From: an uncultured Fibrobacter sp.
GTDB taxonomy: Bacteria > Fibrobacterota > Fibrobacteria > Fibrobacterales > Fibrobacteraceae
Direction of reading: 5' to 3'
NCBI RefSeq assembly: GCF_947166265.1
Contig: NZ_CAMVDO010000016.1
Location: 1-64,000 of the forward strand
Length of the DNA: 64,000 nt
Part shown: piece by piece, positions 1 through 64,000 of the stretch
Layout: each line of letters starts with the position of its first letter
Numbering within the stretch: position 1 is the first letter of the stretch
Notes under the pieces: model-generated
What the model was told of the DNA's origin: nothing
The model's input: the letters and a program-made list of their open reading frames with translations, nothing else
Database searches by the model: none
Made by a program: the position numbers and the translations under genes

Positions 1-2
1 TG

Positions 3-1007
3 TGGAACGACGATCGCTCTGCAAGGATTAAGGCTGAAATTGCAGACTGGGCGTTCTTCCAGGATTTAGCGAAATTCCGCAAGAACGTGGAAGGCTGGGG
101 CCTGAACACCAAGGAAGGCATCGGAGGCTTTGAAAAGTATATCAACAACTTTATTGCAAAATCTTATGACATCGATACGTGTGTCGCCGTAAACTACGAT
201 ACCGTTCAGAAAATAAACAACTCGTTCAGCGCGTATAATGGAAGGACTTATCAATGCTATCCTGATTCCGGATACAAAAGACCTAATCGCATTACGTGGG
301 TAGAAATAAAGGATAATCCGTACTTAAATGATACTATCGAGTACAAAACGATGATAGATTGGCGAAATCGTCGACTGTACCATATTATAGACGTAATGAA
401 TGGACGGAAATATTTAGGCTCCTGGATGGCGGAGGACCTGGATATTGAATATCGGGTGAAGGGGGCGCCCTACGGTAATTCGTATCAGTTAACGCACGGC
501 TACACATGGGCTGCGGCAATGGATAGCGCTGCTGTCTATTCTTCTGCAGGGGCTAGTTGCGGTGACGGAAAGACCTGTAGTGCATCTGGCGATGTGCAGG
601 GGTTGTGTCCTGACGGTTGGATTCTTCCGACTAAATCGGATTGGGTGGAACTTATTGAAACTGTAGACGGTGTTGATTACACGGAGGATAATTTCGACAA
701 GAATACTGCCGCAAAGGCGCTCAAGGCGACAAGCGGATGGAACGGCGATGAAGGCAGTACTAATGAATATGGTTTTTCTGCCATTCCAGAAGGTAGTTCA
801 GATTTCTATTGGGATAGTGACTTTCGTTCCGATTGGGGGGACAAACTCGGCTATTGGAGCTCTACGGAGAATGGCAACAGTCTCGTGTACATGGCTGGAA
901 TCTATTCTGAAGAGTATCAAGTTGAATTGACGAGCAGCCGAAACTTCAAGAGTGATGCCCATCCTATCAGATGTTTACAACGGCCCGTAATGGTTTTTCC
1001 GAATTAA
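3..1007 (+). CDS. FISUMP-domain protein, 5' end cut off by window
   Basis: The reading frame is open from the first bases of the window, so the gene starts upstream; an in-frame GTG at 87 is only an internal codon. The visible 334 residues end in a Fibrobacter major paralogous domain (TIGR02145-like), recognised from GYTWAAAMDS, CPDGWILPTKSDW, a YWSSTE block and a final PIRCLQ. This domain family is common on secreted or surface lipoproteins of Fibrobacter; its function is not known. The part before the domain (about residues 1-120) is not recognised. No neighbour is visible on the left, and a terminator hairpin follows 50 bases downstream. The domain call is secure; any role, such as surface attachment, would be inference. 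Confidence 0.8.
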   Translation, partial: WNDDRSARIKAEIADWAFFQDLAKFRKNVEGWGLNTKEGIGGFEKYINNFIAKSYDIDTCVAVNYDTVQKINNSFSAYNGRTYQCYPDSGYKRPNRITWVEIKDNPYLNDTIEYKTMIDWRNRRLYHIIDVMNGRKYLGSWMAEDLDIEYRVKGAPYGNSYQLTHGYTWAAAMDSAAVYSSAGASCGDGKTCSASGDVQGLCPDGWILPTKSDWVELIETVDGVDYTEDNFDKNTAAKALKATSGWNGDEGSTNEYGFSAIPEGSSDFYWDSDFRSDWGDKLGYWSSTENGNSLVYMAGIYSEEYQVELTSSRNFKSDAHPIRCLQRPVMVFPN

Positions 1008-1057
1008 ATCTTGCGTCTAGTCCGAATTTCTATTTAAGAATCCTTTTATAACAGAAA

Positions 1058-1085
1058 ATGCCCGCGAAAGCGGGCATTGCGTTTT
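1058..1085. terminator. Bidirectional terminator between FISUMP gene and argH
   Basis: An 8-bp GC-rich stem (ATGCCCGC/GCGGGCAT) with a GAAA loop is followed by TGCGTTTT on the plus strand and by TTTTCTGT on the minus strand. It lies between two convergent genes and can serve both. Confidence 0.75.
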
Positions 1086-1126
1086 AACAGGGGCATCCTG
1101 GAGCCTCGAAGAGGCGAATGGAAATA

Positions 1127-2560
1127 TTACTTCTTGAATTTCTTCAAGAGAGCATCGGCCTTGCTGAACTGCTGCTTTACAGACTTCGGACCCGTGCCGC
1201 CTTCGATGTTACGTCGGGATACGCTGTATTCGAAGGTGAGCGTCTTTTTCATCTGCTTCACATTCGGCACACCGGCGCTTGCCCAGGCCTCATCGGAGAG
1301 GTCCGTGAATTCGAGGCCTTGGCGGGCGGCTTCGCCGACCAGGCTACCGACCACGTGGTGGGCATCGCGGAACGGCACGCCAGATTCGACCAGCAAGTCT
1401 GCGAGGTCGGTAGCCAGCAGCGCCGGCAGCATCTTCGCATGCATCTTGTCGAAGTTGAAACGTGCGCTTTCCAAGGCTTCCTTCATCACGCGGAGAATCA
1501 CCTTCACGTTATGGACGGAGTCGAATACCGGTTCCTTGTCTTCTTGCAGGTCGCGGCTGTAGCTGAGCGGCGCACCCTTCACCAGAGTGTAAAGTGCGCT
1601 GAAGTTACCCAGCATGCGGCCGGACTTTCCGCGGATAAGTTCCATGGAATCGGGGTTCTTCTTCTGCGGCATCATCGAGGATCCGCTAGAGAATGCGTCG
1701 TGCAGGGTGAGGTAGCCGAATTCGCTGGTGCTCCAGTTCACAAAGTCTTCGGCGTAGCGGCTCATGGTGTTTGCGATAATCGCGAGGTCGGCTTCGAATT
1801 CAAGCATCATGTCGCGGTGGCTCACGGCGTCGATGCTGTTCGGACTAACACCGTTAAATCCGAGTTCCTTTGCAACGAGGGCGCGGTGATACGGGAATGC
1901 AGAACCGGCCATGGCGCCGCTACCGAGCGGAAGTTCGCTGTGCAGTTCCAGGAAGTTGTCGAGGCGCTTCACGTCGCGGCTCACGGCAAAGAACATGCTC
2001 ATCAGGTAATGGCTGAAGTAGATGGGCTGTGCCTGCTGCAGGTGCGTGTAGCCCGGCATCATCTTGCCGAAGTATTTCTTGGCAAGGTCCAGCACCGTTT
2101 CCATAAGGTTCACTTCGAGAACGCGAATTTCGGCAGCGCGGTGACGCATGTAGAGCTTGAAGTCCGTGCAAACCTGGTCGTTACGGCTGCGGCCCGTGTG
2201 GATCTTTTTGCCGAGGGCGCCGATGCGTTCGGTGAGCACACGTTCCACGGCCATGTGGATATCTTCGTCAGATTCCTTCCAGAGCGGCTTGCCTGCCTTG
2301 TAATCCTTGAGGATGCTGGCGAGGCCGTCGCAAATTTTCTTGTAGTCTGCCTTGCTGAGTACGCCGGATTCCACCAGACCCTTGCCGTGACCGATGCTAC
2401 CTTCGATGTCTTCTTCGATGAGCTCGGCGTCAAATTGCAGGCTGAAGCTCAGGTCCACCATGCTCTGTGCCATGCCGCTAGCAAAACGGCCGGTCCACAT
2501 GTTGGTCTGGGTGCCTTTCTTGGCTTTGTTTTCGGGTTTCTTTGCGCTGGTCTTTGCCAT
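1127..2560 (-). CDS. argH: Argininosuccinate lyase
   Basis: This enzyme splits argininosuccinate into arginine and fumarate, the last step of arginine synthesis, in the cytoplasm. The 477 residues carry HTGRSRNDQ near 118, GYTHLQQAQP near 167 and the fumarase/lyase superfamily signature GSSMMPQKKNPD near 292, which contains the catalytic-loop serine. The length is slightly above the usual 455-470 because of a lysine-rich N-terminal tail of about 20 residues. The ATG has AAGG a few bases upstream. The gene begins 11 bases after the lipoprotein gene on the same strand, so it appears to be the last gene of the leftward pigment-cluster transcript. A terminator lies 40 bases past its stop. Confidence 0.96.
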   Translation of the reverse strand: MAKTSAKKPENKAKKGTQTNMWTGRFASGMAQSMVDLSFSLQFDAELIEEDIEGSIGHGKGLVESGVLSKADYKKICDGLASILKDYKAGKPLWKESDEDIHMAVERVLTERIGALGKKIHTGRSRNDQVCTDFKLYMRHRAAEIRVLEVNLMETVLDLAKKYFGKMMPGYTHLQQAQPIYFSHYLMSMFFAVSRDVKRLDNFLELHSELPLGSGAMAGSAFPYHRALVAKELGFNGVSPNSIDAVSHRDMMLEFEADLAIIANTMSRYAEDFVNWSTSEFGYLTLHDAFSSGSSMMPQKKNPDSMELIRGKSGRMLGNFSALYTLVKGAPLSYSRDLQEDKEPVFDSVHNVKVILRVMKEALESARFNFDKMHAKMLPALLATDLADLLVESGVPFRDAHHVVGSLVGEAARQGLEFTDLSDEAWASAGVPNVKQMKKTLTFEYSVSRRNIEGGTGPKSVKQQFSKADALLKKFKK

Positions 2561-2571
2561 AGTTTACCTTG

Positions 2572-2976
2572 TTAGAATTGCTGTGCGTTGACGTTCGGCA
2601 TGGGGGCGCTTTGTGCGGGGGCGTTTGCGGCACGGAGCTTCATGCATTCGTTCAGATTTGTTCTTGTCTTACCCATGACAAGGCAGGTAGTGTAGCTTTC
2701 GTTGTCCTTGATGTACTTTGTCTTTGCGACCAACTGTCCACCAACGGCGAATTCAAATGTGCCGTGCTTCATACCCTTGGCGCAGGAACCCATAACATCG
2801 ACCTGCTGACCGAAGTCATCAACAAAGTGCCACTGAGCGTGCTTTACATGAAGCCCTGCGCAGGTGTAAGGAGACATTTGCTCTTCCATGGATTGAACTT
2901 TTCTGTAGCTTCCGCCGCAGGAGGTGAGTAAAGCTGCAAGGCCGCAGAGGGCGAGTGTGAGAGTGATCTTTTTCAT
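2572..2976 (-). CDS. Small lipoprotein of unknown function
   Basis: The 134-residue product begins with a lipoprotein signal peptide: MKK, a hydrophobic stretch and the lipobox LLTSC with the modified Cys at about residue 20. The mature part has several cysteines and no motif that I recognise. The start codon overlaps the stop of the upstream acyltransferase gene as ATGA, with AGGA just before it, so the two are translationally coupled. Its position inside the leftward pigment-cluster transcript suggests that it is an envelope component linked to the polyene lipid, but that is inference from context only. Confidence 0.75.
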   Translation of the reverse strand: MKKITLTLALCGLAALLTSCGGSYRKVQSMEEQMSPYTCAGLHVKHAQWHFVDDFGQQVDVMGSCAKGMKHGTFEFAVGGQLVAKTKYIKDNESYTTCLVMGKTRTNLNECMKLRAANAPAQSAPMPNVNAQQF

Positions 2977-3758
2977 AATTTTTCCTGTTTATGTTCTTGT
3001 TCTAAAACTTCTTTCATCTTGTCGGTGAGCAAAATGGCGCTCCTGGACATCGGCATGTCCTTGTAGGGTGCTACCGGAATGTTCGGCAAGACCTTCAAAT
3101 TGTACATGTAGCGTTCGGTCGGGTGGAACTCCAGCATCTTGTCTTCTTTGCGGAGTCCGATTTTTTCGTTACCGCCAAAGTAGATTGGCACTACGTCCGC
3201 CCCGGCGAACAGTGCAAAGCGTGCCGCCCCTTTCTTGAAAAACCAGGGCTCACCCGGCTTGGATCGGGTCCCTTCGGGGAAGATGATGAGGTTGTTGCCG
3301 TCTTCGATCATCGACTTCTTGGCGCGTTCCATCTGTTCTTCGAAGGGGAGCGTGTTTGGAATATAGAGGTCGCGAATAATCAGGGAAATGAATTTGTTCT
3401 GGATAAGCGCCCCTTTCACGATGCAGTTTGCGTTCGGAATGAGCGAAATCAGAATCACCACGTCTAAAAGCGAGGGGTGGTTTGCAATGACGACTTTTCC
3501 CTGGATGTTTTTCAGGAGTTCGCGGTTCTCGACGCTTAGGCGCATGGCGCCGGTCACTTCGATGTACTTGACAAAGAACTTGAAGAACTTGTTGACGAAC
3601 CTTCGTGAAATCACGTTGAAACGTTTTTCGGAAAATCCGGCAAGTACATGGAACAGGGGCAAAAGCGTCGTGCCAAGAATCAGGCTGCTGATGCCGAAAA
3701 CGGCAAAAGACGACAGCTTGGACACAAGACGCCGGATGTATTTAATCCGTCGGATCAT
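2973..3758 (-). CDS. 1-acyl-glycerol-3-phosphate acyltransferase family protein (PlsC-like)
   Basis: The 261 residues carry the two key blocks of the LPLAT/PlsC family: the catalytic NHPSLLD (NHx4D) near residue 91 and FPEGTRSKPG near 158. A hydrophobic N-terminal segment (about 15-35) suggests inner-membrane association. Family members move acyl chains onto lysophospholipids or related alcohols. Aryl-polyene clusters often contain one or more such acyltransferases, thought to attach the polyene or a fatty acid to a lipid carrier, so this may be a dedicated paralogue rather than the housekeeping PlsC. It overlaps the gene before it (ATGA) and has GAGG upstream of the ATG. Confidence 0.85.
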   Translation of the reverse strand: MIRRIKYIRRLVSKLSSFAVFGISSLILGTTLLPLFHVLAGFSEKRFNVISRRFVNKFFKFFVKYIEVTGAMRLSVENRELLKNIQGKVVIANHPSLLDVVILISLIPNANCIVKGALIQNKFISLIIRDLYIPNTLPFEEQMERAKKSMIEDGNNLIIFPEGTRSKPGEPWFFKKGAARFALFAGADVVPIYFGGNEKIGLRKEDKMLEFHPTERYMYNLKVLPNIPVAPYKDMPMSRSAILLTDKMKEVLEQEHKQEKL

Positions 3759-4369
3759 GCAAGCCTCTGCTGAATGAAGGCAATCGCTTCTTCGGCGGCC
3801 GTTGCAAAGTTCCCTTCGAGGGGAGTCTCGTCAAGAACCTTACCGCCCTTGCTTGCATCGGTCGTGAGGCGAAGCGCTAATGCGCATACGGCGTTCGGGT
3901 ACGGTGTTCCTGCCACGGGAGCGTAGGTTTCGGGAATCTTCTCGTCAGCGAAGATGAATACGCGTTCTGAATCGGAGCCCGCCTTGAGGGCGGCCATGCA
4001 GTCGCGGAGTCCTTCGCGGAAAGCCTCTTTCCCGGAGAACACGGCGGAGTAGCCTGCGGTGTTTTTCTCTAGGATAGTGGCGTTTGCAATCGAGGCGTTG
4101 AACACCGAAAGGCTGAAGTGGGCCGGCGAAACGTTCCCCGTATCGAGGAGCGCTTGCGATATCTTGAGCTGCTGCGTGATTTCGCCATACTGCGAGGCGA
4201 ATGTCACCTTGCAGGGCGACATGTCCTTACTAATGGCGGCATTCACGTACACAACCATCTTCGACAGCTGGCTTAGGCGCCTGCGCGTAAGCATCGGCAC
4301 GAACTTCACGTCGGGGAGCGGTTGCTCCTCGCTAGGAATAAAGTATTCGGCGCGTTCGATATAGATCAT
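3755..4369 (-). CDS. Ketosynthase-like chain-length factor of the aryl-polyene cluster
   Basis: The product resembles the short beta-ketoacyl synthase N-terminal-like family (PF13723) found in aryl-polyene and flexirubin clusters, where it partners a true ketosynthase as chain-length factor. Family-like features include FSLSVFNASIAN near residue 85 and the C-terminal part with NAVCALALRL. At about 204 residues it is half a ketosynthase, and it lacks the Cys-His-His active site. A GTG 18 bases upstream (4387) would extend the frame, but AGGGAA sits 6 bases before the ATG at 4369, so I prefer the ATG. It lies between a methyltransferase and a PlsC gene. I judge the family assignment good and the exact role inferred. 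Confidence 0.78.
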   Translation of the reverse strand: MIYIERAEYFIPSEEQPLPDVKFVPMLTRRRLSQLSKMVVYVNAAISKDMSPCKVTFASQYGEITQQLKISQALLDTGNVSPAHFSLSVFNASIANATILEKNTAGYSAVFSGKEAFREGLRDCMAALKAGSDSERVFIFADEKIPETYAPVAGTPYPNAVCALALRLTTDASKGGKVLDETPLEGNFATAAEEAIAFIQQRLA

Positions 4370-4397
4370 TTGATTTTCCCTAACCACTAATCCTTAA

Positions 4398-5489
4398 TCA
4401 CTTGATTCTGAAACGGAGCAGAGAGTAGCTGTTCGGGCCTACCGTGTGGTGCGCTTCTTTCAGCTCAAAGCCGGCGATTTCGATGGCGTGCTTGAGTTCT
4501 TCGAAGCGGTACATCTTGGAGTTGCCGTTTGCAATGCAGGTGAAGTAGAGCGAGGTTGCCTGGAGCGAGTAGGCGGCAGCCTCGAAACGCTGCTTGTCCC
4601 ACAGCGGTTCGAGCACGTACACGTCGGTTTCGGGAGTGGCGGCCGTGTGAATCTTGGTGAGAATCTTCGTGATTTCTTCGAGCGAGAAGCAGTCGAGGAA
4701 CTGGCTCATCCAGACGGCGTCGGCACCCTTCGGGAATTCGGTCGTTTCGTCGAGGACGTTGCAGGGGACCATGTCGATGCGGTTTTCGAAACCGGCGGCC
4801 TTCGCATTCTTTTCGGCGACGGCAGTCTGGCCCGGGAGGTCGATGATAGAAACCTTCACGTCGGCATTGTACTTGCAGCAGGCGATGGCCCACTTGGCGG
4901 TGTTGCCGCCGATGTCAAAGAGGCGCTTGCAGGGGTTCGAGAAGACGATGGGGAGCGCTTCGGGGAAGGCGAGGTCGGAATAGAAGTGGTCAAATCCGAA
5001 CCAGCTCTTTTTCTGCTGGTCGGTCAGCTGCGACAGCCCCTGGTACACGGTCTTCCAGTTGCCGAGGTGCTTGAGGCCTGCGGGCTTCCCGTCGCGGATG
5101 GCTTCTTGCATGTCCTCTGCCCCCAGGTAGCAGATGTCTTCGGAAAAGTCCATGTTGACTTTCGTCATTTCGTCGCTCATCAGGAAAAATCCGATTTTGC
5201 CGAGCGTAAGCTTGAGGTCGTCCTCCTTGGAATCCTTATGAAGCTTGATGGCCCCCATGCCAAGTCCCATTTCGATCAGAACGCCAATGCCGTAGAGCGA
5301 AATGCCAAGCTTTTGCGAAAGTTCCGAAACGGTAATCCCTTTCTTGCGGGCGCTGCAGATGGCGTCCAGAATCCCCATGTCGCGGAGCGCTTTGGCGGCG
5401 TGGAAGCTGAGGGGGGCAAATGCGATTTTCTGGGCTTCGAACTTTGCGTCGGTAGCCGAAATCTTGTCATTATAGTAGTAGTCGAACAT
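4398..5489 (-). CDS. SAM-dependent O-methyltransferase of the pigment cluster
   Basis: The N-terminal third looks like the winged-helix dimerisation domain of plant-type O-methyltransferases (AAKALRDMGILDAI, then SELSQKLGIS). The C-terminal part is a Rossmann methyltransferase with motif I as RLFDIGGNTAKWA and a following acidic IIDLPG. It would methylate a hydroxyl or ring position of the aryl head group. An in-frame GTG at 5543 gives 18 more residues, but that extension is lysine-rich and overlaps the likely promoter region; the ATG at 5489 has a weak AAGAG before it. The start is therefore uncertain. It is the first gene of the leftward transcript, divergent from the acyl carrier protein genes. 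Confidence 0.82.
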   Translation of the reverse strand: MFDYYYNDKISATDAKFEAQKIAFAPLSFHAAKALRDMGILDAICSARKKGITVSELSQKLGISLYGIGVLIEMGLGMGAIKLHKDSKEDDLKLTLGKIGFFLMSDEMTKVNMDFSEDICYLGAEDMQEAIRDGKPAGLKHLGNWKTVYQGLSQLTDQQKKSWFGFDHFYSDLAFPEALPIVFSNPCKRLFDIGGNTAKWAIACCKYNADVKVSIIDLPGQTAVAEKNAKAAGFENRIDMVPCNVLDETTEFPKGADAVWMSQFLDCFSLEEITKILTKIHTAATPETDVYVLEPLWDKQRFEAAAYSLQATSLYFTCIANGNSKMYRFEELKHAIEIAGFELKEAHHTVGPNSYSLLRFRIK

Positions 5490-5555
5490 AGAACTCTTTT
5501 GTTTAGCTTTATTGATTTTGTCCACAAATTTAGCAATAATCACCGATGCCTGTAC

Positions 5556-5584
5556 TTGACGGTTCTTTTTTTTTAAGTTATTTT
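5556..5584 (+). promoter_or_regulatory. Sigma-70-type promoter for the rightward pigment operon
   Basis: TTGACG at 5556-5561 and TATTTT at 5579-5584 are separated by exactly 17 bases that include a T-rich run. The first acyl carrier protein gene begins 24 bases downstream and has AAGGG before its ATG. This is the only strong promoter-like pair I saw for the whole 14-kb operon. Confidence 0.7.
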
Positions 5585-5607
5585 TGCGCTCAAATTAAGG
5601 GTGAATT

Positions 5608-5877
5608 ATGAACGAATTAAAATCTCGTATAAAAGAAATGATTGTGTCTGCTCTGGAACTCGAAGACGTTACGGCTGCAGATATCGTAGATGACGCTCCT
5701 CTCTTTGGCGAAAGCGAAAAGGGCCTGGGGCTTGATTCTATCGACGCCCTCGAATTGGGGATTGCGGTCAAGGAAAACTTCGGAGTATCTTTCTCTGTGG
5801 TGAACGAAGAAACCAAGAAGCATTTTTATTCTGTGGATACCTTGGCGGCATACATTTCGGCAAATATGCCTAAATAA
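5608..5877 (+). CDS. Acyl carrier protein 1 of the aryl-polyene cluster
   Basis: This 89-residue acidic protein has the phosphopantetheine attachment motif LDSIDALEL, with the Ser near residue 45, and the helical pattern of acyl carrier proteins. It would hold the growing aryl-polyene chain for the ketosynthases, reductase and dehydratases of this cluster. It is the first gene after the promoter at 5556-5584. A second, different carrier follows 11 bases later; paired carriers are the rule in aryl-polyene and flexirubin clusters. No phosphopantetheinyl transferase gene is visible in the window, so activation must rely on one encoded elsewhere. Confidence 0.92.
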   Translation: MNELKSRIKEMIVSALELEDVTAADIVDDAPLFGESEKGLGLDSIDALELGIAVKENFGVSFSVVNEETKKHFYSVDTLAAYISANMPK

Positions 5878-5888
5878 GGGAGTTGAAC

Positions 5889-6146
5889 GTGGAAAAACAA
5901 GCTATTTTTGACAAATTGAAGGCCGCCCTTATCGAAGATTTCGAAATGGACGAAGCCAAGGTGACTCCTGAAGCTCGCCTTTATGAAGATCTTGAACTGG
6001 ACAGCATCGATGCCGTTGACCTGATCGTGAAGCTCAAGTCTCTCTTGCCGACCAATATTGACCCTGAAGTGTTCAAGACTGTACGTACCGTGCAGGACGT
6101 CGTTGACGCTATCTACAATCTGATCCAGAACGCGGAAAACAAGTAA
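5889..6146 (+). CDS. Acyl carrier protein 2 of the aryl-polyene cluster
   Basis: This 85-residue carrier has the attachment motif LDSIDAVDL. A TTG at 5883 is in frame but touches the ribosome-binding site AAGGGAG (5876-5882), whereas the GTG at 5889 lies 6 bases past it, so I choose GTG. Its stop overlaps the next ATG as TAATG, which implies translational coupling to the large fusion gene. The sequence differs clearly from the first carrier, so the two are likely specialised, for example one for starter loading and one for elongation; that division is inference. Confidence 0.9.
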   Translation: MEKQAIFDKLKAALIEDFEMDEAKVTPEARLYEDLELDSIDAVDLIVKLKSLLPTNIDPEVFKTVRTVQDVVDAIYNLIQNAENK

Positions 6147-8482
6147 TGAAAACGGTGGCGGGGAAGGTAGTCTTTGCCACCTTTTCTGTTCTCTATCCTG
6201 CGCTCGTTTTTTGCGGGCTTGAATTCTGGGGGCTTTCTCCTCGCCGATTGAGCTTGCTGCTCATCGGTCTTGCTTTTGTACATTTCTTTAATGTGACGCG
6301 GGGGCGTTCCGGGGAGAGGAAAGGTGGAAATTTCGACAGGACGAATGTCGTTAAGGGGCTTGCCCTTGTCGCATTGATGCTTTTGTGCGGGGGACTCGCC
6401 TTTTTTGCAGATAACATAATGTTTCTCAAGTTCTATCCTGTAATGGTGAGCTTGAGCCTTCTTTCTTTCTTTGCCTTTTCCCTTTGGAAAAAGCCCAGTT
6501 TTGTTTTCCGTTTGGCAAATCTTGGGGACAAGACGCTAAGGACATCTCCGGAGCGCTTTTTCGTGGAGCGTTACTGTGACCGGGTGACTTTGGTATGGTG
6601 TATATTCTTTATTCTGAACGCCTCTATCGCTTTTGCCACTGCATTGGTGGGTAGCGACCGAATCTGGTCCCTGTACAACGGTTTAATCTCCTATATTTTA
6701 ATCGGCATTTTGTTTGCCGTAGAATTTATGGTCCGTAAAATGATGCAAAAAAAGATGCACTCCTATATACCCGTCTGTGATTTGCAGCGGGACAGCCGCC
6801 CCGAAGGTTCCGTCGTCTGCTTTGACGGAGAAAATGTAAGGACGTGGGCTGAATTTGTCGGTGACGTGTCCAAGGTGCGCCGCTTCTTGGAATCGAGCGA
6901 AAATCGCCCGTGGATTCTTCATTGCGAAGATTCCTACTTCTTTATCGTGGCTCTCCTTTCGATGTTGCAGAGTGGCCGGAAGGCGATGGTGACTGCGAAC
7001 CGTCAGGAAGCCTTTATCAGGGAAATTAAGAAACCCGAATACGGCTTTATTACCGATACCCCGTTTGGCGATGCGTCTGCCGGTGCGGTGCAGATCCAGG
7101 ATATTTTGAATGGCCCCGCTGTCGAGACTTTGTGGAATTCCTTTGATAAAAATGATGCCCAGATGGTGATGTTTACCTCGGGTACGACGGGTGAACCCAA
7201 GTCCGTGCCCAAGCGTTTTTCACAATTTGAAAATGAACTGTTTGAACTGGTGAAGGTCTTTGGTGATGACTGGGTGGGCCGTAAGGTCTATAGCACGGTG
7301 AACCACCACCACATTTACGGTCTCCTGTTTACGGTGCTTCTGCCGACTGCGACGGGGCTACCGTTCCGCAGGCACCGTATCGACTATCCGAGCGAACTTA
7401 CAAGCCTTGCCGCAGAAAAGGCGGTCATTGCATCGAGCCCGGCCTACTTGAAGCGCCTTGCCGCCGATACCGACAAGCCGATCGATTTCAAGTGCACTCC
7501 GATTATCTATTCGTCGGGTGGCCCGCTCCCGGAAGAGGTTGCACGCAAGTGCGAGGGCATCACGGGTTACTGGACCACTGAAATTTACGGCAGTACCGAA
7601 ACCGGTGGCATTGCCTACAGGCAGTCCAAGAACGGCCCCATCTGGAAACCGTTCGAAGTCTGCAAGATGAGCATCGGTGAAAACGATTGCCTGAACGTGA
7701 AGTCGAGCTATATTCTGGAACCCGAGGGCTTTACCACGGGAGACCTCGTGGAAATTTACGAGGATGGCCGTTTCCTGTTGAAGGGCCGCGCCGATTCTAT
7801 CGTGAAAATCGAGGAAAAGCGTATTTCGCTTCCGGAAGTGGAAAACCGCCTGAAGCAGACGGGACTGGTGCAGGATGTGCGCGTGGTTCCGATGGTGGGT
7901 AGTCGCCAGTACCTGGCTGCGGCGATCGTGCTGAATGCCGAAGGCTGCGAAAAGTTCAAGGGCCTGCCGAAGCTCGAAATCAACAATTTCTTCAAGAAGC
8001 ACCTGATGCAGTTTATCGAGAATACGGTTTCGCCCAAGAAGTGGCGCTACCTCGAAGAACTCCCGCAGGACACGCAGGGAAAAATCAAGATGCGCGATAT
8101 CCAGGCGCTGTTCGGCATTCCCGAAAGCCCGAATTTCAAGATACTGAAGATGCATCGTGAACCGGGCGCGGTCAAGCTGAAACTGGTTTTCCCCGAAACA
8201 AGCGATTTCTACAGCGGGCATTTCCCGACGTTCAAGTTGCTGCCTGCGGTGGCGCAGGTGGACATGGCGGTGATGTTCGGCCATGCGCTTCTCGGAACGT
8301 CGCAGACGGTGCAGCGCATCCAGCGTACCAAGTTCAGCTATCCGATTCTGCCGGGGGTCCCTGCGATTCTTGAAATGACCTACAAGGCCGAAACGGCCAA
8401 GCTTGCTTTCTCCTATACGCTCGAAGAGGGCCGTGCCCTTTCCGGCGGAACGCTCGTGATGACGGAGGCCACCGATGCGTGA
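6146..8482 (+). CDS. Three-domain fusion: membrane domain, AMP-dependent acyl/aryl ligase, hot-dog dehydratase
   Basis: Residues 1 to about 200 form roughly six hydrophobic segments, resembling the small membrane protein (COG4648) that is a separate gene in many aryl-polyene clusters. Residues about 230-640 are an AMP-forming ligase with the P-loop-like FTSGTTGEPKS near 342 and YGSTETGG near 480; this part would activate the aromatic acid starter as an adenylate and load a carrier protein. Residues about 670-778 look like a FabZ-type thioester dehydratase, with SGHFPTFKLLPAV near 690 supplying the catalytic His. All three functions are usually separate genes, so one 778-residue polypeptide is unusual. 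It is coupled to the carrier before it (TAATG), and the next gene overlaps its end by 8 bases. Confidence 0.85.
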   Translation: MKTVAGKVVFATFSVLYPALVFCGLEFWGLSPRRLSLLLIGLAFVHFFNVTRGRSGERKGGNFDRTNVVKGLALVALMLLCGGLAFFADNIMFLKFYPVMVSLSLLSFFAFSLWKKPSFVFRLANLGDKTLRTSPERFFVERYCDRVTLVWCIFFILNASIAFATALVGSDRIWSLYNGLISYILIGILFAVEFMVRKMMQKKMHSYIPVCDLQRDSRPEGSVVCFDGENVRTWAEFVGDVSKVRRFLESSENRPWILHCEDSYFFIVALLSMLQSGRKAMVTANRQEAFIREIKKPEYGFITDTPFGDASAGAVQIQDILNGPAVETLWNSFDKNDAQMVMFTSGTTGEPKSVPKRFSQFENELFELVKVFGDDWVGRKVYSTVNHHHIYGLLFTVLLPTATGLPFRRHRIDYPSELTSLAAEKAVIASSPAYLKRLAADTDKPIDFKCTPIIYSSGGPLPEEVARKCEGITGYWTTEIYGSTETGGIAYRQSKNGPIWKPFEVCKMSIGENDCLNVKSSYILEPEGFTTGDLVEIYEDGRFLLKGRADSIVKIEEKRISLPEVENRLKQTGLVQDVRVVPMVGSRQYLAAAIVLNAEGCEKFKGLPKLEINNFFKKHLMQFIENTVSPKKWRYLEELPQDTQGKIKMRDIQALFGIPESPNFKILKMHREPGAVKLKLVFPETSDFYSGHFPTFKLLPAVAQVDMAVMFGHALLGTSQTVQRIQRTKFSYPILPGVPAILEMTYKAETAKLAFSYTLEEGRALSGGTLVMTEATDA

Positions 8483-9245
8483 ACCTAAGATGAAACCCGA
8501 GGATATGAAATTTTGTGCCATTGTGCCGGTGTACCGTCACGAAAAAGCTTCGCGGAATGTCGCCGAGACGCTTGCCGCACAAAATCTCGCCGTGATTCTC
8601 GTGGATGACGGCAACACCCCCGAAGGTCACGAAATCCTGGAGCAGATTGCAAAGGACGTTCCGAATACGACGCTTGTGACGCGTGAAAAGAACGGCGGCA
8701 AGGGTGCCGCTGTCATTAGCGGTCTTGGGAAGGCTTACGAAATGGGCTTTACGCACGCGCTTCAGGTGGATGCCGACGGTCAGCATGACATGGATGCGAT
8801 TCCGTTCTTTCTGAAGGCCGCCAAAAAGCATCCGTTCGATCTGGTCGCCGCAATGCCCCAGTATGACGGCTCTGTGCCCAAGGCGCGTGAACAGGGAAGA
8901 AAGATTACGAATTTCTGGGTCGCGGTCGAAACGCTTTCAAAGACGATTCCCGATTCCATGTGCGGTTTCCGCGTGTATCCGCTCCAGTTCGTGTGGCCGG
9001 TCGCCAAAAAGATCCGTACCTACCGCATGGGTTTCGATATCGAAATCCTGGTGCGTCTTTCCTGGGCGGGCCTCAAGATGTATTTCTACCCGATCAAGGT
9101 GAAGTACCCCGAAGATGGAGTCTCTAATTTCCGTGCCTTCGGCGATAATGTTGAAATTTCCTGGACGCATACCAAGCTCTGCCTTGGAATGCTGATTCGT
9201 TCCCCGATGATTTTGGGCCGTCGCCTTTTCAAGAAGAAAAAATGA
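8475..9245 (+). CDS. Family 2 glycosyltransferase
   Basis: The 256 residues have a GT-A fold signature: an N-terminal CAIVPVYRHE, AVILVDDGNTPEG, a GGKGAAV block and the DxD metal-binding motif QVDADGQHD near residue 97. No clear membrane segment is seen, so it likely acts on the cytoplasmic face. In aryl-polyene clusters a family 2 glycosyltransferase is found beside or fused to an acyltransferase; here they are two genes overlapping by ATGA. It is proposed to add a sugar that links the polyene to its lipid carrier. GGAGG 6 bases upstream fixes the ATG at 8475. Confidence 0.9.
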   Translation: MREPKMKPEDMKFCAIVPVYRHEKASRNVAETLAAQNLAVILVDDGNTPEGHEILEQIAKDVPNTTLVTREKNGGKGAAVISGLGKAYEMGFTHALQVDADGQHDMDAIPFFLKAAKKHPFDLVAAMPQYDGSVPKAREQGRKITNFWVAVETLSKTIPDSMCGFRVYPLQFVWPVAKKIRTYRMGFDIEILVRLSWAGLKMYFYPIKVKYPEDGVSNFRAFGDNVEISWTHTKLCLGMLIRSPMILGRRLFKKKK

Positions 9246-10222
9246 ACTCCGTGAAAAGTGAATCGCCGCAGTGGTACGAAGTGAAGGAAGTTGGCGGAAG
9301 CCTTTGGCATTTCCGTTTTATGCTGTGGATTACCTGCCACCTGCCGCTCCGTATTGTTGAAGTCTGCACGGCGATTATCTGCTTTTTCTTTTGGATGGGG
9401 GCGACCCCGGTGCGTGAACGCTCGGCCGCTTACCTAAAGCGCCTGTTTGCGGTGCGCGGGGAACGCATGCCGGTGCTTGGAACGTACAAGCACGTGCTTT
9501 CGTTTGCTCTTTCGATGATTGAAAAACTGCTCGGATGGCGCGGTGCCATCAAGCTCAATCAGGTGGAAACCCAGGGCGACGACCTGAATCTTCTGGTCGA
9601 ACAGCTTGACCGTGGCGAAGGCGCCTTTTTGTTGTGTTCGCATCTTGGAAATATGGAAATGCTCCGTTCCTTGACGGGACACGGTGAAATCCACACTCAC
9701 AGACAATTCAAGGTTTTTCCGGTCGTCGATTTTTCGGGAACCTCCAAGTTCAATGCGCTGCTTTTCGAGCTGAATCCGGACCTGATGAACTCGGTGCTCG
9801 ACGCCAACAAGATTGGCGTGGATTCTGCCGTGTGGATGAAAGAGCAGATTGCAGGCGGTAACCTGGTGGTGATTGCGGGGGATAGAACCTCCGCCAATTC
9901 CACGGACCGAAACGTCGAAATGGAATTCCTCGGCGAAACGGCCAGTTTCCCGGAAGGCTCCTTTACGTTAGCGAGCGTCCTGCACGCTCCCATTTATTTT
10001 ACGTTCGCCATTCGAAAGCACGACTTTGATATTCGCTCGCCCTACGAAATGCACGTGGTGAAGGCGAAGACGTCTTTTGACTGTAGCCGCAAGGAGCGTC
10101 CGGAAAGGATTCGGATGCTTGTGCAGGAATACACGGAACTTTTACAGAAATTGTGCCTGAAACATCCTTACCAGTGGTACAATTTTTACAATTTTTGGAA
10201 AACTCAAAATAAAGGATTGTAG
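9242..10222 (+). CDS. LpxL/HtrB-type lipid acyltransferase
   Basis: The product belongs to the lipid A lauroyl/myristoyl acyltransferase family. It has an N-terminal membrane anchor (about residues 20-50), the catalytic HLGNME (Hx4E/D) near 137 and the block VVIAGDRTS near 215. The usual enzymes put a secondary acyl chain on lipid A at the inner membrane. In this operon, straight after the glycosyltransferase, it more likely transfers the polyene or a fatty acid to a glycolipid anchor. At 326 residues it has normal family length. The start overlaps the preceding stop (ATGA). Confidence 0.88.
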   Translation: MNSVKSESPQWYEVKEVGGSLWHFRFMLWITCHLPLRIVEVCTAIICFFFWMGATPVRERSAAYLKRLFAVRGERMPVLGTYKHVLSFALSMIEKLLGWRGAIKLNQVETQGDDLNLLVEQLDRGEGAFLLCSHLGNMEMLRSLTGHGEIHTHRQFKVFPVVDFSGTSKFNALLFELNPDLMNSVLDANKIGVDSAVWMKEQIAGGNLVVIAGDRTSANSTDRNVEMEFLGETASFPEGSFTLASVLHAPIYFTFAIRKHDFDIRSPYEMHVVKAKTSFDCSRKERPERIRMLVQEYTELLQKLCLKHPYQWYNFYNFWKTQNKGL

Positions 10223-10225
10223 ATC

Positions 10226-11752
10226 ATGAAGACTGTCGTTATTGGACCGGAAAAGTTGACCATCGAACAGGTGGTGGCCGTCGCAAAGCGCGAGGTGCCC
10301 GTGGAATTGGATTCGTCGTCCAAGTTCCAGAAGAAAATCGATGCGGGTGCGGCTTTTTTGGATGAAGCTCTCGCGAAGCACGGTGGCATTTACGGCGTGA
10401 CGACGGGTTACGGCGATTCCTGCACGCAGGTGGTGCCGCCCGACCATTACTACGATCTTCCGGTGAACCTGACCCGTTTCCACGGTTGCGGAATGGGGAA
10501 CTATTTCGACGAAGAGACGACGCGTGCTATTATGGTGGTTCGCCTGAACACCTTGGCCCGCGGCTTTTCCGGCGTGAGCTACGCCTTGTTGAAGATTATC
10601 ATGGATTTCCTGCAGAACGACATCTTGCCGCTTATTCCGCAAGAAGGTTCTGTGGGTGCTAGCGGCGACCTGACTCCGCTTTCTTACTTGGCGGGAGCCC
10701 TGATCGGTGAACGCGATGTGCTTTACAAGGGTGAACGTAGGCCGTCGAAGGATGTGATGGCTGAACTCGGCATTACGCCGCACCGTTTCCGCCCGAAGGA
10801 AGCGATTGCCATTATGAACGGAACTGCCGTGATGAACGCTGTCGCTTGCATGGCTTTCTCCCGCGCACAGTATTTGGCCGACCTCTCTTGCCGCATTACG
10901 GCGATGAACACGATTGCCATGAAGGGGAACGCTTACCACTTCTATGAACGTCTGTTTGCAGTGAAGCCGCATCCGGGCCTGATCACCGCCGCAAAGAAAA
11001 TGCGCGATGCCATGAACCTGGAAGTCGAGAAGAACGTGGTTCCCGAAAAGATACAGGATCCGTATTCCCTGCGCTGCGCCCCGCATGTGGTGGGCGTGTT
11101 CTACGATTCCGAACCGCTGCTCCGCCAGCTGATTGAAATCGAAATGAACAGCGCAAACGATAATCCGATTATCGACCCCGAAACCGAGAATATTTTCCAC
11201 GGTGGACATTTCTACGGCGGACATATCTGCCTTGCAATGGATACGCTGAAAAACATTGTCGCAAACTTTGCCGACCTTCTGGACCGCCAGCTTGCAACGA
11301 TTGTGGATATCAAGTTCAACCGCAACTTGCCGCCTAACCTTTCGGGAAGCCAGGGCGAATTCTCGCTCAACCACGGTTTCAAGGCGGTGCAGATTGGCGT
11401 GTCGTCTTGGACTGCAGAAGCTCTGCATAACACGATGCCGATGAGCGTATTTAGCCGCTCCACCGAATGTCACAACCAGGACAAGGTGAGCATGGGCACC
11501 ATTGCCGCTCGCGACTGTATCCGTGTGATTGAACTTACCGAACAGGTGGCTGCCGCGGTACTCCTCGCCGCGTCCCAGGCTCTCCGCATTCGCCTCGAAC
11601 GCGGTGAAATTTTCGACGTGCGCATTGCCGGTGTCCGTGCCACTTACGACCAGGTGTTCGAACACTTTGCACCTCTCGCTTGCGACCGTCAGCTCGAAGG
11701 CGACCTTCGCAAGACGCTCCAACTGATTCGCGAAAAGCATTACGCTGTTTAA
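10226..11752 (+). CDS. Aromatic amino acid ammonia-lyase (HAL/TAL family)
   Basis: This 508-residue enzyme carries the ASG tripeptide (residues 145-147, context VGASGDLTPL) that cyclises into the MIO prosthetic group, and the catalytic Tyr loop GVTTGYG near 57-63. Family members remove ammonia from His, Phe or Tyr. In a pigment cluster the expected reaction is Tyr to p-coumarate, the starter of flexirubins and some aryl polyenes. At the selectivity pair, aligned by eye within TRFHGCGMG, I read Phe-His rather than the His-Leu of well-known tyrosine lyases or the Ser-His of histidine lyases, so the substrate is not certain. AAAGGA lies 9 bases before the ATG. No other histidine-degradation gene is nearby, which argues against hutH. 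Confidence 0.9.
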   Translation: MKTVVIGPEKLTIEQVVAVAKREVPVELDSSSKFQKKIDAGAAFLDEALAKHGGIYGVTTGYGDSCTQVVPPDHYYDLPVNLTRFHGCGMGNYFDEETTRAIMVVRLNTLARGFSGVSYALLKIIMDFLQNDILPLIPQEGSVGASGDLTPLSYLAGALIGERDVLYKGERRPSKDVMAELGITPHRFRPKEAIAIMNGTAVMNAVACMAFSRAQYLADLSCRITAMNTIAMKGNAYHFYERLFAVKPHPGLITAAKKMRDAMNLEVEKNVVPEKIQDPYSLRCAPHVVGVFYDSEPLLRQLIEIEMNSANDNPIIDPETENIFHGGHFYGGHICLAMDTLKNIVANFADLLDRQLATIVDIKFNRNLPPNLSGSQGEFSLNHGFKAVQIGVSSWTAEALHNTMPMSVFSRSTECHNQDKVSMGTIAARDCIRVIELTEQVAAAVLLAASQALRIRLERGEIFDVRIAGVRATYDQVFEHFAPLACDRQLEGDLRKTLQLIREKHYAV

Positions 11753-11764
11753 ACGGAGGCGTTT

Positions 11765-12202
11765 ATGGCCGAAAAGAAACTGAAAACGACTGTGGAATTC
11801 AGGGTAGAATTCTACGACGTGGACTCCATGAAGGTTGCCTGGCATGGCAACTATGTGAAGTACATGGAGGTGGCCCGCTGCGCGCTCCTTGCCAAGATGA
11901 AGTACGACTACTTTGCCATGGAAAAGAGCGGTTTTGTGTGGCCTGTCGTTGACATGCATATCCGTTACCTGCGCCCGATGATCTTTATGCAGAAAATCCG
12001 TGCCGAGGTGACGCTCGAAGAATACGAGGTATGCATGAAACTTTCGTACAAGTTCTTTGACGCCGAAACGGGAACGCTTTTGTGCAAGGCGGAAAGTATG
12101 CAGATGGCGGTGGACATGAATAAGCGTGAATCGCTCATGGTCTGCCCCGCCTACTTTATCGACAAGGTTCGTGCGGCACTTGCTGCCGAGGAAAACGGAT
12201 GA
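11765..12202 (+). CDS. Hot-dog acyl thioesterase (4HBT/YbgC type)
   Basis: The 145 residues match the 4-hydroxybenzoyl-CoA thioesterase superfamily: FYDVDSMKVAWHGNYVKYME near residues 17-36 contains the Asp and the HGNY active-site region. It would release or proofread aryl-polyene or aromatic acyl chains from the carrier proteins. GGAGG lies just upstream, 12 bases after the ammonia-lyase stop. The gene overlaps the LolA-like gene by ATGA. Thioesterases of this type are standard members of aryl-polyene clusters. Confidence 0.88.
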   Translation: MAEKKLKTTVEFRVEFYDVDSMKVAWHGNYVKYMEVARCALLAKMKYDYFAMEKSGFVWPVVDMHIRYLRPMIFMQKIRAEVTLEEYEVCMKLSYKFFDAETGTLLCKAESMQMAVDMNKRESLMVCPAYFIDKVRAALAAEENG

Positions 12203-12897
12203 ACCCCATTTTTAAAAGCGTCGTAGTCTCGGTTTTTGCCCTTGGAATTCTTGGGGGGACAGCCTTTGCGGCAGGTTCTGCTTCGGATGTTTTCAAGAAA
12301 CCGCTGACTGAAATCTCGAAGCCTGCCTTGCAGGAATCGATTGCCGTGCTTACGGCAAGCCCCCTGACGGTTGGAAATTTCAAGCAGACCCGCAACATCA
12401 AGAAACTGAATCGCGAGTTTGTCTCGACGGGCTCCTTTGCGATTTCACGCGAGGAGGGTATTGTCTGGGATACGGAAAAACCGTTCCCGTCGGTGCTGTG
12501 GGTTGGCGACAATGCCATTGTGCAGTGGGATGTGAACCGTAACGTCAAAAAGACGATGGCCGCGAAGGACAATCCTGTATTCGCCGAATTTTCCGGTACC
12601 ATCCAGTCGGTGTTCTCGGGTAAGTTCGACGAGCTCGCCCGGAATTTCGACATCTATTTCGATGATTCCCGCAAGGGATTTTGCGTGGGGCTTGTTCCCA
12701 AGGAACGTACCGTGGCCCGCATTATCGCGTCTATCACCCTCGAAGGGGTAAACGAACTTGAAAAGGTGTCGATTGTCGATGGCGAACAGAACCTGGTGAC
12801 ATACGAATTTACGGGACAGGCGCATTTTAAGGACCTTGATTCCGTGGAAGGGACTTTTAAGGACTTGGCCCAGAAATTCAAGAATGTGAAAAAATGA
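12199..12897 (+). CDS. LolA-like periplasmic lipid/lipoprotein carrier
   Basis: A cleavable signal peptide (residues about 1-25, ending in an AFA-type site) precedes a domain of about 205 residues resembling the outer-membrane lipoprotein carrier fold, with the typical opening FKQTRNIKKLNREFVSTGSF and the IVWDTEKPFPS stretch. Such proteins in aryl-polyene clusters are thought to carry the polyene lipid across the periplasm rather than lipoproteins. It is coupled by overlaps on both sides (ATGA) to the thioesterase and the MMPL exporter, which supports a joint transport role. Confidence 0.85.
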   Translation: MNPIFKSVVVSVFALGILGGTAFAAGSASDVFKKPLTEISKPALQESIAVLTASPLTVGNFKQTRNIKKLNREFVSTGSFAISREEGIVWDTEKPFPSVLWVGDNAIVQWDVNRNVKKTMAAKDNPVFAEFSGTIQSVFSGKFDELARNFDIYFDDSRKGFCVGLVPKERTVARIIASITLEGVNELEKVSIVDGEQNLVTYEFTGQAHFKDLDSVEGTFKDLAQKFKNVKK

Positions 12898-15221
12898 GTC
12901 CTGAGTCGAAAAAGATTGTTTCGGTTATCATATGGGCGGTATTTCATATTGCCCTTATTTCGCTTGGACTGTTGCAACCGTGGAAGGTGGAGTCGGACCT
13001 TTATTCGGTTCTGCCGGACTCCAATGAATTGAGGAATGTCGCCGAGGCGGAAAAGGCGCTGAGCGCCCGTTCGATGAGGAACATTTCTGTTCTTTTGGGG
13101 CATCATGATTTTGTTGCGGCAAAGGCAGCCGCATTTGCGCTGGAGTCGAGCTTTGCTCGGGATTCCTCGTTTGCCGAGATTCGGTTGCGAGTCAATGATG
13201 CGACTATGCAGCAGATGCGGAATTTCTATTACGATTACCGCAACGTTCTGCAGGGGCGCCCGGTATGCGACTTGCTGAAAGCAGGCGATGCGTCTGCATT
13301 AAAGAGCATGGCGCTAGAAAAGGTCTATGGCGCCTTTACGCTTGCAGACTTGAGTCAAATCGAAGAAGACCCGTTTTTGCTGGGGGCGGAATCGTTTGAT
13401 CATTTTACGCTTCATTCCCAGCTGATGGGTGGGCGCTTTACGTTGCGGGAGGGGGTGCTTGCCGCCGAAGATTCCTCGATGACGTACGTGATGTGGAGTG
13501 CCGCTCTTTCTCCGAACGTTTCGACAATGGCCTCTGACGACCATGTGCTTGCTCGCCTCGATCGCGTGTTGGATTCCTTGCAGGTTGAATACAAGGGACT
13601 ACGTATCGAAAAGTCGGGCGTTCCGTTCCATAGCTACGAAAGTTCGAAAAATGCGAAGTCCGAGGTTGCCTGGATTTCGGGCGTTTCGATGGCGCTCATT
13701 CTGCTTTTGTTGCTTTGGGCGTTCCGCACTCCTGTTCCGATTGTCTGTACGCTTGCAACCATCGGTGTTGCCGTGTGCGCGGCCCTTTCTGGAACGTGGG
13801 CCGTGTTCGGAAATATTCACGTGTTTACGTTCGTTTTTGGAACAAGCGTGATTGGCGTAAGCATCGATTACGCGATTCATTTCTTTACCGAGTGGAAACA
13901 CGGAACCTCGAAAAATGGTCTCGAAATTCGCCACCACATATTCAAGGGACTTTTGCTCGGTTTCATGACGACGGAACTCAGCTATATCGCGCTTACGTTT
14001 GCCGATTTTCCCTTGCTTCGCCAGATGGCTGTTTTTTCGATTGTCGGACTTGCGAGTTCCTTTGCGACGATTCTCTTGTTGTTCCCGAATTTGTCGCATT
14101 CTGGGGCGCGTTCAACGAAAACGCTACTTCCGATGCGGCTTCCTCAAGTATTGTTGTCTCTTTACGACAAGCTTTCTCCCCAGAAAGTCCGCTATTTGCT
14201 GCTAGTCCTGTTGCTTGCGATTGCACCTGGAATATTGCTGCTTGATATCCATACGGATATGCGGACTCTTTATTCCATGAGCGAAAGCCTCAAGCGTTCC
14301 GAGGCCCTGAATGCGCGTCTCAATAACCTGGGAATTTCTCCGAATTACTTTATTGTAGAAGGCGCTACGGAACAGCAACTCTTGGAAAACGAGGAACGTC
14401 TTAGGGATAGGCTCGAAAAAGCGAAAGAGGATTCCCTGCTTACGGGGTATTTGGCGACTTCTACCTACATTCCTTCGGTCAAGACACAGAAGGAAACTTT
14501 CGAGGCGGTAAAGAAACTGCGCGATTCGGAGGCGTACCATGAACTGCTTCGTGACTTGAACCTTGCCTCGGATTCTCTTTTTGCGCGAAATTTGGCCTTG
14601 AAACCGGAATTTCTTACGCCGCAGTCGGATATTCCCGAATCGTTCAAGAGCATCCTTTCGATGATTTGGATTGGAGAGGTTAACGGTAAGTATTACAGCG
14701 CCGTGTTCCCGCTCCATGTTTCGAAGAACTTTGCTATCGATCAGTATGCAGAGGGAATGCCTTATGTGTATGCGGTAAACAAGATGGAAAACGTGAATGC
14801 GACGTTGACGGAACTTTCGAAGGTTGCCTTGATGCTTGTGGCGGTGGCCTATTTGGTCGTGTTTATTGTACTTGTCTGTGTCTATAAGTTCTTTACGGCG
14901 CTCAAGGTGATTCGAGCCCCGGTGATTTCTAGCCTTCTTATAGCAGGCGTTTTCGGCTATTTGGGACTGCCGTTCAACTTCTTTGCGATAGTGGGGGTAA
15001 TCCTTACGCTTGGAATCGGCATTGACTATGCGCTGTTCTTTAAGGAGGGCGGCGAACGGAGCGTGACGACAGCCCTTGCCGTGATGCTTTCGGCCTTGAC
15101 GACGCTCATTTCTTTTGGCAGTCTATCTTTCAGCAGCTTTGTCCCTGTTGCGACATTCGGCTTTTCGGTGCTCCTCGGTATTTTTTGCTGCTTTGTCTTG
15201 TCGCCATTCAGTAGAAGGTAG
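12894..15221 (+). CDS. MMPL/RND-family lipid exporter
   Basis: This 775-residue inner-membrane protein is an MMPL-type transporter: a first membrane helix, a periplasmic domain of about 200 residues, five helices, and then a repeat of the same plan. The matching halves show GVSIDYAIHFFTEW near residue 321 and GIGIDYALFFKEG near 708, the Asp-Tyr pairs that relay protons in this family. It is expected to extract the finished polyene lipid from the inner membrane and hand it to the LolA-like protein encoded just before it. Confidence 0.92.
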   Translation: MSPESKKIVSVIIWAVFHIALISLGLLQPWKVESDLYSVLPDSNELRNVAEAEKALSARSMRNISVLLGHHDFVAAKAAAFALESSFARDSSFAEIRLRVNDATMQQMRNFYYDYRNVLQGRPVCDLLKAGDASALKSMALEKVYGAFTLADLSQIEEDPFLLGAESFDHFTLHSQLMGGRFTLREGVLAAEDSSMTYVMWSAALSPNVSTMASDDHVLARLDRVLDSLQVEYKGLRIEKSGVPFHSYESSKNAKSEVAWISGVSMALILLLLLWAFRTPVPIVCTLATIGVAVCAALSGTWAVFGNIHVFTFVFGTSVIGVSIDYAIHFFTEWKHGTSKNGLEIRHHIFKGLLLGFMTTELSYIALTFADFPLLRQMAVFSIVGLASSFATILLLFPNLSHSGARSTKTLLPMRLPQVLLSLYDKLSPQKVRYLLLVLLLAIAPGILLLDIHTDMRTLYSMSESLKRSEALNARLNNLGISPNYFIVEGATEQQLLENEERLRDRLEKAKEDSLLTGYLATSTYIPSVKTQKETFEAVKKLRDSEAYHELLRDLNLASDSLFARNLALKPEFLTPQSDIPESFKSILSMIWIGEVNGKYYSAVFPLHVSKNFAIDQYAEGMPYVYAVNKMENVNATLTELSKVALMLVAVAYLVVFIVLVCVYKFFTALKVIRAPVISSLLIAGVFGYLGLPFNFFAIVGVILTLGIGIDYALFFKEGGERSVTTALAVMLSALTTLISFGSLSFSSFVPVATFGFSVLLGIFCCFVLSPFSRR

Positions 15222-15246
15222 AAATTTTTAAATTTGTGGCACTTTT

Positions 15247-15930
15247 ATGAATTTTTTGATGACAAAGATGAAGTCCTTGCGGAATTTGAAGGCCCCTGCC
15301 TGCACTGAGCATGGCCGAAGTGAGCTTGCCGAAGGGCTGCGATTGTTCCTTGGCGCATTTTTGTTACTCTTTTTAGTCGCCTGTCACAATACGCATCAGG
15401 TGCCGGGGACGACTCCTGTATATTATTCCGATGACCGCGCCGTTTCGCTGTTGTCGACATCTGCGATGACCGAAAGCATTGACATGCCGCAGCATATTGC
15501 CGGAAAATTCAGGAAACCCGACGGAACGACCGATTTGTTTGAGGCGGATTCCTGGGTAAGGGCGAACGACAGCATTTTATCGATTGTGCTTTTTTCGGGT
15601 TTCGGAACAACCATCGGCGAAATTAGCTACTACCGCGATTCCGTAAAGGCGGAAAGTTCTCTGATCGATGTGGAAAAGCTGAAGGCGGAATACATGCTTG
15701 CCGACTTTCAGGTCTGTTTTTATCCGTTCGAAGCTCTTCGCCAAAATTTTGAACAGGCCGGATTTGATTTTTCCGAGACTCGCACCGGTTCCCAAAATAC
15801 GGATTTTGTGCGTACGCTCGCCGAAAAGGGGGTGACGATTGCCGTTGCCCGCAAGAATGGAAACGAAATTGAATTTGTAAACGAACTGCGCGGTTACAGT
15901 TACCATATTACGTTAGGAGATGCAAATTGA
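15247..15930 (+). CDS. Lipoprotein of the pigment cluster, DUF3261-like, with repeat-derived N-terminus
   Basis: The product has a hydrophobic stretch and lipobox LFLVAC followed by about 180 residues that resemble the DUF3261-type lipoproteins accompanying MMPL exporters in aryl-polyene clusters. Oddly, the N-terminal 50 residues before the lipobox include a copy of the dispersed palindromic repeat (15302-15337), which encodes the polar stretch CTEHGRSELAEG just ahead of the hydrophobic core. No good ribosome-binding site precedes the ATG at 15247; a TTG further on (about 15343) follows AAGGG and would remove the repeat-encoded residues, so the true start is unsure. The stop overlaps the next TTG start (TTGA). 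Confidence 0.75.
   Translation: MNFLMTKMKSLRNLKAPACTEHGRSELAEGLRLFLGAFLLLFLVACHNTHQVPGTTPVYYSDDRAVSLLSTSAMTESIDMPQHIAGKFRKPDGTTDLFEADSWVRANDSILSIVLFSGFGTTIGEISYYRDSVKAESSLIDVEKLKAEYMLADFQVCFYPFEALRQNFEQAGFDFSETRTGSQNTDFVRTLAEKGVTIAVARKNGNEIEFVNELRGYSYHITLGDAN
15302..15337 (+). repeat. Dispersed CTGAGC…GCCGAAGG repeat inside the lipoprotein gene
   Basis: The sequence contains CACTGAGCATGGCCGAAG and GAGCTTGCCGAAGGG, the same words found intergenically at 60478-60500, 62634-62660 and 30240-30260. Here it is read in frame without a stop, placing a charged peptide in the signal-peptide region. Confidence 0.7.
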
Positions 15931-17123
15931 GAAAGCCCTTGTATATTAACGACTTTGCTTTTCACTGCATTTTGGGGGGCGAAAAGGAATCGGTTTTCGA
16001 TAAATTAAAGAATGGCGTCCGTGGCGAATTCACCACCTACGATGTAGCGGGTGTGATGCGCCCTGCCGCGACAATCGATCCTGCGACTTTAGCTCCGGTG
16101 ACGGAACCTGGCTTTGATAACCGTGTAAACAGGCTTTCGCAGGCGGCGCTTTCGCAGATGGAAAAGTCGATCGTTGCTGCTATTCAGAAATATGGCGCCG
16201 ATCGCATAGGCATATTTATCGGGTCTTGCGACAATGGCTCCGAAGCATCGATGAATGCTCTCAAGAGTTTTAAGGAAACGGGGGCTTTTCCCGAAGGTTA
16301 TGTCCTAGATTATCAGGCGGCAGATTTTCCGGCGCGTTATATTGCAAAGCGTTATGGCATTACGGGAATGCTTTCGGTGCATTCTACGGCGTGTGCCTCC
16401 AGTGCGAGCGCTTTTGTTTCTGCCCGCAACAATATTTATGCCGGTAACTGTGATGCGGCTATCGTGGGCGGTGTCGATATCGCTTCGCAGTCGGTGATTC
16501 TGGGCTTTGCCTCGCTCGAGGCCATGTCCGATAAGCCGACGAATCCGTTTAGCGCAAACCGTACAGGCCTTACCCTTGGCGATGCGGCGGCTTTTTTCCT
16601 GGTGACTCGCGAAAATTTACCGGACCTTGCAACCGAAGACTGCAAGAATCTTTCGGTGGTGGGCTTTGGCGAAAGTGCCGATGCAGACCACATCACGGCT
16701 CCCCGCGCCGATGGCGAAGGGGCTTTCCTGGCGATGAAAGCCGCCCTTGCCGATGCAGAACTCGATGCTTCTTCGATTGGCTACGTTAATTTGCATGGAA
16801 CAGGAACTCGGCTGAACGATTCCATGGAAGCGATCGCCGTGAACCGTCTGTTCGGTGAAAATACACCGGCAAGTTCCACGAAGGCGCTGACGGGACATAC
16901 TCTTGGTGCGGCTGGTGCACTGGAAGCTTCGTTCTGCTGCCTTGCGCTCCAGAATAGGGGCGTTCTTCCGGCGCATCTGTTCGATGGATGCGAAGACCCG
17001 AAACTCCCGAAGGTTCACCTGGTCAAGTCGGGAGAACAGGCAACGGAGCCCTTCAAGTATTGTATCAGCAACTCGTTTGCTTTTGGCGGTTGCAACGTGT
17101 CTTTAATTATCGCGAAGGAATAA
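15927..17123 (+). CDS. Beta-ketoacyl-ACP synthase (aryl-polyene ketosynthase A)
   Basis: This is a full 398-residue ketosynthase with the nucleophilic Cys in STACASSASA (near residue 155), the first His in NLHGTGT (near 290) and the second in GHTLGAAG (near 322). It would condense malonyl-ACP units onto the aryl starter. The start is a TTG: AGGAGA at 15915-15920 lies 6 bases before it and it overlaps the preceding stop as TTGA. A second ketosynthase gene lies at 18355, and the half-length chain-length factor is on the divergent arm, so the cluster has the usual three ketosynthase-family proteins. Confidence 0.92.
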   Translation: MRKPLYINDFAFHCILGGEKESVFDKLKNGVRGEFTTYDVAGVMRPAATIDPATLAPVTEPGFDNRVNRLSQAALSQMEKSIVAAIQKYGADRIGIFIGSCDNGSEASMNALKSFKETGAFPEGYVLDYQAADFPARYIAKRYGITGMLSVHSTACASSASAFVSARNNIYAGNCDAAIVGGVDIASQSVILGFASLEAMSDKPTNPFSANRTGLTLGDAAAFFLVTRENLPDLATEDCKNLSVVGFGESADADHITAPRADGEGAFLAMKAALADAELDASSIGYVNLHGTGTRLNDSMEAIAVNRLFGENTPASSTKALTGHTLGAAGALEASFCCLALQNRGVLPAHLFDGCEDPKLPKVHLVKSGEQATEPFKYCISNSFAFGGCNVSLIIAKE

Positions 17124-17126
17124 AGA

Positions 17127-17600
17127 ATGAGTACGGTAGAATTTCCGACAAGAGAATTGGTTTCTGAACTGGTTCCGCATAAGGACAAAATGCTTCTGCT
17201 CGACCGGGTTAATTATCATGACCTGAACGAAATTGTGATCGAAACGGAAGTGGATATCCACAAGGACTGTATGTTCTTCAAGGAAGACCTGCAGGGGGTT
17301 CCTTCGTATGTGGCGTTTGAATATATGGCCCAAAGCATTTCTGCCTTGTCCGGAATTTATGGACGTACGCTAGGACAAAAGCCCAAGGAAGGCTTTATCA
17401 TGAGTGTGTCGAACTGCAAGGCCGAAGTCCCTGTTTTCAAGTCGGGAGATGTTGTTCGAATCTGGGTGCACCAGACGATGCGTGTCGACATGGCCGTCAC
17501 CTTTGAGGGCAAGGTTTTTGTGGGTGACAATCTTGCGGTCTCGGCTTCGCTTTGCACAGTCGAAGTGGACGACCCCACCTCGATTCTGAAGATGAATTAG
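17127..17600 (+). CDS. Hot-dog beta-hydroxyacyl-ACP dehydratase of aryl-polyene type
   Basis: The 157 residues resemble the dehydratases of aryl-polyene clusters, with LVPHKDKMLLLDRV (residues about 15-28) and GVPSYVAFEYMAQSISALSG (about 57-76), the central hot-dog helix. It removes water after each ketoreduction and so creates the conjugated double bonds. A second dehydratase-like domain is fused to the ligase at 6146-8482; in characterised aryl-polyene systems two such proteins work together. AAGGAATAAAG lies just upstream of the ATG, 3 bases after the ketosynthase stop. Confidence 0.85.
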   Translation: MSTVEFPTRELVSELVPHKDKMLLLDRVNYHDLNEIVIETEVDIHKDCMFFKEDLQGVPSYVAFEYMAQSISALSGIYGRTLGQKPKEGFIMSVSNCKAEVPVFKSGDVVRIWVHQTMRVDMAVTFEGKVFVGDNLAVSASLCTVEVDDPTSILKMN

Positions 17601-17626
17601 TAGTCTTTTACTATATTTGGGCGCGT

Positions 17627-18355
17627 ATGGAAAATAAGAAGAGTGTTTTGATTACTGGCGCAAGTGGCGGCATCGGTTCTGCCATTGCTAAGGCTGTCGC
17701 ATTGGCGGGTTACGAAGTCGTGGCGCATTACAATAGGAATGCAGCTCCTGTCGAACAGCTTGCAAACGAAATTCGTGAACAGGGGGGCTCTATTCGCCTG
17801 CTTCAGTTCAATATCCGCGACCGTGAACAGTGCAAGGCTGTACTTGAAAAGGATATCGAAGAAAACGGCGTCTATTTTGGCGTGGTGACCAATGCGGGTG
17901 TCTGTGCCGATACGGCTTTCCCTGCCATGACCGATGAATATTGGGACAAGGTGATCGACACGAACTTGAATGGCTTTTACAACGTACTTCACCCGATCGT
18001 GATGCCGATGTGCCGCAAGCGTCGTGGACGCATCGTGACGATTTCGTCGGTGTCGGGGGTTATCGGTAACCGTGGCCAGGTGAACTACAGTGCTTCCAAG
18101 GCGGGGCTCATTGGGGCGACCAAGGCTTTGGCAACAGAGCTTGCTAGCCGTGGCATTACGGTGAACAGTGTCGCTCCGGGTGTCATCGAAACGGAAATGA
18201 TCAAGGATGCTCCGCTCGACATGATTTTGCCCGCTATTCCGATGAAGCGCGTAGGTAAACCCGAAGAAGTAGCCGCGACGGTCGTGTTCCTGCTTTCGGA
18301 AGGGGCCGCCTACATCACACGTCAGGTGATTTCTGTGAATGGGGGACTTGCTTAA
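17627..18355 (+). CDS. 3-oxoacyl-ACP reductase, short-chain dehydrogenase family (FabG-like)
   Basis: This 242-residue protein has the NADPH-binding GASGGIGSA (residues 12-20), NAG near 90 and the catalytic triad Ser (ISSVSG, about 141), Tyr and Lys (YSASK, about 153-157). It reduces the beta-keto group after each condensation. The frame is open upstream to a GTG at 17552, but that would overlap the dehydratase gene, and the family start matches MENKKSVLITG, so I use the ATG at 17627. Its stop overlaps the next start as TAATG. Confidence 0.92.
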   Translation: MENKKSVLITGASGGIGSAIAKAVALAGYEVVAHYNRNAAPVEQLANEIREQGGSIRLLQFNIRDREQCKAVLEKDIEENGVYFGVVTNAGVCADTAFPAMTDEYWDKVIDTNLNGFYNVLHPIVMPMCRKRRGRIVTISSVSGVIGNRGQVNYSASKAGLIGATKALATELASRGITVNSVAPGVIETEMIKDAPLDMILPAIPMKRVGKPEEVAATVVFLLSEGAAYITRQVISVNGGLA

Positions 18356-19578
18356 TGCGCCGTGTCGTTGTTACGGGTGGATCTTGTATTTCTTCGCTTG
18401 GCTTTGATGCCGATACCGCTTTTGAAGGTTTGAAGTCGCTTAAGAACCGCGTGGTCCGTATGGACGCTTGGGATGTCTATAAGCAGATGAATACGCGCCT
18501 TGCCGCTCCGATTCTTGAACCGTTGCCGCAGTATCCGCGTAAGAAAATTCGCGGGGCAGGCCGTGTCGCGGTGATGGCACTTCTTTCTGCCGACAAGGCT
18601 CTTGAAGTGGCTGGCCTTACGGGTGAAACCGACCTGATGAAGTCGGGCCGTATGGGGGTTGCCTATGGTTCTTCTATGGGAAGCATCAACCCGTTGCTCG
18701 AATTTTTCTCGATGCTCAACACCTATGACTGCTCCAATATCACGGCGACAACCTATATTCGCGCCATGCCGCAGACTTGTGCGGTGAACATCAGTGTGAT
18801 TCTTGGACTGACGGGACGTCTGGTGACGACGAATACCGCATGTACGAGCGGAAGCCTTGCAATCGGCCAGGCGTATGAACTTATCAAGTACGGTAAGCAG
18901 GACGTGATGATTGCGGGCGGCGCCGATGAACTCGACCCGACGGAATCGGCTGTTTTCGACACGCTGTTTGCGACCAGTACCAAGAACGATCATCCGGAGC
19001 TTTCTCCGGCGGCCTATGACAGGGACCGCGACGGTCTTGTGATTGGCGAAGGTGCGGGAGCCCTGATTCTTGAAGAGTACGAACACGCTAAGGCTCGCGG
19101 TGCAAAGATTTATGCGGAACTGGTCGGCTTTGGTTCCAACACCGACGGTGAACATATTACGCAGCCCAAGAAAGAAACCATGCAGCATGCTCTCGAATTG
19201 GCAATCGAAGATTCGGGAATTTCTGCCGATGCTATCGGTTACGTGAATGGCCACGGAACGGCGACGCACCACGGTGACATTGCCGAAACCTGGGCCACTT
19301 ATAACGCTCTCAAGCAGCGCACGGTTCCCCTTTCCAGCCTCAAGAGCTATGTCGGTCATACGCTTGGTGCCTGTGGTGGAATCGAGGCCTGGCTTGCCAT
19401 TCACATGATGAACCGTGGTTGGTTCAGCCCGAACCTGAACCTGAACAATGTGGACCCCGAATGTGCTCCGCTGGATTACATCATGGGGAGCGGCCGCGAA
19501 ATGGACGTGGAATATATCATGTCCAACAACTTCGCCTTTGGCGGAATCAACACGTCGCTCATTTTCAAGCGTGTCTAA
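18355..19578 (+). CDS. Beta-ketoacyl-ACP synthase (aryl-polyene ketosynthase B)
   Basis: The 407 residues form a complete ketosynthase: active Cys in NTACTSGSLA (about residue 163), NGHGTATHHGD near 299 and YVGHTLGACGG near 331. It is closer in style to the FabF family than the other ketosynthase of this cluster. It may start the chain on the aryl acid or catalyse the repeated condensation together with the chain-length factor; the sequence alone does not say which. It is the last gene of the rightward pigment operon and is followed within 25 bases by a strong terminator. Confidence 0.93.
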   Translation: MRRVVVTGGSCISSLGFDADTAFEGLKSLKNRVVRMDAWDVYKQMNTRLAAPILEPLPQYPRKKIRGAGRVAVMALLSADKALEVAGLTGETDLMKSGRMGVAYGSSMGSINPLLEFFSMLNTYDCSNITATTYIRAMPQTCAVNISVILGLTGRLVTTNTACTSGSLAIGQAYELIKYGKQDVMIAGGADELDPTESAVFDTLFATSTKNDHPELSPAAYDRDRDGLVIGEGAGALILEEYEHAKARGAKIYAELVGFGSNTDGEHITQPKKETMQHALELAIEDSGISADAIGYVNGHGTATHHGDIAETWATYNALKQRTVPLSSLKSYVGHTLGACGGIEAWLAIHMMNRGWFSPNLNLNNVDPECAPLDYIMGSGREMDVEYIMSNNFAFGGINTSLIFKRV

Positions 19579-19599
19579 ACTCCGTTCTATTTTGAATTG

Positions 19600-19632
19600 A
19601 AAAGCGCTCCGAGGAAACCTCGGAGCGCTTTT
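19600..19632. terminator. Strong bidirectional terminator ending the pigment operon
   Basis: A 15-bp stem (AAAAGCGCTCCGAGG and its complement) with an AAA loop ends in a T run on both strands. It separates the pigment operon from the convergent purine permease gene. Confidence 0.9.
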
Positions 19633-19652
19633 GTTGTATAGGAAATCGGCGG

Positions 19653-21137
19653 TTAAAGTAGAATGTACTTTAGCAGGAAGAACACGGTGAGAGCCATCAT
19701 GATCCAGTGAACTTTCCTGATTTTCCCGATGACGATGTTGATGAGGGTGTACGAAATGACTCCGAACATAATGCCGTCTGCAATGGAGTAGGTGAGCGGC
19801 ATCGATACCATGCAGATAAAGGCGGGAATGGCTTCGCCGGCGTCGTTGAAGTTGATTTTTGCGATCGAGGTTGCCATGATGAAACCGACGACGAATAATG
19901 CGGGGGCTGTCGCAAAACTCGGAATGGCAAGGAATATGGGTGCAAAGAAAATGGCCGAAACAAATAGGCCTGCCGCTGTAATGGCGGTGAGGCCGGTGCG
20001 AGCCCCGACGGCAACGCCTGCAGCGCTTTCGACGAAGGTGGTCGTTGTAGAGGTTCCGAGAACGGCTCCGACAGAAGTGGCGATGGCATCTGCCGAAAGG
20101 GCTTTTGACGTGCGGGGGAGTATCCCGTCTTTGCTCATGAATTCGCCCTTGAGCGATACACCGATTAACGTTCCTAGCGTGTCAAAGAAATCGACAAAGA
20201 AGAAGGCGAACAGTACGATAAAGAAATCGAGAGACTTGAGCAGCGAAAATCCCTGCCCGACAATGGCGCCGTTGATGGAATGGGTCCATGAATCGGGGTT
20301 GAACAGAGCTCCGCAGGTTGCTCCGAATTCGTTGAACGTGTTGCCGAGTGTCCCGAAGTAGTTCTTGAAATGAGGAATGATGGAATAAAATCCCTGTTCC
20401 GGGTTCGGCACGTAAATGCCGAAGATCTCGGCAAAGATGCCTAGGAACCAGGTGGCGAAAATGCCGATCAGAAGCCCTGCATGAATTCCTTTGGCGATAA
20501 CGGCAGACGTGATGAGGATTCCGACAAATGTAAGGGTTGTCCATATTCCAGTCGTATGGAAGTCGGCTTTTCGGAAATCAACAAGTCCTACCAGAGTCGA
20601 GTCGTTGCTGACGATGATTTTGCCGCCCTGCAAAGCGATGAACGCGATAAATAGGCCAATGCCAACGGCGACGGCAGCCTTGAGTGAAAAGGGAATGCTG
20701 TTGAACAGTTTTTCACGAATCGAGGTAACCGAAAGGATAAGGAAGATAATACCTTCAATGAATACCACCAACAGGGCAAATTGCCAACTGTATCCCATCA
20801 TCAGTACGACCGTGTAACTGAAGAAGGCGTTGATGCCAAGTCCCGGTGCAAGCACAAAGGGATAGTTCGCCAGGAATCCCATGAGGGCGGACCCGATGGC
20901 CGCGGCAAGGGCGGTTGCCATGAAAACTCCGCCTTTGGGCATTCCCGAAGCCGAAAGGATTTCTGGGTTCACGGCAAGAATATAGGCTACCGTGATGAAG
21001 GTGGCGAGTCCTGCGAGAAGCTCCGTGGTGATATCGGTCTTGTTTTCGGTCAGTCTAAAGAATTTTTCTAGAATGAGGCCTTCTCTCTTGAGTTCACGAC
21101 CGGCCCAACGTTTGACTTTTTTGTTGTTCTCAGACAT
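19653..21137 (-). CDS. NCS2-family purine (adenine/guanine/hypoxanthine) permease, AzgA type
   Basis: The 494-residue protein has about 12 membrane segments and typical AzgA/COG2252 features: TTELLAGLATFITVAYILAVNP near residues 38-58, LAPGLGINAFFSY near 105 and FVESAAGVAVGARTG near 365. It would import purine bases with protons across the inner membrane. AAGGAAG precedes the ATG. I looked for a purine riboswitch upstream and saw none; the region behind the start is short and then turns into a tandem repeat. The C-terminus ends at a shared terminator. Confidence 0.92.
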   Translation of the reverse strand: MSENNKKVKRWAGRELKREGLILEKFFRLTENKTDITTELLAGLATFITVAYILAVNPEILSASGMPKGGVFMATALAAAIGSALMGFLANYPFVLAPGLGINAFFSYTVVLMMGYSWQFALLVVFIEGIIFLILSVTSIREKLFNSIPFSLKAAVAVGIGLFIAFIALQGGKIIVSNDSTLVGLVDFRKADFHTTGIWTTLTFVGILITSAVIAKGIHAGLLIGIFATWFLGIFAEIFGIYVPNPEQGFYSIIPHFKNYFGTLGNTFNEFGATCGALFNPDSWTHSINGAIVGQGFSLLKSLDFFIVLFAFFFVDFFDTLGTLIGVSLKGEFMSKDGILPRTSKALSADAIATSVGAVLGTSTTTTFVESAAGVAVGARTGLTAITAAGLFVSAIFFAPIFLAIPSFATAPALFVVGFIMATSIAKINFNDAGEAIPAFICMVSMPLTYSIADGIMFGVISYTLINIVIGKIRKVHWIMMALTVFFLLKYILL

Positions 21138-21184
21138 TTTTCTTCCTTCTTATTTACTTTGTAATATAAGAATTTTCGAACATA

Positions 21185-21372
21185 GTCATGTCGAAGAACA
21201 AGGTTGGTGCGCCTGTCGAACCAACCCTATTGTCATCCCGAAGACCAAGATTGGTGAGCCTGTCGAACCACCTCTCTCGTCATCCCGAAGACCAAGGTTG
21301 GTGAGCTTGCCGAACCACCTCTCTCGTCATCCCCGCGAAGGCGGGGATCCCTCAATCCGCTTTATCAAGCAG
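21185..21372. repeat. Four tandem copies of a 47-bp palindrome-bearing repeat
   Basis: Units beginning GTCATsyCGAAG recur at 21185, 21232, 21279 and 21326, exactly 47 bases apart. Each contains a version of CAAGRTTGGTGAGC…TGYCGAACCA, the same words dispersed elsewhere in the window. The last unit ends in GTCATCCCCGC…GCGGGGATCC, a perfect hairpin. Its right end provides the stop codon of the radical SAM gene. Confidence 0.9.
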
Positions 21373-22239
21373 CTTTTCTACTGTAGCGATAATCTTGTCC
21401 CTTTCGCCGCACCAGTCGGGGGCGATGAGCATGTCGCTTGGGCTTTCGCCGCTGAACCGCTCGATGGCTGTCTCGAAGCCGATAATCTTGATCATCTCGG
21501 CGACCGCTTCGCAGTATTCCTCAAAAGTAAGGAGCTTGATTTCGCCGTTCGCGTAGTCCTGCGCCATCACGGTGCCCGCCACAATATGCAGCGGATGAAT
21601 CTTGACTGCGGCGAGCTTCAAGTCGCGAACCACTTGTGCGGTGTGCTTGAAATCTTCCATGGTTTCGCCGGGGAGGCCCACGATGACGTGCGTGGTGACG
21701 GTGAGTCCTGCCGATTGGCAACGCTTGACAGCGTCCGTGAACTCGGCGAGGGTATGCCTGCGGTTGATGGCGGCAAGCGTCAAGTCGTTTGCTGTCTGCA
21801 GGCCGATTTCCACGATAATCGGCTTTTTGCGGTTAAGTTCGGCGAGGTAGGCGACCTTGTCGTCTTCGAGGCAATCTGGGCGCGTACCGATGGCAAGACC
21901 CGCAATCTCCTTATGCTTGATAATCGGGTCGATGATTCCCTTCAGGTGTTCCAGCGGAGCGTGCGTATTCGTGTACGGCTGTAAGTAGGCGAGAATTCCT
22001 GCGTTCGGGTACTTTTCGCGGAGCCTCGGCACGAACTTGTCGAGTTGTTCCTGAATCGAGACCTTCGCCTGGTCAAATACCGGGCTAAAGCTGCGGTTAT
22101 TGCAGTAGCTGCAACCCGAAAAACTCTTGGTGCCGTCCAGATTCGGACAACTCATACCGCCGTTCAGCGGGAGCTTGCGCACTTTCAGGTAATTCGGGAA
22201 AACCTTCAACAATAAATCGCGATAAGGAGTGTAGTGCAT
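21352..22239 (-). CDS. YhcC-type radical SAM protein (TIGR01212 family)
   Basis: This 295-residue protein opens with YLKVRKLPLNGGMSCPN and has the iron-sulfur cysteines in CPNLDG…CSYC, the longer-than-usual spacing (CX11CX2C) characteristic of the TIGR01212 family. Further blocks are GLQTANDLTL and VIVGLPGET. The family is widespread, binds a 4Fe-4S cluster and SAM, and lacks a settled reaction. The ATG lies 16 bases from the helicase stop on the same strand, so the two are probably co-transcribed. The last codons and the stop come from the edge of the 47-bp repeat array, so the C-terminus may have been reshaped by a repeat insertion. Confidence 0.88.
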   Translation of the reverse strand: MHYTPYRDLLLKVFPNYLKVRKLPLNGGMSCPNLDGTKSFSGCSYCNNRSFSPVFDQAKVSIQEQLDKFVPRLREKYPNAGILAYLQPYTNTHAPLEHLKGIIDPIIKHKEIAGLAIGTRPDCLEDDKVAYLAELNRKKPIIVEIGLQTANDLTLAAINRRHTLAEFTDAVKRCQSAGLTVTTHVIVGLPGETMEDFKHTAQVVRDLKLAAVKIHPLHIVAGTVMAQDYANGEIKLLTFEEYCEAVAEMIKIIGFETAIERFSGESPSDMLIAPDWCGERDKIIATVEKLLDKAD

Positions 22240-22254
22240 AATTTCCTTTGTGAA

Positions 22255-24699
22255 CTAAACTCTTCCGAAACGGCGGGTTTTGCGGAAGGGTTTATCGCCA
22301 AAGCTACGCTCGTCGTGGTCTTTGTGGAAACGGTCTTCTTTCTTGCCGAATTTCTTGTCACCGAACATCTTTTCGCGGCGGGCCTTGCGGTTTTCGAAGG
22401 GCTTGTCGTCGAAATTTTTGCCGTGGCGGTCACCGAAGTCCTTGCGGCCTTCACCGCGGTGGAAACTGCGGCGGTCTTCGCGGCTGGCTCGCGGGCGGGT
22501 TCCGGGAGCGGGGCCGGTCGGCGGCTCGTCAGTCATCAGGCGGAACCTAGATTCGTTCCCGCGGATAGTCATGTCGGCGAGAATGTCGAGGACTTCTTGC
22601 GGCATGGTTTCGGGGAGTTCCACGGTGCTGAACTTGTCGAACAGCTTGATGCGTCCGATGTTGGAACTGCTGATGTTACCTTCGCCGGCGATAGCGCCTA
22701 CGATGTCTCGCGGCGTCACGTGGTCGCGGCGGCCCACGCCCAGATAATAGCGCAGGTAGCCTTCTTCGACGCCGTTCGCGCCTTCGTTGCGTTCCTTGCG
22801 GAGTCGGCTCTTTTCTTCGCGGTCAAGGCCAAAATTATCATTGCGTTCGCGGCGTTCACGCGGAGCGTCAAGCGGCTTGAGTTCCGGGAACAGCGGCTGT
22901 TTCTTCTGCCAAATCTTGATGACGGCGGCGGCGATGTCGATGGCGGTTAATTCTGGCACTTCGGCTGCTTCCAAGGTCCCTGAGCTCTGTCGAAGGGCCG
23001 AACCATCGGCGACCATGCTTTCCACGAGTTCCTTGAACTTGTCGAGTTCGCCGGTGGTAATGACGCTCTTGATTTTATCCTTGAAGGCGGCGACGCGCTT
23101 CGCGCTGATGACTTCTGCGGTCGGCAATTCCATCGTTTCGATCGGCTGACGGGTTGCCTTTTCGATAATTTTCAGCATCTTCTTTTCACGCGGGGTGATA
23201 AAGAGGATGGCGTTGCCGCTGCGGCCTGCGCGGCCTGTACGACCGATGCGGTGCACATAAGATTCGGTGTCGAAGGGAATGTCGTAGTTCACCACATGCG
23301 TAATGCGGTCTACGTCGATTCCGCGAGCGGCCACGTCGGTCGCGACGACGATGTCGAGCTTGCCCATCTTGAGTCGGTTGATGGTGCGTTCGCGCATGGA
23401 CTGGGCGAGGTCACCGTTCAGCGGAGCCACGTTGAATCCGCGGCTTTCAAGTTTTTCGGCGACTTCGGTCGTGTTCTGCTTGGTGCGCACGAAAATCAGC
23501 ACACCGTCAAAGTCTTCGCCTTCGAGTACGCGGGCGAGTGCTTCGATCTTGTGTTCGTTCTTTACGAGCAAGTAACGTTGGCGGATGTTTTCGACGGTCG
23601 TCGTCTTGCCTTCGATGCAGGCTTCTTCGTATTCGCCCAAGTGCTGTTCGATAATCTTCTTGACTTCTTTAGGCATGGTGGCGCTAAAGAGGGCGCGCTG
23701 GGCGCTTGCAGGGATTTCCTTGAGGATGGTTTCGACATCTTCCATGAATCCCATGTCGAGCATTTCGTCGGCTTCGTCGAGCACGATTGCCTTTACGCCT
23801 GAAAGTACGATGGAGCCGCGCTTGATATGGTCAATCAGACGACCCGGGGTGGCGACCACGATGTTCGCCTGGCGCTTGAGGGCTCGCAACTGCACGGCGA
23901 TGTCCTGACCGCCGTAAACCGGAACCACATGCACCTTCGGCATCTTGGCGGCGTACTGCTGGATGGCTTCTGCCACCTGGATAGCGAGTTCGCGGGTCGG
24001 CGTGAGCACGAGCATCGAAGTTTCGTGACCGTTGAAGTCGAGCCTCGAAAGTAGCGGAAGCGAGAATGCAGCGGTCTTTCCGGTACCGGTCTGGGCCGTG
24101 CCGAGCAGGTTTCCTCCCTGCAAAAGGGCCGGAATCGCCTTCGCCTGAATGGGGGAGGGCGTCTCGTAGCCCATGGCCTTGATGGCTTCAAGAACTTCGT
24201 CTGCAAGTCCGAGGTCTTCAAAAGTCACCAACGCTTCGTCGGCGGGTTCGTCATCAGAATCGTCTGCAGGCTTGTCGTCAGAATTATCGTTGGAACCTTC
24301 TGCCGATACATCTTCGTTTTCTAAGATGTTGTCATTCTTGACCCCGAATTCAGTTCGGGGGAGGGAATCCATTGTAGATTCAGAAACATCTGCGCAACTC
24401 TTTTTAGATTCAGCGTAATCTTCGTCGTTTTCGTCTTCTTCGGGTTGCTCGGCTTCGCCTTCTTCGAATTCGACCTTTGTGCCGACTTCGATGGCGGACT
24501 GGGGACCCTTCTTGAGCACGTCGCCTTCTTCGTCGACAATCACGCCGTTCGGATTCAGGGTAAGAAACGCGGCTTCATCAGCCTCGTCTTCGTCTGCACC
24601 ACCTGCGATGGCGTTCAAAAATGCGTCAGCTTCGCGGGCAATTTTTGATTTGGGGTCAATAGCTTCTTCGGGAATACGTTCTTCGGTATTCTTCGTCAT
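22255..24699 (-). CDS. deaD: DEAD-box RNA helicase, DeaD/CsdA type, with long acidic N-terminus
   Basis: The helicase core starts near residue 165 and shows AQTGTGKT (about 198), PTRELA, TPGRLIDH, DEADEML (about 305), SATMP (about 336) and HRIGRTGRAGRSG (about 485). A DbpA-type RNA-binding domain follows at about 650-715 and a basic Arg/Asp/Phe-rich tail ends the protein. The first 160 residues are very acidic and low in complexity, which is not usual for the family; total length is 814 against about 600-640. Two dispersed palindromic repeats are read in frame, one in the acidic tail and one in the linker between core and DbpA domain. It would remodel structured RNA, for example in ribosome assembly or in the cold. 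Confidence 0.93.
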   Translation of the reverse strand: MTKNTEERIPEEAIDPKSKIAREADAFLNAIAGGADEDEADEAAFLTLNPNGVIVDEEGDVLKKGPQSAIEVGTKVEFEEGEAEQPEEDENDEDYAESKKSCADVSESTMDSLPRTEFGVKNDNILENEDVSAEGSNDNSDDKPADDSDDEPADEALVTFEDLGLADEVLEAIKAMGYETPSPIQAKAIPALLQGGNLLGTAQTGTGKTAAFSLPLLSRLDFNGHETSMLVLTPTRELAIQVAEAIQQYAAKMPKVHVVPVYGGQDIAVQLRALKRQANIVVATPGRLIDHIKRGSIVLSGVKAIVLDEADEMLDMGFMEDVETILKEIPASAQRALFSATMPKEVKKIIEQHLGEYEEACIEGKTTTVENIRQRYLLVKNEHKIEALARVLEGEDFDGVLIFVRTKQNTTEVAEKLESRGFNVAPLNGDLAQSMRERTINRLKMGKLDIVVATDVAARGIDVDRITHVVNYDIPFDTESYVHRIGRTGRAGRSGNAILFITPREKKMLKIIEKATRQPIETMELPTAEVISAKRVAAFKDKIKSVITTGELDKFKELVESMVADGSALRQSSGTLEAAEVPELTAIDIAAAVIKIWQKKQPLFPELKPLDAPRERRERNDNFGLDREEKSRLRKERNEGANGVEEGYLRYYLGVGRRDHVTPRDIVGAIAGEGNISSSNIGRIKLFDKFSTVELPETMPQEVLDILADMTIRGNESRFRLMTDEPPTGPAPGTRPRASREDRRSFHRGEGRKDFGDRHGKNFDDKPFENRKARREKMFGDKKFGKKEDRFHKDHDERSFGDKPFRKTRRFGRV
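22976..23003 (-). repeat. In-frame dispersed repeat in the helicase linker
   Basis: GGTCCCTGAGCTCTGTCGAAGGGCCGAACC-type sequence (28 bp) matches the intergenic copies near 60475-60500 and 62634-62660. Read on the minus strand it encodes GSALRQSSGT between the helicase core and the DbpA domain. Confidence 0.75.
24331..24370 (-). repeat. In-frame GTCATTC…GAATCC palindrome in the helicase N-terminus
   Basis: The 40-bp element starts GTCATTCTTGACCCCGAA and ends TTCGGGGGAGGGAATCC, with an inner CCCCGAA/TTCGGGG stem. On the gene strand it encodes DSLPRTEFGVKND within the acidic tail. Confidence 0.75.
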
Positions 24700-24926
24700 A
24701 ATGCACCTTCAGGACCCGTAAACTTCATCTGCGGCCCATGCCGCACTATCGAATGGTTCTGGCGCCGGTTGTCCGGCTGAACCTTGAAAAGCCCCGAAGC
24801 GCACTCGCGCTTATAAACCTGAAGTTTTTTGGATCCATTTTGTTGGATTTGCGGCCAAATGTAGAAATAAAGCCCCTTATTTCAAAGGGTCGCAAGATTT
24901 TATTAAGAAAAGGGCTGAATTATGTG
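24700..24926. other. Leader region of the helicase gene, no gene seen
   Basis: The roughly 225 bases before the helicase start contain several GC-rich inverted repeats (for example CTGCGGCCCATGCCGCA and GCGCCGG…CCGGC). It could be a structured 5' leader of the kind seen for cold-inducible helicases, but I see no named riboswitch and no coding frame. Confidence 0.3.
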
Positions 24927-24955
24927 TAGACAACTTTGAAAATATTTGCTAAATT
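24927..24955 (+). promoter_or_regulatory. Promoter of tRNA-Ser
   Basis: TAGACA at 24927-24932 and TAAATT at 24950-24955 are 17 bases apart, and the tRNA begins 11 bases later. Confidence 0.65.
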
Positions 24956-24966
24956 GTGCAAACCTC

Positions 24967-25051
24967 GGAGAGATGCCAGAGTGGTCGAATGGGCCGGTCT
25001 CGAAATCCGGAGTCTGTCACAGGACCGAGGGTTCGAATCCCTCTCTCTCCT
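24967..25051 (+). tRNA. tRNA-Ser (anticodon CGA)
   Basis: The acceptor stem GGAGAGA pairs with TCTCTCC (25044-25050); the T arm is GAGGG-TTCGAAT-CCCTC, and a long variable arm (AGTCTGTCACAGGACC) marks a class II tRNA. The anticodon loop CTCGAAA gives CGA. Two details are odd: the innermost-but-one position of the anticodon arm reads T opposite T (CCGGT/TCCGG), and the base after the acceptor stem is T where most bacterial serine tRNAs have G. CCA is not encoded. The 3' end is copied several times in the DNA that follows. Confidence 0.93.
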
Positions 25052-25053
25052 TG

Positions 25054-25092
25054 AAACGAATAAGGAACCCCTTGTGGGTTCCTTATTCGTTT
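25054..25092 (+). terminator. Terminator of tRNA-Ser
   Basis: A 17-bp perfect stem (AAACGAATAAGGAACCC and its complement) with a CTTGT loop ends in GTTT-TATAAG directly after the tRNA. Confidence 0.88.
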
Positions 25093-25105
25093 TATAAGCA
25101 AAGAG

Positions 25106-25440
25106 GGATGAGAACCCTCGTAGGGGTTCGACAAAACCCGCAAGAGCGAAGCGAATACAGCGGGTTTTGAGATTGCGGTCAAAGACCGCAACCCGGAGGG
25201 CAACAATTGAACGGAGAGAAAATGTTGTCTTATCCCTCTCTCTCCTTGAAACAAAAAGCGGAGCCGTAAGGCCCCGCTTTTTGTTTCATGAAAAAGGATG
25301 AGAACCCTCGCAGAGGGTTCGACAAAACCCGCAAGAGCGAAGCGAATACAGCGGGTTTTGAGATTGCGGTCGAAGACCGCAACCCGAAGGGCAACAATTG
25401 AACGAAGAGAAATTGTTGTCTTATCCCTCTCTCTCCTTGA
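25106..25440 (+). repeat. Two copies of a four-hairpin element ending in the tRNA-Ser 3' end
   Basis: Near-identical units start at 25106 (GGATGAGAACCCTCG) and 25296, 190 bases apart. Each carries four successive stems: GAACCC(TC)…(GA)GGGTTC, AAAACCCGC…GCGGGTTTT, TTGCGGTC…GACCGCAA and CAACAATT…AATTGTTG. Each closes with TATCCCTCTCTCTCCTTGA, identical to the tRNA-Ser 3' end plus following bases. Differences between copies mostly keep the stems paired. No protein-coding frame with a plausible start is seen. Confidence 0.85.
25248..25287 (+). terminator. Second terminator after a duplicated tRNA-Ser 3' end
   Basis: GAAACAAAAAGCGG pairs with CCGCTTTTTGTTTC (25274-25287). It stands in the same position relative to the copied tRNA end (TTGAAAC) as the true tRNA terminator does, although the stem sequence is different. 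Confidence 0.75.
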
Positions 25441-25630
25441 GAGGGGGATGTCAAGCGAAATGAAATGAGCTTGTAGTCCCATCCCTCTCTCGTATTGAGA
25501 GAGGGTCTTTAGCGGCGAAGGAAACGAAGTGACTGAGTCGTCCTATCCCTCTCTCTCCTAGAAGAATGTGGAAGGTGGCAAAGCTTGAAACGAAGTGAAA
25601 GCTTTGTCCTATCCCTCTCTCGTCATCAAT
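25441..25630 (+). repeat. Shorter stem-loop units each ending ATCCCTCTCTC
   Basis: Three further units end in ATCCCTCTCT at 25481, 25545 and 25611. Each contains a short stem around a purine-rich loop such as GAAACGAAGTGA (for example CAAAGCTT…AAGCTTTG at 25579-25606) followed by a GTCCTATCCC-like tail. CCCTCTCTC-GTATT-GAGAGAGGG at 25483-25505 is a perfect hairpin. No gene is seen up to 25670. Confidence 0.7.
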
Positions 25631-25670
25631 TTCCCCTATTTTTTGTATATTCCTATAAAAAGAGGTTCCT

Positions 25671-26216
25671 ATGCAAATTTTATTCCTGATGGCCGATGGT
25701 TTCGAAGAAACCGAGTTTGTTACCCCGTTCGATTACCTGCAGCGTGCCGGAATCGATGTCGCCCTGGCGTCCGTTTCGGGTAAGTCCGAAGTTGTGGGGG
25801 CCCATGGCCTTGCGATAGCAACCGACTTTGCTCTTTCGGGTGCCGATACGGCTGCCTTTGACGGTATCCTTTTGCCGGGTGGCGGTCCGGGCGTCAAGAA
25901 TTTGAAAGCCTCTGCCGAAGTGGAAAAGGTCATTCACGAATTCAACGACAAAGGCAAGTGGATTTTTGCGATTTGTGCTGCTCCCTTGGTCTTGAGCAAG
26001 GCGGGAATCCTTGCCGGTAAGACCGCGACCTGTTTCCCGGGCTGCGAAAGTGAACTTGTCTGTAAAAAGTTCGTCGAAGACCGCGTGGTCGTAGACGGTC
26101 ATATCGTCACGAGCCGTGGCGCTGGTACTGCCGAAGAATTTGCGTTTGAATGTATTGCGCAGCTCGGTGGCCGCGAACTTTCGGAAAAAATTCGCAAGCA
26201 GGTCATCGCGCGATAG
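25671..26216 (+). CDS. DJ-1/PfpI family protein
   Basis: The 181-residue protein has the DJ-1 subfamily layout: QILFLMADGFEETEFV with the conserved Glu (about residue 15), LLPGGGPG near 66-73, the nucleophile-elbow Cys in FAICAAP (about 104), and VTSRGAGTAEEF near 146. Relatives such as YajL act in protection against oxidative or carbonyl damage, though the exact activity is disputed. The ATG has GAGG upstream. It lies alone between the tRNA-Ser repeat array and the convergent sufB, with only 7 bases between the two stops. Confidence 0.93.
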   Translation: MQILFLMADGFEETEFVTPFDYLQRAGIDVALASVSGKSEVVGAHGLAIATDFALSGADTAAFDGILLPGGGPGVKNLKASAEVEKVIHEFNDKGKWIFAICAAPLVLSKAGILAGKTATCFPGCESELVCKKFVEDRVVVDGHIVTSRGAGTAEEFAFECIAQLGGRELSEKIRKQVIAR

Positions 26217-26223
26217 ATTTCCG

Positions 26224-27639
26224 CTACCCGACGCTGTGTTCGAGCTTTAGCGTCAGCAACTGGCGGGCCTCGGTGGCGAATTCACCGGGGAGTTCCTTGA
26301 ATACGTCCTTGCAGAAACCGCCGACCATCGCCTGGATAGCGTCTTCGCGCTTGATGCCGCGGCTTTCGAAATAGAAAAGCTGGTCTTCGCTGATGCGGCT
26401 GGTGGTGGCTTCGTGTTCGGTGGTGGAACTTGCGTTTGCGACAGTGATGTACGGGAACGTGTGGGCCGCACTCTTGTCGCCCACCAGCATGCTGTCGCAC
26501 TGGGTGTAGTTGCGGGCGCCCGTGGCCGACTTGCGGATGCTCACTTCGCCGCGGTAGGCGTTGCTGGAGTAGTCGGCGCTGATGCCCTTCGAAATGATAG
26601 TGCTCTTGGTGTTCTTGCCGATGTGGATCATCTTGGTGCCGGTATCGGCCTGCATGTGCCCGTTGGTAAGGGCCACGCTGTAGAATTCTCCGACGGAGTT
26701 GTCGCCCAGCAGCACACAGCTTGGGTACTTCCACGTGATGGCGGAACCTGTTTCCACCTGAGTCCAGCTGATGCGGCTGTTCTTGCCTGCGCACTTGCCG
26801 CGCTTGGTGACAAAGTTGTAAACGCCACCGGCTCCCGTTTCGCGGTCGCCTGCGTACCAGTTCTGCACGGTCGAATATTTAATCGAGGCGTTGTCCTTCG
26901 CCACCAGTTCCACGATGGCGCTGTGCAGCTGCTTGCTGCTGAATTCCGGAGCGGTACAGCCTTCCAAATAGCTTACGCTCGCGCCTTCGTCGGCGATAAT
27001 CAATGTACGTTCGAACTGGCCTGCTTCCTTGTTGTTGATACGGAAGTAGGTGGAAAGGTCCATCGGACACTTGACTCCAGGCGGAATGTACACGAAGCTT
27101 CCGTCGCCAAAGACTGCACTGTTGAGTGCTGCAAAGTAGTTGTCGCCTGCGGGTACCACCGAGCCCAGGTATTCCTCGATGAGTTCGGGGTATTCCTTGA
27201 TGGCGTCGCTAATGCTGCAGAACAGAATGCCCATTTCCATGAGCTTTCTTTTGTGCGAAGTGTAAATGCTTACCGAGTCAAAGACCGCGTCCACGGCCAC
27301 GTTGGCAAGGCGCTTCTGTTCGTCGAGCGGAATGCCGAGCTTTTCGAAGGTGGCCAGGAGTTCCGGATCCACGTCCTCGATTTTTTCGTGACTCTTCTTG
27401 GTCTTCGGGGCGGAGTAGTAGACGATGTCCTGCAGGTCGACCGGCGCAAAACTCAGTTCGCCCCAGTTCGGCTGCTCCATCGTCTGGAGTTTTTCATACG
27501 CTTTCAGTCGGAAATCGAGCATGAACTGCGGTTCCTTGCGCAAGGCTGATGCCCTGCGGATAACATCTTCGTTGAGTCCCTTTTCGAAGGCCTCGTTCTC
27601 GATATCTGTTACAAAACCGTATTTGTAGTTTTCGCTCAT
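26224..27639 (-). CDS. sufB: Fe-S cluster assembly scaffold protein SufB
   Basis: The product has the SufB/SufD core: [51 protein letters not shown] and a C-terminal [14 protein letters not shown], in about 471 residues, normal for SufB. In the SufBCD complex it builds Fe-S clusters using SufC ATPase energy. The frame extends to a TTG at 27669, but the ATG at 27639 has AAAGAG upstream and begins the conserved MSENYKYGF-like start. Unlike most bacteria, no sufC, sufD or sufS is adjacent; the neighbours on both sides are unrelated and on the other strand. Confidence 0.94.
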
Positions 27640-27720
27640 GCTACGCTCTTTTTCTTTTTTCGGCGTCAAAAATAGAAAAAAATTGATGTTGCTTTTGTAA
27701 TTCCTATCTATATTTTAGCT

Positions 27721-29127
27721 ATGAATAGCAATAGAGAATCTTTTGCGTCCCGTTTGGGATTTATCCTTATTTCTGCAGGCTGCGCCATTGGCCTTGGTAA
27801 CGTATGGCGATTTCCCTTCATTACCGGACAGTACGGCGGTGCCGCCTTTGTCATCATCTACCTGTTCTTTTTGCTGATTTTTGGTCTGCCGATCTTGATG
27901 GCTGAATTTGCCGTGGGGCGAGCCACTCAGCGTAGCGTGGGCCGTGCTTTTGAACGTTTGGAACCCAAGGGCGCTAAATGGCACTTGGCAAAGTGGCCTA
28001 TGATTGCGGGTAACTACCTGCTCATGATGTTCTATACCACAGTTTGCGGTTGGATGCTCTACTACTTCTACCGTATGGTGGTGGGGGATTTCTCGAATGT
28101 GACGCCTGCGCAAGTCGGTGCCATGTTCGGGGAGACGCTCGCTAGCCCGGCCATTCAGGTGGGCTGGATGGTCGCGACGACGGTTATCGGTTTCGGCATT
28201 GTGTCGCTGGGCCTCCAGAAGGGCGTCGAACGCATTACCAAGTGGATGATGTCGTTCTTGTTTGTCATTATGATTGTGCTTGCAATCCGTGCCGTGACGC
28301 TCCCCGGTGCCGATGAAGGCCTGCGTTTTTACCTGTTGCCCAATTTCGATAACCTTGTGAAAAATGGTATTGGCGAATCTCTCTTTGCTGCTCTTGGGCA
28401 GAGCTTCTTTACGCTGAGCCTTGGTATCGGCGCCATGACCATTTTTGGAAGTTACATCAAGAAAAATCATTCGATTGCAAAAGAGGCTGCCAACATTTGC
28501 GCCCTGGATACGGGGGTTGCCTTGCTTGCGGGGCTCATTATTATTCCGAGTTGTTTTGCGTTTGGCCTTGAGCCGAATGCTGGACCGGGACTTATTTTTG
28601 TGACCCTTCCGAACGTGTTCTCGCAGATGCCGGCTGGGCGTCTTTGTGGTGCCGCCTTTTTCCTGTTCCTTTCGTTTGCGGCTCTTTCGACCGTGGTGGC
28701 GGTGTTCGAAAACATTACGACCTATTGGCGCGATGCCCGTCGCTTTGACCGTAAGGATGTTGTCCGCGTGAATGCGGTGCTTATCGTGCTGCTTTCGCTC
28801 CCGTGCGCTCTCGGCTTCAATATGCTTTCGGGTTTTCAGCCCTTTGGCGAAGGTAGCTGTGTACTGGATCTCGAAGACTTCCTCGTTTCCAATACGCTCC
28901 TTCCGCTGGGATCGCTTCTGTTTATTGTGTTCTGCACCTACAAGCGTGGCTGGGGCGAAGCAAAATTCTACGCCGAGGTCAACACGGGTAAGGGGTTCAA
29001 AATTCCGACCTACAAGATTGTTCGCTTTTATGTCAAGTGGGGCATTCCCGCTGTGATTGCAATCATCTGGCTTCAGGGGTATTTCCAGAAGTTCGCTCCG
29101 GATTTGTACAACAAGATTTTCGGCTAG
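27721..29127 (+). CDS. Sodium:neurotransmitter symporter family (NSS/SNF) transporter
   Basis: This 468-residue inner-membrane protein has about 11-12 helices and the hallmark first helix GCAIGLGNVWRFPFI with unwound GNVWRFP, followed by PILMAEFAVGR. Family members such as LeuT and MhsT import amino acids with sodium, so an amino acid is the likely substrate. It stands alone, with a possible TATATT -10 box about 10 bases before the start codon, which would make the leader very short or the promoter lie a little further up. The ATG at 27721 has no clear ribosome-binding site. Confidence 0.92.
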   Translation: MNSNRESFASRLGFILISAGCAIGLGNVWRFPFITGQYGGAAFVIIYLFFLLIFGLPILMAEFAVGRATQRSVGRAFERLEPKGAKWHLAKWPMIAGNYLLMMFYTTVCGWMLYYFYRMVVGDFSNVTPAQVGAMFGETLASPAIQVGWMVATTVIGFGIVSLGLQKGVERITKWMMSFLFVIMIVLAIRAVTLPGADEGLRFYLLPNFDNLVKNGIGESLFAALGQSFFTLSLGIGAMTIFGSYIKKNHSIAKEAANICALDTGVALLAGLIIIPSCFAFGLEPNAGPGLIFVTLPNVFSQMPAGRLCGAAFFLFLSFAALSTVVAVFENITTYWRDARRFDRKDVVRVNAVLIVLLSLPCALGFNMLSGFQPFGEGSCVLDLEDFLVSNTLLPLGSLLFIVFCTYKRGWGEAKFYAEVNTGKGFKIPTYKIVRFYVKWGIPAVIAIIWLQGYFQKFAPDLYNKIFG

Positions 29128-29144
29128 TATAGGTTTCGAAGATA

Positions 29145-29173
29145 TTGAATTTGTAAATTTGGCTTGATATAAT
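29145..29173 (+). promoter_or_regulatory. Promoter of galE
   Basis: TTGAAT at 29145-29150 and a perfect TATAAT at 29168-29173 are separated by 17 bases. The galE ATG follows 15 bases later with GAAGG in front, so the leader is very short. Confidence 0.75.
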
Positions 29174-29188
29174 TTATAGAAGGTTTAT

Positions 29189-30205
29189 ATGAAAATTGCC
29201 GTGATCGGTGGTGCGGGCTATATCGGTAGCCATACGATTATTGAACTTTACAAGGCAGGGCACTCGGTTGTCGTTGTCGATAATCTTGTGAACTCCTGCG
29301 ATGAATCCTTGCGACGTGTTGCCGAAATTGTGGGTCAGAAAATACCCTTTGTCAAGGCGGATGCCCGCGATTATGCGGCGATGGACCGGGTCTTTAAGGA
29401 AAACCATTTTGATGCGAGTATTCACTTTGCAGGGCTAAAGGCCGTGGGCGAATCCGTTGCGAAGCCGCTTGAATACTACGAAAACAACATGAACGCCACT
29501 TTCGTATTGCTTGACGTGATGCGCAAAAATGGCGTGAAGAATATCATCTTCTCGTCTTCGGCGACGGTCTATGGCGACCCTGCAGAAATTCCCATTACCG
29601 AAAAGTGCCCGAAGGGTGCCATCACGAATCCGTATGGACAGACGAAGTCGATGCTTGAACAGGTGATGATGGATGTGCAGAAGGCGGACCCCGAATGGAA
29701 TGTGGTGCTGCTCCGTTACTTTAACCCGATTGGCGCACATCCGAGTGGACGCATCGGCGAAGATCCGAATGGCATCCCGAATAACCTGATGCCCTACATC
29801 TCGCAGACTGCGGTCGGAATCCGCAAGGAACTCGGCGTTTTCGGAAACGACTACGATACTCCCGATGGAACGGGCGTGCGTGACTACATTCACGTTTGCG
29901 ATTTGGCGGCGGGGCACGTGAGTGCGCTCCAGGCAATCGAACGCAAGTGCGGCCTTGCCATTTACAACCTGGGAACGGGCCACGGTTATTCCGTGCTGGA
30001 TGTGGTGAAGGCTTTCGAAAAGGTGAACGGCGTCAAGGTGCCTTACAGCATCAAGCCGCGCCGCGCCGGTGATATTGCCACTTGTTACTGTAATCCTGAA
30101 AAGGCCTACAAGGAACTTGGCTGGAAAGCTCAGTTCGGTATCGAAGAAATGTGCCGCGACGCCTGGAACTGGCAGAAGAACAACCCGAACGGCTACAAAC
30201 ATTAA
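29189..30205 (+). CDS. galE: UDP-glucose 4-epimerase
   Basis: GalE interconverts UDP-glucose and UDP-galactose. The 338 residues show the NAD-binding GGAGYIGSHT at 7-16, HFAGLKAVGES near 81, the catalytic Ser/Tyr/Lys set (SSSATVYG near 125 and YGQTK near 150), YFNPIGAHPSG and the C-terminal RRAGDIATCYCNPEKA. Length and motif order are those of a normal bacterial GalE. It appears to be a single-gene transcript from the promoter at 29145-29173. It supplies sugar nucleotides for surface polysaccharide. Confidence 0.96.
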   Translation: MKIAVIGGAGYIGSHTIIELYKAGHSVVVVDNLVNSCDESLRRVAEIVGQKIPFVKADARDYAAMDRVFKENHFDASIHFAGLKAVGESVAKPLEYYENNMNATFVLLDVMRKNGVKNIIFSSSATVYGDPAEIPITEKCPKGAITNPYGQTKSMLEQVMMDVQKADPEWNVVLLRYFNPIGAHPSGRIGEDPNGIPNNLMPYISQTAVGIRKELGVFGNDYDTPDGTGVRDYIHVCDLAAGHVSALQAIERKCGLAIYNLGTGHGYSVLDVVKAFEKVNGVKVPYSIKPRRAGDIATCYCNPEKAYKELGWKAQFGIEEMCRDAWNWQKNNPNGYKH

Positions 30206-30384
30206 CCGCGAATTTTTATGCCTGTGAGGTTCGGCCCTTTGCTTCGACAAGCTCAGCACAGGCATAAGCTCAGGGACCTTATCAGCATCCATAGCGGGCA
30301 TTTCCTGTTATACCGCGCGGATTGTCATGCCCGCGTGGTTCGGCAAGCTCACCAACCTTAGCGGGCTTCTTTTAATTGAACAAT
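30206..30384. repeat. Intergenic cluster of dispersed palindromic repeats
   Basis: The gap between galE and topB is built from fragments such as GCCTGTG…GGTTCGGCCCTTTGCTTCGACAAGCTCAGCACAGGC (30221-30264), AAGCTCAGGGACC, GTCATGCCCGCGTGG and GGTTCGGCAAGCTCACCAACC. The same words occur at 15302, 21185-21372, 31966, 60436 and 62615. No gene is seen. Confidence 0.75.
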
Positions 30385-33315
30385 TTATTTCTTGTTGATG
30401 ACTTCAACGGTTAGCTTGTTGAAGCCTATCTTCCCATCTTCGCGGATTTCGAGGGCGGCGCGGAATGTCGTCTCGTTTTTCTTGAACGGTTCAAGTACGG
30501 CTGTAAACTTGTTCTTCAGGAGCCCCTCGACTTCTTCGTCGCTGAACTTGCGCTGATAGAAAATTTGCGGAATTCCGTAGCCGCATTGCGGGTTCATGCA
30601 AACGTAGGCGGCATGCGTCTCGTTGCCGGAATTTTGCGGCGTGGTGCCGCTGCGGAAACGGAGTTGGTCTCCGCAGATAGGGCAGGGGAGGTTCCTGTGT
30701 GCAAATTCGAAAACGGCGCGCCCCTTGTCGTTCCCGGTACCCCACTTGAGGCGTGCGGCGAATTCGGTGCCTTTCTTGCTCTTGAAATCTTGAATGAGCG
30801 GTGTTTCGCCGTTGGTGAAAAGTTCGCCAATTTCGGTGGCGGTCAGGGCGTGACCTGCAACGGTCTTGAACAAAGTAAAGTTGCAATCGCCCTCATTTGT
30901 CATCCCGGCCGTAGAGCCGGGATCTCTAGTTGCAGTACAGAATATTGCGTTCTTGTTTTCTTCGAGGATTGCGCCGCATAGCGGACACTTGTATTCCGTT
31001 TTCTGACCGTGGAACTTGCCGTCGCTTTCGAATTCGAAGTTGATGTTGTAATCCTTGTCGACGGTAAGTTTCGCCGAAAATTCAGTTCCTTTCTTGCTCT
31101 TGAATCCGCTGAGCGGTCCTACGTGACCTTCGGCAAGTAAGTTTCGCATTTCGCTGTGAGAAAGCATGCGGCCTGCCAGGGTGTGCCCAATCTTAAATCC
31201 GCAATCTGCGTTCTTGCACACGTAGCCCCATGGGGCTACTTCGAGCGCGCCCCCGCACTTGGGGCAGTTGATCGCTTCGGTTACGGTTTCGCGCTCGAAC
31301 TGGCAACCGTACCGCGCGTGCAAATCGGCAAAGAGCTGCTTCACGTATTCCACAATTCCGTCGCGGAATTCCACCGGCGTAAGCGTTCCCTTTTCCACCT
31401 GCGAAAGCTTGTATTCCCATTCGCCGGTCATCTCGGGGGACTTTACCTTTTCGTCCATGAGGCTGATGACTTCGCGGCCTCGGGCGGTACTTACCAGGTA
31501 GTTCTTTTGCGCCTCGATAAAGCCGCGCTTCTTGAGGGTCTCGATGATTCCCGCTTGCGTGGCTGGCGTTCCGAGCCCGCGGTCCTTCATGGCTTCGGCG
31601 AGTTCTTCGTTTTCAATCTGCTTTCCTGCCGTTTTCATCGCGGCAAGGAGAGTTGCCTCGGTGTAGTACTTGGGCTTGCTCTTCTTTTTCTTTTGCAGCT
31701 CGATGCTATCGAAGGGGGAGTGGTCTCCTTCTTTCCATTCGGGGAATGTCTCGACCACGTTCGTGATATCGTCGCCGTCACCCTTGCCTTCAGCTGCGGC
31801 TGTTGCGCCACCATCTGTCATTCCGGCCTCCGAGCCGGAATCTCCCTTTTTTTTCTTCTTTCCCTTCGCTTCTTCTTTGACGATGGCGCGGAATCCTAAA
31901 TCTTCGTTGCGCTTGAGTTTCAATCGGAATAGGTCTGGATCCTTCGACTTCGCTGCCGCTTTGTCGTTCACTTCGGCAGGCTCAGTGAACTTTACTTCTT
32001 GACTTCCGGCTTCCGAATTATCGCCTCTCGTTTCTAACACCACCTCCATCTCGTTCCATACGTACGGCTTGAGCCATGCCTGTACAAAACGTTCCTTGGC
32101 GAGGTCGTAGATCTTCTGCTCCATTTCGGGGAGCCCGTTCGGCGTTTCACCCGTCGGAATAATGGCAAAGTGGTCCGTTACTTTGCTTGAATTGACAAAG
32201 ACGAAACTTTCGTTTGCGTCACGCATCACGCCCTTTTGTTCTGGTGTCGCGAGCTTTTGCGCAAGGGCGTAGGCTTCTTGCTGCATCGTGTCGGGCAGGT
32301 ACTGCGAATCGGTACGCGGATAGGTGAGCAATTTCTTTTCGTACAAGTTCTGTGCGCAGTCCAGAACCTGCTGGGCGCTATACTTGAAACGCTTGTTGCC
32401 CTCTTTCTGCAACTCGGTCAGGTCGAAGGGCTTTTGCGGAAACTGCTTCTTTTGCTGCGTGTCAATTTTGACGATGGTGGCTTCGGCGGGAGGGCTGCAC
32501 CGTGTAACGACTGCATTCGCTTGCGCCTCTTTTTCGAATACAGCAACTTTGAGATTGCTTTGCTCGCCTTGCTCTTTCGCCTCTTTTTTCTCGTCTTTAC
32601 TCTCGCGTCTGACAAGTTGCGCCTGGAACCCTTTCCACATTCCCAAGACACTATAGTAATACAGTTCCTTGAACTGCTCCACCAGGGCGTCGCGTTCTAC
32701 AATCAGGTTCAGGGTCGGGGTCTGTACGCGCCCGACAGAAATCATCTTGCCGCGTCCGGCCGTGAGGGTGTAGGCGCGGGTGGCGTTCAGGCCGACCATC
32801 CAGTCGGCACGCTGCCGAAGTCTTGCCGCATAGCTCAGGTTCACACGCTGGGTGGCGTCTTCCAGGTTTTTCCAGGCCTTGTCCAGGTCCTTTGCCACGT
32901 AGCTGTTCACCCATAGGCGCTTGATCGTCTTTTGCTTGAAGGCGGGGGTATAGTCCAGCACCAGGTCGAAAATCAGGTTACCTTCGCGGCCGGCATCCGC
33001 TCCGTTCACAAGAACGTCTGCCTGTTCCATCATCTGGCGCACCACGGCGAGCTGCTTCTTGGTGCTCTCGATTTCCATCAGCCGGAATTTTTCGGGCAAA
33101 AGCGGCAGGTTCGAAAGTCTCCAGCCTCCTTCGTACCCGGGGTAGGCGTCCAGCGGCGCAAGCGTAATCAGGTGACCTACGCACCAAGTGATGCAGTGGT
33201 TCTTTCCGATTAGGCATCCGTCGCCCTGGGTGAATTTTTCCCCCTCGATGCGCTCGAGCATCGGACGGTAGTGCTGGTTGGCGACAGAGGGCTTTTCTGC
33301 AACAAGCAAAATCAC
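30385..33315 (-). CDS. topB: DNA topoisomerase III with three zinc-ribbon/repeat units at the C-terminus
   Basis: The 976-residue type IA topoisomerase opens with the Toprim domain (LVAEKPSVA, then GADAGREGNLIFD near 103), continues through GRVQTPTLNLIV near 200 and has the active-site Tyr in LLTYPRTDSQYLP near 333. The C-terminus carries three zinc ribbons (CPKCG…C…C, CPLCG, CPICG) alternating with three copies of a FKSKKGTEF-type crypto-Toprim repeat. It decatenates DNA in the cytoplasm. Three dispersed palindromic elements are read in frame, one of them between two zinc ligands. The start codon of topB overlaps the stop of the small upstream gene (ATGA-like), so the two are coupled. Confidence 0.95.
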   Translation of the reverse strand: MILLVAEKPSVANQHYRPMLERIEGEKFTQGDGCLIGKNHCITWCVGHLITLAPLDAYPGYEGGWRLSNLPLLPEKFRLMEIESTKKQLAVVRQMMEQADVLVNGADAGREGNLIFDLVLDYTPAFKQKTIKRLWVNSYVAKDLDKAWKNLEDATQRVNLSYAARLRQRADWMVGLNATRAYTLTAGRGKMISVGRVQTPTLNLIVERDALVEQFKELYYYSVLGMWKGFQAQLVRRESKDEKKEAKEQGEQSNLKVAVFEKEAQANAVVTRCSPPAEATIVKIDTQQKKQFPQKPFDLTELQKEGNKRFKYSAQQVLDCAQNLYEKKLLTYPRTDSQYLPDTMQQEAYALAQKLATPEQKGVMRDANESFVFVNSSKVTDHFAIIPTGETPNGLPEMEQKIYDLAKERFVQAWLKPYVWNEMEVVLETRGDNSEAGSQEVKFTEPAEVNDKAAAKSKDPDLFRLKLKRNEDLGFRAIVKEEAKGKKKKKGDSGSEAGMTDGGATAAAEGKGDGDDITNVVETFPEWKEGDHSPFDSIELQKKKKSKPKYYTEATLLAAMKTAGKQIENEELAEAMKDRGLGTPATQAGIIETLKKRGFIEAQKNYLVSTARGREVISLMDEKVKSPEMTGEWEYKLSQVEKGTLTPVEFRDGIVEYVKQLFADLHARYGCQFERETVTEAINCPKCGGALEVAPWGYVCKNADCGFKIGHTLAGRMLSHSEMRNLLAEGHVGPLSGFKSKKGTEFSAKLTVDKDYNINFEFESDGKFHGQKTEYKCPLCGAILEENKNAIFCTATRDPGSTAGMTNEGDCNFTLFKTVAGHALTATEIGELFTNGETPLIQDFKSKKGTEFAARLKWGTGNDKGRAVFEFAHRNLPCPICGDQLRFRSGTTPQNSGNETHAAYVCMNPQCGYGIPQIFYQRKFSDEEVEGLLKNKFTAVLEPFKKNETTFRAALEIREDGKIGFNKLTVEVINKK
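30899..30925 (-). repeat. In-frame GTCATCCCGGC…GCCGGGATCT palindrome inside a topB zinc ribbon
   Basis: This 27-bp palindrome encodes DPGSTAGMT on the gene strand. It sits between the last two cysteines of the second zinc ribbon, which are 17 residues apart there but only 4 apart in the other two ribbons of the same protein (CKNADC and CMNPQC). Confidence 0.85.
31817..31843 (-). repeat. Second in-frame GTCATTCCGGC…GCCGGAATCT palindrome in topB
   Basis: The element is 27 bp long, like the copy at 30899, in the same orientation and reading frame; it encodes DSGSEAGMT against DPGSTAGMT there. It lies in a low-complexity KKKKGDSGSE…TAAAEGKGDGD linker. Confidence 0.85.
31936..31990 (-). repeat. 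Third in-frame repeat in topB (GGATCCTTCGACTTCG + GTTCACTTCGGCAGGCTCAGTGAAC)
   Basis: The right half (31966-31990) has perfectly complementary ends GTTCACT/AGTGAAC around CGGCAGGCTC. The left half matches the intergenic word ATCCTTCGACTTCG at 62624. Together they encode KFTEPAEVNDKAAAKSKDP, an insertion-like stretch in the topoisomerase linker. Confidence 0.7.
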
Positions 33316-33935
33316 GGTTCAAATTCCACTTGTAAAAGTGATTTTTCCCACGCTTCTTTTGCGTCGCGCAATTTTTTCAGGGACTTGTCGTCTGCTCCAC
33401 TTTGGTCGCGCAGGTCCATCAATTGGCGGTAATCTTCGGCAAGCTTGCCTGCCTTGGGGTATTCGGCGACCAGCAGGTCCAGTTCGCTTAAAATCGCTTC
33501 GTCCGAATAGAGCCGGGCGATACCTTCCAGGGTACAGAGCAGATAGTCCTTTTGCCGGTTGTCTTTTTTTGCTTCTTCGGCGTCCCTGAATTCGAGGGGG
33601 CGAATCTGGTCCATCCATTTGGCTTCTTCGCTGAAAAGCTCGTTGTCTTCGGCCAGGGCGTCCTTTCGTTTAGAAAGTTCCAGCTGCTTTTTGAGAAAGG
33701 GGCGGTAGGACTCCGTATCCAGGTTTAATGCGTTTTTTTCTGCAAAATCCTTCAAATTCTGGAGGTTTCCTTCGGTCGGGTTGTTCAAAAGGCATTCCTT
33801 GAGCACAGCGAGCTGGTCTTTTGGAGGAAGTCGCTTGAAATTTTCGCCTTGGGCGCTTGCTGCCTTGATTTTTAGCCAGAAAACGCGCAAAAGAAGAAGA
33901 ACCATCAGGAGGGTAAATAGCGTTGATAATGACAT
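33312..33935 (-). CDS. Single-span membrane protein of unknown function
   Basis: The 207-residue product has one N-terminal membrane helix (about residues 5-22, LFTLLMVLLLLRVFWL) followed by a charged, helix-rich, probably coiled cytoplasmic or periplasmic part with no motif that I recognise. Its stop overlaps the topB start, so translation is likely coupled. Nothing in the sequence links it to DNA topology beyond this position. The helical Leu/Glu/Lys pattern resembles tetratricopeptide-like proteins only loosely. Confidence 0.7.
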   Translation of the reverse strand: MSLSTLFTLLMVLLLLRVFWLKIKAASAQGENFKRLPPKDQLAVLKECLLNNPTEGNLQNLKDFAEKNALNLDTESYRPFLKKQLELSKRKDALAEDNELFSEEAKWMDQIRPLEFRDAEEAKKDNRQKDYLLCTLEGIARLYSDEAILSELDLLVAEYPKAGKLAEDYRQLMDLRDQSGADDKSLKKLRDAKEAWEKSLLQVEFEP

Positions 33936-34152
33936 CTTGGCCTATTATTTAGAAATTTGGCGCCTAAAAAAGAGAAATTGAACGGAAATGTTCCGGCGTT
34001 GTTACAAATTGGGGCATCCTGGATCACGCTAAATTGTCTAGGGGGCTTTTTTAACAGAATTTTTCAATTTTGTCGTTTTATAAAGGGCTTAAAAAGGTGT
34101 ATATTTAGGAACGTATGTTCTTAACCTATCTTTAGGTGTGGAGATTGATTTT
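33936..34152. other. Divergent intergenic region upstream of the fibro-slime gene
   Basis: The region holds an AT-rich stretch with TATATT at 34100-34105, about 48 bases before the chosen start, as the best -10 candidate; no good -35 box stands 16-18 bases before it (TTTATA at 34077-34082 at best). No gene or clear hairpin is seen. Confidence 0.35.
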
Positions 34153-36927
34153 ATGAAACTGTTTGGTAAAAAAAGAAAGAGCTTTTTCGGAATAGCACTG
34201 GGTTGCGCCTCGATGCTTTACGCTGCCGGCGACGAAATGACCCAGTTGGATATCGTTATCCGCGATTTCCAGCCGAACCACCCGGACTTCGAAAACTTTT
34301 CTGAAGAATATGCGGGCACCTATGACGGTTACGCCAGTGGCGAATTGGACTATTTGAAAGAGAGAAAGGGCCAGTACAAGAACCTTTACATGGAACCGGG
34401 GACCAAGCAGAACTACGTCGGTTACGATATGGCTTGGTACTCCAAGGCGAGTTACCATAAGTCCTGCGGAAACAAGGCGTCTAAGACGGGCGCTCGCGTG
34501 GGTCAGGATGGCCTTCCGATGACGATTAACACGTTCTTGCCGACGTACCTGCAGGCGACGTCCACCGCTGCCGTGCTGGAATACGGTGAATGTGAATCTC
34601 CCGATTCCAGATTCCCGGGTCTTGTGCAGCGTGGTTTCAAACAGGTGACCGATACTGCAAACGTTCGTGGCTTTGTCTGTAAAGGTGGTGCAACGAACTG
34701 GGCGAACGAAGTTTACTACACTCCGGGCATGGTGCAAAGCCACCTGTTGTTCGACGTTCCTGCCGATGGTGGCGACTACGATATGTACGATGGCGTGCAT
34801 ATCCAGAAGGCTCAGGACCTTTGCGATAACGAGTTCTTCCACCAGTGGTTTGCCGACGATGCATCTGTGAACTATCGTATCAACACGACGATGGATATTT
34901 ACAAGGACGGCGATACCAAGTATTATGTTTACGACTATAACTACAACAACGGTGGTTATTCTCCGCTGGACTCCATCGATCCTACGACAAGGCAGTGGAG
35001 TGGCTATAAGTCTTGCGTTAAGGAAGTTCAGACCCATATTCCGGAAGAGCTGAGGGATGAACTTGCCTGTAAGCAGTTTGGCCCCCAGAGCCTTTCCATT
35101 TTCTGCCCGCCGTACGAGTACGAATATGCGAATACTCAGGTGGACTATATGAAACAGAATACCTATGGCCTGTGTCAATCTTGGTTGACTAACGGTGGCC
35201 CGCGCGCGGTCCAGTCCCTGACGGGAACGGGTAATAGCGCCGCCTGGGATGCCGCACAAAATGGTGGTGCTTTGGGTATGCAGCATTTGCGTAACTATGC
35301 GTTCACCATGATGGGTTATGCTAAGTTCAAGTACCGTAAGTCTAACCAAACTCCGAATCCCGAAGTGTTCCAGTTCGCCGGTGACGACGACATGTGGATT
35401 TTCGTGGATGGTGTGCTGGCGGTTGACCTGGGTGGTAACCACCTTGCAACGCCGGGTAGCGTGAACATCAAGACTCTTGCCGACAACAACCACGGCTGCC
35501 ATGAAGGTGAACCTTTGGCGAATTATACGAACTGCCAGGGCGCAGATGCCAATGGCTGGGCCGACAATACTTGGCACCACCTCCACTTCTTCTACGCAGA
35601 CCGCCAGAGTGATGGTTCCAACATTTACATTCGTACCTCCCTTGCAGAAGTGGCTCCGTCCCGTTACGGTCAGCCGGCTGTGGGTAGCGTGACCGTGACG
35701 ATGGATGAAAACGGACAGCAGAAGGTGAGCATGAACTTGAACACCTCCCTGGACGAGGCCACTCTCCAGAAGCTGAACGATCCTTCCAATCCGAGCCCTG
35801 CCATTCTGGTTATCCGAGAAATTGACAACGGCGATGGCACCACGTCTAAGGTTGTCTATGCTTACTACGTTACGGCTGCGGTCCAGGGTGCAAGCGAAGG
35901 TGCCTCGGGTATCCAGTACGACTTTGCTGGTGAACTCCGCGACTTGAACGGTAACGTGATTACGACTGGCATTGTCGCTGCAGACAAGATTGCCTTTAAC
36001 TTCCCGTACAACGAAGAACTGTTTGGCGAAGGCAAGGTCGACGACAACTACTCTCCGGAATTGTGGCAGCAGTTCGCTTCCTGGAGTACCGAAATGTCCA
36101 AGTATGGCTACAAGGTTACCTCCGTTTCCAACAAGGGTGTGGTCGGTCCTCCGAACTCTTTGGAAGACTGGGCCAAGACTCAGTTCATTCCGAATACCAA
36201 GATCGCCTCGTTTGTTCTGGATGACGAAATTGACCGTCCGGACTTTACGGCTCAGTCGAACCTCTTGACTCAAAAGGCCAAGGATAACGGCGGTAAGCTG
36301 CCGACCGATATGACGGCTGAACTCCAGATTGTGCTTGTCCCGAAGGATTGCGGCGCTGGCCCCGGCTCTTGCGGTAATGGTGGCAACCCGCTTGACCTGA
36401 AGGAAGATTACAAGAAGGCCTTCTCGCTTTCGGATGGAAACATGCCCGGTAACGCTTCTGCGTCTATCGTGGGCGGCTTGAACGGTGCTGGCCTCTGCTA
36501 TGCCGGTGGTAACGGTAAGAAGAGCAGTGTCGAAAGCTGCGCAAGCTTCTCTTATCCGGTTTCTGGTCCGTTCCGCATCAATATCCGCGTGTTCGACCAC
36601 CTGGGACATTTTGTGAACCAGTACCAGAAGAAGGTTGAAAAGGAAGACCTGCAGAGCGTCTTTGGCACAGGTTCCTCGGAATCCGCTTGCGTGAATCCGC
36701 GCTATGGTGAAACGGGTGCTGCATGGGTGACCGCAAAGGTGTATCCTGTGTCGCAGAACGGTCGCCTGCTTGCAACGGGTCCTTACATTTACCAGGTGAC
36801 CTTCGTTCTCGATGAATATTCTCCGTGCGTGGTGGTGGGCGAAATGCCGCAGAATGGTACGGTGCCGTACACCCGTCAGAACGACACCTACCGCTTCGGA
36901 TATCGTCGCGCTAAGGCTAAGAAGTAA
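34153..36927 (+). CDS. Secreted fibro-slime (PA14-like) domain protein
   Basis: A signal peptide (MKLFGKKRKSFFGIALGCAS…YAA) starts the 924-residue protein. The fibro-slime domain (TIGR02148) lies around residues 300-510, with FAGDDDMWIFVDG near 411, DLGGNH and WHHLHFFYADRQ near 474, a calcium-binding PA14-like pattern. The C-terminal 400 residues have an immunoglobulin-like look (FRINIRVFDHLGHFVNQ). Family members in Fibrobacter are surface or vesicle proteins implicated in attachment to cellulose. The longest frame begins at a GTG (34138), but GGAG at 34140-34143 is well placed for the ATG at 34153. It ends at a strong terminator and is probably monocistronic. Confidence 0.88.
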   Translation: MKLFGKKRKSFFGIALGCASMLYAAGDEMTQLDIVIRDFQPNHPDFENFSEEYAGTYDGYASGELDYLKERKGQYKNLYMEPGTKQNYVGYDMAWYSKASYHKSCGNKASKTGARVGQDGLPMTINTFLPTYLQATSTAAVLEYGECESPDSRFPGLVQRGFKQVTDTANVRGFVCKGGATNWANEVYYTPGMVQSHLLFDVPADGGDYDMYDGVHIQKAQDLCDNEFFHQWFADDASVNYRINTTMDIYKDGDTKYYVYDYNYNNGGYSPLDSIDPTTRQWSGYKSCVKEVQTHIPEELRDELACKQFGPQSLSIFCPPYEYEYANTQVDYMKQNTYGLCQSWLTNGGPRAVQSLTGTGNSAAWDAAQNGGALGMQHLRNYAFTMMGYAKFKYRKSNQTPNPEVFQFAGDDDMWIFVDGVLAVDLGGNHLATPGSVNIKTLADNNHGCHEGEPLANYTNCQGADANGWADNTWHHLHFFYADRQSDGSNIYIRTSLAEVAPSRYGQPAVGSVTVTMDENGQQKVSMNLNTSLDEATLQKLNDPSNPSPAILVIREIDNGDGTTSKVVYAYYVTAAVQGASEGASGIQYDFAGELRDLNGNVITTGIVAADKIAFNFPYNEELFGEGKVDDNYSPELWQQFASWSTEMSKYGYKVTSVSNKGVVGPPNSLEDWAKTQFIPNTKIASFVLDDEIDRPDFTAQSNLLTQKAKDNGGKLPTDMTAELQIVLVPKDCGAGPGSCGNGGNPLDLKEDYKKAFSLSDGNMPGNASASIVGGLNGAGLCYAGGNGKKSSVESCASFSYPVSGPFRINIRVFDHLGHFVNQYQKKVEKEDLQSVFGTGSSESACVNPRYGETGAAWVTAKVYPVSQNGRLLATGPYIYQVTFVLDEYSPCVVVGEMPQNGTVPYTRQNDTYRFGYRRAKAKK

Positions 36928-36942
36928 TTCTAGAAAGTATCG

Positions 36943-36981
36943 AAAAAATCCCGCAGGTATCTAAACCTGCGGGATTTTTTT
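36943..36981 (+). terminator. Terminator of the fibro-slime gene
   Basis: AAAAAATCCCGCAGG pairs with CCTGCGGGATTTTTT across a short AT-rich loop, 16 bases after the stop. Confidence 0.9.
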
Positions 36982-37016
36982 GATAGGGCTCGTTTGACGC
37001 GATAAGAGGGTCCTAA

Positions 37017-37123
37017 GTCATCCTCGACCAACTCTGGAGCGTAGCGATAGAGGCGGGAGGGGATCCATCAAAAATCTTCTACCTGGATTCCGTCGGTCGT
37101 TCCTCCCTCCAGGATGACCGCAT
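37017..37123. repeat. Long palindromic intergenic repeat (GTCATCCTCGACC…GGATCC, then inverted)
   Basis: GTCATCCTCGACCAACTCTG…GGAGGGGATCC at 37017-37066 has a close inverted match at 62749-62798. It is followed by GGATTCCGTC…CTCCAGGATGAC (37086-37120), so the whole gap reads as an imperfect inverted repeat. Confidence 0.75.
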
Positions 37124-37134
37124 CTAGCTACTTC

Positions 37135-38541
37135 CTACTGTTTACGGCCGATAAGGGCGAAGGGTTCCGCAGAAGTAATCGTGACAGTGAATCTTTCGCC
37201 CGGAATAAGCGGTGTTTCGCTGGTGATGGCGACGGGGCGGTAGGCGGCGTTCCGGGCAATGTAGGAGCCCTTGCGGTAGCCGGGCTTTTCGACGACGACG
37301 GTTTCGGTGGTTCCTACCCAGCGGGCGTTGTTTTCTGTGGCGATTTTTTGGAAGGCTTCGGCAAGGGCAGCGGAGCGCTCGTGCTTGATGCTGTCGGGAA
37401 CGGCGCCTTGCATATTAAAGGCGGGGGTATTCGGGCGGGCCACGAAACGGGTAATATTGCAGACTGTCGGGCGGGTCTTTCCGAGGATATCCAAGGTGTC
37501 TTGAAAGTCCCGCTCGGTTTCGCCGGGGAATCCGACGATGAAGTCGGTGCTGAGCGTGAATAGCGGAAATCTGCTGCAGAAGGCTTCGGCGAGGTCTACA
37601 TAGTCCTGGGCAGAATGCTTGCGGTTCATCGTCTTGAGGATTGCTTCGCTTCCGCTCTGCACAGGCAGATGGATGAACTTATAGACGCGCTCGTCCTCGA
37701 AGCATTTCAGGAGCGCGTCGGTGTAACGCAACATGTGCCGCGGATTACCCATGCCAAGGCGCATCTTGTAGTTGCCGGGAACTTCTGCTAGAATCTGCTC
37801 CACAAGTTCGGCGAGGTTCGTGCCCGTATCGAATCCGTAGCAGCCGCAGTCCTGTCCGGTCAGCTGGATTTCGACGCAACCGTCTGCAACGAGGCTCTTG
37901 ACCTGTTGCACGATATCTGCGGCAGGGTAGCTGTGCAAGCGGCCTTTCACGAGTCTTGTTGAGCAATAGGCGCAGGCATCGAGGCAACCTTCTTCGATGT
38001 TCACGATGCCCACCAGCGACGATTCTCTGAGGGGGGCGTCATTGCGAGCCCCATGAGGGGCGCGGCAATCACTAGCAAACAGTTCCTTTGGATTCGTCTT
38101 GTCATCCCCGCCTTGCCAATAGCCACTTGCAGCTTTGCTGCTTAGTGGATATGGTCCTCGGAACGGGGAAACAGGAATCTCCTTTCCTTGTTGCAATAGT
38201 TCCTTTAAACTTGTAAATACAGCTTTATCAGTAATCTTCGCGACTTCTTCGCGGAAATCTTTGGGCGCACAGCCCGTAATAAAAAGACTCGCCTCTGGGG
38301 CCGTGCTCATAGCTTCGCGTAACAGCTTTAAGGCGCCTGCGTTTCCCTTGACCGTGCAGACGTTTAGCACAAAGGCCGCGGGCTTCTCGGCGACATTGCT
38401 ACCAGCCGTTTCCTTGGGCATTCCAAAAATGATGCGGTAATCATTCGCAAAAATGCGGGCGATCTTTTCACCGTCGCCAAAGTTCGCTGCGCAACCTTGG
38501 CTAATTACGGCAAGTAGCGGCTTTTCGTTGGTATAGACCAT
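37135..38541 (-). CDS. MiaB-family tRNA methylthiotransferase, MtaB/CDKAL1-like
   Basis: The 468 residues have the three methylthiotransferase parts: an N-terminal UPF0004 domain with cysteines in SQGCAANFGD, NVCTVKG and FITGCAP; a radical SAM domain with CLDACAYC near 184 and LTGQDCGCYG near 235; and a C-terminal TRAM-like part. The CTVK and TGQDxGxYG wording is closer to the archaeal/eukaryotic type that thiolates t6A37 of tRNA than to bacterial MiaB. The linker between the first two domains is enlarged by about 45 residues that are made of dispersed repeats. The gene starts 4 bases after the SpoIID gene stop. Confidence 0.85.
   Translation of the reverse strand: MVYTNEKPLLAVISQGCAANFGDGEKIARIFANDYRIIFGMPKETAGSNVAEKPAAFVLNVCTVKGNAGALKLLREAMSTAPEASLFITGCAPKDFREEVAKITDKAVFTSLKELLQQGKEIPVSPFRGPYPLSSKAASGYWQGGDDKTNPKELFASDCRAPHGARNDAPLRESSLVGIVNIEEGCLDACAYCSTRLVKGRLHSYPAADIVQQVKSLVADGCVEIQLTGQDCGCYGFDTGTNLAELVEQILAEVPGNYKMRLGMGNPRHMLRYTDALLKCFEDERVYKFIHLPVQSGSEAILKTMNRKHSAQDYVDLAEAFCSRFPLFTLSTDFIVGFPGETERDFQDTLDILGKTRPTVCNITRFVARPNTPAFNMQGAVPDSIKHERSAALAEAFQKIATENNARWVGTTETVVVEKPGYRKGSYIARNAAYRPVAITSETPLIPGERFTVTITSAEPFALIGRKQ
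38036..38181 (-). repeat. Composite in-frame repeats in the methylthiotransferase linker
   Basis: GCGTCATTGCGAGCCCC…GGGGCGCGGCAATCAC (38036-38072) is a palindrome of the widely dispersed CGTCATTGCGAG type and encodes SDCRAPHGARNDA. GTCATCCCCG at 38101 with an inverted CGGGG at 38164 and an inner GCAGCTTTGCTGC form a second element. Neither introduces a stop. Confidence 0.7.
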
Positions 38542-38545
38542 CTGC

Positions 38546-39937
38546 TTACCGGTCGAATTTTTCCAAGGTGATTCCCTGGTAGTAGTGGCTCAGAATTTCC
38601 TGGTAACTCTGCCCGGCCTGGGCACGAGCCCGCACTCCCATTTGGCACATGCCCACGCCGTGCCCGAATCCTGTTCCCGTCAGTACCCATTCCTTGCCTT
38701 CTTTTTTCACGGTAAAGAATGAGGAGGGGAGGATGGTGCCGGCCTTCTTGAAAAGCCAGCGGGTACGGTCGGTCAGCACATCGAAATGTCCCTTATCCGT
38801 TTCAATGCGGAGCGTCATGATGCGTCCGCTTTTAAGCTTGTCTTTCACCTTGATGGATTTGACTTTCTTGAAATCCTTCCCGTTCGCGTTGCTGAAGGTC
38901 GCTTTGGCCTCGGTCACGTTCGCCTTAAAAAGTTTTGCGATTTCTTTGTCCGTAAAGCGGCGCTCCCACTTGGTGTAGCTGGATTCGTCGCACCAGGGCT
39001 TTCCATTCGGGCGCCTGTCTTCGACTGATTTTAGGTAAGGAAGGTCTGCGCGGTTCCAGGTGGCAAGCGTTTCGGTAATGCCCCCGCAGGTGGAATGGTA
39101 GTAGGCGATGATGAATTCTCCGCCGTAGGTCATCACGACGCCTGCGGTCGCCTTGACGGCCGCATCGGTCAAGGGCGTTGCCGATTCGAGTCCCTTGTAG
39201 ACCTGATCCTTGGTGTCTGCGTAGACGTCGAAGCCGACTGCCTCTCGGCTGTTGAAATGCTTGTATGCGTAGGTGCGAGCGGCCACGGCCTGCGCCTTTA
39301 GGGCTTCGATACGGCTGCTGTCGAGTTTTCCGATTTCGTAAGGTACGACTCCACGCAGGTAGTCCTCCACATCGACCGAATTGATGGCGTCCAGCTTGCC
39401 GTTTGTGTTGCGGAACAGGATGCTTCCGGGGTAACATGCTCTGCCGAGGGTTTTCGTGTCTGGAGCGACCGCGAGGCAGGCTCCCTCTTCGCTGTTGAAT
39501 TCGCGTGAAATGTCTTCGGTCGAATTGTCTCCGGTTTCGAACTTGACTTTGTTCTTGGTGGCTGTCACGTGGACGGTTTCGCCCTGGTATTTAAAGTAGA
39601 GTTCCTTGACTCCCGTAAAAATCCCTACGCGAAGCGGCCGGTTCAGTTCTTCGGGAATCCGGTGTTCCTTGAATGCCGCCGGCTTGTCTTGATTCGTTTC
39701 TTCTGTCATCCTGGAGCCACTGCCGTGGCGACGGGATCCATCAAGAGAATCTTCTCGGACTTGTTTCGGGATCTCCTTTTTAGAAGAATCGGTTGTCCCG
39801 GTCGTAGTCGTTTCTATCGGTATAAAACGCATGACCTCCGTACTCTGCACGTCATCGGGTAAGTCAAAATCGTCGTCTGCTATTGCAGCCGAAAATCCGA
39901 TGAAAAATGCTAGAATAGGTGAAAGTCTGAAATGCAT
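38546..39937 (-). CDS. Secreted SpoIID/LytB-domain peptidoglycan protein
   Basis: A signal peptide (residues 1-20) and a low-complexity linker lead to a SpoIID domain from about residue 95: VDVEDYLRGVVPYEIG, LKAQAVAARTYAY, YHSTCGGITE and GTGFGHGVGMCQMGA-like GVGMCQMGVRA near the end. SpoIID relatives are lytic transglycosylases that trim peptide-free glycan strands, or amidase enhancers. In a Gram-negative it would act in the periplasm in cell-wall turnover. The linker contains an in-frame dispersed repeat (39705-39739). The gene is followed closely by the methylthiotransferase gene. Confidence 0.9.
   Translation of the reverse strand: MHFRLSPILAFFIGFSAAIADDDFDLPDDVQSTEVMRFIPIETTTTGTTDSSKKEIPKQVREDSLDGSRRHGSGSRMTEETNQDKPAAFKEHRIPEELNRPLRVGIFTGVKELYFKYQGETVHVTATKNKVKFETGDNSTEDISREFNSEEGACLAVAPDTKTLGRACYPGSILFRNTNGKLDAINSVDVEDYLRGVVPYEIGKLDSSRIEALKAQAVAARTYAYKHFNSREAVGFDVYADTKDQVYKGLESATPLTDAAVKATAGVVMTYGGEFIIAYYHSTCGGITETLATWNRADLPYLKSVEDRRPNGKPWCDESSYTKWERRFTDKEIAKLFKANVTEAKATFSNANGKDFKKVKSIKVKDKLKSGRIMTLRIETDKGHFDVLTDRTRWLFKKAGTILPSSFFTVKKEGKEWVLTGTGFGHGVGMCQMGVRARAQAGQSYQEILSHYYQGITLEKFDR
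39705..39739 (-). repeat. In-frame GTCATCCTGGAG…GGGATCC element in the SpoIID linker
   Basis: The 35-bp element encodes GSRRHGSGSRMT on the gene strand; its GTCATCC/GGGATCC ends match those of the intergenic elements at 37017 and 62749. The bases after it (ATCAAGAGAATCTTCT) also resemble the ATCAAAAATCTTCT that follows the copy at 37066. Confidence 0.75.
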
Positions 39938-39959
39938 TTTGTTGTTTCTTGAAACGGAG

Positions 39960-39981
39960 ATGCCCGCTCTGTGGCGGGCAT
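39960..39981 (-). terminator. Hairpin after def
   Basis: ATGCCCGC…GCGGGCAT forms an 8-bp stem between def and the SpoIID gene. The T run behind it is weak, so it may be a leaky terminator or another dispersed palindrome. Confidence 0.4.
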
Positions 39982-40006
39982 GACTTTGAATTTTTTGAGA
40001 AGATTT

Positions 40007-40546
40007 TTATTTCTTCTTCAGTCGCGCCTGCGTTTCCTTTGCCATTTTCTTCAGCTTGGACTGGTTCATGGTGCGGTCGGCAGTCGAAATCTTATCAACG
40101 AAAAGATCTCCGTTCAGGTGGTCCGTTTCGTGCTGGATGCAGCGGCCGAAAAGACCGTCGCAGTTGTGGATTTCCTGCGGCTCGCCGTTGATGTCGAAGA
40201 AGCGTACGCAAACCTTGTCCGGGCGCATCACGTTGCAGAAAATGTCGGGGACCGAAAGGCAGCCTTCGTCGTAAGGAACGACCTTTGCATCGGGTTCAGC
40301 TTCCCATTCGGGGTTGAACATGATGTAGGGGCGCGGTTCCTCTTCGCCAGGAACGGCGGTGTCGATGACGACCAGTCGAATGTTCTTGCCAATCTGTGGG
40401 GCGGCAAGTCCACATCCCGGAGCATCGTACATGGTTTCGAGCATGTCCTTTGCAAGTTGACGCAGCTCGGGCGTAATTTCGGTGATGGGTTCGCATTTCT
40501 TGCGAAGCACCGGATCACCGTAGGTCTTGATTTCGAGAAGTGCCAT
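40007..40546 (-). CDS. def: Peptide deformylase
   Basis: The enzyme removes the formyl group from new proteins. All three family motifs are present: GCGLAAPQIG near residue 46, EGCLSVP near 97 (Cys metal ligand) and QHETDHLNG near 139 (two His ligands and catalytic Glu). At 179 residues it is a typical type I enzyme with a Lys-rich tail. It lies 18 bases after yajC on the same strand, with GGAG before its ATG, so the two are probably one transcript. Confidence 0.97.
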   Translation of the reverse strand: MALLEIKTYGDPVLRKKCEPITEITPELRQLAKDMLETMYDAPGCGLAAPQIGKNIRLVVIDTAVPGEEEPRPYIMFNPEWEAEPDAKVVPYDEGCLSVPDIFCNVMRPDKVCVRFFDINGEPQEIHNCDGLFGRCIQHETDHLNGDLFVDKISTADRTMNQSKLKKMAKETQARLKKK

Positions 40547-40564
40547 GGGCTACTCCTTTAAAGC

Positions 40565-40945
40565 TTACTTCTTTTCTTCGGTCTTGGCGGCGGCCGGTGC
40601 GGCTTCGGCGTTCAGAACGCGGAGAATTGCGGACTTTTCGAATTCAATCAGCGTGGTAGATGCGGTACGGACGGTGATGCTCGTACCTGTTTCGTCGATG
40701 TTGGTGACGGTGCCGATAATGCCAGCGGTGGTAATCACCTTGTCGCCCTTCTTGAGCGCCTTGCGCATTTCTTCCATCTTCTTCATTTCCTTGTTCTTCG
40801 GACGGATGAAGAAAAGCCACATCACAACAAACAGAAGGATGAGCGGAAGGAAGCTCATGATGCCACCCTGTTGCTGTTCAGGAGCTGCTTCCTGGGCAAA
40901 TGCGGCGATGGAGGAAAGGGTGATAAGGAGTGCAGAGAGTTTCAT
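40565..40945 (-). CDS. yajC: Preprotein translocase accessory subunit YajC
   Basis: The 126-residue protein has an N-terminal hydrophobic leader (a signal-like stretch up to AFAQ, unusual for YajC) and then the conserved single-span core MSFLPLILLFVVMWLFFIRPK with KKGDKVITTAGIIGTV following. YajC associates with SecDF-YidC at the inner membrane. The C-terminus is Ala-rich. secD and secF are not next to it; def is downstream. Confidence 0.92.
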   Translation of the reverse strand: MKLSALLITLSSIAAFAQEAAPEQQQGGIMSFLPLILLFVVMWLFFIRPKNKEMKKMEEMRKALKKGDKVITTAGIIGTVTNIDETGTSITVRTASTTLIEFEKSAILRVLNAEAAPAAAKTEEKK

Positions 40946-41023
40946 AATTTTACCTGTTTGGGGTGAATTGATTTACGGGAGTAAATATAGAAAAAAGAGG
41001 GGTGGACTAATGTGTGGTGTGTA

Positions 41024-41062
41024 ATTAGTCATTCCACATTTCACACTCCACATTCCACATTG
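41024..41062. repeat. Short degenerate tandem repeat (CATTCCACATT words)
   Basis: The words CATTCCACATTT, CACTCCACATT and CCACATTGCG follow one another between the cNMP-domain gene and yajC. It looks like a slipped low-complexity repeat; no function is evident. Confidence 0.6.
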
Positions 41063-41073
41063 CGCCTACGGCG

Positions 41074-42009
41074 CTACACCAGTTTCTTGTCCAGCAGCGG
41101 GTAAATGCGGTTGAGTTCCATCAGGTCGAGGATGGTGTCAAAGTCGCCGTGGAAAGACGGTATCGATTCTATCTCGGGGAGTGTGCTTGCGCCTTCAAAG
41201 GAAATCGGTGCGTTCAGTAGCTTGCGTTCCAATAGCGGAAGCAGGGTGCGTGTCGTAAGGGTGGCGCCGAACATGGCCCGCTTCGCAACTTTCAAGAGAG
41301 ACTCCGTCTTGACGGTGAACATGCCGTTCTGGAGAGGCTCGGTGCTTTGCTGCACCGTCTTGATGACGGCGTTCAGCACCATCTGTTCGGTCATCGAAAG
41401 AATCTGCGGCGGCATTTTCTTGTAGCGGGCGCGATAGCGGATAGATTCGTACAGCAGGTGCACGACGTTTGCGTTCTTGAGCTGTACCTGATTTCCCAAA
41501 ATCTTGAGGATGTCCAGATCCTCTAGAATCTGTAGAAGGTTTTCGGTGCTGTCTTTGGAAAGGTTGAAAAGGTTCCGGACTCCGTCGTAAACTTCCGAAA
41601 GAGAAAAGCTGCTTTCGGTGTGGCCCGTCGCAGATTTGGAATCCAGAATGTAGAGCAGGCTGGGGAGCGCCTTGATCTTGTCGCTCTTGAGCTTGTTGTC
41701 GTCTGCGATTTGAAGACGGCTCGTTAAGAACGAAATAATGGACTTGAACCAGGCGGGTTCTTCTTCGAGTGTCTGGGCTAAATTTTCCGGGGTGATTTCT
41801 TGAAGTTCGCAGTCTTCAATGGCCGTCACCGTTTCGGTGCAGGGACTGCTTTTTAAAAGCGAAAGCTCGCCAATCAGGGCTCCGGGACCGTAAGTGTTTT
41901 CGCCTCCGTTATGGGTGCTTGTTCCAAGTAATTCTCCGTTACGGACAACGTAAAGATTCTTGCCGATATCCCCTTCGTGAAAGAGAACTTGACCTTCTTC
42001 GAGTGTCAT
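41074..42009 (-). CDS. Cyclic-nucleotide-binding-fold protein with helical C-terminus (B of pair)
   Basis: Residues 1 to about 100 have the cNMP-binding beta-roll: EGQVLFHEGDIGKNLYVVRNGEL and GALIGELSLLKSSPCTETVTA. The phosphate-binding cassette normally ends in an Arg-Thr/Ala pair that contacts the cyclic phosphate; here it reads CTETV, so nucleotide binding is doubtful. The remaining 210 residues are helical with no DNA-binding motif that I recognise. The start overlaps the stop of the next cNMP-fold gene (ATGA), and the two proteins share size and plan, so they probably work as partners. Confidence 0.78.
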   Translation of the reverse strand: MTLEEGQVLFHEGDIGKNLYVVRNGELLGTSTHNGGENTYGPGALIGELSLLKSSPCTETVTAIEDCELQEITPENLAQTLEEEPAWFKSIISFLTSRLQIADDNKLKSDKIKALPSLLYILDSKSATGHTESSFSLSEVYDGVRNLFNLSKDSTENLLQILEDLDILKILGNQVQLKNANVVHLLYESIRYRARYKKMPPQILSMTEQMVLNAVIKTVQQSTEPLQNGMFTVKTESLLKVAKRAMFGATLTTRTLLPLLERKLLNAPISFEGASTLPEIESIPSFHGDFDTILDLMELNRIYPLLDKKLV

Positions 42010-42956
42010 AGCACCCCCCGGATATTTGTTTCGTAGCGCAACGCTTTCAGGAAGTAGTGGACGTTTTCCTTGTTGACTTTGTACAGGTCGCCGATGGAAT
42101 TTTCAATCTCGATTTTCTCGAACCATCCGAGCGAAAGCAGGTTTATCCACAAAGATACGTCTGTTTCGGGGAATTTTTCCTGGATGCGAAAAATCCATTC
42201 GGGGCCGTTTTTCGGGGGCTCTTCTTCGAGGGTAGACAGAAATACGAGTATCTTTTTTTGTTTGACGCTTAATTTGTATGGACCGAAGTTGGTTTCGTTT
42301 TCGGAATTCTTTTCTTCGCTTTCCAGATAATCCGCGAGAATATGCAACAGTTCCGGATCGACAACCCTGCAGAAAATGCGTTCGCCCTTTTGCGAAAGCT
42401 TAATCAGGTGCCTCCGTAAAAGAGACTTCAGGTCTTCTTGAGTCGTCGCTGTCGAAATCTTGGTCAAGAAGCTGAATTCGCGGATAAGTTCGGCCAGGTT
42501 GAATTCGGTATCCTTCGGCTTGTGGCTTAGGTATTCGGCGAGGCTCTTGAGCGTGTTCTGCACGCGGGTTTCCACGGTGGCGCGCTTGAGCTGGTGCGTT
42601 TTCGCCGAAAGGTTTCGGATAAGCGCCAGTAGCCAGAGCGGGAGTCGCTTGAGTTCCGATTCCATGCAATCTTCGTCGACAATTGTGATGCGCGAATCCT
42701 TGCTTGCCGAAAGCTCGTATTTGAAAGGTTCCCTTTCCAGGAGTGCGGCCACGCCGACCAGGTCTCCCGGTCGCATGGTAAATACAACTGAATAGGGGGG
42801 AGTCGTTTCGCGGGCGATGAGTTCCCCTTCTTCGAGGATCACGATGCTCCGGTTCTCGCTTTTGGGCGAATAAACGACAAAACCCGCCTTCACGCTTTGG
42901 TGCGTGGGCGGGATAATTTGTTGACGCGAGGATTGTTTTGAATTCCCCTTATTCAT
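42006..42956 (-). CDS. Cyclic-nucleotide-binding-fold protein (A of pair)
   Basis: The 316-residue product has a degenerate cNMP beta-roll in its first 120 residues (SIVILEEGELIARE, FTMRPGDLVGVAALLEREPFKYELSA), followed by a part that resembles the dimerisation helix and winged-helix layout of Crp/Fnr regulators (LKRATVETRVQNTLKSLAEYL, later FSFLTKISTATTQEDLKSLLRR). The Arg of the phosphate cassette is absent. It may be a regulator that senses something else, or a scaffold. It lies 30 bases after rplS on the same strand, possibly as an extension of the ribosomal protein operon. Confidence 0.72.
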   Translation of the reverse strand: MNKGNSKQSSRQQIIPPTHQSVKAGFVVYSPKSENRSIVILEEGELIARETTPPYSVVFTMRPGDLVGVAALLEREPFKYELSASKDSRITIVDEDCMESELKRLPLWLLALIRNLSAKTHQLKRATVETRVQNTLKSLAEYLSHKPKDTEFNLAELIREFSFLTKISTATTQEDLKSLLRRHLIKLSQKGERIFCRVVDPELLHILADYLESEEKNSENETNFGPYKLSVKQKKILVFLSTLEEEPPKNGPEWIFRIQEKFPETDVSLWINLLSLGWFEKIEIENSIGDLYKVNKENVHYFLKALRYETNIRGVL

Positions 42957-42986
42957 AGGAATGCAAACGCCTCGATGAAAGGCTAA

Positions 42987-43334
42987 TTAAGCCTGACGTT
43001 CGTCGATACGAGCAGCCTTACCGCGGAGGTCGCGCATGTAGTAGATGCGAGACTGGCGAACCTTACCCGGACGGTCGAGCACGATGGAGTCGATGCGGGG
43101 GGAGTGGAGCGGGAAAATACGTTCCACGGCCACAGAGCCGCTCATCTTGCGGACGGTAAGAGTTGCAGAAATACCGGAGTTCTTCTTCTGGATCACGACG
43201 CCCTTGAACGGCTGGATACGTTCCTTGGTGCCTTCGATCACCTTCACGTTCACGGTGACGGTATCGCCAGCGCGGAGTTCAGGAAGGTCGGTCTTCAAGT
43301 TTTCGTTGTGGATTGCTTCAATGTTCAGGGACAT
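42987..43334 (-). CDS. rplS: 50S ribosomal protein L19
   Basis: The 115 residues are recognisable as L19 from LRAGDTVTVNVKVIEGTKERIQPF, the central GVVIQKKNSG, and the C-terminal VLDRPGKVRQSRIYYMRDLRGKAARI. It sits at the 30S/50S interface. It is the last gene of the rpsP-rimM-trmD-rplS operon and starts 15 bases after trmD with GAGG upstream. Confidence 0.97.
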   Translation of the reverse strand: MSLNIEAIHNENLKTDLPELRAGDTVTVNVKVIEGTKERIQPFKGVVIQKKNSGISATLTVRKMSGSVAVERIFPLHSPRIDSIVLDRPGKVRQSRIYYMRDLRGKAARIDERQA

Positions 43335-43349
43335 TTGTGTACCTCGTTT

Positions 43350-44054
43350 TTATTTGATGCCAAATTTAGTATCTTCTTCAAGATTTTTAAAGATGTCTGG
43401 GCGTCTTTCTTGCGTTCTTTTTAACGATTCTTGGCGCCTCCAGGCTTTAATGTTCGCGTGGTGGCCCGAAAGGAGCACTTCAGGGACCTTTTTTCCTTCA
43501 AAAACTTCGGGTCGGGTATAGACCGGCCATCCCAGTACCCCCTGCGCAAAGGAATCGGTTTCGCCGGATTCCTTGTTGCCGAGAGCCCCGTCCAGGAGCC
43601 TTACCACGGCATCCGTCACGAGCATGGCAGGGAGTTCACCCCCGCTCACGACAAAGTCGCCGATAGAAATCTCCAAGTCGACCTCGGACTGGCGGATGCG
43701 GTCGTCGATTCCCTTGTAGTGCCCGCAGATGAGTACCAGGTGGCTTTCCTTGGAAAGTTCCTTGGCCATCTTGTGAGTGAAGGGGATACCGTCTGCAGTC
43801 AGGTAGATGACCTTGCCGCCATCTTCCTTGACTCCCGTGCTGCGAATGGCTTTTGCGAGCGGTTCGGGCCTAAGGACCATTCCCGGTTCGCCGCCGTAGG
43901 GCACGTCGTCCACCTGGCCGTAGTCGTTGATGGCAAAGTCGCGCAGGTAGATGGTGTTGAATTCCATCAGTCCCTTGCTCTGGGCGCGTCCCATGATCGA
44001 TTGCTTCATGGGGGCAAACATTTCGGGGAAAATGGTGATGCAGTCGATTTTCAC
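43350..44054 (-). CDS. trmD: tRNA (guanine-37-N1)-methyltransferase
   Basis: TrmD methylates G37 of tRNAs that read CNN codons, using the deep trefoil knot fold. Motifs seen are CITIFPEMF at the start, YGGEPGMVLRPEPL near 52, LICGHYKGIDDR near 108 and EISIGDFVVSGGELPAM near 128. The longest frame begins at an ATG (44069), but the GTG at 44054 overlaps the rimM stop as GTGA and has GGAGG just upstream, and it gives the usual MKIDCITIFPE start of the family, so I use GTG. Length is then 234 residues, normal for TrmD. Confidence 0.95.
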   Translation of the reverse strand: MKIDCITIFPEMFAPMKQSIMGRAQSKGLMEFNTIYLRDFAINDYGQVDDVPYGGEPGMVLRPEPLAKAIRSTGVKEDGGKVIYLTADGIPFTHKMAKELSKESHLVLICGHYKGIDDRIRQSEVDLEISIGDFVVSGGELPAMLVTDAVVRLLDGALGNKESGETDSFAQGVLGWPVYTRPEVFEGKKVPEVLLSGHHANIKAWRRQESLKRTQERRPDIFKNLEEDTKFGIK

Positions 44055-44608
44055 CTTTCCTCCGGGCACAGGCTCTTTAAATAGTCTGTGCTAAAAATGA
44101 TGCTCTTGCCATCTTCGTCCACGTCCAAGACACAGTCGTCTATCCAGGGGGCGAGGATCGTCTTTGTGGAAAATTCGCTCTGAAAAGCGGCGTCGAACTG
44201 AACGTGAAACGCGTTCACGGTGGGGAGCTCTTCGACTTCGAGCACTTCGCCGATATCTCGACCGTCTTCCAGTTTTACGCGGAACCCCTCCAGATCGTCC
44301 AGGTAATATTCACCTTCGGGGGCGGGGAGCCTCTCCGATTCAGGAATCATTACGTCTGCATTTACGAAATGGGTGAGCGATTCCGGCGTGTCGTACCCCT
44401 TGAACTTGAGTAACCACAGATTGTTTGCAAGCCTGGAATCTTCCAGAGTCAATTGTACCTGTTCACCATTGGTCTTCTTTAGCATCACATCCTTGAGCTT
44501 CTCATGACGCGTGAGGTCGTGAGTGAACGGCATCGCCTTGATGTAGCCCTTGACGCCATGCGTGCGCATGAGCTGACATACGGTGATGTATTCTTGGGAT
44601 TCAGACAT
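44051..44608 (-). CDS. rimM: 16S rRNA processing/ribosome maturation factor RimM
   Basis: The 185-residue protein has the RimM N-terminal opening (ITVCQLMRTHGVKGYIKAMPFTH in outline) and a PRC-barrel C-terminal half with EYYLDDLEGFRV and IGEVLEV. RimM binds S19 and helps 30S head maturation. It stands in the classic order between rpsP and trmD, with its stop overlapping the trmD start (GTGA). A hairpin terminator lies upstream between rpsP and rimM, so its expression may be lower than that of rpsP. Confidence 0.93.
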   Translation of the reverse strand: MSESQEYITVCQLMRTHGVKGYIKAMPFTHDLTRHEKLKDVMLKKTNGEQVQLTLEDSRLANNLWLLKFKGYDTPESLTHFVNADVMIPESERLPAPEGEYYLDDLEGFRVKLEDGRDIGEVLEVEELPTVNAFHVQFDAAFQSEFSTKTILAPWIDDCVLDVDEDGKSIIFSTDYLKSLCPEER

Positions 44609-44672
44609 GAAAGACTTAGTGGGGTTTTGAATCAGCGGAAGGTGGTTGCCTTGTTCAAGCGGCTTTTTGTGA

Positions 44673-44712
44673 GAAAAAAAGCCCCGTGCCAGTTTGTGTT
44701 GTCGGCACGAGG
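44673..44712 (-). terminator. Internal terminator/attenuator between rpsP and rimM
   Basis: On the minus strand CCTCGTGCC pairs with GGCACGGGG (one G·U) across a 13-base loop and is followed by CTTTTTTTCTC. It could reduce transcription of the non-ribosomal-protein genes downstream. Confidence 0.8.
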
Positions 44713-44730
44713 ATCCTTTTCAAGCGAAAA

Positions 44731-45171
44731 TTATGCTTCGGCAGCGGGTGCTTCTGCAGGAGCTTCTGCGGCGGCAGCGGCTTCAGCAGCGGCGGCTTCC
44801 TTGGCGGCCTTTTCAGCTTCGATCTTGGCGAGAGCCTTAGGACCGAGCTTGGCCTTCTTGGCCTTTTCAGCACGCGGAGTAGCGGTCTTGCCTTCGATAG
44901 AACGGCCAGCGCGGATTTCGTGGAAGAGATCCATGATGCCGACCTTCTTGAGGAGGCTACGGACGGTGTCGGACGGCTGAGCGCCGACCTGGAGCCACTT
45001 GAGCACCTTTTCCTGTTCGAACTTGATTTCAGGAGCCTTGGTGTTCGGGTTGTAGAAACCCACCTGTTCGATAAAGCTATCGTCGCGAGCCTTGCGGGAA
45101 TCAATCACCACGGCGCGGTAGATGGGGTTGTGACGCTTGCCGAAACGAGCGAGACGGATAACGGTTGCCAT
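44731..45171 (-). CDS. rpsP: 30S ribosomal protein S16 with Ala-rich tail
   Basis: The first 85 residues are S16: VIRLARFGKRHNPIYRAVV, GFYNPNTKAPEIKFE and the VLKWLQVGAQPSDTVRSLL block. The last 45 residues (EKAAKEAAAAEAAAAAEAP-like) are an Ala/Glu/Lys-rich extension not present in short S16 proteins; total length is 146 against the usual 80-90. Such tails occur in Bacteroidetes/Chlorobi-group relatives. It is the first gene of the rpsP-rimM-trmD-rplS operon and has a good promoter about 70 bases upstream. Confidence 0.96.
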   Translation of the reverse strand: MATVIRLARFGKRHNPIYRAVVIDSRKARDDSFIEQVGFYNPNTKAPEIKFEQEKVLKWLQVGAQPSDTVRSLLKKVGIMDLFHEIRAGRSIEGKTATPRAEKAKKAKLGPKALAKIEAEKAAKEAAAAEAAAAAEAPAEAPAAEA

Positions 45172-45240
45172 TTTAACCTCTTATTTGTTTATCTTCCCGT
45201 TTTTCAGGGAAAATGGGGTTTGTTTTATTGTTTTGGGCCA

Positions 45241-45269
45241 AATATAGCAAAATAACCCTTGTGTGTAAA
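45241..45269 (-). promoter_or_regulatory. Promoter of the rpsP operon
   Basis: Read on the minus strand, TTTACA (45269-45264) and TATATT (45246-45241) are separated by exactly 17 bases. The rpsP ATG lies 70 bases downstream. Confidence 0.78.
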
Positions 45270-45338
45270 GGACGGAATGTAAAATTTTTTCCGTTCTTTA
45301 CATATAAATTAACTGAAATTTAAGGCTTTTTAAGCACG

Positions 45339-45368
45339 AAAAAAGCCCAAAAACGTCGTTTTTGGGCT
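45339..45368 (-). terminator. Terminator of purF
   Basis: AGCCCAAAAAC pairs with GTTTTTGGGCT around a 3-base loop; on the minus strand TTTTTTCGTG follows. It lies 24 bases after the purF stop. Confidence 0.85.
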
Positions 45369-45391
45369 AAAATCGGTGATTTTACTGCTTT

Positions 45392-46870
45392 TTATTCTTT
45401 ATCCTTGCCTTCGCGGTCTTTATCCGCATGGCAAGGGCAATGGTAGCAGTCTCCCGTTTCGGCGTAGTCCTTGCCGCTCCAGCAGTAGGTGCAGAGCTGG
45501 TCTTCGGGGAGGCCGATTGCCTGGATTACGTCGTCGATGCGTTGGAAGGCGAGTGTCGTGAGGTTCAGCTTCTGGCGGATATATTCCACCATGCCCTTGT
45601 AGGCTTCGCCATCCGGATCGGTGTACTTCTCGATATCGGCGTTTTCGCCTTCCTGGTCGCGGATGTAGCGACGGGTGATCAGGTCGTATTCGTTCTTGGA
45701 ACGGGAGAAGTTGATGAACTTGCAGGGGTAAACGAGCGGCGGGCATGCAATGCGCATGTGCGTTTCTTTACAACCAAGCGAATAAAGCTTCAGGGCCTGC
45801 TTACCGAGCTGCGTGCCGCGTACAATGGAGTCATCGCAGAACACCAGGCGGCGGTCCTTGATGAGACCCGGAATCGGGATCAGCTTCATGGAAGCCACGC
45901 GTTCGCGCTGCTTCTGGTCTTGCGGCATAAAGGAACGAGCCCAGGTCGGCGTGTACTTGACGAACGGGCGTGCGAACTTGATGCCTGCTTCGTGGGCGTA
46001 ACCGAGGGCGTGAGAAGTTCCGGAGTCAGGAATGCCGCAGGCGGCGTCGGCTTCGGTGGGAGTGCGCTTTGCAAGGGCGGAACCGCAGCGGTAGCGGGTC
46101 ATTTCCACGTTGCGACCTTCGTAGGTCGAAGCGGGGTAGCCGTAGTAAACCCAGAGGAAGGAGCAAATGGCCATCTTCTTGCCTGGGGCAACGAGCGTCT
46201 TGTCGCCGTCCGGTGTGAGTTCGGCGATTTCGCCCGGGCCCATGTCGCGAACGTATTCAAAGCCGAGGTTGTGGAGGGCGCAACTTTCCTGCAGGGCGAT
46301 CATGGCGCCGTCTTTCTTGCCGAGTACGATCGGTGTGCGGCCCCACTTGTCGCGGCTTGCGTAGAATCTGCCTTTTTCGTCCATCAAAAGGACGGAGCAG
46401 CTACCCTTGATTTTTTCTTGGACGTACTTGAGACCGTCGACAATGGAATCCTGCGTGGCAATCAGGGCGGACACCACTTCGGTCGGTCCGACCATTCCGC
46501 TGGTCGTGGAGTACTGGAGCTGCATGCAGTTATTCTTGAACAGCTCGTTCTTGATATCTTCGATGTTTGTAATCAGGCCGACCGTCACGATGGCGAACGT
46601 GCCGAGCTTGGAGGTCATCACGAGCGGTTGCGGGTCGGTATCCGAAATAACGCCGATGCCCACGTTTCCGGCAAAAGAGGGCAAGTCGTGTTCGAATTTG
46701 CTGCGGAACGGGGTGTTCTGGATATTGTGGATAGAACGATGAAAATGACCGTTGGCCTTGAGAACAGCCAAACCGCCACGGTGGGTTCCCAAGTGTGAAT
46801 GGTAGTCGGTCCCGAAGAAAAGGTCGCTTACGCAATCTTCTTTAGAAACAACACCGCAAAAGCCGCCCAT
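45392..46870 (-). CDS. purF: Amidophosphoribosyltransferase (PurF-type)
   Basis: The enzyme makes phosphoribosylamine from PRPP and glutamine, the first step of purine synthesis. The N-terminal glutaminase part begins MGGFCGVV, with the likely nucleophile Cys at residue 5, so a four-residue leader would have to be removed, and shows YHSHLGTHRGG. The PRPP-binding loop is VFCDDSIVRGTQ near residue 350. The C-terminus is Cys-rich (LCTYCWSG, then CYHCPCH), consistent with the Fe-S cluster found in one class of PurF. Upstream AAGGAG is well placed. The gene is monocistronic, with a terminator after it and no other pur gene nearby. Confidence 0.88.
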   Translation of the reverse strand: MGGFCGVVSKEDCVSDLFFGTDYHSHLGTHRGGLAVLKANGHFHRSIHNIQNTPFRSKFEHDLPSFAGNVGIGVISDTDPQPLVMTSKLGTFAIVTVGLITNIEDIKNELFKNNCMQLQYSTTSGMVGPTEVVSALIATQDSIVDGLKYVQEKIKGSCSVLLMDEKGRFYASRDKWGRTPIVLGKKDGAMIALQESCALHNLGFEYVRDMGPGEIAELTPDGDKTLVAPGKKMAICSFLWVYYGYPASTYEGRNVEMTRYRCGSALAKRTPTEADAACGIPDSGTSHALGYAHEAGIKFARPFVKYTPTWARSFMPQDQKQRERVASMKLIPIPGLIKDRRLVFCDDSIVRGTQLGKQALKLYSLGCKETHMRIACPPLVYPCKFINFSRSKNEYDLITRRYIRDQEGENADIEKYTDPDGEAYKGMVEYIRQKLNLTTLAFQRIDDVIQAIGLPEDQLCTYCWSGKDYAETGDCYHCPCHADKDREGKDKE

Positions 46871-46970
46871 ATATACTCCTTGAGTGATTGGGAAATTTTG
46901 AACCTAAAGGTAGAAATTTTTGCGCGGGTTATTAAGCCCCCAAAAACATATTTATTCATGTTTTAAGGGA

Positions 46971-48755
46971 CTAATCTTCGTCCAAGACGCAACGGATTGT
47001 ATATGCATAGGCCTTGTTGGAAGTTTCAACAGAGCTGTTATCATTGTCTACGATAACCAAGCCCCAAGCCTGTTCATCCGATTCAGCATCATCGCTAGAC
47101 CAGAAGTTAGCTTCAGTGCCCATAGGCTTCTTCGCGCTGATATTATAGTATCCCAAGAAGTCAACATTGAAATTGAGAACCTTATCAGTATTATCAAGGT
47201 CTGCAAAGCCACTCTCGGCCACATCGTTAGCAAATTCGCTAAGCGCTTCGAGTTCGTCCTTGGTCGGCAATCTCCAGCCAGCCGGGCATGCTCCTACAAC
47301 CTTGTCTTTTTCCTCAAGGCTCGTTTCACTAAGATCAACGTCACTTCTCATATCACCGATACCCATTGCAGAGTTCCAAGTATAGTAGCGACCTTCAGCA
47401 GCCTCGAAGTTTTCAAAGGGGTCGTCCTCGTAATACAGCACACCGCTTCTAGCATCAAGAGAAATACTTAAAGTATCGCCCGTTGCTTTGTCAATTTCAT
47501 ACACCTTCTTCGGCAGTTTATATTGGAAGGCGAGGTTTTCAGTAAACCAGGTCACCCCGTTAATCTTCTTAAACGCATAGATGTGATTATCTCGAATATC
47601 GCAGAACTTCTTTTCTGGATTATAGGCAACCCCACCGCACAGATTAGGATCGGATTCAACACCACAGGTGGTTTTCAGTCCTTCAAGAGTGGCGAAAAAC
47701 TCCTGCAGCTGTTCTGGTGTATAGTTTTTAGGCGGTTCTCCAATCAAATTACCAAATAAGCTTGCGCTAGAGGACTCTACATCGTTATTTTCTTCTGTAG
47801 GAAAAAGAGACTGGCCGATTATATTGTAGGCGGCTTCAAGTCTATCGTCATCTGCATACTTACAGTAGTCCCTGATAGAGTCCGTTACACCATCATGCTT
47901 CTTATCGCAATACTGATTCATGGAAAATTCTTCACCGCCGCACTTTTTCGTAATGATGCCAGCCAAGCAGAATTCATCTGTTTTGGTTGCACGGTTGGTT
48001 ACAACTTCGTAGGTTCCGCTTTTTGTCCTCTTTATTTCAGAGCACAATGGGGCAACAACACCATTATTGCAGAATTCTCTATTAATAGTGTATGTTTTGT
48101 CCCCGCACTTGTCGTAGAGCTTGCCAAGCACGCAGAACTGATTGGCTGGATCATAGGGCTGATTGCCGCACATAGCCTTGTAAAGGGTTACCGCAGCTGC
48201 ATCACCGCACTTCACGGTAACGGAACCTTCACCATTGTCCGTGCTGACGCAGTTTACTCCATCATTACCATTCCAGATGGTGCCGACAAGTTTGTCATCG
48301 CAGTACATTTCCATACCGCTTTGGCCATCCTTTTCAACGGTCTTGGCAGTACAGTTTGTTCCATTAGAACCGGCTTCTCCGTTCAGCAGTTTACCGACAG
48401 ACTTGCTGCCGCAAATCACTTCGTAACCATTTTTGTCTGAAAGTTCCTTGACGGTACAGCTTTCGCCTGCTTTGCCATCCTTACCATTCGTTCCGTTTTC
48501 TCCATTGGCTCCTGTAATGCCTTGCTTACCGGTAGCGCCGTTTTTACCATTTAGCAAGACGCCTACAGAGTCACCTCCGCAAAGGACTTTATAGCCAGAT
48601 CCGTCCTTCAACGACTTGACTTCGCAGCTGGCGCCGTTATCACCGTTAATGCCATTAACTCCATCAATTCCATCGCGTCCGTCTTCGCCGGAGCAAGCGA
48701 GGAGTCCAAACATGAGTGCGACACAACCCGCAACAATGAGATTCTTGTATTTCAT
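46971..48755 (-). CDS. Lipoprotein with collagen-like repeats, tandem Cys modules and a FISUMP domain
   Basis: A lipoprotein signal peptide (lipobox LLACS, Cys near residue 21) is followed by Gly-X-Y stretches (six triplets from GEDGRDGIDG, then about nine from GKNGATGKQG). Between and after them are four copies of a 28-residue module with two cysteines, such as SCEVKSLKDGSGYKVLCGG ending in LLNG or IWNG. The middle has further CG…FC repeats, and the last 180 residues are a FISUMP domain (VTWFTENLAFQ, RYYTWNSAMG, CPAGWRLPTKDE, FWSSDD, IRCVLDED). It is probably a surface-exposed fibre-like lipoprotein. It is divergent from the diguanylate cyclase gene. Confidence 0.88.
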   Translation of the reverse strand: MKYKNLIVAGCVALMFGLLACSGEDGRDGIDGVNGINGDNGASCEVKSLKDGSGYKVLCGGDSVGVLLNGKNGATGKQGITGANGENGTNGKDGKAGESCTVKELSDKNGYEVICGSKSVGKLLNGEAGSNGTNCTAKTVEKDGQSGMEMYCDDKLVGTIWNGNDGVNCVSTDNGEGSVTVKCGDAAAVTLYKAMCGNQPYDPANQFCVLGKLYDKCGDKTYTINREFCNNGVVAPLCSEIKRTKSGTYEVVTNRATKTDEFCLAGIITKKCGGEEFSMNQYCDKKHDGVTDSIRDYCKYADDDRLEAAYNIIGQSLFPTEENNDVESSSASLFGNLIGEPPKNYTPEQLQEFFATLEGLKTTCGVESDPNLCGGVAYNPEKKFCDIRDNHIYAFKKINGVTWFTENLAFQYKLPKKVYEIDKATGDTLSISLDARSGVLYYEDDPFENFEAAEGRYYTWNSAMGIGDMRSDVDLSETSLEEKDKVVGACPAGWRLPTKDELEALSEFANDVAESGFADLDNTDKVLNFNVDFLGYYNISAKKPMGTEANFWSSDDAESDEQAWGLVIVDNDNSSVETSNKAYAYTIRCVLDED

Positions 48756-48903
48756 AGGACAAATTTTACATAATTTCGGGACAATTGTGTCAGAAATATG
48801 CTGATTTTCTTATTTCTATTGTGGAAAAAGCGAAAATCCTGTTACCATTTCCCCTAAAAAAGTTTATTTTTTTTGATAGAAGACACAAGTTTGGGAAGAA
48901 AAT

Positions 48904-50277
48904 ATGAATATGCAGCTCACCTTTGAAGATGTCGCTTCGGCACTTTCGCTTGACTACGAGTGCGTCTTCTTTGTTGATATTGAAACGAATAATTATTCGA
49001 TGTTCGCTTTCCGTGGTAAGCACCAGAAGCTGGATTTGGTGGATTCCCGTGATTTTTGGGCCGACACCAAAGTCAATATGGCGGCGGTCGTGTATCCGGA
49101 AGACAAACAGGCTTTTGGGGAGCATATCAACCGTGAGTCGCTGCTAAAGGCCATTAAGGACGACAAAGTCTTTGATTTCAAGTACCGTCTGTTGGTTGAA
49201 GGGGAGCCCGTCTGGTTTCAGATGAAGGCTGTCCAGGCTCGTTCCCAGGGGCGTGAATATTTGATTATCGGCGTGAACAATGTCGATAAGCGTGAACGCG
49301 AACGCATTGAACTGGAAAAGAAGGCCGACAAGAGTCAGACGTACGGCCAGATTGTGATGGCGCTTGCGGAACGTTACGACGCCCTTTACATGGTGGATTT
49401 GAAGACGGACCATTATGCTCTGTACAAGAGTGAACGCCTGTTCTGCGAACTCAGTGTCGCTTTCGAAGGAGAAGATTTCTTCAACCAGTTGCAGAAAGAT
49501 GCGATGACCGTCATCTATAAGGAAGATATTCCCCTGATTGCGACCGGATTGGAAAGAGAGAGCCTTTTGAGGGAACTCGATGAACACGGCATGTTCTCCT
49601 TGACGTATCGTCTGAATACGTCGACGGGCCCGCAGTATGTGAACCTGGTGGCGGTTTATGCCGACAAAAATCACGTGGTGATCAGCGTGACAAACGTGGA
49701 TGCCAATGTGCGCCGCGAACAGAAGATTAGGGATGAGTCAACGGCTAACTACGAAAAGGCGCGTCGTGACGACTTGACGGGAATCAAGAATAAGAATGCC
49801 TACGGCGAGTTCGAAAAGAAGCTGGACCAGCAAATCCAGTCGGGCGAACCGGTGGAATTTGCCATTGCCATTTGCGACGTGAACGGCCTCAAGACCGTAA
49901 ACGATACGCAGGGGCACAGGGCGGGCGATGACTATATCAGGGGTGCGTCGAAGCTTGTCTGCGAAACCTTTAAGCATAGCCCCGTATTCCGTGTGGGTGG
50001 CGATGAATTTGTTGCGATTCTTCGCGGCTACGATTTTGAAAATCGCGACAGCTTGGAACAGAATTTTGTTAAAATCGTTAAGGATAATTCAGAGCACGAC
50101 AAGGTTGTTGTGGCTTGCGGAATTTCCGTGTTCGATCAGGCCCATGACAAGAGTGTTTCTGCGGTGTTTGAACGTGCCGATGCCATGATGTACAAGAACA
50201 AGATGTCCATGAAGGGCGGACGTGACGAAATCATCAATACGATTATCCGCACCATCGGCGCAAGAACAACAATCTAG
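48904..50277 (+). CDS. Diguanylate cyclase with two PAS-like sensor domains
   Basis: The C-terminal 165 residues form a GGDEF domain: RRDDLTGIKNKNAY, AICDVNGLKTVNDTQGH, and the intact catalytic VGGDEFVAI near residue 362. It should make cyclic di-GMP. No RxxD inhibitory site is found five residues before GGDEF, so product inhibition may be absent. The first 285 residues contain two similar PAS-like domains (FFVDIETNNYSMFAF and MVDLKTDHYALYKS are the matching strands). No membrane segment is seen, so it is cytoplasmic. GGAAGA lies just before the ATG. Confidence 0.9.
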   Translation: MNMQLTFEDVASALSLDYECVFFVDIETNNYSMFAFRGKHQKLDLVDSRDFWADTKVNMAAVVYPEDKQAFGEHINRESLLKAIKDDKVFDFKYRLLVEGEPVWFQMKAVQARSQGREYLIIGVNNVDKRERERIELEKKADKSQTYGQIVMALAERYDALYMVDLKTDHYALYKSERLFCELSVAFEGEDFFNQLQKDAMTVIYKEDIPLIATGLERESLLRELDEHGMFSLTYRLNTSTGPQYVNLVAVYADKNHVVISVTNVDANVRREQKIRDESTANYEKARRDDLTGIKNKNAYGEFEKKLDQQIQSGEPVEFAIAICDVNGLKTVNDTQGHRAGDDYIRGASKLVCETFKHSPVFRVGGDEFVAILRGYDFENRDSLEQNFVKIVKDNSEHDKVVVACGISVFDQAHDKSVSAVFERADAMMYKNKMSMKGGRDEIINTIIRTIGARTTI

Positions 50278-50297
50278 TTCCTCAAACGCAAGTCTCG

Positions 50298-50325
50298 GTC
50301 ATATCCATACAAGTATGGCTATGAC
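50298..50325. terminator. Hairpin after the diguanylate cyclase gene
   Basis: GTCATATCCATAC-AAG-TATGGCTATGAC forms a stem with one mismatch. There is no clear T run, so termination is only possible. Confidence 0.35.
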
Positions 50326-50366
50326 TCTCAACCTTTGCATTTGTCCGAATTAGTTATATTGCGGGT

Positions 50367-51362
50367 ATGACGAATTCCCTAGACTTTATTGGCGATGTTC
50401 ATGGCCACTGCGATGAACTCCGTGCCTTGCTTGCGAAGCTGGGCTACGTGGAGTCGTCGGGGGCGTTTCGCTATCCGGGCGGTGAACGTTCGGTTGTTTT
50501 TCTGGGGGATTATGTGGATCGCGGGCCCAAGGTGCGCGAAACGCTGAACTTGGTGCGCTCCATGCGCGACGCCGGGTCGGCGATCGCCCTGATGGGAAAC
50601 CACGAATTCAATATGCTTTCGTTCTGGCAGAAGAATGGCGCGGGTGGCGGGCATACCTTGCTCCGTTTTAAGGACGGCTACCTGCGCGAGCATAGCTTTA
50701 ACAAGGTGGCGATCCATTCGAGGACCGTATCTGACTTTGTGGGGCGCAGGCAGGAATTCGAGGAAGCTCTTGAATTTATAAAGACCCTGCAGTTCTACGT
50801 AGAAACGCCTACGTTCAGGGCGCAGCACGCCTGTTTCGATACCGATGCGGTCGAGGCTCTCCGGCGAGAAGGGATCACTTGCTTTGCCGATGGAAATTTT
50901 GACGAGTTGATCGCCCGTGCAAACGACGAGGACTTTGAATACGAAGACAGCCTCTTTTGGCCGGTAAGTACCCTTTTGAAAGGCCCCGAAATGGACCTGC
51001 CCAAGGGTGCCTATTTTACCGATGCCGAAGGGGTTCGCCGCGTAAAGACGCGTATCGCCTGGTGGGTAGACCCTGCTAGGGCGACTTTTGGACAGCTCAG
51101 TTTTCAGCCGGGCGTGTCGATGGATGTCGCGTCCGAGGTGTCGCCGCAGGTGCGTGCCCGGAAATTCTATGGAGAATCCGAACGCCCCGTATTTTTTGGG
51201 CATTACTGGCTCACAGGAATCCCGCGACTGATTCGGCACAATGTGTGTTGCCTTGACTTTAGCGTGGCAGGGTACCGCGGTGATGGCCGCCTGGCCGCTT
51301 ATCGGTTCGACGGAGAACAGAACCTAGATGAAAGAAAGTTTGTTTGGGTCGAGGCTCTCTAG
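50367..51362 (+). CDS. Metallophosphoesterase (PPP-type, calcineurin-like)
   Basis: The 331 residues have the metal-binding set GDVHGH at 8-13, GDYVDRG near 48 and GNHEFN near 76, with later His in FFGHYW near 275. This is the layout of bacterial PPP-type phosphatases and diadenosine tetraphosphatases (ApaH/PrpE relatives). The substrate cannot be told from sequence. A TTATATT box lies 11 bases before the ATG, suggesting a very short leader or an upstream start. Its stop overlaps the next start as TAGTG, an unusual coupling to a cytochrome c synthesis gene. Confidence 0.87.
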   Translation: MTNSLDFIGDVHGHCDELRALLAKLGYVESSGAFRYPGGERSVVFLGDYVDRGPKVRETLNLVRSMRDAGSAIALMGNHEFNMLSFWQKNGAGGGHTLLRFKDGYLREHSFNKVAIHSRTVSDFVGRRQEFEEALEFIKTLQFYVETPTFRAQHACFDTDAVEALRREGITCFADGNFDELIARANDEDFEYEDSLFWPVSTLLKGPEMDLPKGAYFTDAEGVRRVKTRIAWWVDPARATFGQLSFQPGVSMDVASEVSPQVRARKFYGESERPVFFGHYWLTGIPRLIRHNVCCLDFSVAGYRGDGRLAAYRFDGEQNLDERKFVWVEAL

Positions 51363-53431
51363 TGTCGTCCTTGAAGGTGACTGTTGCAATCCTTGTCGCA
51401 TTTCTGCTACTGACGTTTTGGGGCGTTCTTGCCCAGGCGCAAGGTGGGAGCGTCGAGGCGGGGGACCGCTTCTTTAAAAGCTACTTTGTCTGGGTTCTAG
51501 GAGTTGTTCCCTTACCGGCGTTTAAGTGCCTCTCCCTGATTGCGGGCGTGAACCTGCTGGCCTCTTTAGCGTTTCGGATGCCCCGTGGATTTAAGTTTGC
51601 GGGACTGTGGATGATGCATGTCGCCTTGCTGGTGCTTTTGTTTGGAAGCGTTGCCGGAAGCGAATTCAAGCGGGAATATAATGGATATTCGATGTCGAAA
51701 TCCGCTTCGACGGAGGCAACGGCTGAAATCCAGTATTTTTCAGTAGACGATAGCTTGGGAATGACACCTGTCAAAATCGATGCGGATTCGTGGCTGTACA
51801 CGGTTCGCTACCAGGGATATGTGGAAATGTCCGAGGGACGGTTTGTGGCTTTGTACAAGGCCTGTTACGATCCGTTCCACTTTGTTCCGTATGTTTTTAT
51901 GGCGCTATTCTTGCTGGGCGCCCTGTTCCACTATTCGCTTCGAAAAAGCCGTTTTGGAAAGGGAAACTTGCGCCTCTTTCTGCCCATGGTGATGTTGTGG
52001 ATCGCTTTTTCACCAACGCACCTCTCGGCAATGGATCGTCCGGAAACGTTGTGGGAGAACTTGTCGGGGGAAACCCCGGTAATGGTCGATAGTGCATTGC
52101 GGCCCTTCGATTCCTTTGCCCGTGGATTCTTGGATGACTTGAGCGGTCGAGTCACTTACAAGTGCCAAAAAGACGATTTCTGTGAAGGTCGCCTTGAGGC
52201 AACGGATGTCGTTCGGAGCATATTGCTTTCTCCCGATGCGGCGTCGCATTTAGCCCTGTTCAAGGTGCTGCGTGGCGATGTCCTTTCGGCGCTGCATTTG
52301 CCGGAGTACAAGCGTTACGTGAGCTATGCCGAACTGAGGGGCGCGCGAACGCTCCTTACGCTTTACGCAAGCCGCAACGATAATCATCCGGCGACGCACG
52401 AGATGTCTCGGTTGCTCAGAAATGTTCAAAGGTACGAATCTCTGTCGGAGCGTTCCGCATTTTCTCCGGTTGTTTCGAAAGAAAATCCTTGGCGCCTGTC
52501 TGTCGAGGTCTTTTACCATAGGGCAAATCTTGCGCTGTGGGGCTTTGCCCTTGCGCTTATGGCGGGACTCCTTGCGCTGATGAATTTGATTTTTAAATCG
52601 CGCAAGCTGGATGTAGCAGCAAATGGATTCTGCATGGGGGCTTCGGCGGTTCTAGGGGCTCTGTTTGCGCTTCGGACCTATGTGAGCGAGCGCCCGCCGT
52701 TTGTAAGCTTGTACGAAATCGTGCTGCTGGTCTCGCTCCTGTTGCTCGCCTTTGAATCGGGGGCGTTTTTCTTTTGCAAGAAACGCACCTTTTCCCTGAT
52801 TGTTCCGGTATCCCTTATGGCGGCAGTTCTCTTGTTCTGTGCGAAGTTTGTACTGGAACCGGGGGATACTTTTCAGGCGATTCCCGCAGTGCTGAATTCG
52901 TCTGTTTTCTTGACGCTTCATGTGGTAACGATCGCTATCGGCTTTGCTGGCGTGATTCTTTCGGGGGTGGTGGCGCATCTGGTTCTGTTTCGGGGGAAAA
53001 AAGCCCTCCCTTCGAAAGAAAATCCTAAGGGCTCTCCGCTTTATTCGCTGCTTTATGGAACTCTCGTTCTGGGAGGTGTATTTACCGTACTAGGAACGCT
53101 TCTGGGGGGAGTTTGGGCGGATTTTGCATGGGGGCGCTTCTGGGGGTTTGACCCTAAGGAAAACGGGGCGCTGTTCGTTATCTTGTGGACCATGCTTTTG
53201 TTGCACCTGCGGGCGGGGCGGCTTGTCCAGAATTGGGTGTTTGTCCTGATGAACTGTTTTAACGTAATCGTCACCTTTCTCTGCTGGTTTGGAATTAATT
53301 TGCTTGGAGTGGGGCTTCACAGTTACGGATTCGAATCGGTTTCTACGATTTGGCTTTCTTTGTTTGTCGCCATAGACTCGGCTGTTATTGCGATTATTTA
53401 CGTTGCAAAGCGTCGAACTCCGTCCAAATGA
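51362..53431 (+). CDS. Cytochrome c synthesis protein, ResB-like/CcsA fusion
   Basis: The C-terminal half (about residues 400-689) is CcsA/ResC-like: eight or so helices with PFVSLYEIVLL, a His in TLHVVTIAIG, the WWD-type haem-handling motif WGRFWGFDPKENG and GLHSYGF. The N-terminal half has four hydrophobic segments and a periplasmic domain as in ResB. Together they would form a one-protein system II haem lyase at the inner membrane. A TTG at 51344 is in frame, but GAGG stands 7 bases before the GTG at 51362, which overlaps the stop of the phosphatase gene (TAGTG), so I prefer the GTG. No cytochrome gene is adjacent. Confidence 0.85.
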   Translation: MSSLKVTVAILVAFLLLTFWGVLAQAQGGSVEAGDRFFKSYFVWVLGVVPLPAFKCLSLIAGVNLLASLAFRMPRGFKFAGLWMMHVALLVLLFGSVAGSEFKREYNGYSMSKSASTEATAEIQYFSVDDSLGMTPVKIDADSWLYTVRYQGYVEMSEGRFVALYKACYDPFHFVPYVFMALFLLGALFHYSLRKSRFGKGNLRLFLPMVMLWIAFSPTHLSAMDRPETLWENLSGETPVMVDSALRPFDSFARGFLDDLSGRVTYKCQKDDFCEGRLEATDVVRSILLSPDAASHLALFKVLRGDVLSALHLPEYKRYVSYAELRGARTLLTLYASRNDNHPATHEMSRLLRNVQRYESLSERSAFSPVVSKENPWRLSVEVFYHRANLALWGFALALMAGLLALMNLIFKSRKLDVAANGFCMGASAVLGALFALRTYVSERPPFVSLYEIVLLVSLLLLAFESGAFFFCKKRTFSLIVPVSLMAAVLLFCAKFVLEPGDTFQAIPAVLNSSVFLTLHVVTIAIGFAGVILSGVVAHLVLFRGKKALPSKENPKGSPLYSLLYGTLVLGGVFTVLGTLLGGVWADFAWGRFWGFDPKENGALFVILWTMLLLHLRAGRLVQNWVFVLMNCFNVIVTFLCWFGINLLGVGLHSYGFESVSTIWLSLFVAIDSAVIAIIYVAKRRTPSK

Positions 53432-53447
53432 AAAAAAAATTGCTAAT

Positions 53448-53467
53448 TTCCCGCCAAATTGCGGGAA
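53448..53467. terminator. Hairpin between the CcsA-like gene and sprA
   Basis: TTCCCGC-CAAATT-GCGGGAA is a 7-bp stem 17 bases after the stop. The T run behind it on the plus strand is weak (TTTCCC); on the minus strand it is preceded by a strong T run, though no minus-strand gene ends here. Confidence 0.4.
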
Positions 53468-53539
53468 TTTCCCATAATTAGAGTGGTCTTGCGCTGTGCG
53501 AATTCTGTATTTTATGGGCACCCTGTATAGAATAAAACT

Positions 53540-56500
53540 GTGCTTTTTGAAGGTTTAAAACGTTTGTGGCCGATGGCGCTTGTCGCCCTTGCCGTAGGAA
53601 TCGCCTGGTCCCAGAGCGACTCTGTTTCGGTTATATCGGCTGCAGATGCGGAAACTTCTGATCCGGATCCCGCTGAAACTGAGTGGCAGCCGACCTACCA
53701 GTATATTTCGCTGCCTCCGTCGGTGACACCCTTGAACGGTCTTTTGCCGTTTGGTGGCGTGGGGGCCTCTCCTAGGCTCATGAGTACGAGCAAGGGACAG
53801 GTCTTTAGCCACGATATCGACGTTTCTACCCGTGAAATGGATGTGAGCGAAAAGCGAGTGAATTCGGTTTCTCGCGATACGACGACCTTGTGGACGGCGC
53901 ATTACCCTGAACTTGCGGACTATGTGTCAGACATGTACAGTATCGGGCAGAAAAGCCTGTGGCTGAACGACCTGGTTGGAAAGGCGAACGACGGCTACGA
54001 GACCCCCGAGACCGGTTCGGTATTCGACATTACGATTCCGGTGACCATGCCTGCGTGGATGCGCGACTTTGGCCTGGATAAGCCGAAACTCATGCTCCAG
54101 GGTACCATGGATATCCGCTTGAAGGGCTACGGCGAAAAGGACGATGCCGAGGGAAGTACGAATACGAGCCTTTGGCCGAGCCCGACCTTGAACTACACGC
54201 CGAACTTCATGGTGAAGGGTAAGATCGGTCCTTATATCACGGTTGAAATCAACAACGTGGAAGAAGGTCTGGGCGCCCGTAACCAGGTGCGCGTGGTTTA
54301 CGAGGAATCTTACAAGGACGAATTTGAAGACTACATTCTGCAGCGCGTAGAAGCCGGTACCACGAACCTTGCGCTTACCGGTACGGAACTGACGGGTTAT
54401 TCCGAGAACCACCAGGGCCTGTTCGGTATCAAGGCGGACTGGAAACTGGGCGACTGGAGGCTTACCACCATTGCTTCTCAGGACGGTGGCGACCAGGAAG
54501 AATATAGCCTTAAGGCAAGTGAGTCAACGACGGAATTCCAGGTCCTCGACAAGCAGTTTGTCGCCTACCGCTACTATTTCTTGAACCTGGATGCTAGGAA
54601 TACCTATATCAGGGAAGTTTCGGAGTCGGGCAGGAAGTCTTCGACCTACAACGCAACGAACCTGCAACTTTACAAGCGCGGTGCCACCAATGCGAAAAAC
54701 GGTGTCGTCGACAGCGTGTATGTGAAATATGTGACGCCTAGCGGGAAAAAGGTGGTGAAGAGGGTGGAAAGAATGGCCGCCCTCCAGTCGGGTGAAGATT
54801 TCACATACGACGAAAAGATGGGTATTGTTAAGGTGAACGGCGTGAACCGTAACACCTTGCTCGCGGCTAGCTGGAGCGAAGCTCGCGATGGTAAGTCTTC
54901 TGTGACGAAAGGCGATACGATTATCCTTATCCAGTGGGACGCGACTCTTTCGGAACTGGAAGATATCGACAAGTTGATGCTCCGTAACGTGTACTCGATC
55001 GGAATTTCGGATGCCAGTGCTTCGAGTTTTGTGCTGCGCATGAAAAGCAAGTCGGGCATTTCGGGCGACCACCTCAAGAAACTTGGCCTTGTCGACGAAT
55101 CCACGGGTACTCCGCTGGTGAATGACGCTACCATATTCAAGAAGGACAATTCGGGTAGCTATACGGGTGAAATGTGGCTTCCTTGCCGGTCGTATAAGGA
55201 TTCCGTATATTCCGGTAAGAAAAATCCGAAAGAACTTGCAAAACAGAACTGCTTGGAACCCTTGCGTAACGTGGATTCCAGCGCTGCGATGGCTCAGCTT
55301 TATTCGCTCCCTGTCTATAACCTTTCCCGCTATACGAACCGCTTCTATTTTGAAACGGTCGGAAAGCGCCGTAGCTCGACCTTGAGCGTGCGCGACCCGA
55401 GCTCCAGTTATTCTGTTAGCGGTAGTTCCTGTATGGATATTTCGCCGGGTACCGAAAAGGTGACGGCGGGGTCTACGACGCTCATCCGTGGCACCGACTA
55501 CGAAGTCAACTACGAACTGGGTCAGATTGAACTTTTGAGCGAACGCGCCCTTGACCCCAACAAGGAAATCAAGGTCACCTACGAATGCGAACCGCTTTTT
55601 GAAATCGACAACAAGTTGTTGCTTGGTGCCCGTGCGGAACTTCCGTTGGATCTGTATGGCATGGGTGCGGGGTCTGTGTTCGGTATTACCGCCCTTTACA
55701 AGAGCCAGAGTACGACTGCCAAAACTCCGACGCTCGGTAACGAACCTTACTCCAGCGTTCTTTGGGGCATGAACCTCCGCTTGCAGGATACGGTTCCCGC
55801 CCTTACCGAACTGGTGAACCTGATTCCGGGTATCAATACGACGGCTCAGTCTTCTTGGCGTTTCGAGGCGGAATTTGCGGCGAGCCGTCACAATGCGAAT
55901 ACGAGTGACGAACAGTCGGCGTTGGTGGAAGACTTCGAAGCGACGACTTCTGGACTTGTCTATCCGCTTTCGAGGCTTTCGTGGTACAATGCGTCTCCTC
56001 CCGGTGGCGTGGATTCGGCGGCCTCGACTTATATCAAGAACCAGGATTACCAGCACCAGGGTGAATTCGTTTGGCACAGTAACAGTACCGAACTGTACAA
56101 GAATATCTATACGCCGGTCGGAAATTCCGATGTGGACAATCAGCACCTGACGGTCCTTAAGATGTCCTTGCGGGCAAACGACAACCTTACGGGTAATTCT
56201 TGGGGCGGCATTATGCGCCCGAACAGCAGTTACTATCAGGACCTGAGCGATATGAAGTATATCGAGGTGGTGGCTCGCGGAAACGTGGGTTCGCTCTACC
56301 TTGACCTAGGCTTGATCAGTGAAGACCTTGCGATTAACGGTTTTGCGCCGAACGGTGAATATAACGGTGAAAACGATCTGGGGACGACGACCGCCTTGCA
56401 TGACAAGGGCCTTGACGGCGTCACGGGTTCCGATGAAGCACGACTGGAATGGCATTGCTCGGGACTGGAATGTAAGTCGAAACCCTATACCTCTACCATG

Positions 56501-59500
56501 AATACCGATGCCTCGACGCGCGATATCGCTCTCGATGACTTTGACGAGGACCTGGACGACGAAAGTGACCCGCCGCGTGCCATCAACGGAACCGAAAAGA
56601 ACTCGGGTGAACGAGCTTTCGATACCGAAGATATCAACAAGAACGGCTCCCTGGATACCGACATCAACTTTGTGCGTTACCGGATCGACTTGTCCGATAC
56701 GACGGCTCAATTTGAAAAGCTGCGCAACGGTTGGCGCAAGTGGCGCATTTACCTGAACCAGTACGATACGATTGTCTCGCCGAGCGGAAGCGATTACCTG
56801 ACGATTCTGTCGGAAGCGCAGTTCAGCAGGCTCTGGCTGGGTAAGCTGAATAACGGTGTCGCCGAGGCGAAGGTGCAGATTGTGAACCTCGCGGTGGTCG
56901 GAAACGCCTGGGAAGAAACGACTGTTGCGGACTTGTACCAAACCTCTTCGACGGAACATTCGCAGGTCGTGGAAGTGAACGGTGTCGAAACGATCGTGAC
57001 GGAATCGGTGGTGGCAAAGGACACAACCTACGTGAGTGTTTCGACCATCAACAACCGCGAAGATGCCGGAACGTACCACAAGTCTCCGAATACGCGTACG
57101 GAACGCGACTCCGATTCCAACGCCCCGCTCAAGGAAACGGCCCTTAAGCTTGATTTCCGCAACATGAGTCCTGGGCAGGAAGTGGGGGTCACCCGTATTT
57201 TTGATACCGACATGAAGGATTTCTCGAGCTACCGTTCCCTCAAGATGGAAATCCATTACGAAGATAGCTCCAAGGCGAAAACGGCTCCGATTCGTTTCGC
57301 GATTCAGTTCGGTGAAGGTTCGCTCGAAGGCTCTAGCGACTATTACGAATGGAGCTTCCGCCCGGTGAAGGTGACGCGCAAGAATGGCGAACGCCTGCAG
57401 GACTGCCACGAACGTAACTGGCTTGCAAACGCCTTCTCGATGGACGTTTCCGATTTTACGGACTTGAAGCGTGGACGTCATCCGCCTTACCTGAATGCCG
57501 TCGAAAAGGACTTGGGTGGCGAACGCGACGAAAAGCTTCGCCTGGTGGGTAACCCCTCCGTGACAAGCATCGACTGGATGCGCTTTGTGATTATTGCCGA
57601 CTCGAACGCCTCTCCGGATGATCTTAAGGGTACCTTCTGGCTCGATGACCTGCGCCTTTCGGACATGGATACCGAATGGGGATACGCCGCCCGTACGGGT
57701 GCCCAGGTGAACTTTGCCGACTTCATTTCGTTGTCGGGAACGGTGCGCTATCAGGACGGCGACTTCGCGACTCTTTCGACTTCGAACGGATCTCCCAAGC
57801 CGAAGACATCTGTGGCGGCCTCTCAGTTGGATGTGGCGAGCGACTTCACCATGAACTTGAACAAGTTCCTAAACGATAGCTCGGGTTACCATATTCCGTT
57901 CTCTTTGGGTTACCACACGACAACCAAGCGCCCCTACATGAAGCCCACCGACGACCTGATGCTTGAGCACAGCAGCTTTGTGGACTTGACGGGAGACATG
58001 TTCCAGAACCAGCTTCCGGTGGAATCTCAAAAGGAAGAACAGAAATTGCGCGACAAGGCGGAATCGAAGGGCTATCAGTCCTACGTGCGCGACCGCTCGA
58101 TTGGCATTAGTTACCGCAAGGATTACCATGCCTGCGATTCCAAGCTGGGCGAGGTGATGTCGCAGATTTTCTTGGACCGTCCGGCATTCAGCTATTCGTA
58201 CAATGAATCCGAGGGGCGTTCGACGACTTCGGCGGATTCGACGTATTCTTACCATACGGTGATTGAATATAAGTTGGGTACGTTCAGCATGTTTAAGTTC
58301 CGTCCGATGGAAAGCCTCGACCAGTTCGACTGGCTAAAGCCCCTTTCCAAGACAGAATTCGAGCCCTGGCCGCAGACTTTCGACGTTACGATCTTTGACT
58401 TGAACTACGTCCGCTATGTCAACCAGAGCCGTGACCCGGATTACGTGGAACCGCAGGTGGACAAGATTGTGACCTATACGACGGAATTGAACCACAAGCT
58501 GAATATGCGTTGGAACATTCTTTCGTTCCTTACGACCAGCTATTCTTTGAACGTGCGTCGTGATATGTACGGTGGTGGCGACCGCGAAGCTTTCGTGAAA
58601 AAGAATTTCTTTACCTCGCGCGATGGAGGCCTTTTTGCTAGCGATTACATCTTTGACTTTGACCATACGGACCGCCGTGTGTATGTGTCGGGCGATAGCG
58701 TTGTCGCGATTCCCTACGATACGATTCCGAGGATTAAGGAAAACGGCGATACGTTTGCCATTGATATGCAGAACCCGGATTCCTACGAAATCAAGTACGA
58801 TTCTACGGTGTTCTACAAGGTCGATAGCGTGGGTACTAGGGAATACGGTCGTGCCTACGGTATTCTCCGCAACGAACGTGCCCGTTCGCAGCAGTTCAAG
58901 ATTGGCTTTAACCCGCGCCTGATTCCGTTCCTTCCGTTCAGTGCGAATTTCAGTTCCGACTTTAACCAGCAAAAAACGATTCCGAACGATTTCGACTTCA
59001 AGGACGAGACGATGATCGAGAAGAATTACTGGACAATTTCGCAGACGAACCGTTTCGAATTTTCTCCGACGCTAAAGGTGCTTGACCTCGCCAGAAGTTT
59101 CGGTAAGGAAAACCCGGTGGCGGGTGCCTTTGACAAGGTGAAGTGGCGTGAAGTGCGTTTTAACTGGACGGCTAGCACCAATACGGTGGGCGAAAACTTT
59201 ACCCTCTCGCAACTTTACGAAGAACAGGGCGTGACACCGTTCCAGTACTATCTGTACGGCCTGGGTCTTGGTAACGGCTATAAGAACCGCGGCTTCTACA
59301 ACATTGTGACTGGCGACATGGGGCTTGACCATCGCGATGATTTCAGGCATTTTGCCCAGTACCGTAACACCCATGTGGATACTCTTGTTTACCAGGGCAA
59401 TTTCCGGCATTCCGTGTCGCGCCAGTTCCAGGTGGGTTCTGGCATTACGCTCCCGATTTGGGATATCGGCGTTACCGGTGACTTGCAGTGGAAAGAAGAT

Positions 59501-60397
59501 TTCTCGCAGTCCAGGGAATATCCGCTGTATCTCGATACGACGACTGTGTGGCCGAAGATTGGCGTCGGCGTGACGGTTCCCAACTTTGCACAACGTGTCT
59601 CTATTTTGAACGGGTTCCGCAGCGTATCGACCTTCCATCGCTTTGACTACTCCTATACGACGACGGTGCATCCGTTCCAGAGCGCAGAAGATTCCTGGGC
59701 CATGAGCATCAATTTCAATCCGCTTGTCCGTATCACGTTCTTGCTGCAGAACAACATGCGAATCGAGAACAGCGTACGCTTGAAGATTGACGATACGGAT
59801 CGCCGCCCGAAAGAAGAAGTCATTAGCGTAACCTCTTGGCCGGATACTCTTGGCGATGGTCGCGACACTTCGGATTACTTCTGGGAAATTCCGTGGATTC
59901 ACACCTCGCTGTACAATGACTTCATGTTCAACATCGGTGACGACTTTACGATTACCTATCCGCTCAAGCTTGACAAGGCGGTGAAGTTCTTCAAGTGGTT
60001 CTTCAAGTTCAAGAATTCGATTGACCTGAAGTTTACGGCGGGTTACGACTACAAGAAGACGATCCGTAAGGAATACAAGCCGGTGGAAGGCTACAACAAA
60101 TGGAATAAGGATAGCGGAACCGACGGTATCTTTAAGCAGTGGAGCTTTGACGACGGCCTGTATAGCGATATGCCGGATAGGGTCTACAACCCCGAGCTGG
60201 AACTAGTCGATCGCACGATTCCGTCGCGTACGCATGAATGGTTTGTGCGCCCGAGTGCAGGGTATCAGTTCAACAAGATTGCCTCGATGAGTAGCTATAT
60301 CGAATACCGTCAGATTCACGAAAAGCTGGATGACGAAACTCCGCACCTGAGGCAGATTCTACAATTTGAAATTGCGTTGATGCTGAGATTTAACTAA
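53540..60397 (+). CDS. sprA: SprA-type outer-membrane protein of the type IX secretion system
   Basis: At 2285 residues this is the largest gene of the window. Blocks typical of the gliding-motility/T9SS protein SprA are visible: KVTYECEPLFEIDNKLLLGA near 680, SSVLWGMNLRLQ, the SSWRFEAEFA stretch and VEDFEATTSG near 795, and a long C-terminal half rich in alternating aromatic beta-strands. SprA is the very large beta-barrel translocon through which T9SS cargo leaves the cell. The GTG start has no clear ribosome-binding site, but it gives a signal peptide with KR before a hydrophobic core; TTG 53564 and ATG 53573 are alternatives. No other T9SS gene is within the window. Confidence 0.88.
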   Translation: MLFEGLKRLWPMALVALAVGIAWSQSDSVSVISAADAETSDPDPAETEWQPTYQYISLPPSVTPLNGLLPFGGVGASPRLMSTSKGQVFSHDIDVSTREMDVSEKRVNSVSRDTTTLWTAHYPELADYVSDMYSIGQKSLWLNDLVGKANDGYETPETGSVFDITIPVTMPAWMRDFGLDKPKLMLQGTMDIRLKGYGEKDDAEGSTNTSLWPSPTLNYTPNFMVKGKIGPYITVEINNVEEGLGARNQVRVVYEESYKDEFEDYILQRVEAGTTNLALTGTELTGYSENHQGLFGIKADWKLGDWRLTTIASQDGGDQEEYSLKASESTTEFQVLDKQFVAYRYYFLNLDARNTYIREVSESGRKSSTYNATNLQLYKRGATNAKNGVVDSVYVKYVTPSGKKVVKRVERMAALQSGEDFTYDEKMGIVKVNGVNRNTLLAASWSEARDGKSSVTKGDTIILIQWDATLSELEDIDKLMLRNVYSIGISDASASSFVLRMKSKSGISGDHLKKLGLVDESTGTPLVNDATIFKKDNSGSYTGEMWLPCRSYKDSVYSGKKNPKELAKQNCLEPLRNVDSSAAMAQLYSLPVYNLSRYTNRFYFETVGKRRSSTLSVRDPSSSYSVSGSSCMDISPGTEKVTAGSTTLIRGTDYEVNYELGQIELLSERALDPNKEIKVTYECEPLFEIDNKLLLGARAELPLDLYGMGAGSVFGITALYKSQSTTAKTPTLGNEPYSSVLWGMNLRLQDTVPALTELVNLIPGINTTAQSSWRFEAEFAASRHNANTSDEQSALVEDFEATTSGLVYPLSRLSWYNASPPGGVDSAASTYIKNQDYQHQGEFVWHSNSTELYKNIYTPVGNSDVDNQHLTVLKMSLRANDNLTGNSWGGIMRPNSSYYQDLSDMKYIEVVARGNVGSLYLDLGLISEDLAINGFAPNGEYNGENDLGTTTALHDKGLDGVTGSDEARLEWHCSGLECKSKPYTSTMNTDASTRDIALDDFDEDLDDESDPPRAINGTEKNSGERAFDTEDINKNGSLDTDINFVRYRIDLSDTTAQFEKLRNGWRKWRIYLNQYDTIVSPSGSDYLTILSEAQFSRLWLGKLNNGVAEAKVQIVNLAVVGNAWEETTVADLYQTSSTEHSQVVEVNGVETIVTESVVAKDTTYVSVSTINNREDAGTYHKSPNTRTERDSDSNAPLKETALKLDFRNMSPGQEVGVTRIFDTDMKDFSSYRSLKMEIHYEDSSKAKTAPIRFAIQFGEGSLEGSSDYYEWSFRPVKVTRKNGERLQDCHERNWLANAFSMDVSDFTDLKRGRHPPYLNAVEKDLGGERDEKLRLVGNPSVTSIDWMRFVIIADSNASPDDLKGTFWLDDLRLSDMDTEWGYAARTGAQVNFADFISLSGTVRYQDGDFATLSTSNGSPKPKTSVAASQLDVASDFTMNLNKFLNDSSGYHIPFSLGYHTTTKRPYMKPTDDLMLEHSSFVDLTGDMFQNQLPVESQKEEQKLRDKAESKGYQSYVRDRSIGISYRKDYHACDSKLGEVMSQIFLDRPAFSYSYNESEGRSTTSADSTYSYHTVIEYKLGTFSMFKFRPMESLDQFDWLKPLSKTEFEPWPQTFDVTIFDLNYVRYVNQSRDPDYVEPQVDKIVTYTTELNHKLNMRWNILSFLTTSYSLNVRRDMYGGGDREAFVKKNFFTSRDGGLFASDYIFDFDHTDRRVYVSGDSVVAIPYDTIPRIKENGDTFAIDMQNPDSYEIKYDSTVFYKVDSVGTREYGRAYGILRNERARSQQFKIGFNPRLIPFLPFSANFSSDFNQQKTIPNDFDFKDETMIEKNYWTISQTNRFEFSPTLKVLDLARSFGKENPVAGAFDKVKWREVRFNWTASTNTVGENFTLSQLYEEQGVTPFQYYLYGLGLGNGYKNRGFYNIVTGDMGLDHRDDFRHFAQYRNTHVDTLVYQGNFRHSVSRQFQVGSGITLPIWDIGVTGDLQWKEDFSQSREYPLYLDTTTVWPKIGVGVTVPNFAQRVSILNGFRSVSTFHRFDYSYTTTVHPFQSAEDSWAMSINFNPLVRITFLLQNNMRIENSVRLKIDDTDRRPKEEVISVTSWPDTLGDGRDTSDYFWEIPWIHTSLYNDFMFNIGDDFTITYPLKLDKAVKFFKWFFKFKNSIDLKFTAGYDYKKTIRKEYKPVEGYNKWNKDSGTDGIFKQWSFDDGLYSDMPDRVYNPELELVDRTIPSRTHEWFVRPSAGYQFNKIASMSSYIEYRQIHEKLDDETPHLRQILQFEIALMLRFN

Positions 60398-60435
60398 GGA
60401 TAATTCGGAGCTCGAATTTCGGAGTTCGGAATTAT

Positions 60436-60534
60436 AAAGGTGTCATCCTGAGCGAAGTTCACCAACCTGATTAAGGTCCCTGAGCCTGCCGAAGGGCCAA
60501 ATCGTTGATGTGAACGAAGTCGAAGGATCTAGGA
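60436..60534. repeat. Intergenic dispersed repeats between sprA and mnmA
   Basis: GTCATCCTGAGCGAAGTTC, AAGGTCCCTGAGCCTGCCGAAGGGCC and GAACGAAGTCGAAGGATCT follow in order. These are the same words as at 22976, 31936-31990 and 62615-62665, with outer arms GTCATCCTGAGCGAAG/CGAAGGATCT. Confidence 0.8.
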
Positions 60535-60603
60535 ATAGAGTTTAGTCGGTAGAATTTAGAAGAATAATCTAAATTCTAACTTCTGAAAGATGAGATTTGC
60601 AGA

Positions 60604-61692
60604 ATGTCAAAGAAACGTGTAGCAGTGGGTATGAGTGGCGGGGTAGACTCGTCGGTGGCGGCGCTTTTGCTCTTGGAGCAGGGTTATGACGTCTTTGGCG
60701 TGACGCTTTGCGTTTTGCCGCCCCTTTCTTTGGACTACGATCCGGAAGGCGACGAGAGCGTTATACGTGCCCGTGCCGTTGCCAAGCGACTTGGAATCGA
60801 ACATTACGTGGCGGTTTGCGACGACGCCTTTACCGAAAGGGTGCTGAAACGTTGCCACGAGGATTTTGCAAATGCGCGGACGCCGAACCCGTGCTGCTAC
60901 TGTAACCGGTACGTGAAATTCGGCTGGATGATGAACTTTGCCATGGAGCATGGCGCCGACTTCCTGTCGACGGGGCACTATGTGAATGTTAAGGAGGTCG
61001 GCGGCATCCGCAGACTTTTCCGCGGAAAGGACCACGCAAAGGACCAGAGCTACTTTCTGTTCGGTGTTCCCGATGAAGCCATGGCGCGCGTGATGACCCC
61101 GCTAGGGGGCATGGAAAAGCCCGAAGTGCGGGCTTTGGCTTCGAAACACGGTTTCGAAAACGCGAGCGCAAGCGACAGTCAGGACATCTGCTTTGATATT
61201 TACGGAAGCGACTACACGAATTACTTGCAGGATAAATTCGGCTGCATGACGCGCCCAGGAAACTTCGTGACCGCCGAGGGAAAAATCCTGAAAAGTCACG
61301 AAGGTTACCACCGTTACACGGTGGGGCAACGCAAGGGGCTTGGCGTTGCGCTGGGCGTCCCCGCCTTTGTGCAAAGCGTCGATCCTGCAACGGGGAATGT
61401 CCTGGTGACGGCCGACAAGTCGGCCGTCTCTGCTGCAGAAGTCCGCATCGAAAACTGCGTGTGGCACGGAATCAACCCGGTAACGGGGGCTGCATATTCT
61501 GCAGGCGATACCATTGAATGTGAAGGCATGGTCCGTTACCGCCAGCGTACGGTGAAATGTATCGTGAAAATTCTGGAAGGTGGCTCTGCGCTTGCGCAAT
61601 TTGAACAGCCCCTATTTGCAGTGACTCCCGGCCAGTGCGCCGTCTTTTACGATGGCGACATGGTTCTCGGCGGCGGCTGGATCCGAAGATAA
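60604..61692 (+). CDS. mnmA: tRNA-specific 2-thiouridylase
   Basis: MnmA puts sulfur on U34 of Glu, Gln and Lys tRNAs. The PP-loop GMSGGVDSS is at residues 8-16, the first catalytic Cys in NPCCYC near 98, STGHYV near 124, KDQSYFLFGV near 145 and the second Cys in DSQDICF near 197; YTVGQRKGLG follows. Both catalytic cysteines are present. At 362 residues length is normal. It probably is a single gene, followed by a hairpin and the convergent tRNA-Leu. Confidence 0.96.
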   Translation: MSKKRVAVGMSGGVDSSVAALLLLEQGYDVFGVTLCVLPPLSLDYDPEGDESVIRARAVAKRLGIEHYVAVCDDAFTERVLKRCHEDFANARTPNPCCYCNRYVKFGWMMNFAMEHGADFLSTGHYVNVKEVGGIRRLFRGKDHAKDQSYFLFGVPDEAMARVMTPLGGMEKPEVRALASKHGFENASASDSQDICFDIYGSDYTNYLQDKFGCMTRPGNFVTAEGKILKSHEGYHRYTVGQRKGLGVALGVPAFVQSVDPATGNVLVTADKSAVSAAEVRIENCVWHGINPVTGAAYSAGDTIECEGMVRYRQRTVKCIVKILEGGSALAQFEQPLFAVTPGQCAVFYDGDMVLGGGWIRR

Positions 61693-61701
61693 AAAAGAAA
61701 A

Positions 61702-61722
61702 CCCGCTGAATGAATCAGCGGG
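61702..61722. terminator. Terminator between mnmA and tRNA-Leu
   Basis: CCCGCTGA…TCAGCGGG forms an 8-bp stem. On the minus strand it is followed by TTTTCTTTTTT, a good terminator for the tRNA; on the plus strand the T run is weak (CTCTCAGT). Confidence 0.75.
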
Positions 61723-61729
61723 CTCTCAG

Positions 61730-61813
61730 TGCGGATGAAAGGACTTGAACCTTCATGCCCTTGCAGGCACTAGAACCTGAATCTAGCGTGTCTACCAGTT
61801 CCACCACATCCGC
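61730..61813 (-). tRNA. tRNA-Leu (anticodon CAG)
   Basis: Read on the minus strand, acceptor GCGGATG pairs with CATCCGC and the discriminator is A. The anticodon arm CTAGA-TTCAGGT-TCTAG gives CAG, a long variable arm (TGCCTGCAAGGGCAT) marks class II, and the T arm is GAAGG-TTCAAGT-CCTTT. CCA is not encoded. Confidence 0.95.
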
Positions 61814-61858
61814 GTGGGGTAAGCCAAATTTTGAAATTTTTTGCGATTTTGTCAAGGG

Positions 61859-62593
61859 TTATTTAGAAAAAAACTCTAAAATCCATTCGCTATGCTTACT
61901 TTTCCAGTAGTTCCAGTCATGTTCGCCTTGCGGATCGAACTTTAAGTCGCAAGAAGAGCCTATGTTTTGACAGAATTCCTGAATCCAGGGGACGGTCTTG
62001 TCGGAGGGGTAGAGCCGGTCGGAACCCCCTTGGATAAAGCGCCATTTCCCGTTTTTCAGTACGGGTTGTGCTGCAACCTGAGCGGCGGGTCCGAGGGATG
62101 CCCCGTAGGAACTGATGAGGATTCTGTTCAGGATTCTGCGCTTGCCCCACATGGAATAGGCGATTACGCCAAGGGACCCGTCTGAAATACCGACTAGCGA
62201 AACTTCGTCAATGTCTTTCTTGATGCGTTTGGCCAGGTTGTCGAGGGCTTCGTCGACGGATTGAATGGTAGTGGGTTCTACCCAGTGGTTCTGCTTGCAG
62301 GCCGATGCGCTGACTACGGTGTATTTCGGGAGCATCTTGGACATGTCGCTGCCGGCAACGAGCCCTTTCTGGCAGTTGTTGCTTGTCATGCCACCGTGAA
62401 ACCAGACGACGGTTCCCGCTGTAGTCTTGTTGCCGGGAATGCGCCACACTCCGACCGGCATGTCGGGCGTCGAGGCGACCGGAAACATGATGGAGGCATT
62501 TTCGAGTCGCGGGAATTTCTTGGTGTACAAAGTGTCGGTCGGTGCCTGCGCAAAGGCAAACGCTGCACAGAAAAACAAGAAGTGAAAAAACAT
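61859..62593 (-). CDS. Secreted alpha/beta-hydrolase of unknown substrate
   Basis: A signal peptide (residues 1-16, ending AFAQA) precedes an alpha/beta-hydrolase-like domain of about 228 residues. The nucleophile elbow is VGISDGS near 137, an acid candidate is GGSDRLYP near 200 and the His candidate GEHDW near 223; WFHGGMTSNN near 64 looks like the oxyanion-hole region. It is unlike named esterase families that I recognise. In a fibre-degrading organism it could be an esterase, but no carbohydrate-binding part is seen. It stands alone between repeats and tRNA-Leu. Confidence 0.75.
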   Translation of the reverse strand: MFFHFLFFCAAFAFAQAPTDTLYTKKFPRLENASIMFPVASTPDMPVGVWRIPGNKTTAGTVVWFHGGMTSNNCQKGLVAGSDMSKMLPKYTVVSASACKQNHWVEPTTIQSVDEALDNLAKRIKKDIDEVSLVGISDGSLGVIAYSMWGKRRILNRILISSYGASLGPAAQVAAQPVLKNGKWRFIQGGSDRLYPSDKTVPWIQEFCQNIGSSCDLKFDPQGEHDWNYWKSKHSEWILEFFSK

Positions 62594-62614
62594 ATCTGCT
62601 ACCCTAAGTCCTCT

Positions 62615-62798
62615 TCCTAGATCCTTCGACTTCGGCCCTTCGGCAGGCTCAGGGACCTTACTCGGTTAGCGAGCCCGCGAAGCGTGAGCTTAAGCCTGTG
62701 CTGAGCACTGTCGAAGCAAACCATGCTCAGGATGACGCTCTCCTCTTTGGATCCCCTCCCTCCTCTATCGCTATGCTCCAGAGTCGGTCGAGGATGAC
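62615..62798. repeat. Cluster of dispersed palindromic repeats
   Basis: AGATCCTTCGACTTCGGCCCTTCGGCAGGCTCAGGGACC at 62623-62661, CCTGTGCTGAGCACTGTCGAAGC near 62695 and the 50-bp GGATCCCCTCC…GGTCGAGGATGAC at 62749-62798 fill this gap. The last is an inverted near-copy of 37017-37066. No gene is seen. Confidence 0.8.
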
Positions 62799-62821
62799 AT
62801 CTCCTAATCACTAGCCACGGT

Positions 62822-63340
62822 CTACTTCCTCTTTTTCACGACCCACAGGATGAAAAGCACTAGGGAGGCGAGTACCATGGCAAGCACGATGGCGCATCCG
62901 ATAAATCCGTAGTACACCTGGTAATCCATGACAAGCGTGTCAAAGTCCATTTCACCGTCTGTCGAGGCGATGCTGTGGACGACGAAGTTCTTCTCGTCGA
63001 TTCGGCTTGCCGAAATTTCGAGGGGAATGTCGCCTGCGTTTATCGCTGCGAAACTGAACCAGTCCGACATGTCGTCGAGCATTTCCTTGGAGGCGTAAAG
63101 GACAAACGTCGCCTGGTCGTCACCGTTTATCTGGAACGTAGTCTTGTCGAAAAAGGGAATGTTGCTTCCGCCGAAAATGCTTGGGATAGCCGCATGCGAA
63201 ATCGTTCCGTAGAACAGATGCTCCTCTTGCAGGAGTCCCCTGATTGCCGGCATCATATACGAAATGAGCCATGTCGCAAGGAACATGAACAGCAGGGAAA
63301 AGTTCAACAGGGCAGGTTTTCTGGAGGTAAAGAAGCGCAT
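62822..63340 (-). CDS. Two-span membrane protein of unknown function
   Basis: The 172-residue product has membrane helices at about 12-32 and 143-167, with a periplasmic-looking middle domain of about 110 residues (FQINGDDQATFVLYASKE is a sample) and a KKRK tail inside. I recognise no family. The gene starts 7 bases after the stop of the gene that follows in coordinates, on the same strand, so both belong to one transcript that comes from beyond the window's right edge. The two proteins may form a membrane complex. Confidence 0.7.
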   Translation of the reverse strand: MRFFTSRKPALLNFSLLFMFLATWLISYMMPAIRGLLQEEHLFYGTISHAAIPSIFGGSNIPFFDKTTFQINGDDQATFVLYASKEMLDDMSDWFSFAAINAGDIPLEISASRIDEKNFVVHSIASTDGEMDFDTLVMDYQVYYGFIGCAIVLAMVLASLVLFILWVVKKRK

Positions 63341-63347
63341 GAGTTCC

Positions 63348-64000
63348 TTATTGCTTGGAGCGGAAAATAAAGAAGAAGGTGGAAAGCATCAGGACGAGAG
63401 TCAAGAAGTAGAAGGCCATCGGGATTTTGGACTTGAGCGACATTTCGTCGATACTTTGGCTCTGAAAAAATTGGATAAGGTCCTCGCTGTACATGATCGC
63501 CATCTCATTGTTGAAACGGTTCCAGGCGAGCGCCTGTTCTTCGTTTTCTTGCATAAGCGAGAACAGGGAATTCTTGAATGTTTCGGGGAGGGCGCCTACG
63601 ATGCTGTCGCCGAGACTTGCTGCACCAATCAGATAGCCGGCACGTGCCGAGTCGAGAATTTCGTGAATGGAAATTTGAATGTTTGTAGGGAGGTTCGTTG
63701 TCTGGTGCTTGAGAACTTGTAACTTTTCCTGCCACTGTTTTCGGCTTTCCGTATAGCGGCGCATGCTTGAAACCTTGGCGAGGACTTCGCGTTCGAACCG
63801 TTCGACGGCGGAATGCGGCGGGGCCTTGATGCCTATATGGTTGATTTCGTCCATTTCTCGAGAAAAGGCGACGGCGGTTTCTCGGAGGGTCATGGTCTGC
63901 GCCTGTATAAAGACGGTATCTACCCCGAAGCCGATGCGTACGCGTTCCATGCCGCGCATGGCGTACGATTCCTGCAGCTGGTAGTCCGACAGCGTCTTGA
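63348..64000 (-). CDS. Membrane-anchored helical protein of unknown function, 5' end outside window
   Basis: The frame is open to the last base of the window on the minus strand, so the N-terminus is missing; an ATG at 63959 is probably internal because the codons before it continue in the same style. The visible 217 residues are mostly alpha-helical and charged (FSREMDEINHIGIKAPP, RYTESRKQWQEKLQVLK) and end in one membrane helix (about MAFYFLTLVLMLSTFFFIF) with a short RSKQ tail. It may be a tail-anchored or multi-span protein. No family is recognised; it is co-transcribed with the next gene. Confidence 0.65.
   Translation of the reverse strand, partial: KTLSDYQLQESYAMRGMERVRIGFGVDTVFIQAQTMTLRETAVAFSREMDEINHIGIKAPPHSAVERFEREVLAKVSSMRRYTESRKQWQEKLQVLKHQTTNLPTNIQISIHEILDSARAGYLIGAASLGDSIVGALPETFKNSLFSLMQENEEQALAWNRFNNEMAIMYSEDLIQFFQSQSIDEMSLKSKIPMAFYFLTLVLMLSTFFFIFRSKQ

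Follow-up and report, generated by a model that had tools for sequence, protein, structure and literature searches.

Translational fusion of ApeG-, ApeH-, and ApeI-like domains in an aryl-polyene cluster of Fibrobacter

The best-matching described aryl-polyene (APE) cluster is that of Escherichia coli CFT073 (apeA to apeR), in which ApeG, ApeH, and ApeI are encoded by three genes, ApeJ is a single protein, apeB, apeC, and apeD lie in the same direction, and an ammonia-lyase is absent. In Acinetobacter baumannii, ApeI is fused to the C terminus of ApeH, and ApeI and ApeP form a heterodimer with a single active site (PMC8041823). Xenorhabdus ApeH loads an acyl carrier protein (ACP) directly with an aryl acid (PMC8253772), and the same paper cites the in vitro reconstitution of core APE synthesis with nine Xenorhabdus enzymes. 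ApeG (COG4648) is annotated as a pyrophosphatase and has been proposed to power export or transport (PMC8253772). Two further systems bear on the locus described here. Flexirubin clusters carry an ammonia-lyase (the tyrosine ammonia-lyase FlxA) in a cluster of APE type, and the inner-membrane septation and envelope protein YciB/IspA (PF04279) has been linked, with DcrB, to membrane fluidity and lipoprotein maturation in work cited in PMC9487459.

The window analyzed here, a 64,000-nucleotide stretch from an uncultured Fibrobacter sp., contains a full APE cluster at 2973 to 19578 (Table 1). It has the same genes as E. coli CFT073 in nearly the same order, and all of them except the ammonia-lyase have a counterpart there by phmmer. 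The locus encodes two ACPs, the ligase, a ketosynthase-chain-length factor pair, an initiating ketosynthase, a ketoreductase, the ApeI/ApeP dehydratase pair, a thioesterase, acyltransferases, a LolA-like carrier, and RND export. The apeB-apeC-apeD genes are divergent on the left and are followed by apeE, apeF, the fusion gene, a two-gene apeJ, the ammonia-lyase gene, and apeK to apeR. The LolA2_flexi and FlxA models match proteins of the cluster, in all cases below the curated cut-offs. The apeC product is short (210 residues versus 240 in E. coli) and lacks an NCBIfam match. The glycosyltransferase-acyltransferase ApeJ of E. coli is divided here between two genes (8475 to 10222), a change opposite to that seen in the fusion. 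Beside the cluster, at 87 to 1007, lies a gene for a FISUMP (Fib_succ_major) domain protein, which is typical of Fibrobacter.

Table 1. Genes of the aryl-polyene cluster and domains of the fusion protein, with coordinates in the window (phmmer E values are against the E. coli CFT073 ape proteins)
Feature	Coordinates	Strand	Evidence
apeD, lysophospholipid acyltransferase	2973..3758	-	phmmer to ApeD, 1.2e-34
apeC, chain-length factor (short)	3755..4387	-	phmmer, 4.9e-23
apeB, methyltransferase	4398..5543	-	phmmer, 1.2e-105
apeE, acyl carrier protein	5608..5877	+	phmmer, 6.1e-26
apeF, acyl carrier protein	5883..6146	+	phmmer, 2.9e-26; stop overlaps fusion ATG by one base
apeG-apeH-apeI fusion gene	6146..8482	+	open frame, 778 aa; full length conserved in genus
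ApeG-like six-helix membrane domain, residues 1-205	6146..6760	+	phmmer to ApeG (fusion residues 51-203), 1.3e-25; AlphaFold2 pLDDT 90; hhalign to YciB, 96.5%; both termini predicted cytoplasmic
ApeH-like AMP-forming aryl-acid:ACP ligase domain, residues about 210-656, catalytic Lys646	6773..8113	+	Pfam AMP-binding; phmmer to ApeH (fusion residues 216-656), 6.4e-60; motif residues invariant in 80/80
ApeI-like hot-dog dehydratase domain, residues about 664-778, active-site His692	8135..8479	+	PF22818 above cut-off; phmmer to ApeI (fusion residues 673-764), 1.9e-12; PDB 6qsr_A, E 2.8e-13; His invariant in 128/128
apeJ glycosyltransferase half, own gene	8475..9245	+	phmmer to ApeJ 7-242, 8.2e-67
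apeJ acyltransferase half, own gene	9242..10222	+	phmmer to ApeJ 247-551, 1.5e-37
aromatic amino acid ammonia-lyase (tyrosine/phenylalanine/histidine type)	10226..11752	+	PF00221, 518 bits; absent from E. coli cluster
apeK, thioesterase	11765..12202	+	phmmer, 2.2e-37
apeL, LolA-like carrier	12199..12897	+	phmmer, 1.7e-20
apeM, RND/MMPL exporter	12894..15221	+	phmmer, 1.7e-62
apeN, DUF3261/LolB-like	15247..15930	+	phmmer, 2.9e-6, and position
apeO, ketosynthase	15927..17123	+	phmmer, 5.1e-74
apeP, partner dehydratase subunit	17127..17600	+	PDB 6qsr_B, E 3.2e-6; Glu present (FEYMAQ), GHFP His absent in alignment
apeQ, ketoreductase	17627..18355	+	phmmer, 1.2e-86
apeR, initiating ketosynthase	18355..19578	+	phmmer, 1.2e-145

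The preliminary description of this DNA had reported a pigment protein of 778 residues that joins six hydrophobic segments, an AMP-ligase, and a hot-dog dehydratase domain in one frame, and each of these elements was recovered. The frame is single and intact, and the last A of the apeF stop codon (TAA) is the A of its ATG. The ligase motif (TSGTTGEPKS) lies at residues 344 to 353 and the dehydratase motif (SGHFP) at residues 690 to 694. Pfam identified the AMP-binding domain (PF00501, 62.7 bits at residues 332 to 492; cut-off, 29.9) and the ApeI-like domain (PF22818, 42.8 bits at residues 668 to 760; cut-off, 28.5), and the membrane part was found by phmmer as a match to ApeG; each domain thus matches its E. 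coli counterpart. The AlphaFold2 model (pLDDT of 90 for the membrane domain alone and 93 for the whole fusion) shows six long helices joined to the ligase by about 20 linker residues (204 to 222) and, after the ligase and a further linker of some 7 residues, the hot-dog fold. The helices (4-26, 32-56, 65-88, 97-114, 137-168, and 171-203) agree with the hydropathy maxima. Because Lys and Arg are concentrated in loops two and four and C-terminal of the last helix, the positive-inside rule predicts that both ends of the membrane domain are cytoplasmic, which supports a cytoplasmic location of the ligase and dehydratase.

The invariant columns of the ApeG family are present in the membrane domain, and profile comparisons indicate that ApeG is a remote relative of YciB/IspA. 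Aligning 61 ApeG with 18 YciB sequences by hhalign gave a probability of 96.5% over 144 columns, and PF04279 matched 27 of 56 ApeG proteins (best E value, 1e-9). Two ApeG proteins, from Vibrio (30.9 bits) and Acinetobacter (32.4 bits), score above the cut-off of 28.7, and both genomes also carry a true YciB, as ApeG genomes often do; the genomic context of the two families differs. The domain in the window scores 12.4 bits, under the cut-off, and is therefore called a relative rather than a member of the family. A search with PF04279 found no YciB in the window's own genome. The ApeG profile had no match in a sequence search of the PDB, and Foldseek returned no fold for the membrane domain with an E value below 0.001 (best, the Helicobacter pylori urea channel; E value, 0.4). 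TMEM45A was ranked first by VIA-align, but its Z score of 10 falls short of what is trusted for helical bundles, and it was rejected as a fold match.

The ligase domain contains motifs A3, A5, and A8 and the catalytic Lys646 of the last motif, and the motif residues, this Lys among them, do not vary across the 80 sequences compared (80/80). Its best NCBIfam ligase match is 4-coumarate--CoA ligase, below that model's cut-off, and the best folds for the fusion model include MenE and the benzoate and 4-chlorobenzoate ligases (MenE and benzoate-CoA ligases are among the top Foldseek matches, with E values of about 1e-25 to 1e-22). Because no chorismate lyase was found in the window's genome or in nine others (ten genomes), the adjoining ammonia-lyase probably supplies an aryl acrylate as the starter here; the selectivity loop of this lyase (NLTRFHGCG) is ambiguous for substrate specificity. 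The source of the starter cannot be uniform, since the ammonia-lyase is missing from several fusion-bearing clusters, Fibrobacter ones included, and starters may differ between clusters. The lyase and apeB vary independently in Fibrobacter clusters: both are present here, the lyase alone in G005, the methyltransferase alone in G023, and neither in G008 or G013 (C1).

The preliminary description assigned one dehydration step to the fused hot-dog domain, a view that probably needs correcting. The active-site His692 of ApeI is present in 67 of 67 sequences of the set compared for the ligase residues and in 128 of 128 of a wider set, and in all ten distinct copies of ApeP compared the matching His is absent while the Glu of (F/L)E(Y/L)MAQ is kept. 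In the two-chain dehydratase of PDB 6QSR, chain A matches the I domain and chain B the window's ApeP, the solved chains being free proteins that lack a membrane or ligase part. Given these patterns and the A. baumannii heterodimer, the fused domain is probably half an enzyme that pairs with the separate ApeP and acts in every elongation cycle. The arrangement resembles that of A. baumannii in its ligase-dehydratase joint and separate ApeP. It differs in that ApeG, which has its own gene in the Acinetobacter loci surveyed, is joined here to the N terminus.

Across the genus, 48 of 80 genomes encode the fusion protein. The triple frame is unbroken in at least one copy in 46 of these 48; in the other two it is divided between contigs. 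The triple fusion also occurs in four other Fibrobacteraceae genera (g9, g10, g11, and g16). Two Fibrobacter genomes have a second APE cluster in which the copy lacks the membrane part (L041, the same place as G013 C33, and G377 C41). At L041, which has lost the upstream ape genes, the copy begins just past a tRNA-like sequence recognized by eye. These second copies are either truncated or the product of an assembly joint. In two loci of genus g13 (L193 and L194), ApeG is split from the fusion and its frame lacks the first or the middle helices, and the membrane part may be decaying in that genus. A more distant member of the class (G032) has a separate cluster of the Pseudomonadota type.

To place this architecture, 65 loci from outside Fibrobacter and the spirochaetes (mostly Pseudomonadota) were compared, a sample biased toward high-scoring, and hence fused, loci. 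ApeH and ApeI form one protein beside a separate ApeG in 50 of them, 14 have three genes, and in one (Enterobacter mori) ApeG and ApeH are joined. Across the loci surveyed, the genes adjoin in the order apeG, apeH, apeI, and apeG, where separate, lies directly upstream of apeH. The preliminary description held that these are usually three neighboring genes in proteobacteria. Separate genes are indeed found in Vibrionaceae, in E. coli, and in some other bacteria, but the 50 loci of this biased sample already encode ApeH and ApeI as a single protein, as published for A. baumannii. The triple form was seen only in Fibrobacteraceae and Spirochaetota. The unusual joint is accordingly ApeG-ApeH, the ApeH-ApeI fusion being known and common in Pseudomonadota. 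In Enterobacter mori (L105, 4680 to 6962; one genome), ApeG and ApeH share a frame in which about 40 additional residues separate them, apparently an independent joining.

In the family of G041 (Treponemataceae-like genomes), around the spirochaete locus L043, relatives of the fusion were found in 149 of 274 genomes; APE clusters are thus common in Treponema-like gut spirochaetes. Among the 29 best loci examined in this family, 17 encode the triple form and 12 encode ApeG-ApeH with ApeI apart, a difference from the Fibrobacter fusion. In trees of the ligase domain, Fibrobacteraceae and spirochaetes form a single well-supported clade, in which the Treponema fusions, with homologous joints and clusters, are the sister clade; in two basal spirochaetes (L046 and L050), ApeG is separate and ApeH-ApeI is fused. 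The G-H and H-I junctions align closely between Fibrobacter and Treponema, which argues for one origin of the joint. The simplest reading of these sequences is one ApeG-ApeH joining atop an older ApeH-ApeI joining, passed between the phyla by transfer, with later losses in which ApeI was released repeatedly in Treponema and ApeG in one Fibrobacteraceae genus (L193 and L194). The basal rows hint at a spirochaete origin of the fusion, with the root of the tree not fixed.

We therefore consider it likely that the ApeG-ApeH-ApeI translational fusion of this otherwise standard APE cluster serves membrane-held starter loading and the ApeI:ApeP dehydratase. The YciB-like domain would span the inner membrane, both of its termini facing the cytoplasm, and, through its linker, hold the ligase at the inner face. 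The ligase would adenylate an aryl acid, probably the aryl acrylate from the neighboring ammonia-lyase, and load it onto ApeE or ApeF, while the ApeI domain, attached by its short joint, would pair with ApeP, and their one shared His/Glu active site would carry out the dehydration of every 3-hydroxy intermediate. Such an arrangement would hold starter loading and the dehydratase at the membrane, close to lipid attachment by ApeD and ApeJ and to export by ApeM, and the fusion would tighten a partnership that other bacteria encode in two or three adjoining genes. The fusion suggests the inner membrane as the site where pigment synthesis begins, and the membrane-tethered assembly line proposed earlier is plausible. 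Tethering by fusion is dispensable, as the fusion has been lost repeatedly in relatives (ApeI is encoded by its own gene in many Treponema, and ApeG is separate in one Fibrobacteraceae genus and shortened in two genomes), and the in vitro reconstitution indicates that the chemistry is not strictly membrane dependent. A bolder proposal, which we offer tentatively and regard as rather doubtful, is that ApeG is a dedicated inner-membrane platform recruiting the ligase, ApeI:ApeP, and the ACPs to a membrane-bound type II polyketide line; the fusion would then expose a partnership that is noncovalent in other APE bacteria, and YciB might be a similar platform for lipid enzymes.

Several other explanations of the frame were weighed. 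The window's genome is assembled only to contig level, and the preliminary description itself named an error joining separate genes as a possible refutation. We reject such an error, to which we give practically no credence, because the frame recurs in 46 of the 48 fusion-bearing genomes of the genus, near-complete ones included, in other genera, and in Treponema. A far more serious contender, which we would put somewhat short of an even chance, is a neutral merger in which the translationally coupled neighbors apeG, apeH, and apeI lost their stop codons and the product works as the separate proteins do, with no channeling or assembly line. The adjoining order of the three genes, the repeated undoing of the joints, and the opposite change in ApeJ all accord with it. 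It sits less well with the retention of the triple form in nearly every intact Fibrobacter copy and in several genera of the family, or with the apparently independent joint in Enterobacter mori, a hint that G and H work as partners.

Two functional alternatives appear improbable. ApeG could be a pyrophosphatase or an export energizer coupled to the ligase, as the COG4648 annotation and the transport proposal (PMC8253772) would allow and the release of pyrophosphate by the ligase might invite. We disfavor this idea on account of the YciB kinship, seen in the profile alignments and the PF04279 matches, and of the fusion of ApeG to a biosynthetic starter ligase rather than to an exporter; its role may instead be that of a platform or a lipid-facing protein. 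The sole acidic residue among the invariant ApeG columns is Glu193, whereas known pyrophosphatases have acidic metal-binding sites, and no pyrophosphatase family was among the 25 of 63 weak profile matches that were listed. It is comparably unlikely that the substrate of the ligase is a fatty acid or another non-aryl acid and that the product of the locus is some other polyene lipid. Ligase specificity is not reliably read from sequence, and many AMP-ligase families score similarly, but the entire gene set matches a characterized APE cluster, the operon includes an aromatic ammonia-lyase, and the ligase and fold matches given above, the one to 4-coumarate--CoA ligase being below its cut-off, point the same way.

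The domains, the cluster type, and the ApeH-ApeI fusion are already known. A literature search, with patchy reach into subscription papers, found no description of an ApeG-ApeH-ApeI fusion or of a relation between ApeG and YciB, and nothing useful on aryl polyenes of Fibrobacter. The kinship bears on the roles of both proteins, and the natural joining of ApeG to ApeH in two phyla points to a part for ApeG in starter loading, a link for which the fusion offers a single construct for testing. APE clusters are frequent both in Fibrobacter (48/80 genomes) and in the Treponema-like family (149/274), gut anaerobes in which the pigment has been little studied.

Follow-up and report, generated by a model that had tools for sequence, protein, structure and literature searches.

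The window analysed here, a stretch of 64,000 nt, consists of positions 1-64,000 of contig NZ_CAMVDO010000016.1 (assembly GCF_947166265.1) from an uncultured Fibrobacter sp., whose genome is 96.8% complete and of which 1.62 Mb of DNA was read in stretches. Short palindromic repeats belonging to several families (A to D, defined below) are found between the genes of the window and, in frame, within deaD, topB, an mtaB/miaB-like gene and a spoIID-like gene:

15302-15340: C-type palindrome in the N-terminal extension of the DUF3261 ORF 15247-15930, probably upstream of the true start
21185-21348: intergenic array of three 47-nt units with family C cores and a canonical family A palindrome at the end
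22255-24699, minus strand: deaD, DEAD-box RNA helicase with DbpA domain, two in-frame repeats (Pfam, orthologues)
22972-22998: family C variant (CCCTGAGCTCTGTCGAAGGG) in deaD, encoding part of ALRQSSGTLEAAEVP; linker shorter in sister species
24331-24370: A-type palindrome in deaD, encoding STMDSLPRTEFGVKNDN in the acidic N-terminal tail; among aligned relatives common only to G036
30242-30359: intergenic family C palindromes downstream of topB
30385-33315, minus strand: topB, DNA topoisomerase III, three inserted regions with four repeat words (Pfam, PDB alignment, orthologues)
30899-30926: family A palindrome in topB, encoding DPGSTAGMT in a loop of a C-terminal Toprim_Crpt repeat
31817-31844: family A palindrome in a topB linker, encoding SGSEAGMT; repeat word there in 19 of 30 orthologues
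31936-31992: 3' end of family B (GATCCTTCGA) together with the family C hairpin GTTCACTTCGGCAGGCTCAGTGAAC, which encode KFTEPAEVNDKAAAKSKDPD; the second hotspot in topB (19 of 30 orthologues)
37017-37067: intergenic long A-type palindrome, with an inverted copy at 62748-62798
37135-38541, minus strand: mtaB/miaB-like radical-SAM methylthiotransferase in which the linker joining the UPF0004 and radical-SAM domains is expanded (Pfam, orthologues)
38038-38070: family D palindrome GTCATTGCGAGCCCC..GGGGCGCGGCAATC inside the mtaB linker
38101-38182: long composite family A palindrome in the same linker, lacking in G005 and other sister species
38546-39937, minus strand: spoIID-like gene, one in-frame repeat in the low-complexity stretch that follows the signal peptide (Pfam, orthologues)
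39705-39739: family A palindrome in spoIID, encoding DGSRRHGSGSRMT; lacking in sister G036
60442-60545: intergenic family B element that encloses a nested family C element
62604-62798: intergenic mosaic of families B, C and A

A search of the window for known RNA families found two tRNAs and nothing else.

A preliminary description of this DNA had reported repeat words at nine positions; all nine hold the words described or close variants, and the enclosing ORFs indeed stay open through them. Eight of the nine copies sit within deaD, topB, the mtaB/miaB-like gene and spoIID, two of them (38036 and 38101) within one 50-residue mtaB linker, and Pfam domains together with orthologues aligning on both sides of the inserts firmly support these four as real host genes. 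The count of at least five hosts is doubtful as regards the DUF3261 ORF: the alignment to most of its relatives begins no earlier than residue 29, with the lipoprotein signal peptide, and two weaker matches (44-46% identity) begin at residues 17 and 21. Since the relatives match mostly from residue 29 on, the repeat at 15302 probably lies upstream of the true start and of the conserved signal peptide, and is probably non-coding. The original observation holds and is partly confirmed, and its interpretation is partly supported.

Repeat families and known counterparts

At least four unrelated palindromes were found in Fibrobacter, together with a heptamer tandem repeat (E): family A, a near-CGTC-1 REP; family B, GTCATCCTGA..TCGAAGGATC; family C, TTCGRCARGCTCA, with covarying stems; and family D, GTCATTGCGAG..GCAATC. 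The 207 copies of TTCGRCARGCTCA in the genome (0 for the reversed control) and the 129 copies of CCCTGAGCCTGCCGAAGGGC with at most two mismatches (0 for the control) exclude chance.

The CGTC REPs, described by Di Nocera, De Gregorio and Rocco (2013, PMC3733652), are listed for five phyla, Fibrobacterota not among them, and include the Neisseria dRS3 repeats. We scored 26 family A copies against their traits, using a search pattern that demanded GTC and an AT stem start and left the base before GTC free. The terminal tag (CGTC, TGTC or CCTC in CGTC REPs) was TGTC in 19 copies, CGTC in 6 and AGTC in 1. In its typical form, ATCCCCGC-GAAG-GCGGGGAT, family A has an 8-bp stem beginning with the AT that the pattern demanded, and its loop is of 4 nt in 23 copies, 5 in 1 and 6 in 2, where CGTC REPs have stems of 8-9 bp and loops of 4-5 nt. 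Like CGTC REPs it has intragenic copies, and no dedicated transposase was found for it. Unlike them, none of the 26 copies has the unpaired CCA tail (CTC in 10, CTT in 8), and no head-to-head dimers were seen, neighbouring A-A pairs being head-to-tail. Since the CCA tail is lacking, family A is described, by its sequence traits, as CGTC-1-like, short of full membership. Neither family C nor the heptamer is a CGTC REP.

The likeness to Rickettsia palindromic elements (RPE) drawn in the preliminary description is sound, and was anticipated in the literature: RPE-4 and RPE-6 belong to the CGTC REP superfamily, whose members are known to be intragenic (PMC3733652), and family A has most CGTC-1 traits. 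As with RPE-4/6/7, short palindromes lie in frame in surface regions of unrelated housekeeping genes, share an ATGAC end motif and, as detailed below, are polymorphic in presence and length among orthologues, so that they work in the manner of RPE. The link to RPE runs through the CGTC REPs and the ATGAC motif as described (PMC3733652, PMC3767692); the RPE host is an obligate intracellular bacterium, whereas Fibrobacter is a gut bacterium. The GTAG REPs and REPINs are likewise high-copy, palindromic, hairpin-like and non-autonomous, but they carry a GTAG tag and are associated with a RAYT gene, whereas here the consensus has no GTAG end and no flanking or correlated RAYT gene was found. In-frame fusion of mobile repeats to genes is also known from the intragenic RU/ERIC elements found in enterobacteria (Delihas 2007, PMC2759123) and from other MITEs of prokaryotes (reviewed in PMC10969869); those are of 100-170 bp, whereas the Fibrobacter units measure 20-80 nt and are met again in the same loops throughout the genus. 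The novel points here are the occurrence in this phylum, the turnover of several families at shared loops, and family C with its replication-strand bias.

Copy number, structure and orientation of family C

Family C was amplified recently in this genome, which holds 207 copies as compared with 9-37 in the nearest species compared. Its exact 24-mer was found in at least five named phyla, and it is exactly common to Bacteroidota, Actinomycetota, Spirochaetota and Gemmatimonadota. The proposal of a single element family in Fibrobacterota is not borne out, the repeats being several and unrelated. The family C sequence was not found printed in the literature searched, which does not show that it is undescribed elsewhere.

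The outer 3-bp stems of family C covary, with 85% paired versus 52% after shuffling and a covariation score of 0.787 versus 0.268, a score attained by none of 500 shuffles and lost when columns are slid by 1-3 positions. Family C thus has the covarying complementary arms of a structured palindromic element. The copies are also oriented with respect to replication: 70 of 97 lie on the C-rich strand, against 53% under the composition null given by an intergenic control (p = 1.5e-4), and the bias persists where gene direction cannot account for it (25 versus 9, p = 0.02). An initial composition control was circular, its word pool being made of the repeats, and the intergenic control was substituted for it.

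We infer that the copies travel at the replication fork in the form of folded single strands, with no dedicated transposase of their own. Two observations weigh against this: no strand bias was detected in 8-kb loci from other phyla, although local skew offers little guidance there, and the canonical family C element by itself forms no unusually stable hairpin.

Alternatively, the repeats might be REPs moved in trans by a RAYT or other IS200/IS605-type Y1 transposase. This would be a specific form of the mobilisation step, competing with copying by host machinery and not with the turnover of repeats in loops. Covarying palindromic stems and a strand bias are what single-stranded hairpin transposition predicts, and TnpA_REP binds single-stranded REP hairpins strand-specifically (PMC8266576). 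We nevertheless regard this possibility as unlikely, though worth keeping in view: searches of this genome and 100 others did not support such a mobiliser, the only Y1_Tnp sequence in this genome being a remnant of 87 residues with no repeats flanking it. Nor does the presence of Y1_Tnp correlate with copy number, as it is absent from the repeat-rich G032 (74 copies) and G093 (69) and present in the repeat-poor G009 (3) and G066 (1). In 80 loci from several phyla we found no shared gene beside family C repeats, the best cluster comprising 5 loci. The suggestion that the repeats are "mobilised by an unknown factor" stands, as no family-specific transposase was found. We know of no transposase for CGTC-like or family C palindromes, and our results raise the question of what copies them.

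A bolder and rather doubtful reading, which we offer tentatively, is that family C is an undescribed mobile palindrome, with an invariant centre, freely covarying arms, its multi-phylum 24-mer and its replication-strand orientation, that would be copied at the fork by the machinery of the host, with no transposase taking part, and would, with the other families, be continuously rewriting the loops of housekeeping nucleic-acid enzymes in Fibrobacter.

Probable turnover of repeats in protein loops

Genes are depleted of family C: 31 of 97 copies (32%) are in genes, where random insertion into a genome that is 85% coding would place 85%. Within genes the inserts lie in linkers and loops, as had been claimed. 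Across five genes in about 30 genomes each, we counted 197 words in 68.7 kb of length-variable linker versus 29 in 248.8 kb of conserved core, a 25-fold higher density; the genes were picked because this genome has inserts there, which biases the choice of genes and not the 29 other species. The 31 in-gene copies are unevenly distributed over five open frames (14, 9, 5, 3 and 0; chi-square p = 7e-4). That the repeats never create a stop or frameshift is partly a tautology, the genes having been read as open frames, but the effect is real, as is shown by other species, which carry repeat peptides in these same loops.

Orthologues differ at the repeat sites in both length and presence, as the earlier interpretation required. 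The mtaB linker is 7 to 57 residues long and has a different sequence in each of 30 orthologues, the repeats within it changing from species to species; the main loops each show 28-30 distinct peptides per 30 orthologues, and the topB and hrpB loops carry different repeats in almost every species. In hrpB, a 64-residue insert between residues 139 and 203 of this genome's protein is nearly absent from G003 and G010, and an ArsP_1 permease (C1:52974) has a 39-nt in-frame insert relative to G005. Insertion is deduced from such comparisons of species rather than from an observed event, and the relatives compared are 80-95% alike, so that exact boundaries are rarely visible. Rapid turnover of in-frame palindromes has not previously been demonstrated this clearly.

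We consider it likely that several unrelated families of 20-80 nt palindromic repeats multiply in Fibrobacter genomes, inserting at many sites, and that selection purges most insertions into genes. The survivors would be those of frame-keeping length, with a stop-free frame encoding a polar, disordered-type peptide, located in a surface loop or linker tolerant of length change. The loops of topB, hrpB, mtaB and deaD would then act as permanent landing sites, where repeats arrive, stack up, decay and disappear independently from lineage to lineage, and nearly every species would end with its own repeat-derived peptide. The mtaB, hrpB and ArsP_1 polymorphism, the loop preference, frame selection, and the amplification, stem covariation and replication orientation of family C all argue for this model. 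Against it stands a possible 8-nt duplication (TCGCAGCA) flanking the clean insert in ArsP_1; a HUH mechanism acting on single strands would not predict this, though the site is of low complexity.

Each site might instead have received one ancient insertion that later diverged, as is favoured for Rickettsia RPE-4/6/7 (PMC3767692), where different RPE groups are reported to lie next to one another in one gene. Some of the pattern is evidently inherited, since sister species share some inserts: DeaD MDSLPRTEFGV and topB GDSGSEAGMT are common to this genome and G036 (GDPRSEAGMT in other species). As a general account we find it improbable. Unlike in Rickettsia, families A, C, D and the heptamer occupy the same loop in different species and the loops are empty or nearly so in sister species, which favours hotspots with repeated insertion; the near-empty first hrpB loop of G003 and G010 contradicts it, and the recent amplification of family C also speaks against it.

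It is more doubtful still that the peptides add a function for which they were selected in each host protein. Inserts do recur in nucleic-acid enzymes (topB, deaD, hrpB, ftsK), and a similar recurrence was noted for repair genes of other phyla (PMC3733652), but the peptides differ in almost every species, derive from unrelated repeats read in several frames, and lie in domain linkers. That the repeats are intergenic, with ORFs running through them by chance, is probably true of the DUF3261 site and of family C copies lying no more than about 13 codons from a called start, but is scarcely credible for topB, mtaB, deaD, spoIID and hrpB, where conserved sequence flanks the insert in a single frame across about 30 species.

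For Rickettsia RPE-4/6/7, the choice between single ancient insertions and repeatedly hit loops was left undecided (PMC3767692). Fibrobacter offers dozens of genomes at species level, ready sets of orthologues, and nearly empty sites alongside filled ones; it makes this question directly testable, and points to recurrent insertion. The repeats also provide a natural catalogue of insertion-tolerant loops in topoisomerase III, HrpB, DeaD and MtaB-type enzymes.

Repeat families and their abundance

The repeats mix at least four unrelated palindromes, and a heptamer tandem repeat acts like them in some loops:

Family A: GTCATYCYCGC..GCGRGRATC
Family B: GTCATCCTGA..TCGAAGGATC
Family C: TTCGRCARGCTCA core, with variable and complementary arms
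Family D: GTCATTGCGAG..GCAATC
Heptamer tandem repeat: (ACGAGAG)n, giving DERRETR peptides

The families nest and build mosaics (60442-60545 and 62604-62798). The outer arms of family C occur as CCC/GGG, TGG/CCA, CAC/GTG, TGC/GCA, CGC/GCG, CGG/CCG, CGT/ACG and TTC/GAA, several of which are shared by other phyla. They pair in 85% compared with 52% after shuffling, and their covariation score (0.787, versus 0.268 shuffled) is lost when the partner is slid. The canonical element alone is only a weak hairpin, and family C may therefore be recognised as a duplex inverted repeat. Family A has its tag, stem and loop in common with the CGTC REPs, although tail and dimer arrangement differ. This superfamily, defined by Di Nocera et al. 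2013 with RPE-4, RPE-6 and dRS3 (the first two being Rickettsia palindromic elements) among its members, is reported to occur inside genes too, with many such copies in genes for replication and repair, and to lack a dedicated transposase; it is listed for five phyla, Fibrobacterota not among them (PMC3733652).

In the source genome (3.77 Mb, 89 contigs, the window being C16:1-64000) the family C core occurs 207 times and CCCTGAGCCTGCCGAAGGGC, with up to 2 mismatches, 129 times; both controls (reversed for family C) gave 0, and we estimate the chance expectation for the 13-mer at about 1 per strand at most. The repeat words thus exceed chance. The closest species compared carry 9-37 family C copies and other members of the genus 1-74. 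The window and its neighbouring contigs align with named Fibrobacter records at up to 86% identity, and over the topB region Fibrobacter sp. Tb.RUG.359 matches at 78-82%. These alignments identify the genome as Fibrobacter, in agreement with the preliminary description.

Insertion sites in host proteins

The preliminary description placed repeat words at nine positions, in at least five genes. We found the words at all nine, in five ORFs:

15247-15930, DUF3261 ORF
22255-24699, minus strand, DeaD helicase
30385-33315, minus strand, topoisomerase III (topB)
37135-38541, minus strand, MtaB/MiaB-like methylthiotransferase
38546-39937, minus strand, SpoIID

In the last four, conserved sequence stands on both sides of every insert. 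For DUF3261, the alignment with most relatives begins no earlier than residue 29, which puts it at the beginning of the lipoprotein signal peptide or beyond; two weaker matches reach back to residues 17 and 21. The DUF3261 copy thus probably lies upstream of its gene. Another host, the HrpB helicase gene hrpB (contig C4, 133428-136208; L086:13428-16208), came from a genome-wide hit.

A paper on R. japonica left undecided whether the places where RPE-4/6/7 sit are insertion hotspots or go back to a single insertion that has since diverged (PMC3767692), and the Fibrobacter repeats are a good system for this question. In Fibrobacter our data favour hotspots. The mtaB linker, between the UPF0004 and radical-SAM Pfam domains, spans 7-57 residues and has a different sequence in each of 30 orthologues; the 50-residue insert of our genome is missing in G005, and the close relative G036 has a different A-type peptide (ILDPGV..GSRMT) at its site. 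Three topB loops hold repeat words in 14/30, 19/30 and 19/30 orthologues, with 28-30 distinct sequences among the 30. Both middle inserts occupy precisely the gap separating the two segments that align with topoisomerase III of E. coli (query 2-423 and 522-662), where 98 residues stand against 38 in E. coli. In hrpB, repeat words occupy three loops in 10/30, 22/30 and 16/30 Fibrobacter genomes; at loop 1, residues 139 and 203, near-directly joined in G003 and G010, are separated by 64 residues in our genome. Over five genes, repeat words number 197 in 68.7 kb of linker versus 29 in 248.8 kb of core. The spoIID linker varies in length and holds repeat words in just 2/30 orthologues; therefore not every site is a hotspot.

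One hrpB repeat loop separates helicase motifs within the first RecA-like domain. The topB orthologue of G006 (L125) carries, after residue ~250, more than 100 residues consisting almost wholly of stacked repeat-derived peptides.

Gene avoidance and reading frames

Copies were counted in 1.62 Mb of the genome (1126 called genes, 84.9% coding). Random insertion would place 85% of copies in genes; only 31 of the 97 family C copies are in genes (23 genes in all), so that family C avoids genes about twelve-fold in odds. The in-gene counts are 14/69 for family A, 8/53 for B and 5/15 for D. By open frame, the 31 copies read x-EPAEG (14), SAGS/STSS (9), RQAQ (5), SLSKG (3) and FDKL/FGRL (0). This uneven use of five frames (p = 7e-4) is a moderate result, since the test was calculated after the frames had been seen and copies in the same gene are non-independent. 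Among orthologues in other species SAGS/STSS is the commonest frame, and one FDKL copy is present.

Replication strand, mobilisation and spread

In this one genome, family C orientation tracks replication, judged by GC skew: 70/97 copies lie on the C-rich strand (63/89 after merging close copies), versus 53% in a composition-matched null (p = 1.5e-4 and 9e-4). The bias also shows in gaps between divergent or convergent genes and next to genes on the lagging strand (25 vs 9, p = 0.02), and families A (48/69) and B (35/53) have the opposite orientation. Strand-specific copying at replication forks would give such orientation, and we infer a single-strand model of repeat movement. Short loci of other phyla gave no signal of this bias. 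No intact Y1 (IS200/IS605-type) transposase was found in our genome, and across genomes its presence did not track repeat copy number. An IS200-like TnpA fragment (C29:22489-22662, L009) lies beside unrelated GC-rich hairpins, without flanking copies of the studied repeats. The ArsP_1 permease gene (C1:52974) differs from that of G005 by one clean 39-nt in-frame insert, with a possible 8-nt duplication at its flanks.

Among the matches listed, the exact family C 24-mer GGCCCTTCGRCARGCTCAGGGACC occurs in Microbacterium, Plantibacter and other Actinomycetota, Bacteroidales, Treponema, one Gemmatimonadota genome, one candidate-phylum (UBP14) genome and Fibrobacter. The 19-mer core is on many viral contigs (120 or more stretches in IMG/VR, L370-L449). 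Phages may genuinely carry it, and may have taken it from one phylum to another, or the stretches may be flanking or contaminating host DNA.

Downstream of a tRNA gene (24967-25051), a 47-nt unit similar to the 3' end of the tRNA (..CCCTCTCTCTCC) recurs in several incomplete copies across 25023-25635, which include a 126-nt direct duplication (25124/25315); integrations at the tRNA may have left them behind. In Tb.RUG.359 (L259, 3154-5294) synteny with our contig C6 (26769, 24232) breaks at a family C repeat (3496-3519).

Follow-up and report, generated by a model that had tools for sequence, protein, structure and literature searches.

The DNA analysed here is a 64-kb stretch of the genome of an uncultured Fibrobacter sp. 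(the window), in which a tRNA-Ser(CGA) gene is followed by repeated copies of its own 3' end. What are these copies, and what lies between them? A sequence-only reading of the locus had listed six copies of ATCCCTCTCT and had offered three explanations: repeated integration of small elements, relics of a lost tandem tRNA gene, or an array of non-coding RNA transcribed together with the tRNA. Within the window, the + strand has six copies, at 25037, 25232, 25423, 25481, 25545 and 25611, and no others; the - strand contains none. The extended sequence TATCCCTCTCT is found four times in the whole 3.77-Mb genome, exclusively within the array, and its reversed control pattern 0 times; a six-copy array is far past chance. 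As detailed below, we assign a probability of roughly three in four to the array being composed of tRNA-linked repeats (TLRs) of the RtT type that belong to tRNA-Ser(CGA).

Anatomy of the array behind tRNA-Ser(CGA)

Copies of the tRNA end are spaced by 195, 191, 58, 64 and 66 nucleotides and fall into in-register families, delimiting two full units, each about 190 bp long, and three mini-units that measure 58-66 bp. The features below include matches to the Rfam family RtT (RF00391) and to R1, a covariance model derived from alignment A1, which comprises 22 units of this genus only, 20 of Ser and two of Pro type. Body boundaries were set by eye; promoter and terminators are sequence readings only.

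24927..24955, + strand: promoter-like site of the tRNA gene, TAGACA-17-TAAATT (consensus scan)
24967-25051, + strand: tRNA-Ser(CGA), CCA not encoded (ARAGORN; Rfam RF00005, 56.5 bits)
25054..25092, + strand: terminator-type palindrome 1, between tRNA and unit 1 (within inverted repeat I1)
25102..25120, + strand: antisense T-arm of unit 1, AGAGGGAT-GA-GAACCCTCG (direct reading; inverted repeat I1)
25122..25131, + strand: unit 1 copy of T-stem 5' strand plus T-loop start, GGTTCGA (direct reading; R1 helix 1)
25132..25230, + strand: structured body of unit 1 (R1 match 25112-25237, E 5.7e-29; RtT match 25087-25249)
25132-25169, 25171-25191, 25192-25201 and 25201-25229, + strand: hairpins P3, P4, P5 and P6 of unit 1
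25232..25252, + strand: copied tRNA 3' end of unit 1 (identical to 25037-25057)
25247..25288, + strand: terminator-type palindrome 2 (inverted repeat I3, 95% complementary)
25293..25310, + strand: antisense T-arm of unit 2 (direct reading)
25312..25422, + strand: T-stem 5' copy and structured body of unit 2 (R1 match 25302-25428, E 1.4e-32)
25423..25437, + strand: copied tRNA 3' end of unit 2
25440..25625, + strand: three mini-units (D1/D3 families, I2; tail copies at 25481, 25545 and 25611)

A full unit thus reads, in order, terminator-type palindrome, antisense T-arm, T-stem 5' strand with GGTTCGA, hairpins P3-P6 and tail ATCCCTCTCTCTCC, the last (at 25232) corresponding to the T-stem 3' strand plus the acceptor end of tRNA-Ser. 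The antisense T-arm copy that opens each unit (25102-25120, 25293-25310) had been overlooked before. In unit 1 it is complementary to the tRNA T-arm except for GA opposite GA, yielding a GA/GA tandem mismatch with G57-A58 of the T-loop, and the T-stem 5' strand copy terminates in GTTCGA in each full unit. The tail of unit 1 is identical to the true tRNA end over 21 bp, 15 of them within the tRNA gene and 6 nt past its end. The sequence-only reading was right that this first copied tail is followed by TTGAAAC just like the original; the strong hairpin I3 comes next. Tails after unit 1 are shorter than 21 bp. Each mini-unit contains a single P6-type hairpin, and these alternate with tail/anti-tail hairpins; similar mini-units are carried by relatives.

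Terminators comparable to palindrome 1 stand behind most tRNAs of this genome, and palindrome 1 itself is absent from the output of a simple terminator scan. Palindromes of this type are positioned 5' of the first units and of many later ones; predicted expression of the units would therefore depend on read-through. A 177-aa antisense ORF (...FQGERGIRTLGPVTDSG..., window 24949-25482, - strand) spans the tRNA and both units. We rejected a protein-coding reading: the ORF has no Pfam match, its repeats are owed to the underlying tRNA copies, and it is likely a spurious gene call. The identity of the units as TLRs accounts for such antisense "proteins" over loci of this kind.

Units are found behind many tRNAs throughout Fibrobacteraceae

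Searching other tRNAs and other genomes, as the sequence-only reading had proposed, placed the unit behind several tRNAs and yielded R1 matches in 75 of the 80 genomes of the genus. Six further genera of the same family harbor R1 units; outside the family, the R1 search of the phylum returned no genome with a unit. Within the window's own genome, tail copies are also located behind the tRNAs Pro-TGG, Pro-CGG, Arg-TCT, Arg-CCG, Arg-ACG, Gly-GCC and Gly-CCC. Units standing at random sites and lacking tRNA ends had been named as an outcome that would speak against a tRNA link, and the result came out for linkage: of the 118 strong R1 matches in fetched loci, 103 follow a tRNA on the same strand (Pro-CGG 53, Ser-CGA 42, Pro-TGG 6, Gly-CCC 2). 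One of the remaining 15 lies at a contig end, and 14 belong to loci where the intact tRNA gene is preceded by a duplicate with a unit fused into it. A unit behind Ala-GGC was identified in another genus of the family (locus L159), as were R1 matches near Gly-GCC (another genus, locus L170). Loci contain one to six units, with up to six behind one tRNA-Pro of a relative (L108).

Units are matched to their host. When compared with the other tRNA types of the window's genome, the tail best matches its own tRNA in 91 of 102 cases, with ties in 6. In a genus with a different Pro T-arm (GTGGGTCCGAATCCC; loci L146 and L148), antisense T-arm, T-stem copy and tail are all changed accordingly. Among the units checked, 48 have GAGAAC in the antisense T-arm, and variants occupy its place in others. 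No unit lies behind the one 5S gene found in the window's genome. Behind a tRNA-Glu(TTC) (locus L071), terminator and tRNA end are duplicated without a TLR body.

The units are homologous to E. coli tRNA-linked repeats

TLRs have been described in E. coli since 1978 and, aside from those linked to 5S rRNA genes, we know of no accepted function for them. Twenty-two are known at ten loci, each having 18-19 bp in common with the end of the upstream tRNA or rRNA (PMC8144298). The window array resembles them in three respects: it lies directly behind a tRNA gene on the same strand, the 3' end of unit 1 is identical to that of the upstream gene over 21 bp (about 18-19 bp being the criterion), and its copies, two full and three mini-units, are arranged in tandem.

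RtT covers both full units end to end (1-130 of 130) with 33.4 and 32.7 bits and E-values of 8e-5 and 1e-4, the match to unit 2 being located at 25277-25429. The Rfam gathering score of 45 bits was reached in 0 of 21 genomes; we therefore describe the window units as TLRs homologous to RtT and do not file them as members of Rfam RtT. The reverse test is stronger: R1 recovers all four E. coli tyrT/rttR units with E-values of 8e-9 to 3e-6. The tyrT units read GGGGAAGGATGAGAAGCTTCGACCAAGGTTCGA...CCCGAAGGGC...AATCCTTCCCCCACCACCA, a layout like that of the window with tRNA-Tyr ends, and the annotated rttR terminates at the CCA of its copied tail. The GATGAGAAC motif of the window's antisense T-arm is common to RtT and proteobacterial units.

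The E. coli 5S-linked TLRs rrA, rrB and rrF are located between two terminators and transcribed by read-through; their ends are compatible with a cut by RNase E at the copied 5S end, which the authors propose to be an RNase E signal (PMC8144298). A window unit, lying behind a terminator and ending in a copied tRNA end, agrees with this scheme. We consider it most likely that the units are structured RNAs. Transcription would run on from the tRNA past its terminator, and cleavage at each copied tRNA end would release the unit RNA.

Related units occur in three classes of proteobacteria

A total of 84,980 species genomes was scanned with the pattern GATGAGAACR...GTTCGA...CCGAAGG, identifying 41 stretches. 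The pattern was chosen for other tRNAs and phyla, and the scan undercounts units because its required R excludes those of Ser, Pro-CGG and enteric Tyr type. Matches directly behind tRNAs were found in gamma-proteobacteria (Lys in Gilliamella; Pro, Ser, Val, Gln and Arg in others), beta-proteobacteria (Ser) and alpha-proteobacteria (Gly), and R1 supports most of the tRNA-adjacent matches. A further match lies behind Arg-CCG in a Fibrobacter MAG (locus L234) and is similar to the Arg-CCG unit of the window's genome. Matches in Bacteroidota, Actinobacteria, Acidobacteria, Verrucomicrobia and others were rejected, being coding-like with no adjacent tRNA; on these, R1 returned nothing except one match at E 1.6. 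One contig of Gilliamella sp. wkB108 (locus L241) harbors nine near-identical units with a 168-bp period and a tRNA-Lys type end.

Hairpins covary and are under selection

Consecutive stems in the two 190-bp units had been noticed in the sequence, and a covariation test of them had been suggested. The stems are real: in alignment A1, 27 of 38 pairs display double changes, with 174 cells compared with 58 in the shuffled control, and sliding the pairing partners abolishes the signal. The independent proteobacterial set gives 33 of 36 pairs and 184 cells compared with 54 shuffled, in an alignment fitted to the R1 structure, which favours this result. Hairpin structure is under selection. The RNA fold of unit 2 beats 200 of 200 shuffles (z -5.2); its reverse strand folds nearly as well (z -4.7), which palindromes lead one to expect. 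Together with the RtT match and the reciprocal match to rttR/tyrT, covariation backs the tRNA-linked non-coding RNA option among the three earlier explanations.

Selection could also act on DNA, the units mattering as folded single strands or as recombination or replication structures, with RNA incidental. G-U pairs make up 2.1% of unit stem cells compared with 8.9% in tRNA acceptor stems of this genome, a value unusual for RNA and scarce despite rich covariation. The p-value for this difference is inflated by relatedness among the sequences, and nearly half of the G-T cells lie in P2. Hairpin loops are mostly C-GNA-G triloops in all units (alignment A2), and such triloops are unusually stable in DNA. 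Scarce G-U pairs and these loops leave room for a DNA-level role, and the terminator-type palindromes separating tRNA from units are in line with it. However, G-T cells outnumber A-C cells 85 to 19, as expected for RNA of the + strand, RNA expression is on record for the E. coli members (PMC8144298; rttR annotation), and the tail copies a processed RNA end, with CCA where the gene encodes CCA. On balance, we regard a primarily DNA-level array as improbable.

A genome-wide search for the P3 loop motif yielded 37 matches compared with 4 in the control. Copies outside units were dismissed as coding-like sequence or as intergenic hairpin repeats of another type. One such repeat, GTCATTGCGAGCGNAGCGAAGCAATCT, was observed at loci L178, L181, L182, L186 and L196 at about position 1500, its GA-NCGNAGN-GA loop being common with the units.

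Units are inherited with their tRNA

Body sequences were compared for their nearest relative outside their own array. In 90 of 92 cases this relative stands behind the same tRNA in another genome, whereas relatives behind a different tRNA within the genome itself account for 0 of 92; units are therefore resident and inherited with their tRNA. Arrays would grow and shrink via tandem duplication and deletion between repeats, and the two full units of the window, 97% identical over the 126 nt they have in common, are consistent with tandem duplication.

Several relatives harbor duplicated tRNA genes with a T-loop interrupted by a unit body, both for Ser (L142, L017, L114, L016, L136) and for Pro (L124, L138, L115, L135). 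Anticodon arms are altered in the duplicated tRNA-Ser genes (L142 820-1265, L017 940-1350 on the - strand, L114, L016 and L136), several of which retain an intact acceptor stem and a promoter-like sequence similar in kind to that of the window's tRNA gene. In L124 (540-775) and L138, the intact tRNA-Pro is preceded by a tRNA-Pro that lacks its 5' part and has two unit bodies in tandem in its one T-loop. The interrupted T-loops are probably the product of a deletion and not of an insertion: GAGGGTTCGA occurs in both the tRNA and the unit, and once the tRNA gene had been duplicated, loss of the DNA between these direct repeats would yield exactly such a T-loop.

These data bear on the earlier proposal of repeated integration. 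We specified it as small mobile elements, tyrosine-recombinase or IS200/IS605-like MITEs, that enter a tRNA gene at its T-loop or 3' end and restore it. Copied tRNA ends at both sides, and bodies lodged after GTTCGA of the T-loop, sometimes two in tandem, are what such elements would leave, yet the vertical descent of the bodies argues against them, the interrupted T-loops are explained by deletion, and among the matches examined no copies lie away from tRNA loci. A cognate Y1 transposase was detected in only 7 of the 31 carrier genomes searched, whereas units are present in nearly all genomes of the genus. Per-tRNA inheritance and the rarity of Y1 transposases led us to reject the insertion element or MITE assignment, and mobile elements are a very improbable source of the array. 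Least credible are functionless remnants of a decayed tandem tRNA array, to which the tRNA-derived tails, variable array length and truncated appearance of mini-units would point, but which is disfavoured as a general explanation because the structure is conserved genus-wide, and which is opposed by strong compensatory covariation across genera and phyla, genus-wide retention of the units and homology to E. coli RtT.

Significance of tRNA-linked repeats beyond E. coli

The array of the window, read as TLRs of tRNA-Ser(CGA), makes what had been a peculiarity of E. coli a more general phenomenon among bacteria. TLRs are a fixed feature of Fibrobacteraceae, where they follow at least the tRNAs for Ser, Pro, Arg, Gly and Ala, and the antisense T-arm motif is common to their units and those of alpha-, beta- and gamma-proteobacteria. 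By our reading of the literature, which was not exhaustive, TLRs are apparently without prior record outside proteobacteria. An alignment with strong covariation is now at hand, and the comparison separates the conserved features, namely host tRNA match, GA/GA motif and CCGNAGG hairpin, from those that may vary. We put forward, as a speculation of low probability, that TLRs are old, cross-phylum tRNA companions and the unit a dedicated cis regulator of the tRNA in front. The match between the GA/GA antisense T-arm and the host tRNA would then be maintained by the unit's action in cis on the precursor of that tRNA, either to time or check the maturation of its 3' end or to sense that tRNA specifically.

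Comparison with known systems

REP/BIME elements are likewise intergenic hairpin arrays, but carry no tRNA ends, are dispersed over the genome and differ in sequence anatomy. The closest relative is RtT of E. coli tyrT/rttR, with which the units have in common the antisense T-arm GGATGAGAA, a hairpin, GGTTCGA, body hairpins with CCCGAAGGGC and the copied tRNA 3' end, as well as the arrangement in tandem arrays and the tandem GA motif noted from covariation in RtT (PMC7657543, PMC8250186). Unlike RtT, they score 33 bits against a gathering score of 45 and have a longer P3, terminator-type palindromes separate them, mini-units are present, many different tRNAs per genome carry units, and the copied end in the window lacks CCA because the tRNA gene does. 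RtT RNAs of Pasteurellaceae have been found near Asn- and Lys-tRNA (PMC4986893), so that the family stands beside tRNAs other than Tyr there as here, although in a different phylum and reportedly upstream of the tRNA. E. coli TLRs in general copy the 3' end of the upstream tRNA or rRNA in loci of 1-5 units (PMC8144298). Unlike with rrA, rrB and rrF, no unit was found behind the one 5S gene here, and one tRNA-Pro of a relative is followed by up to six; the rrB TLR, positioned between two terminators and reached by read-through (PMC8144298), is similar to the window unit behind its terminator.
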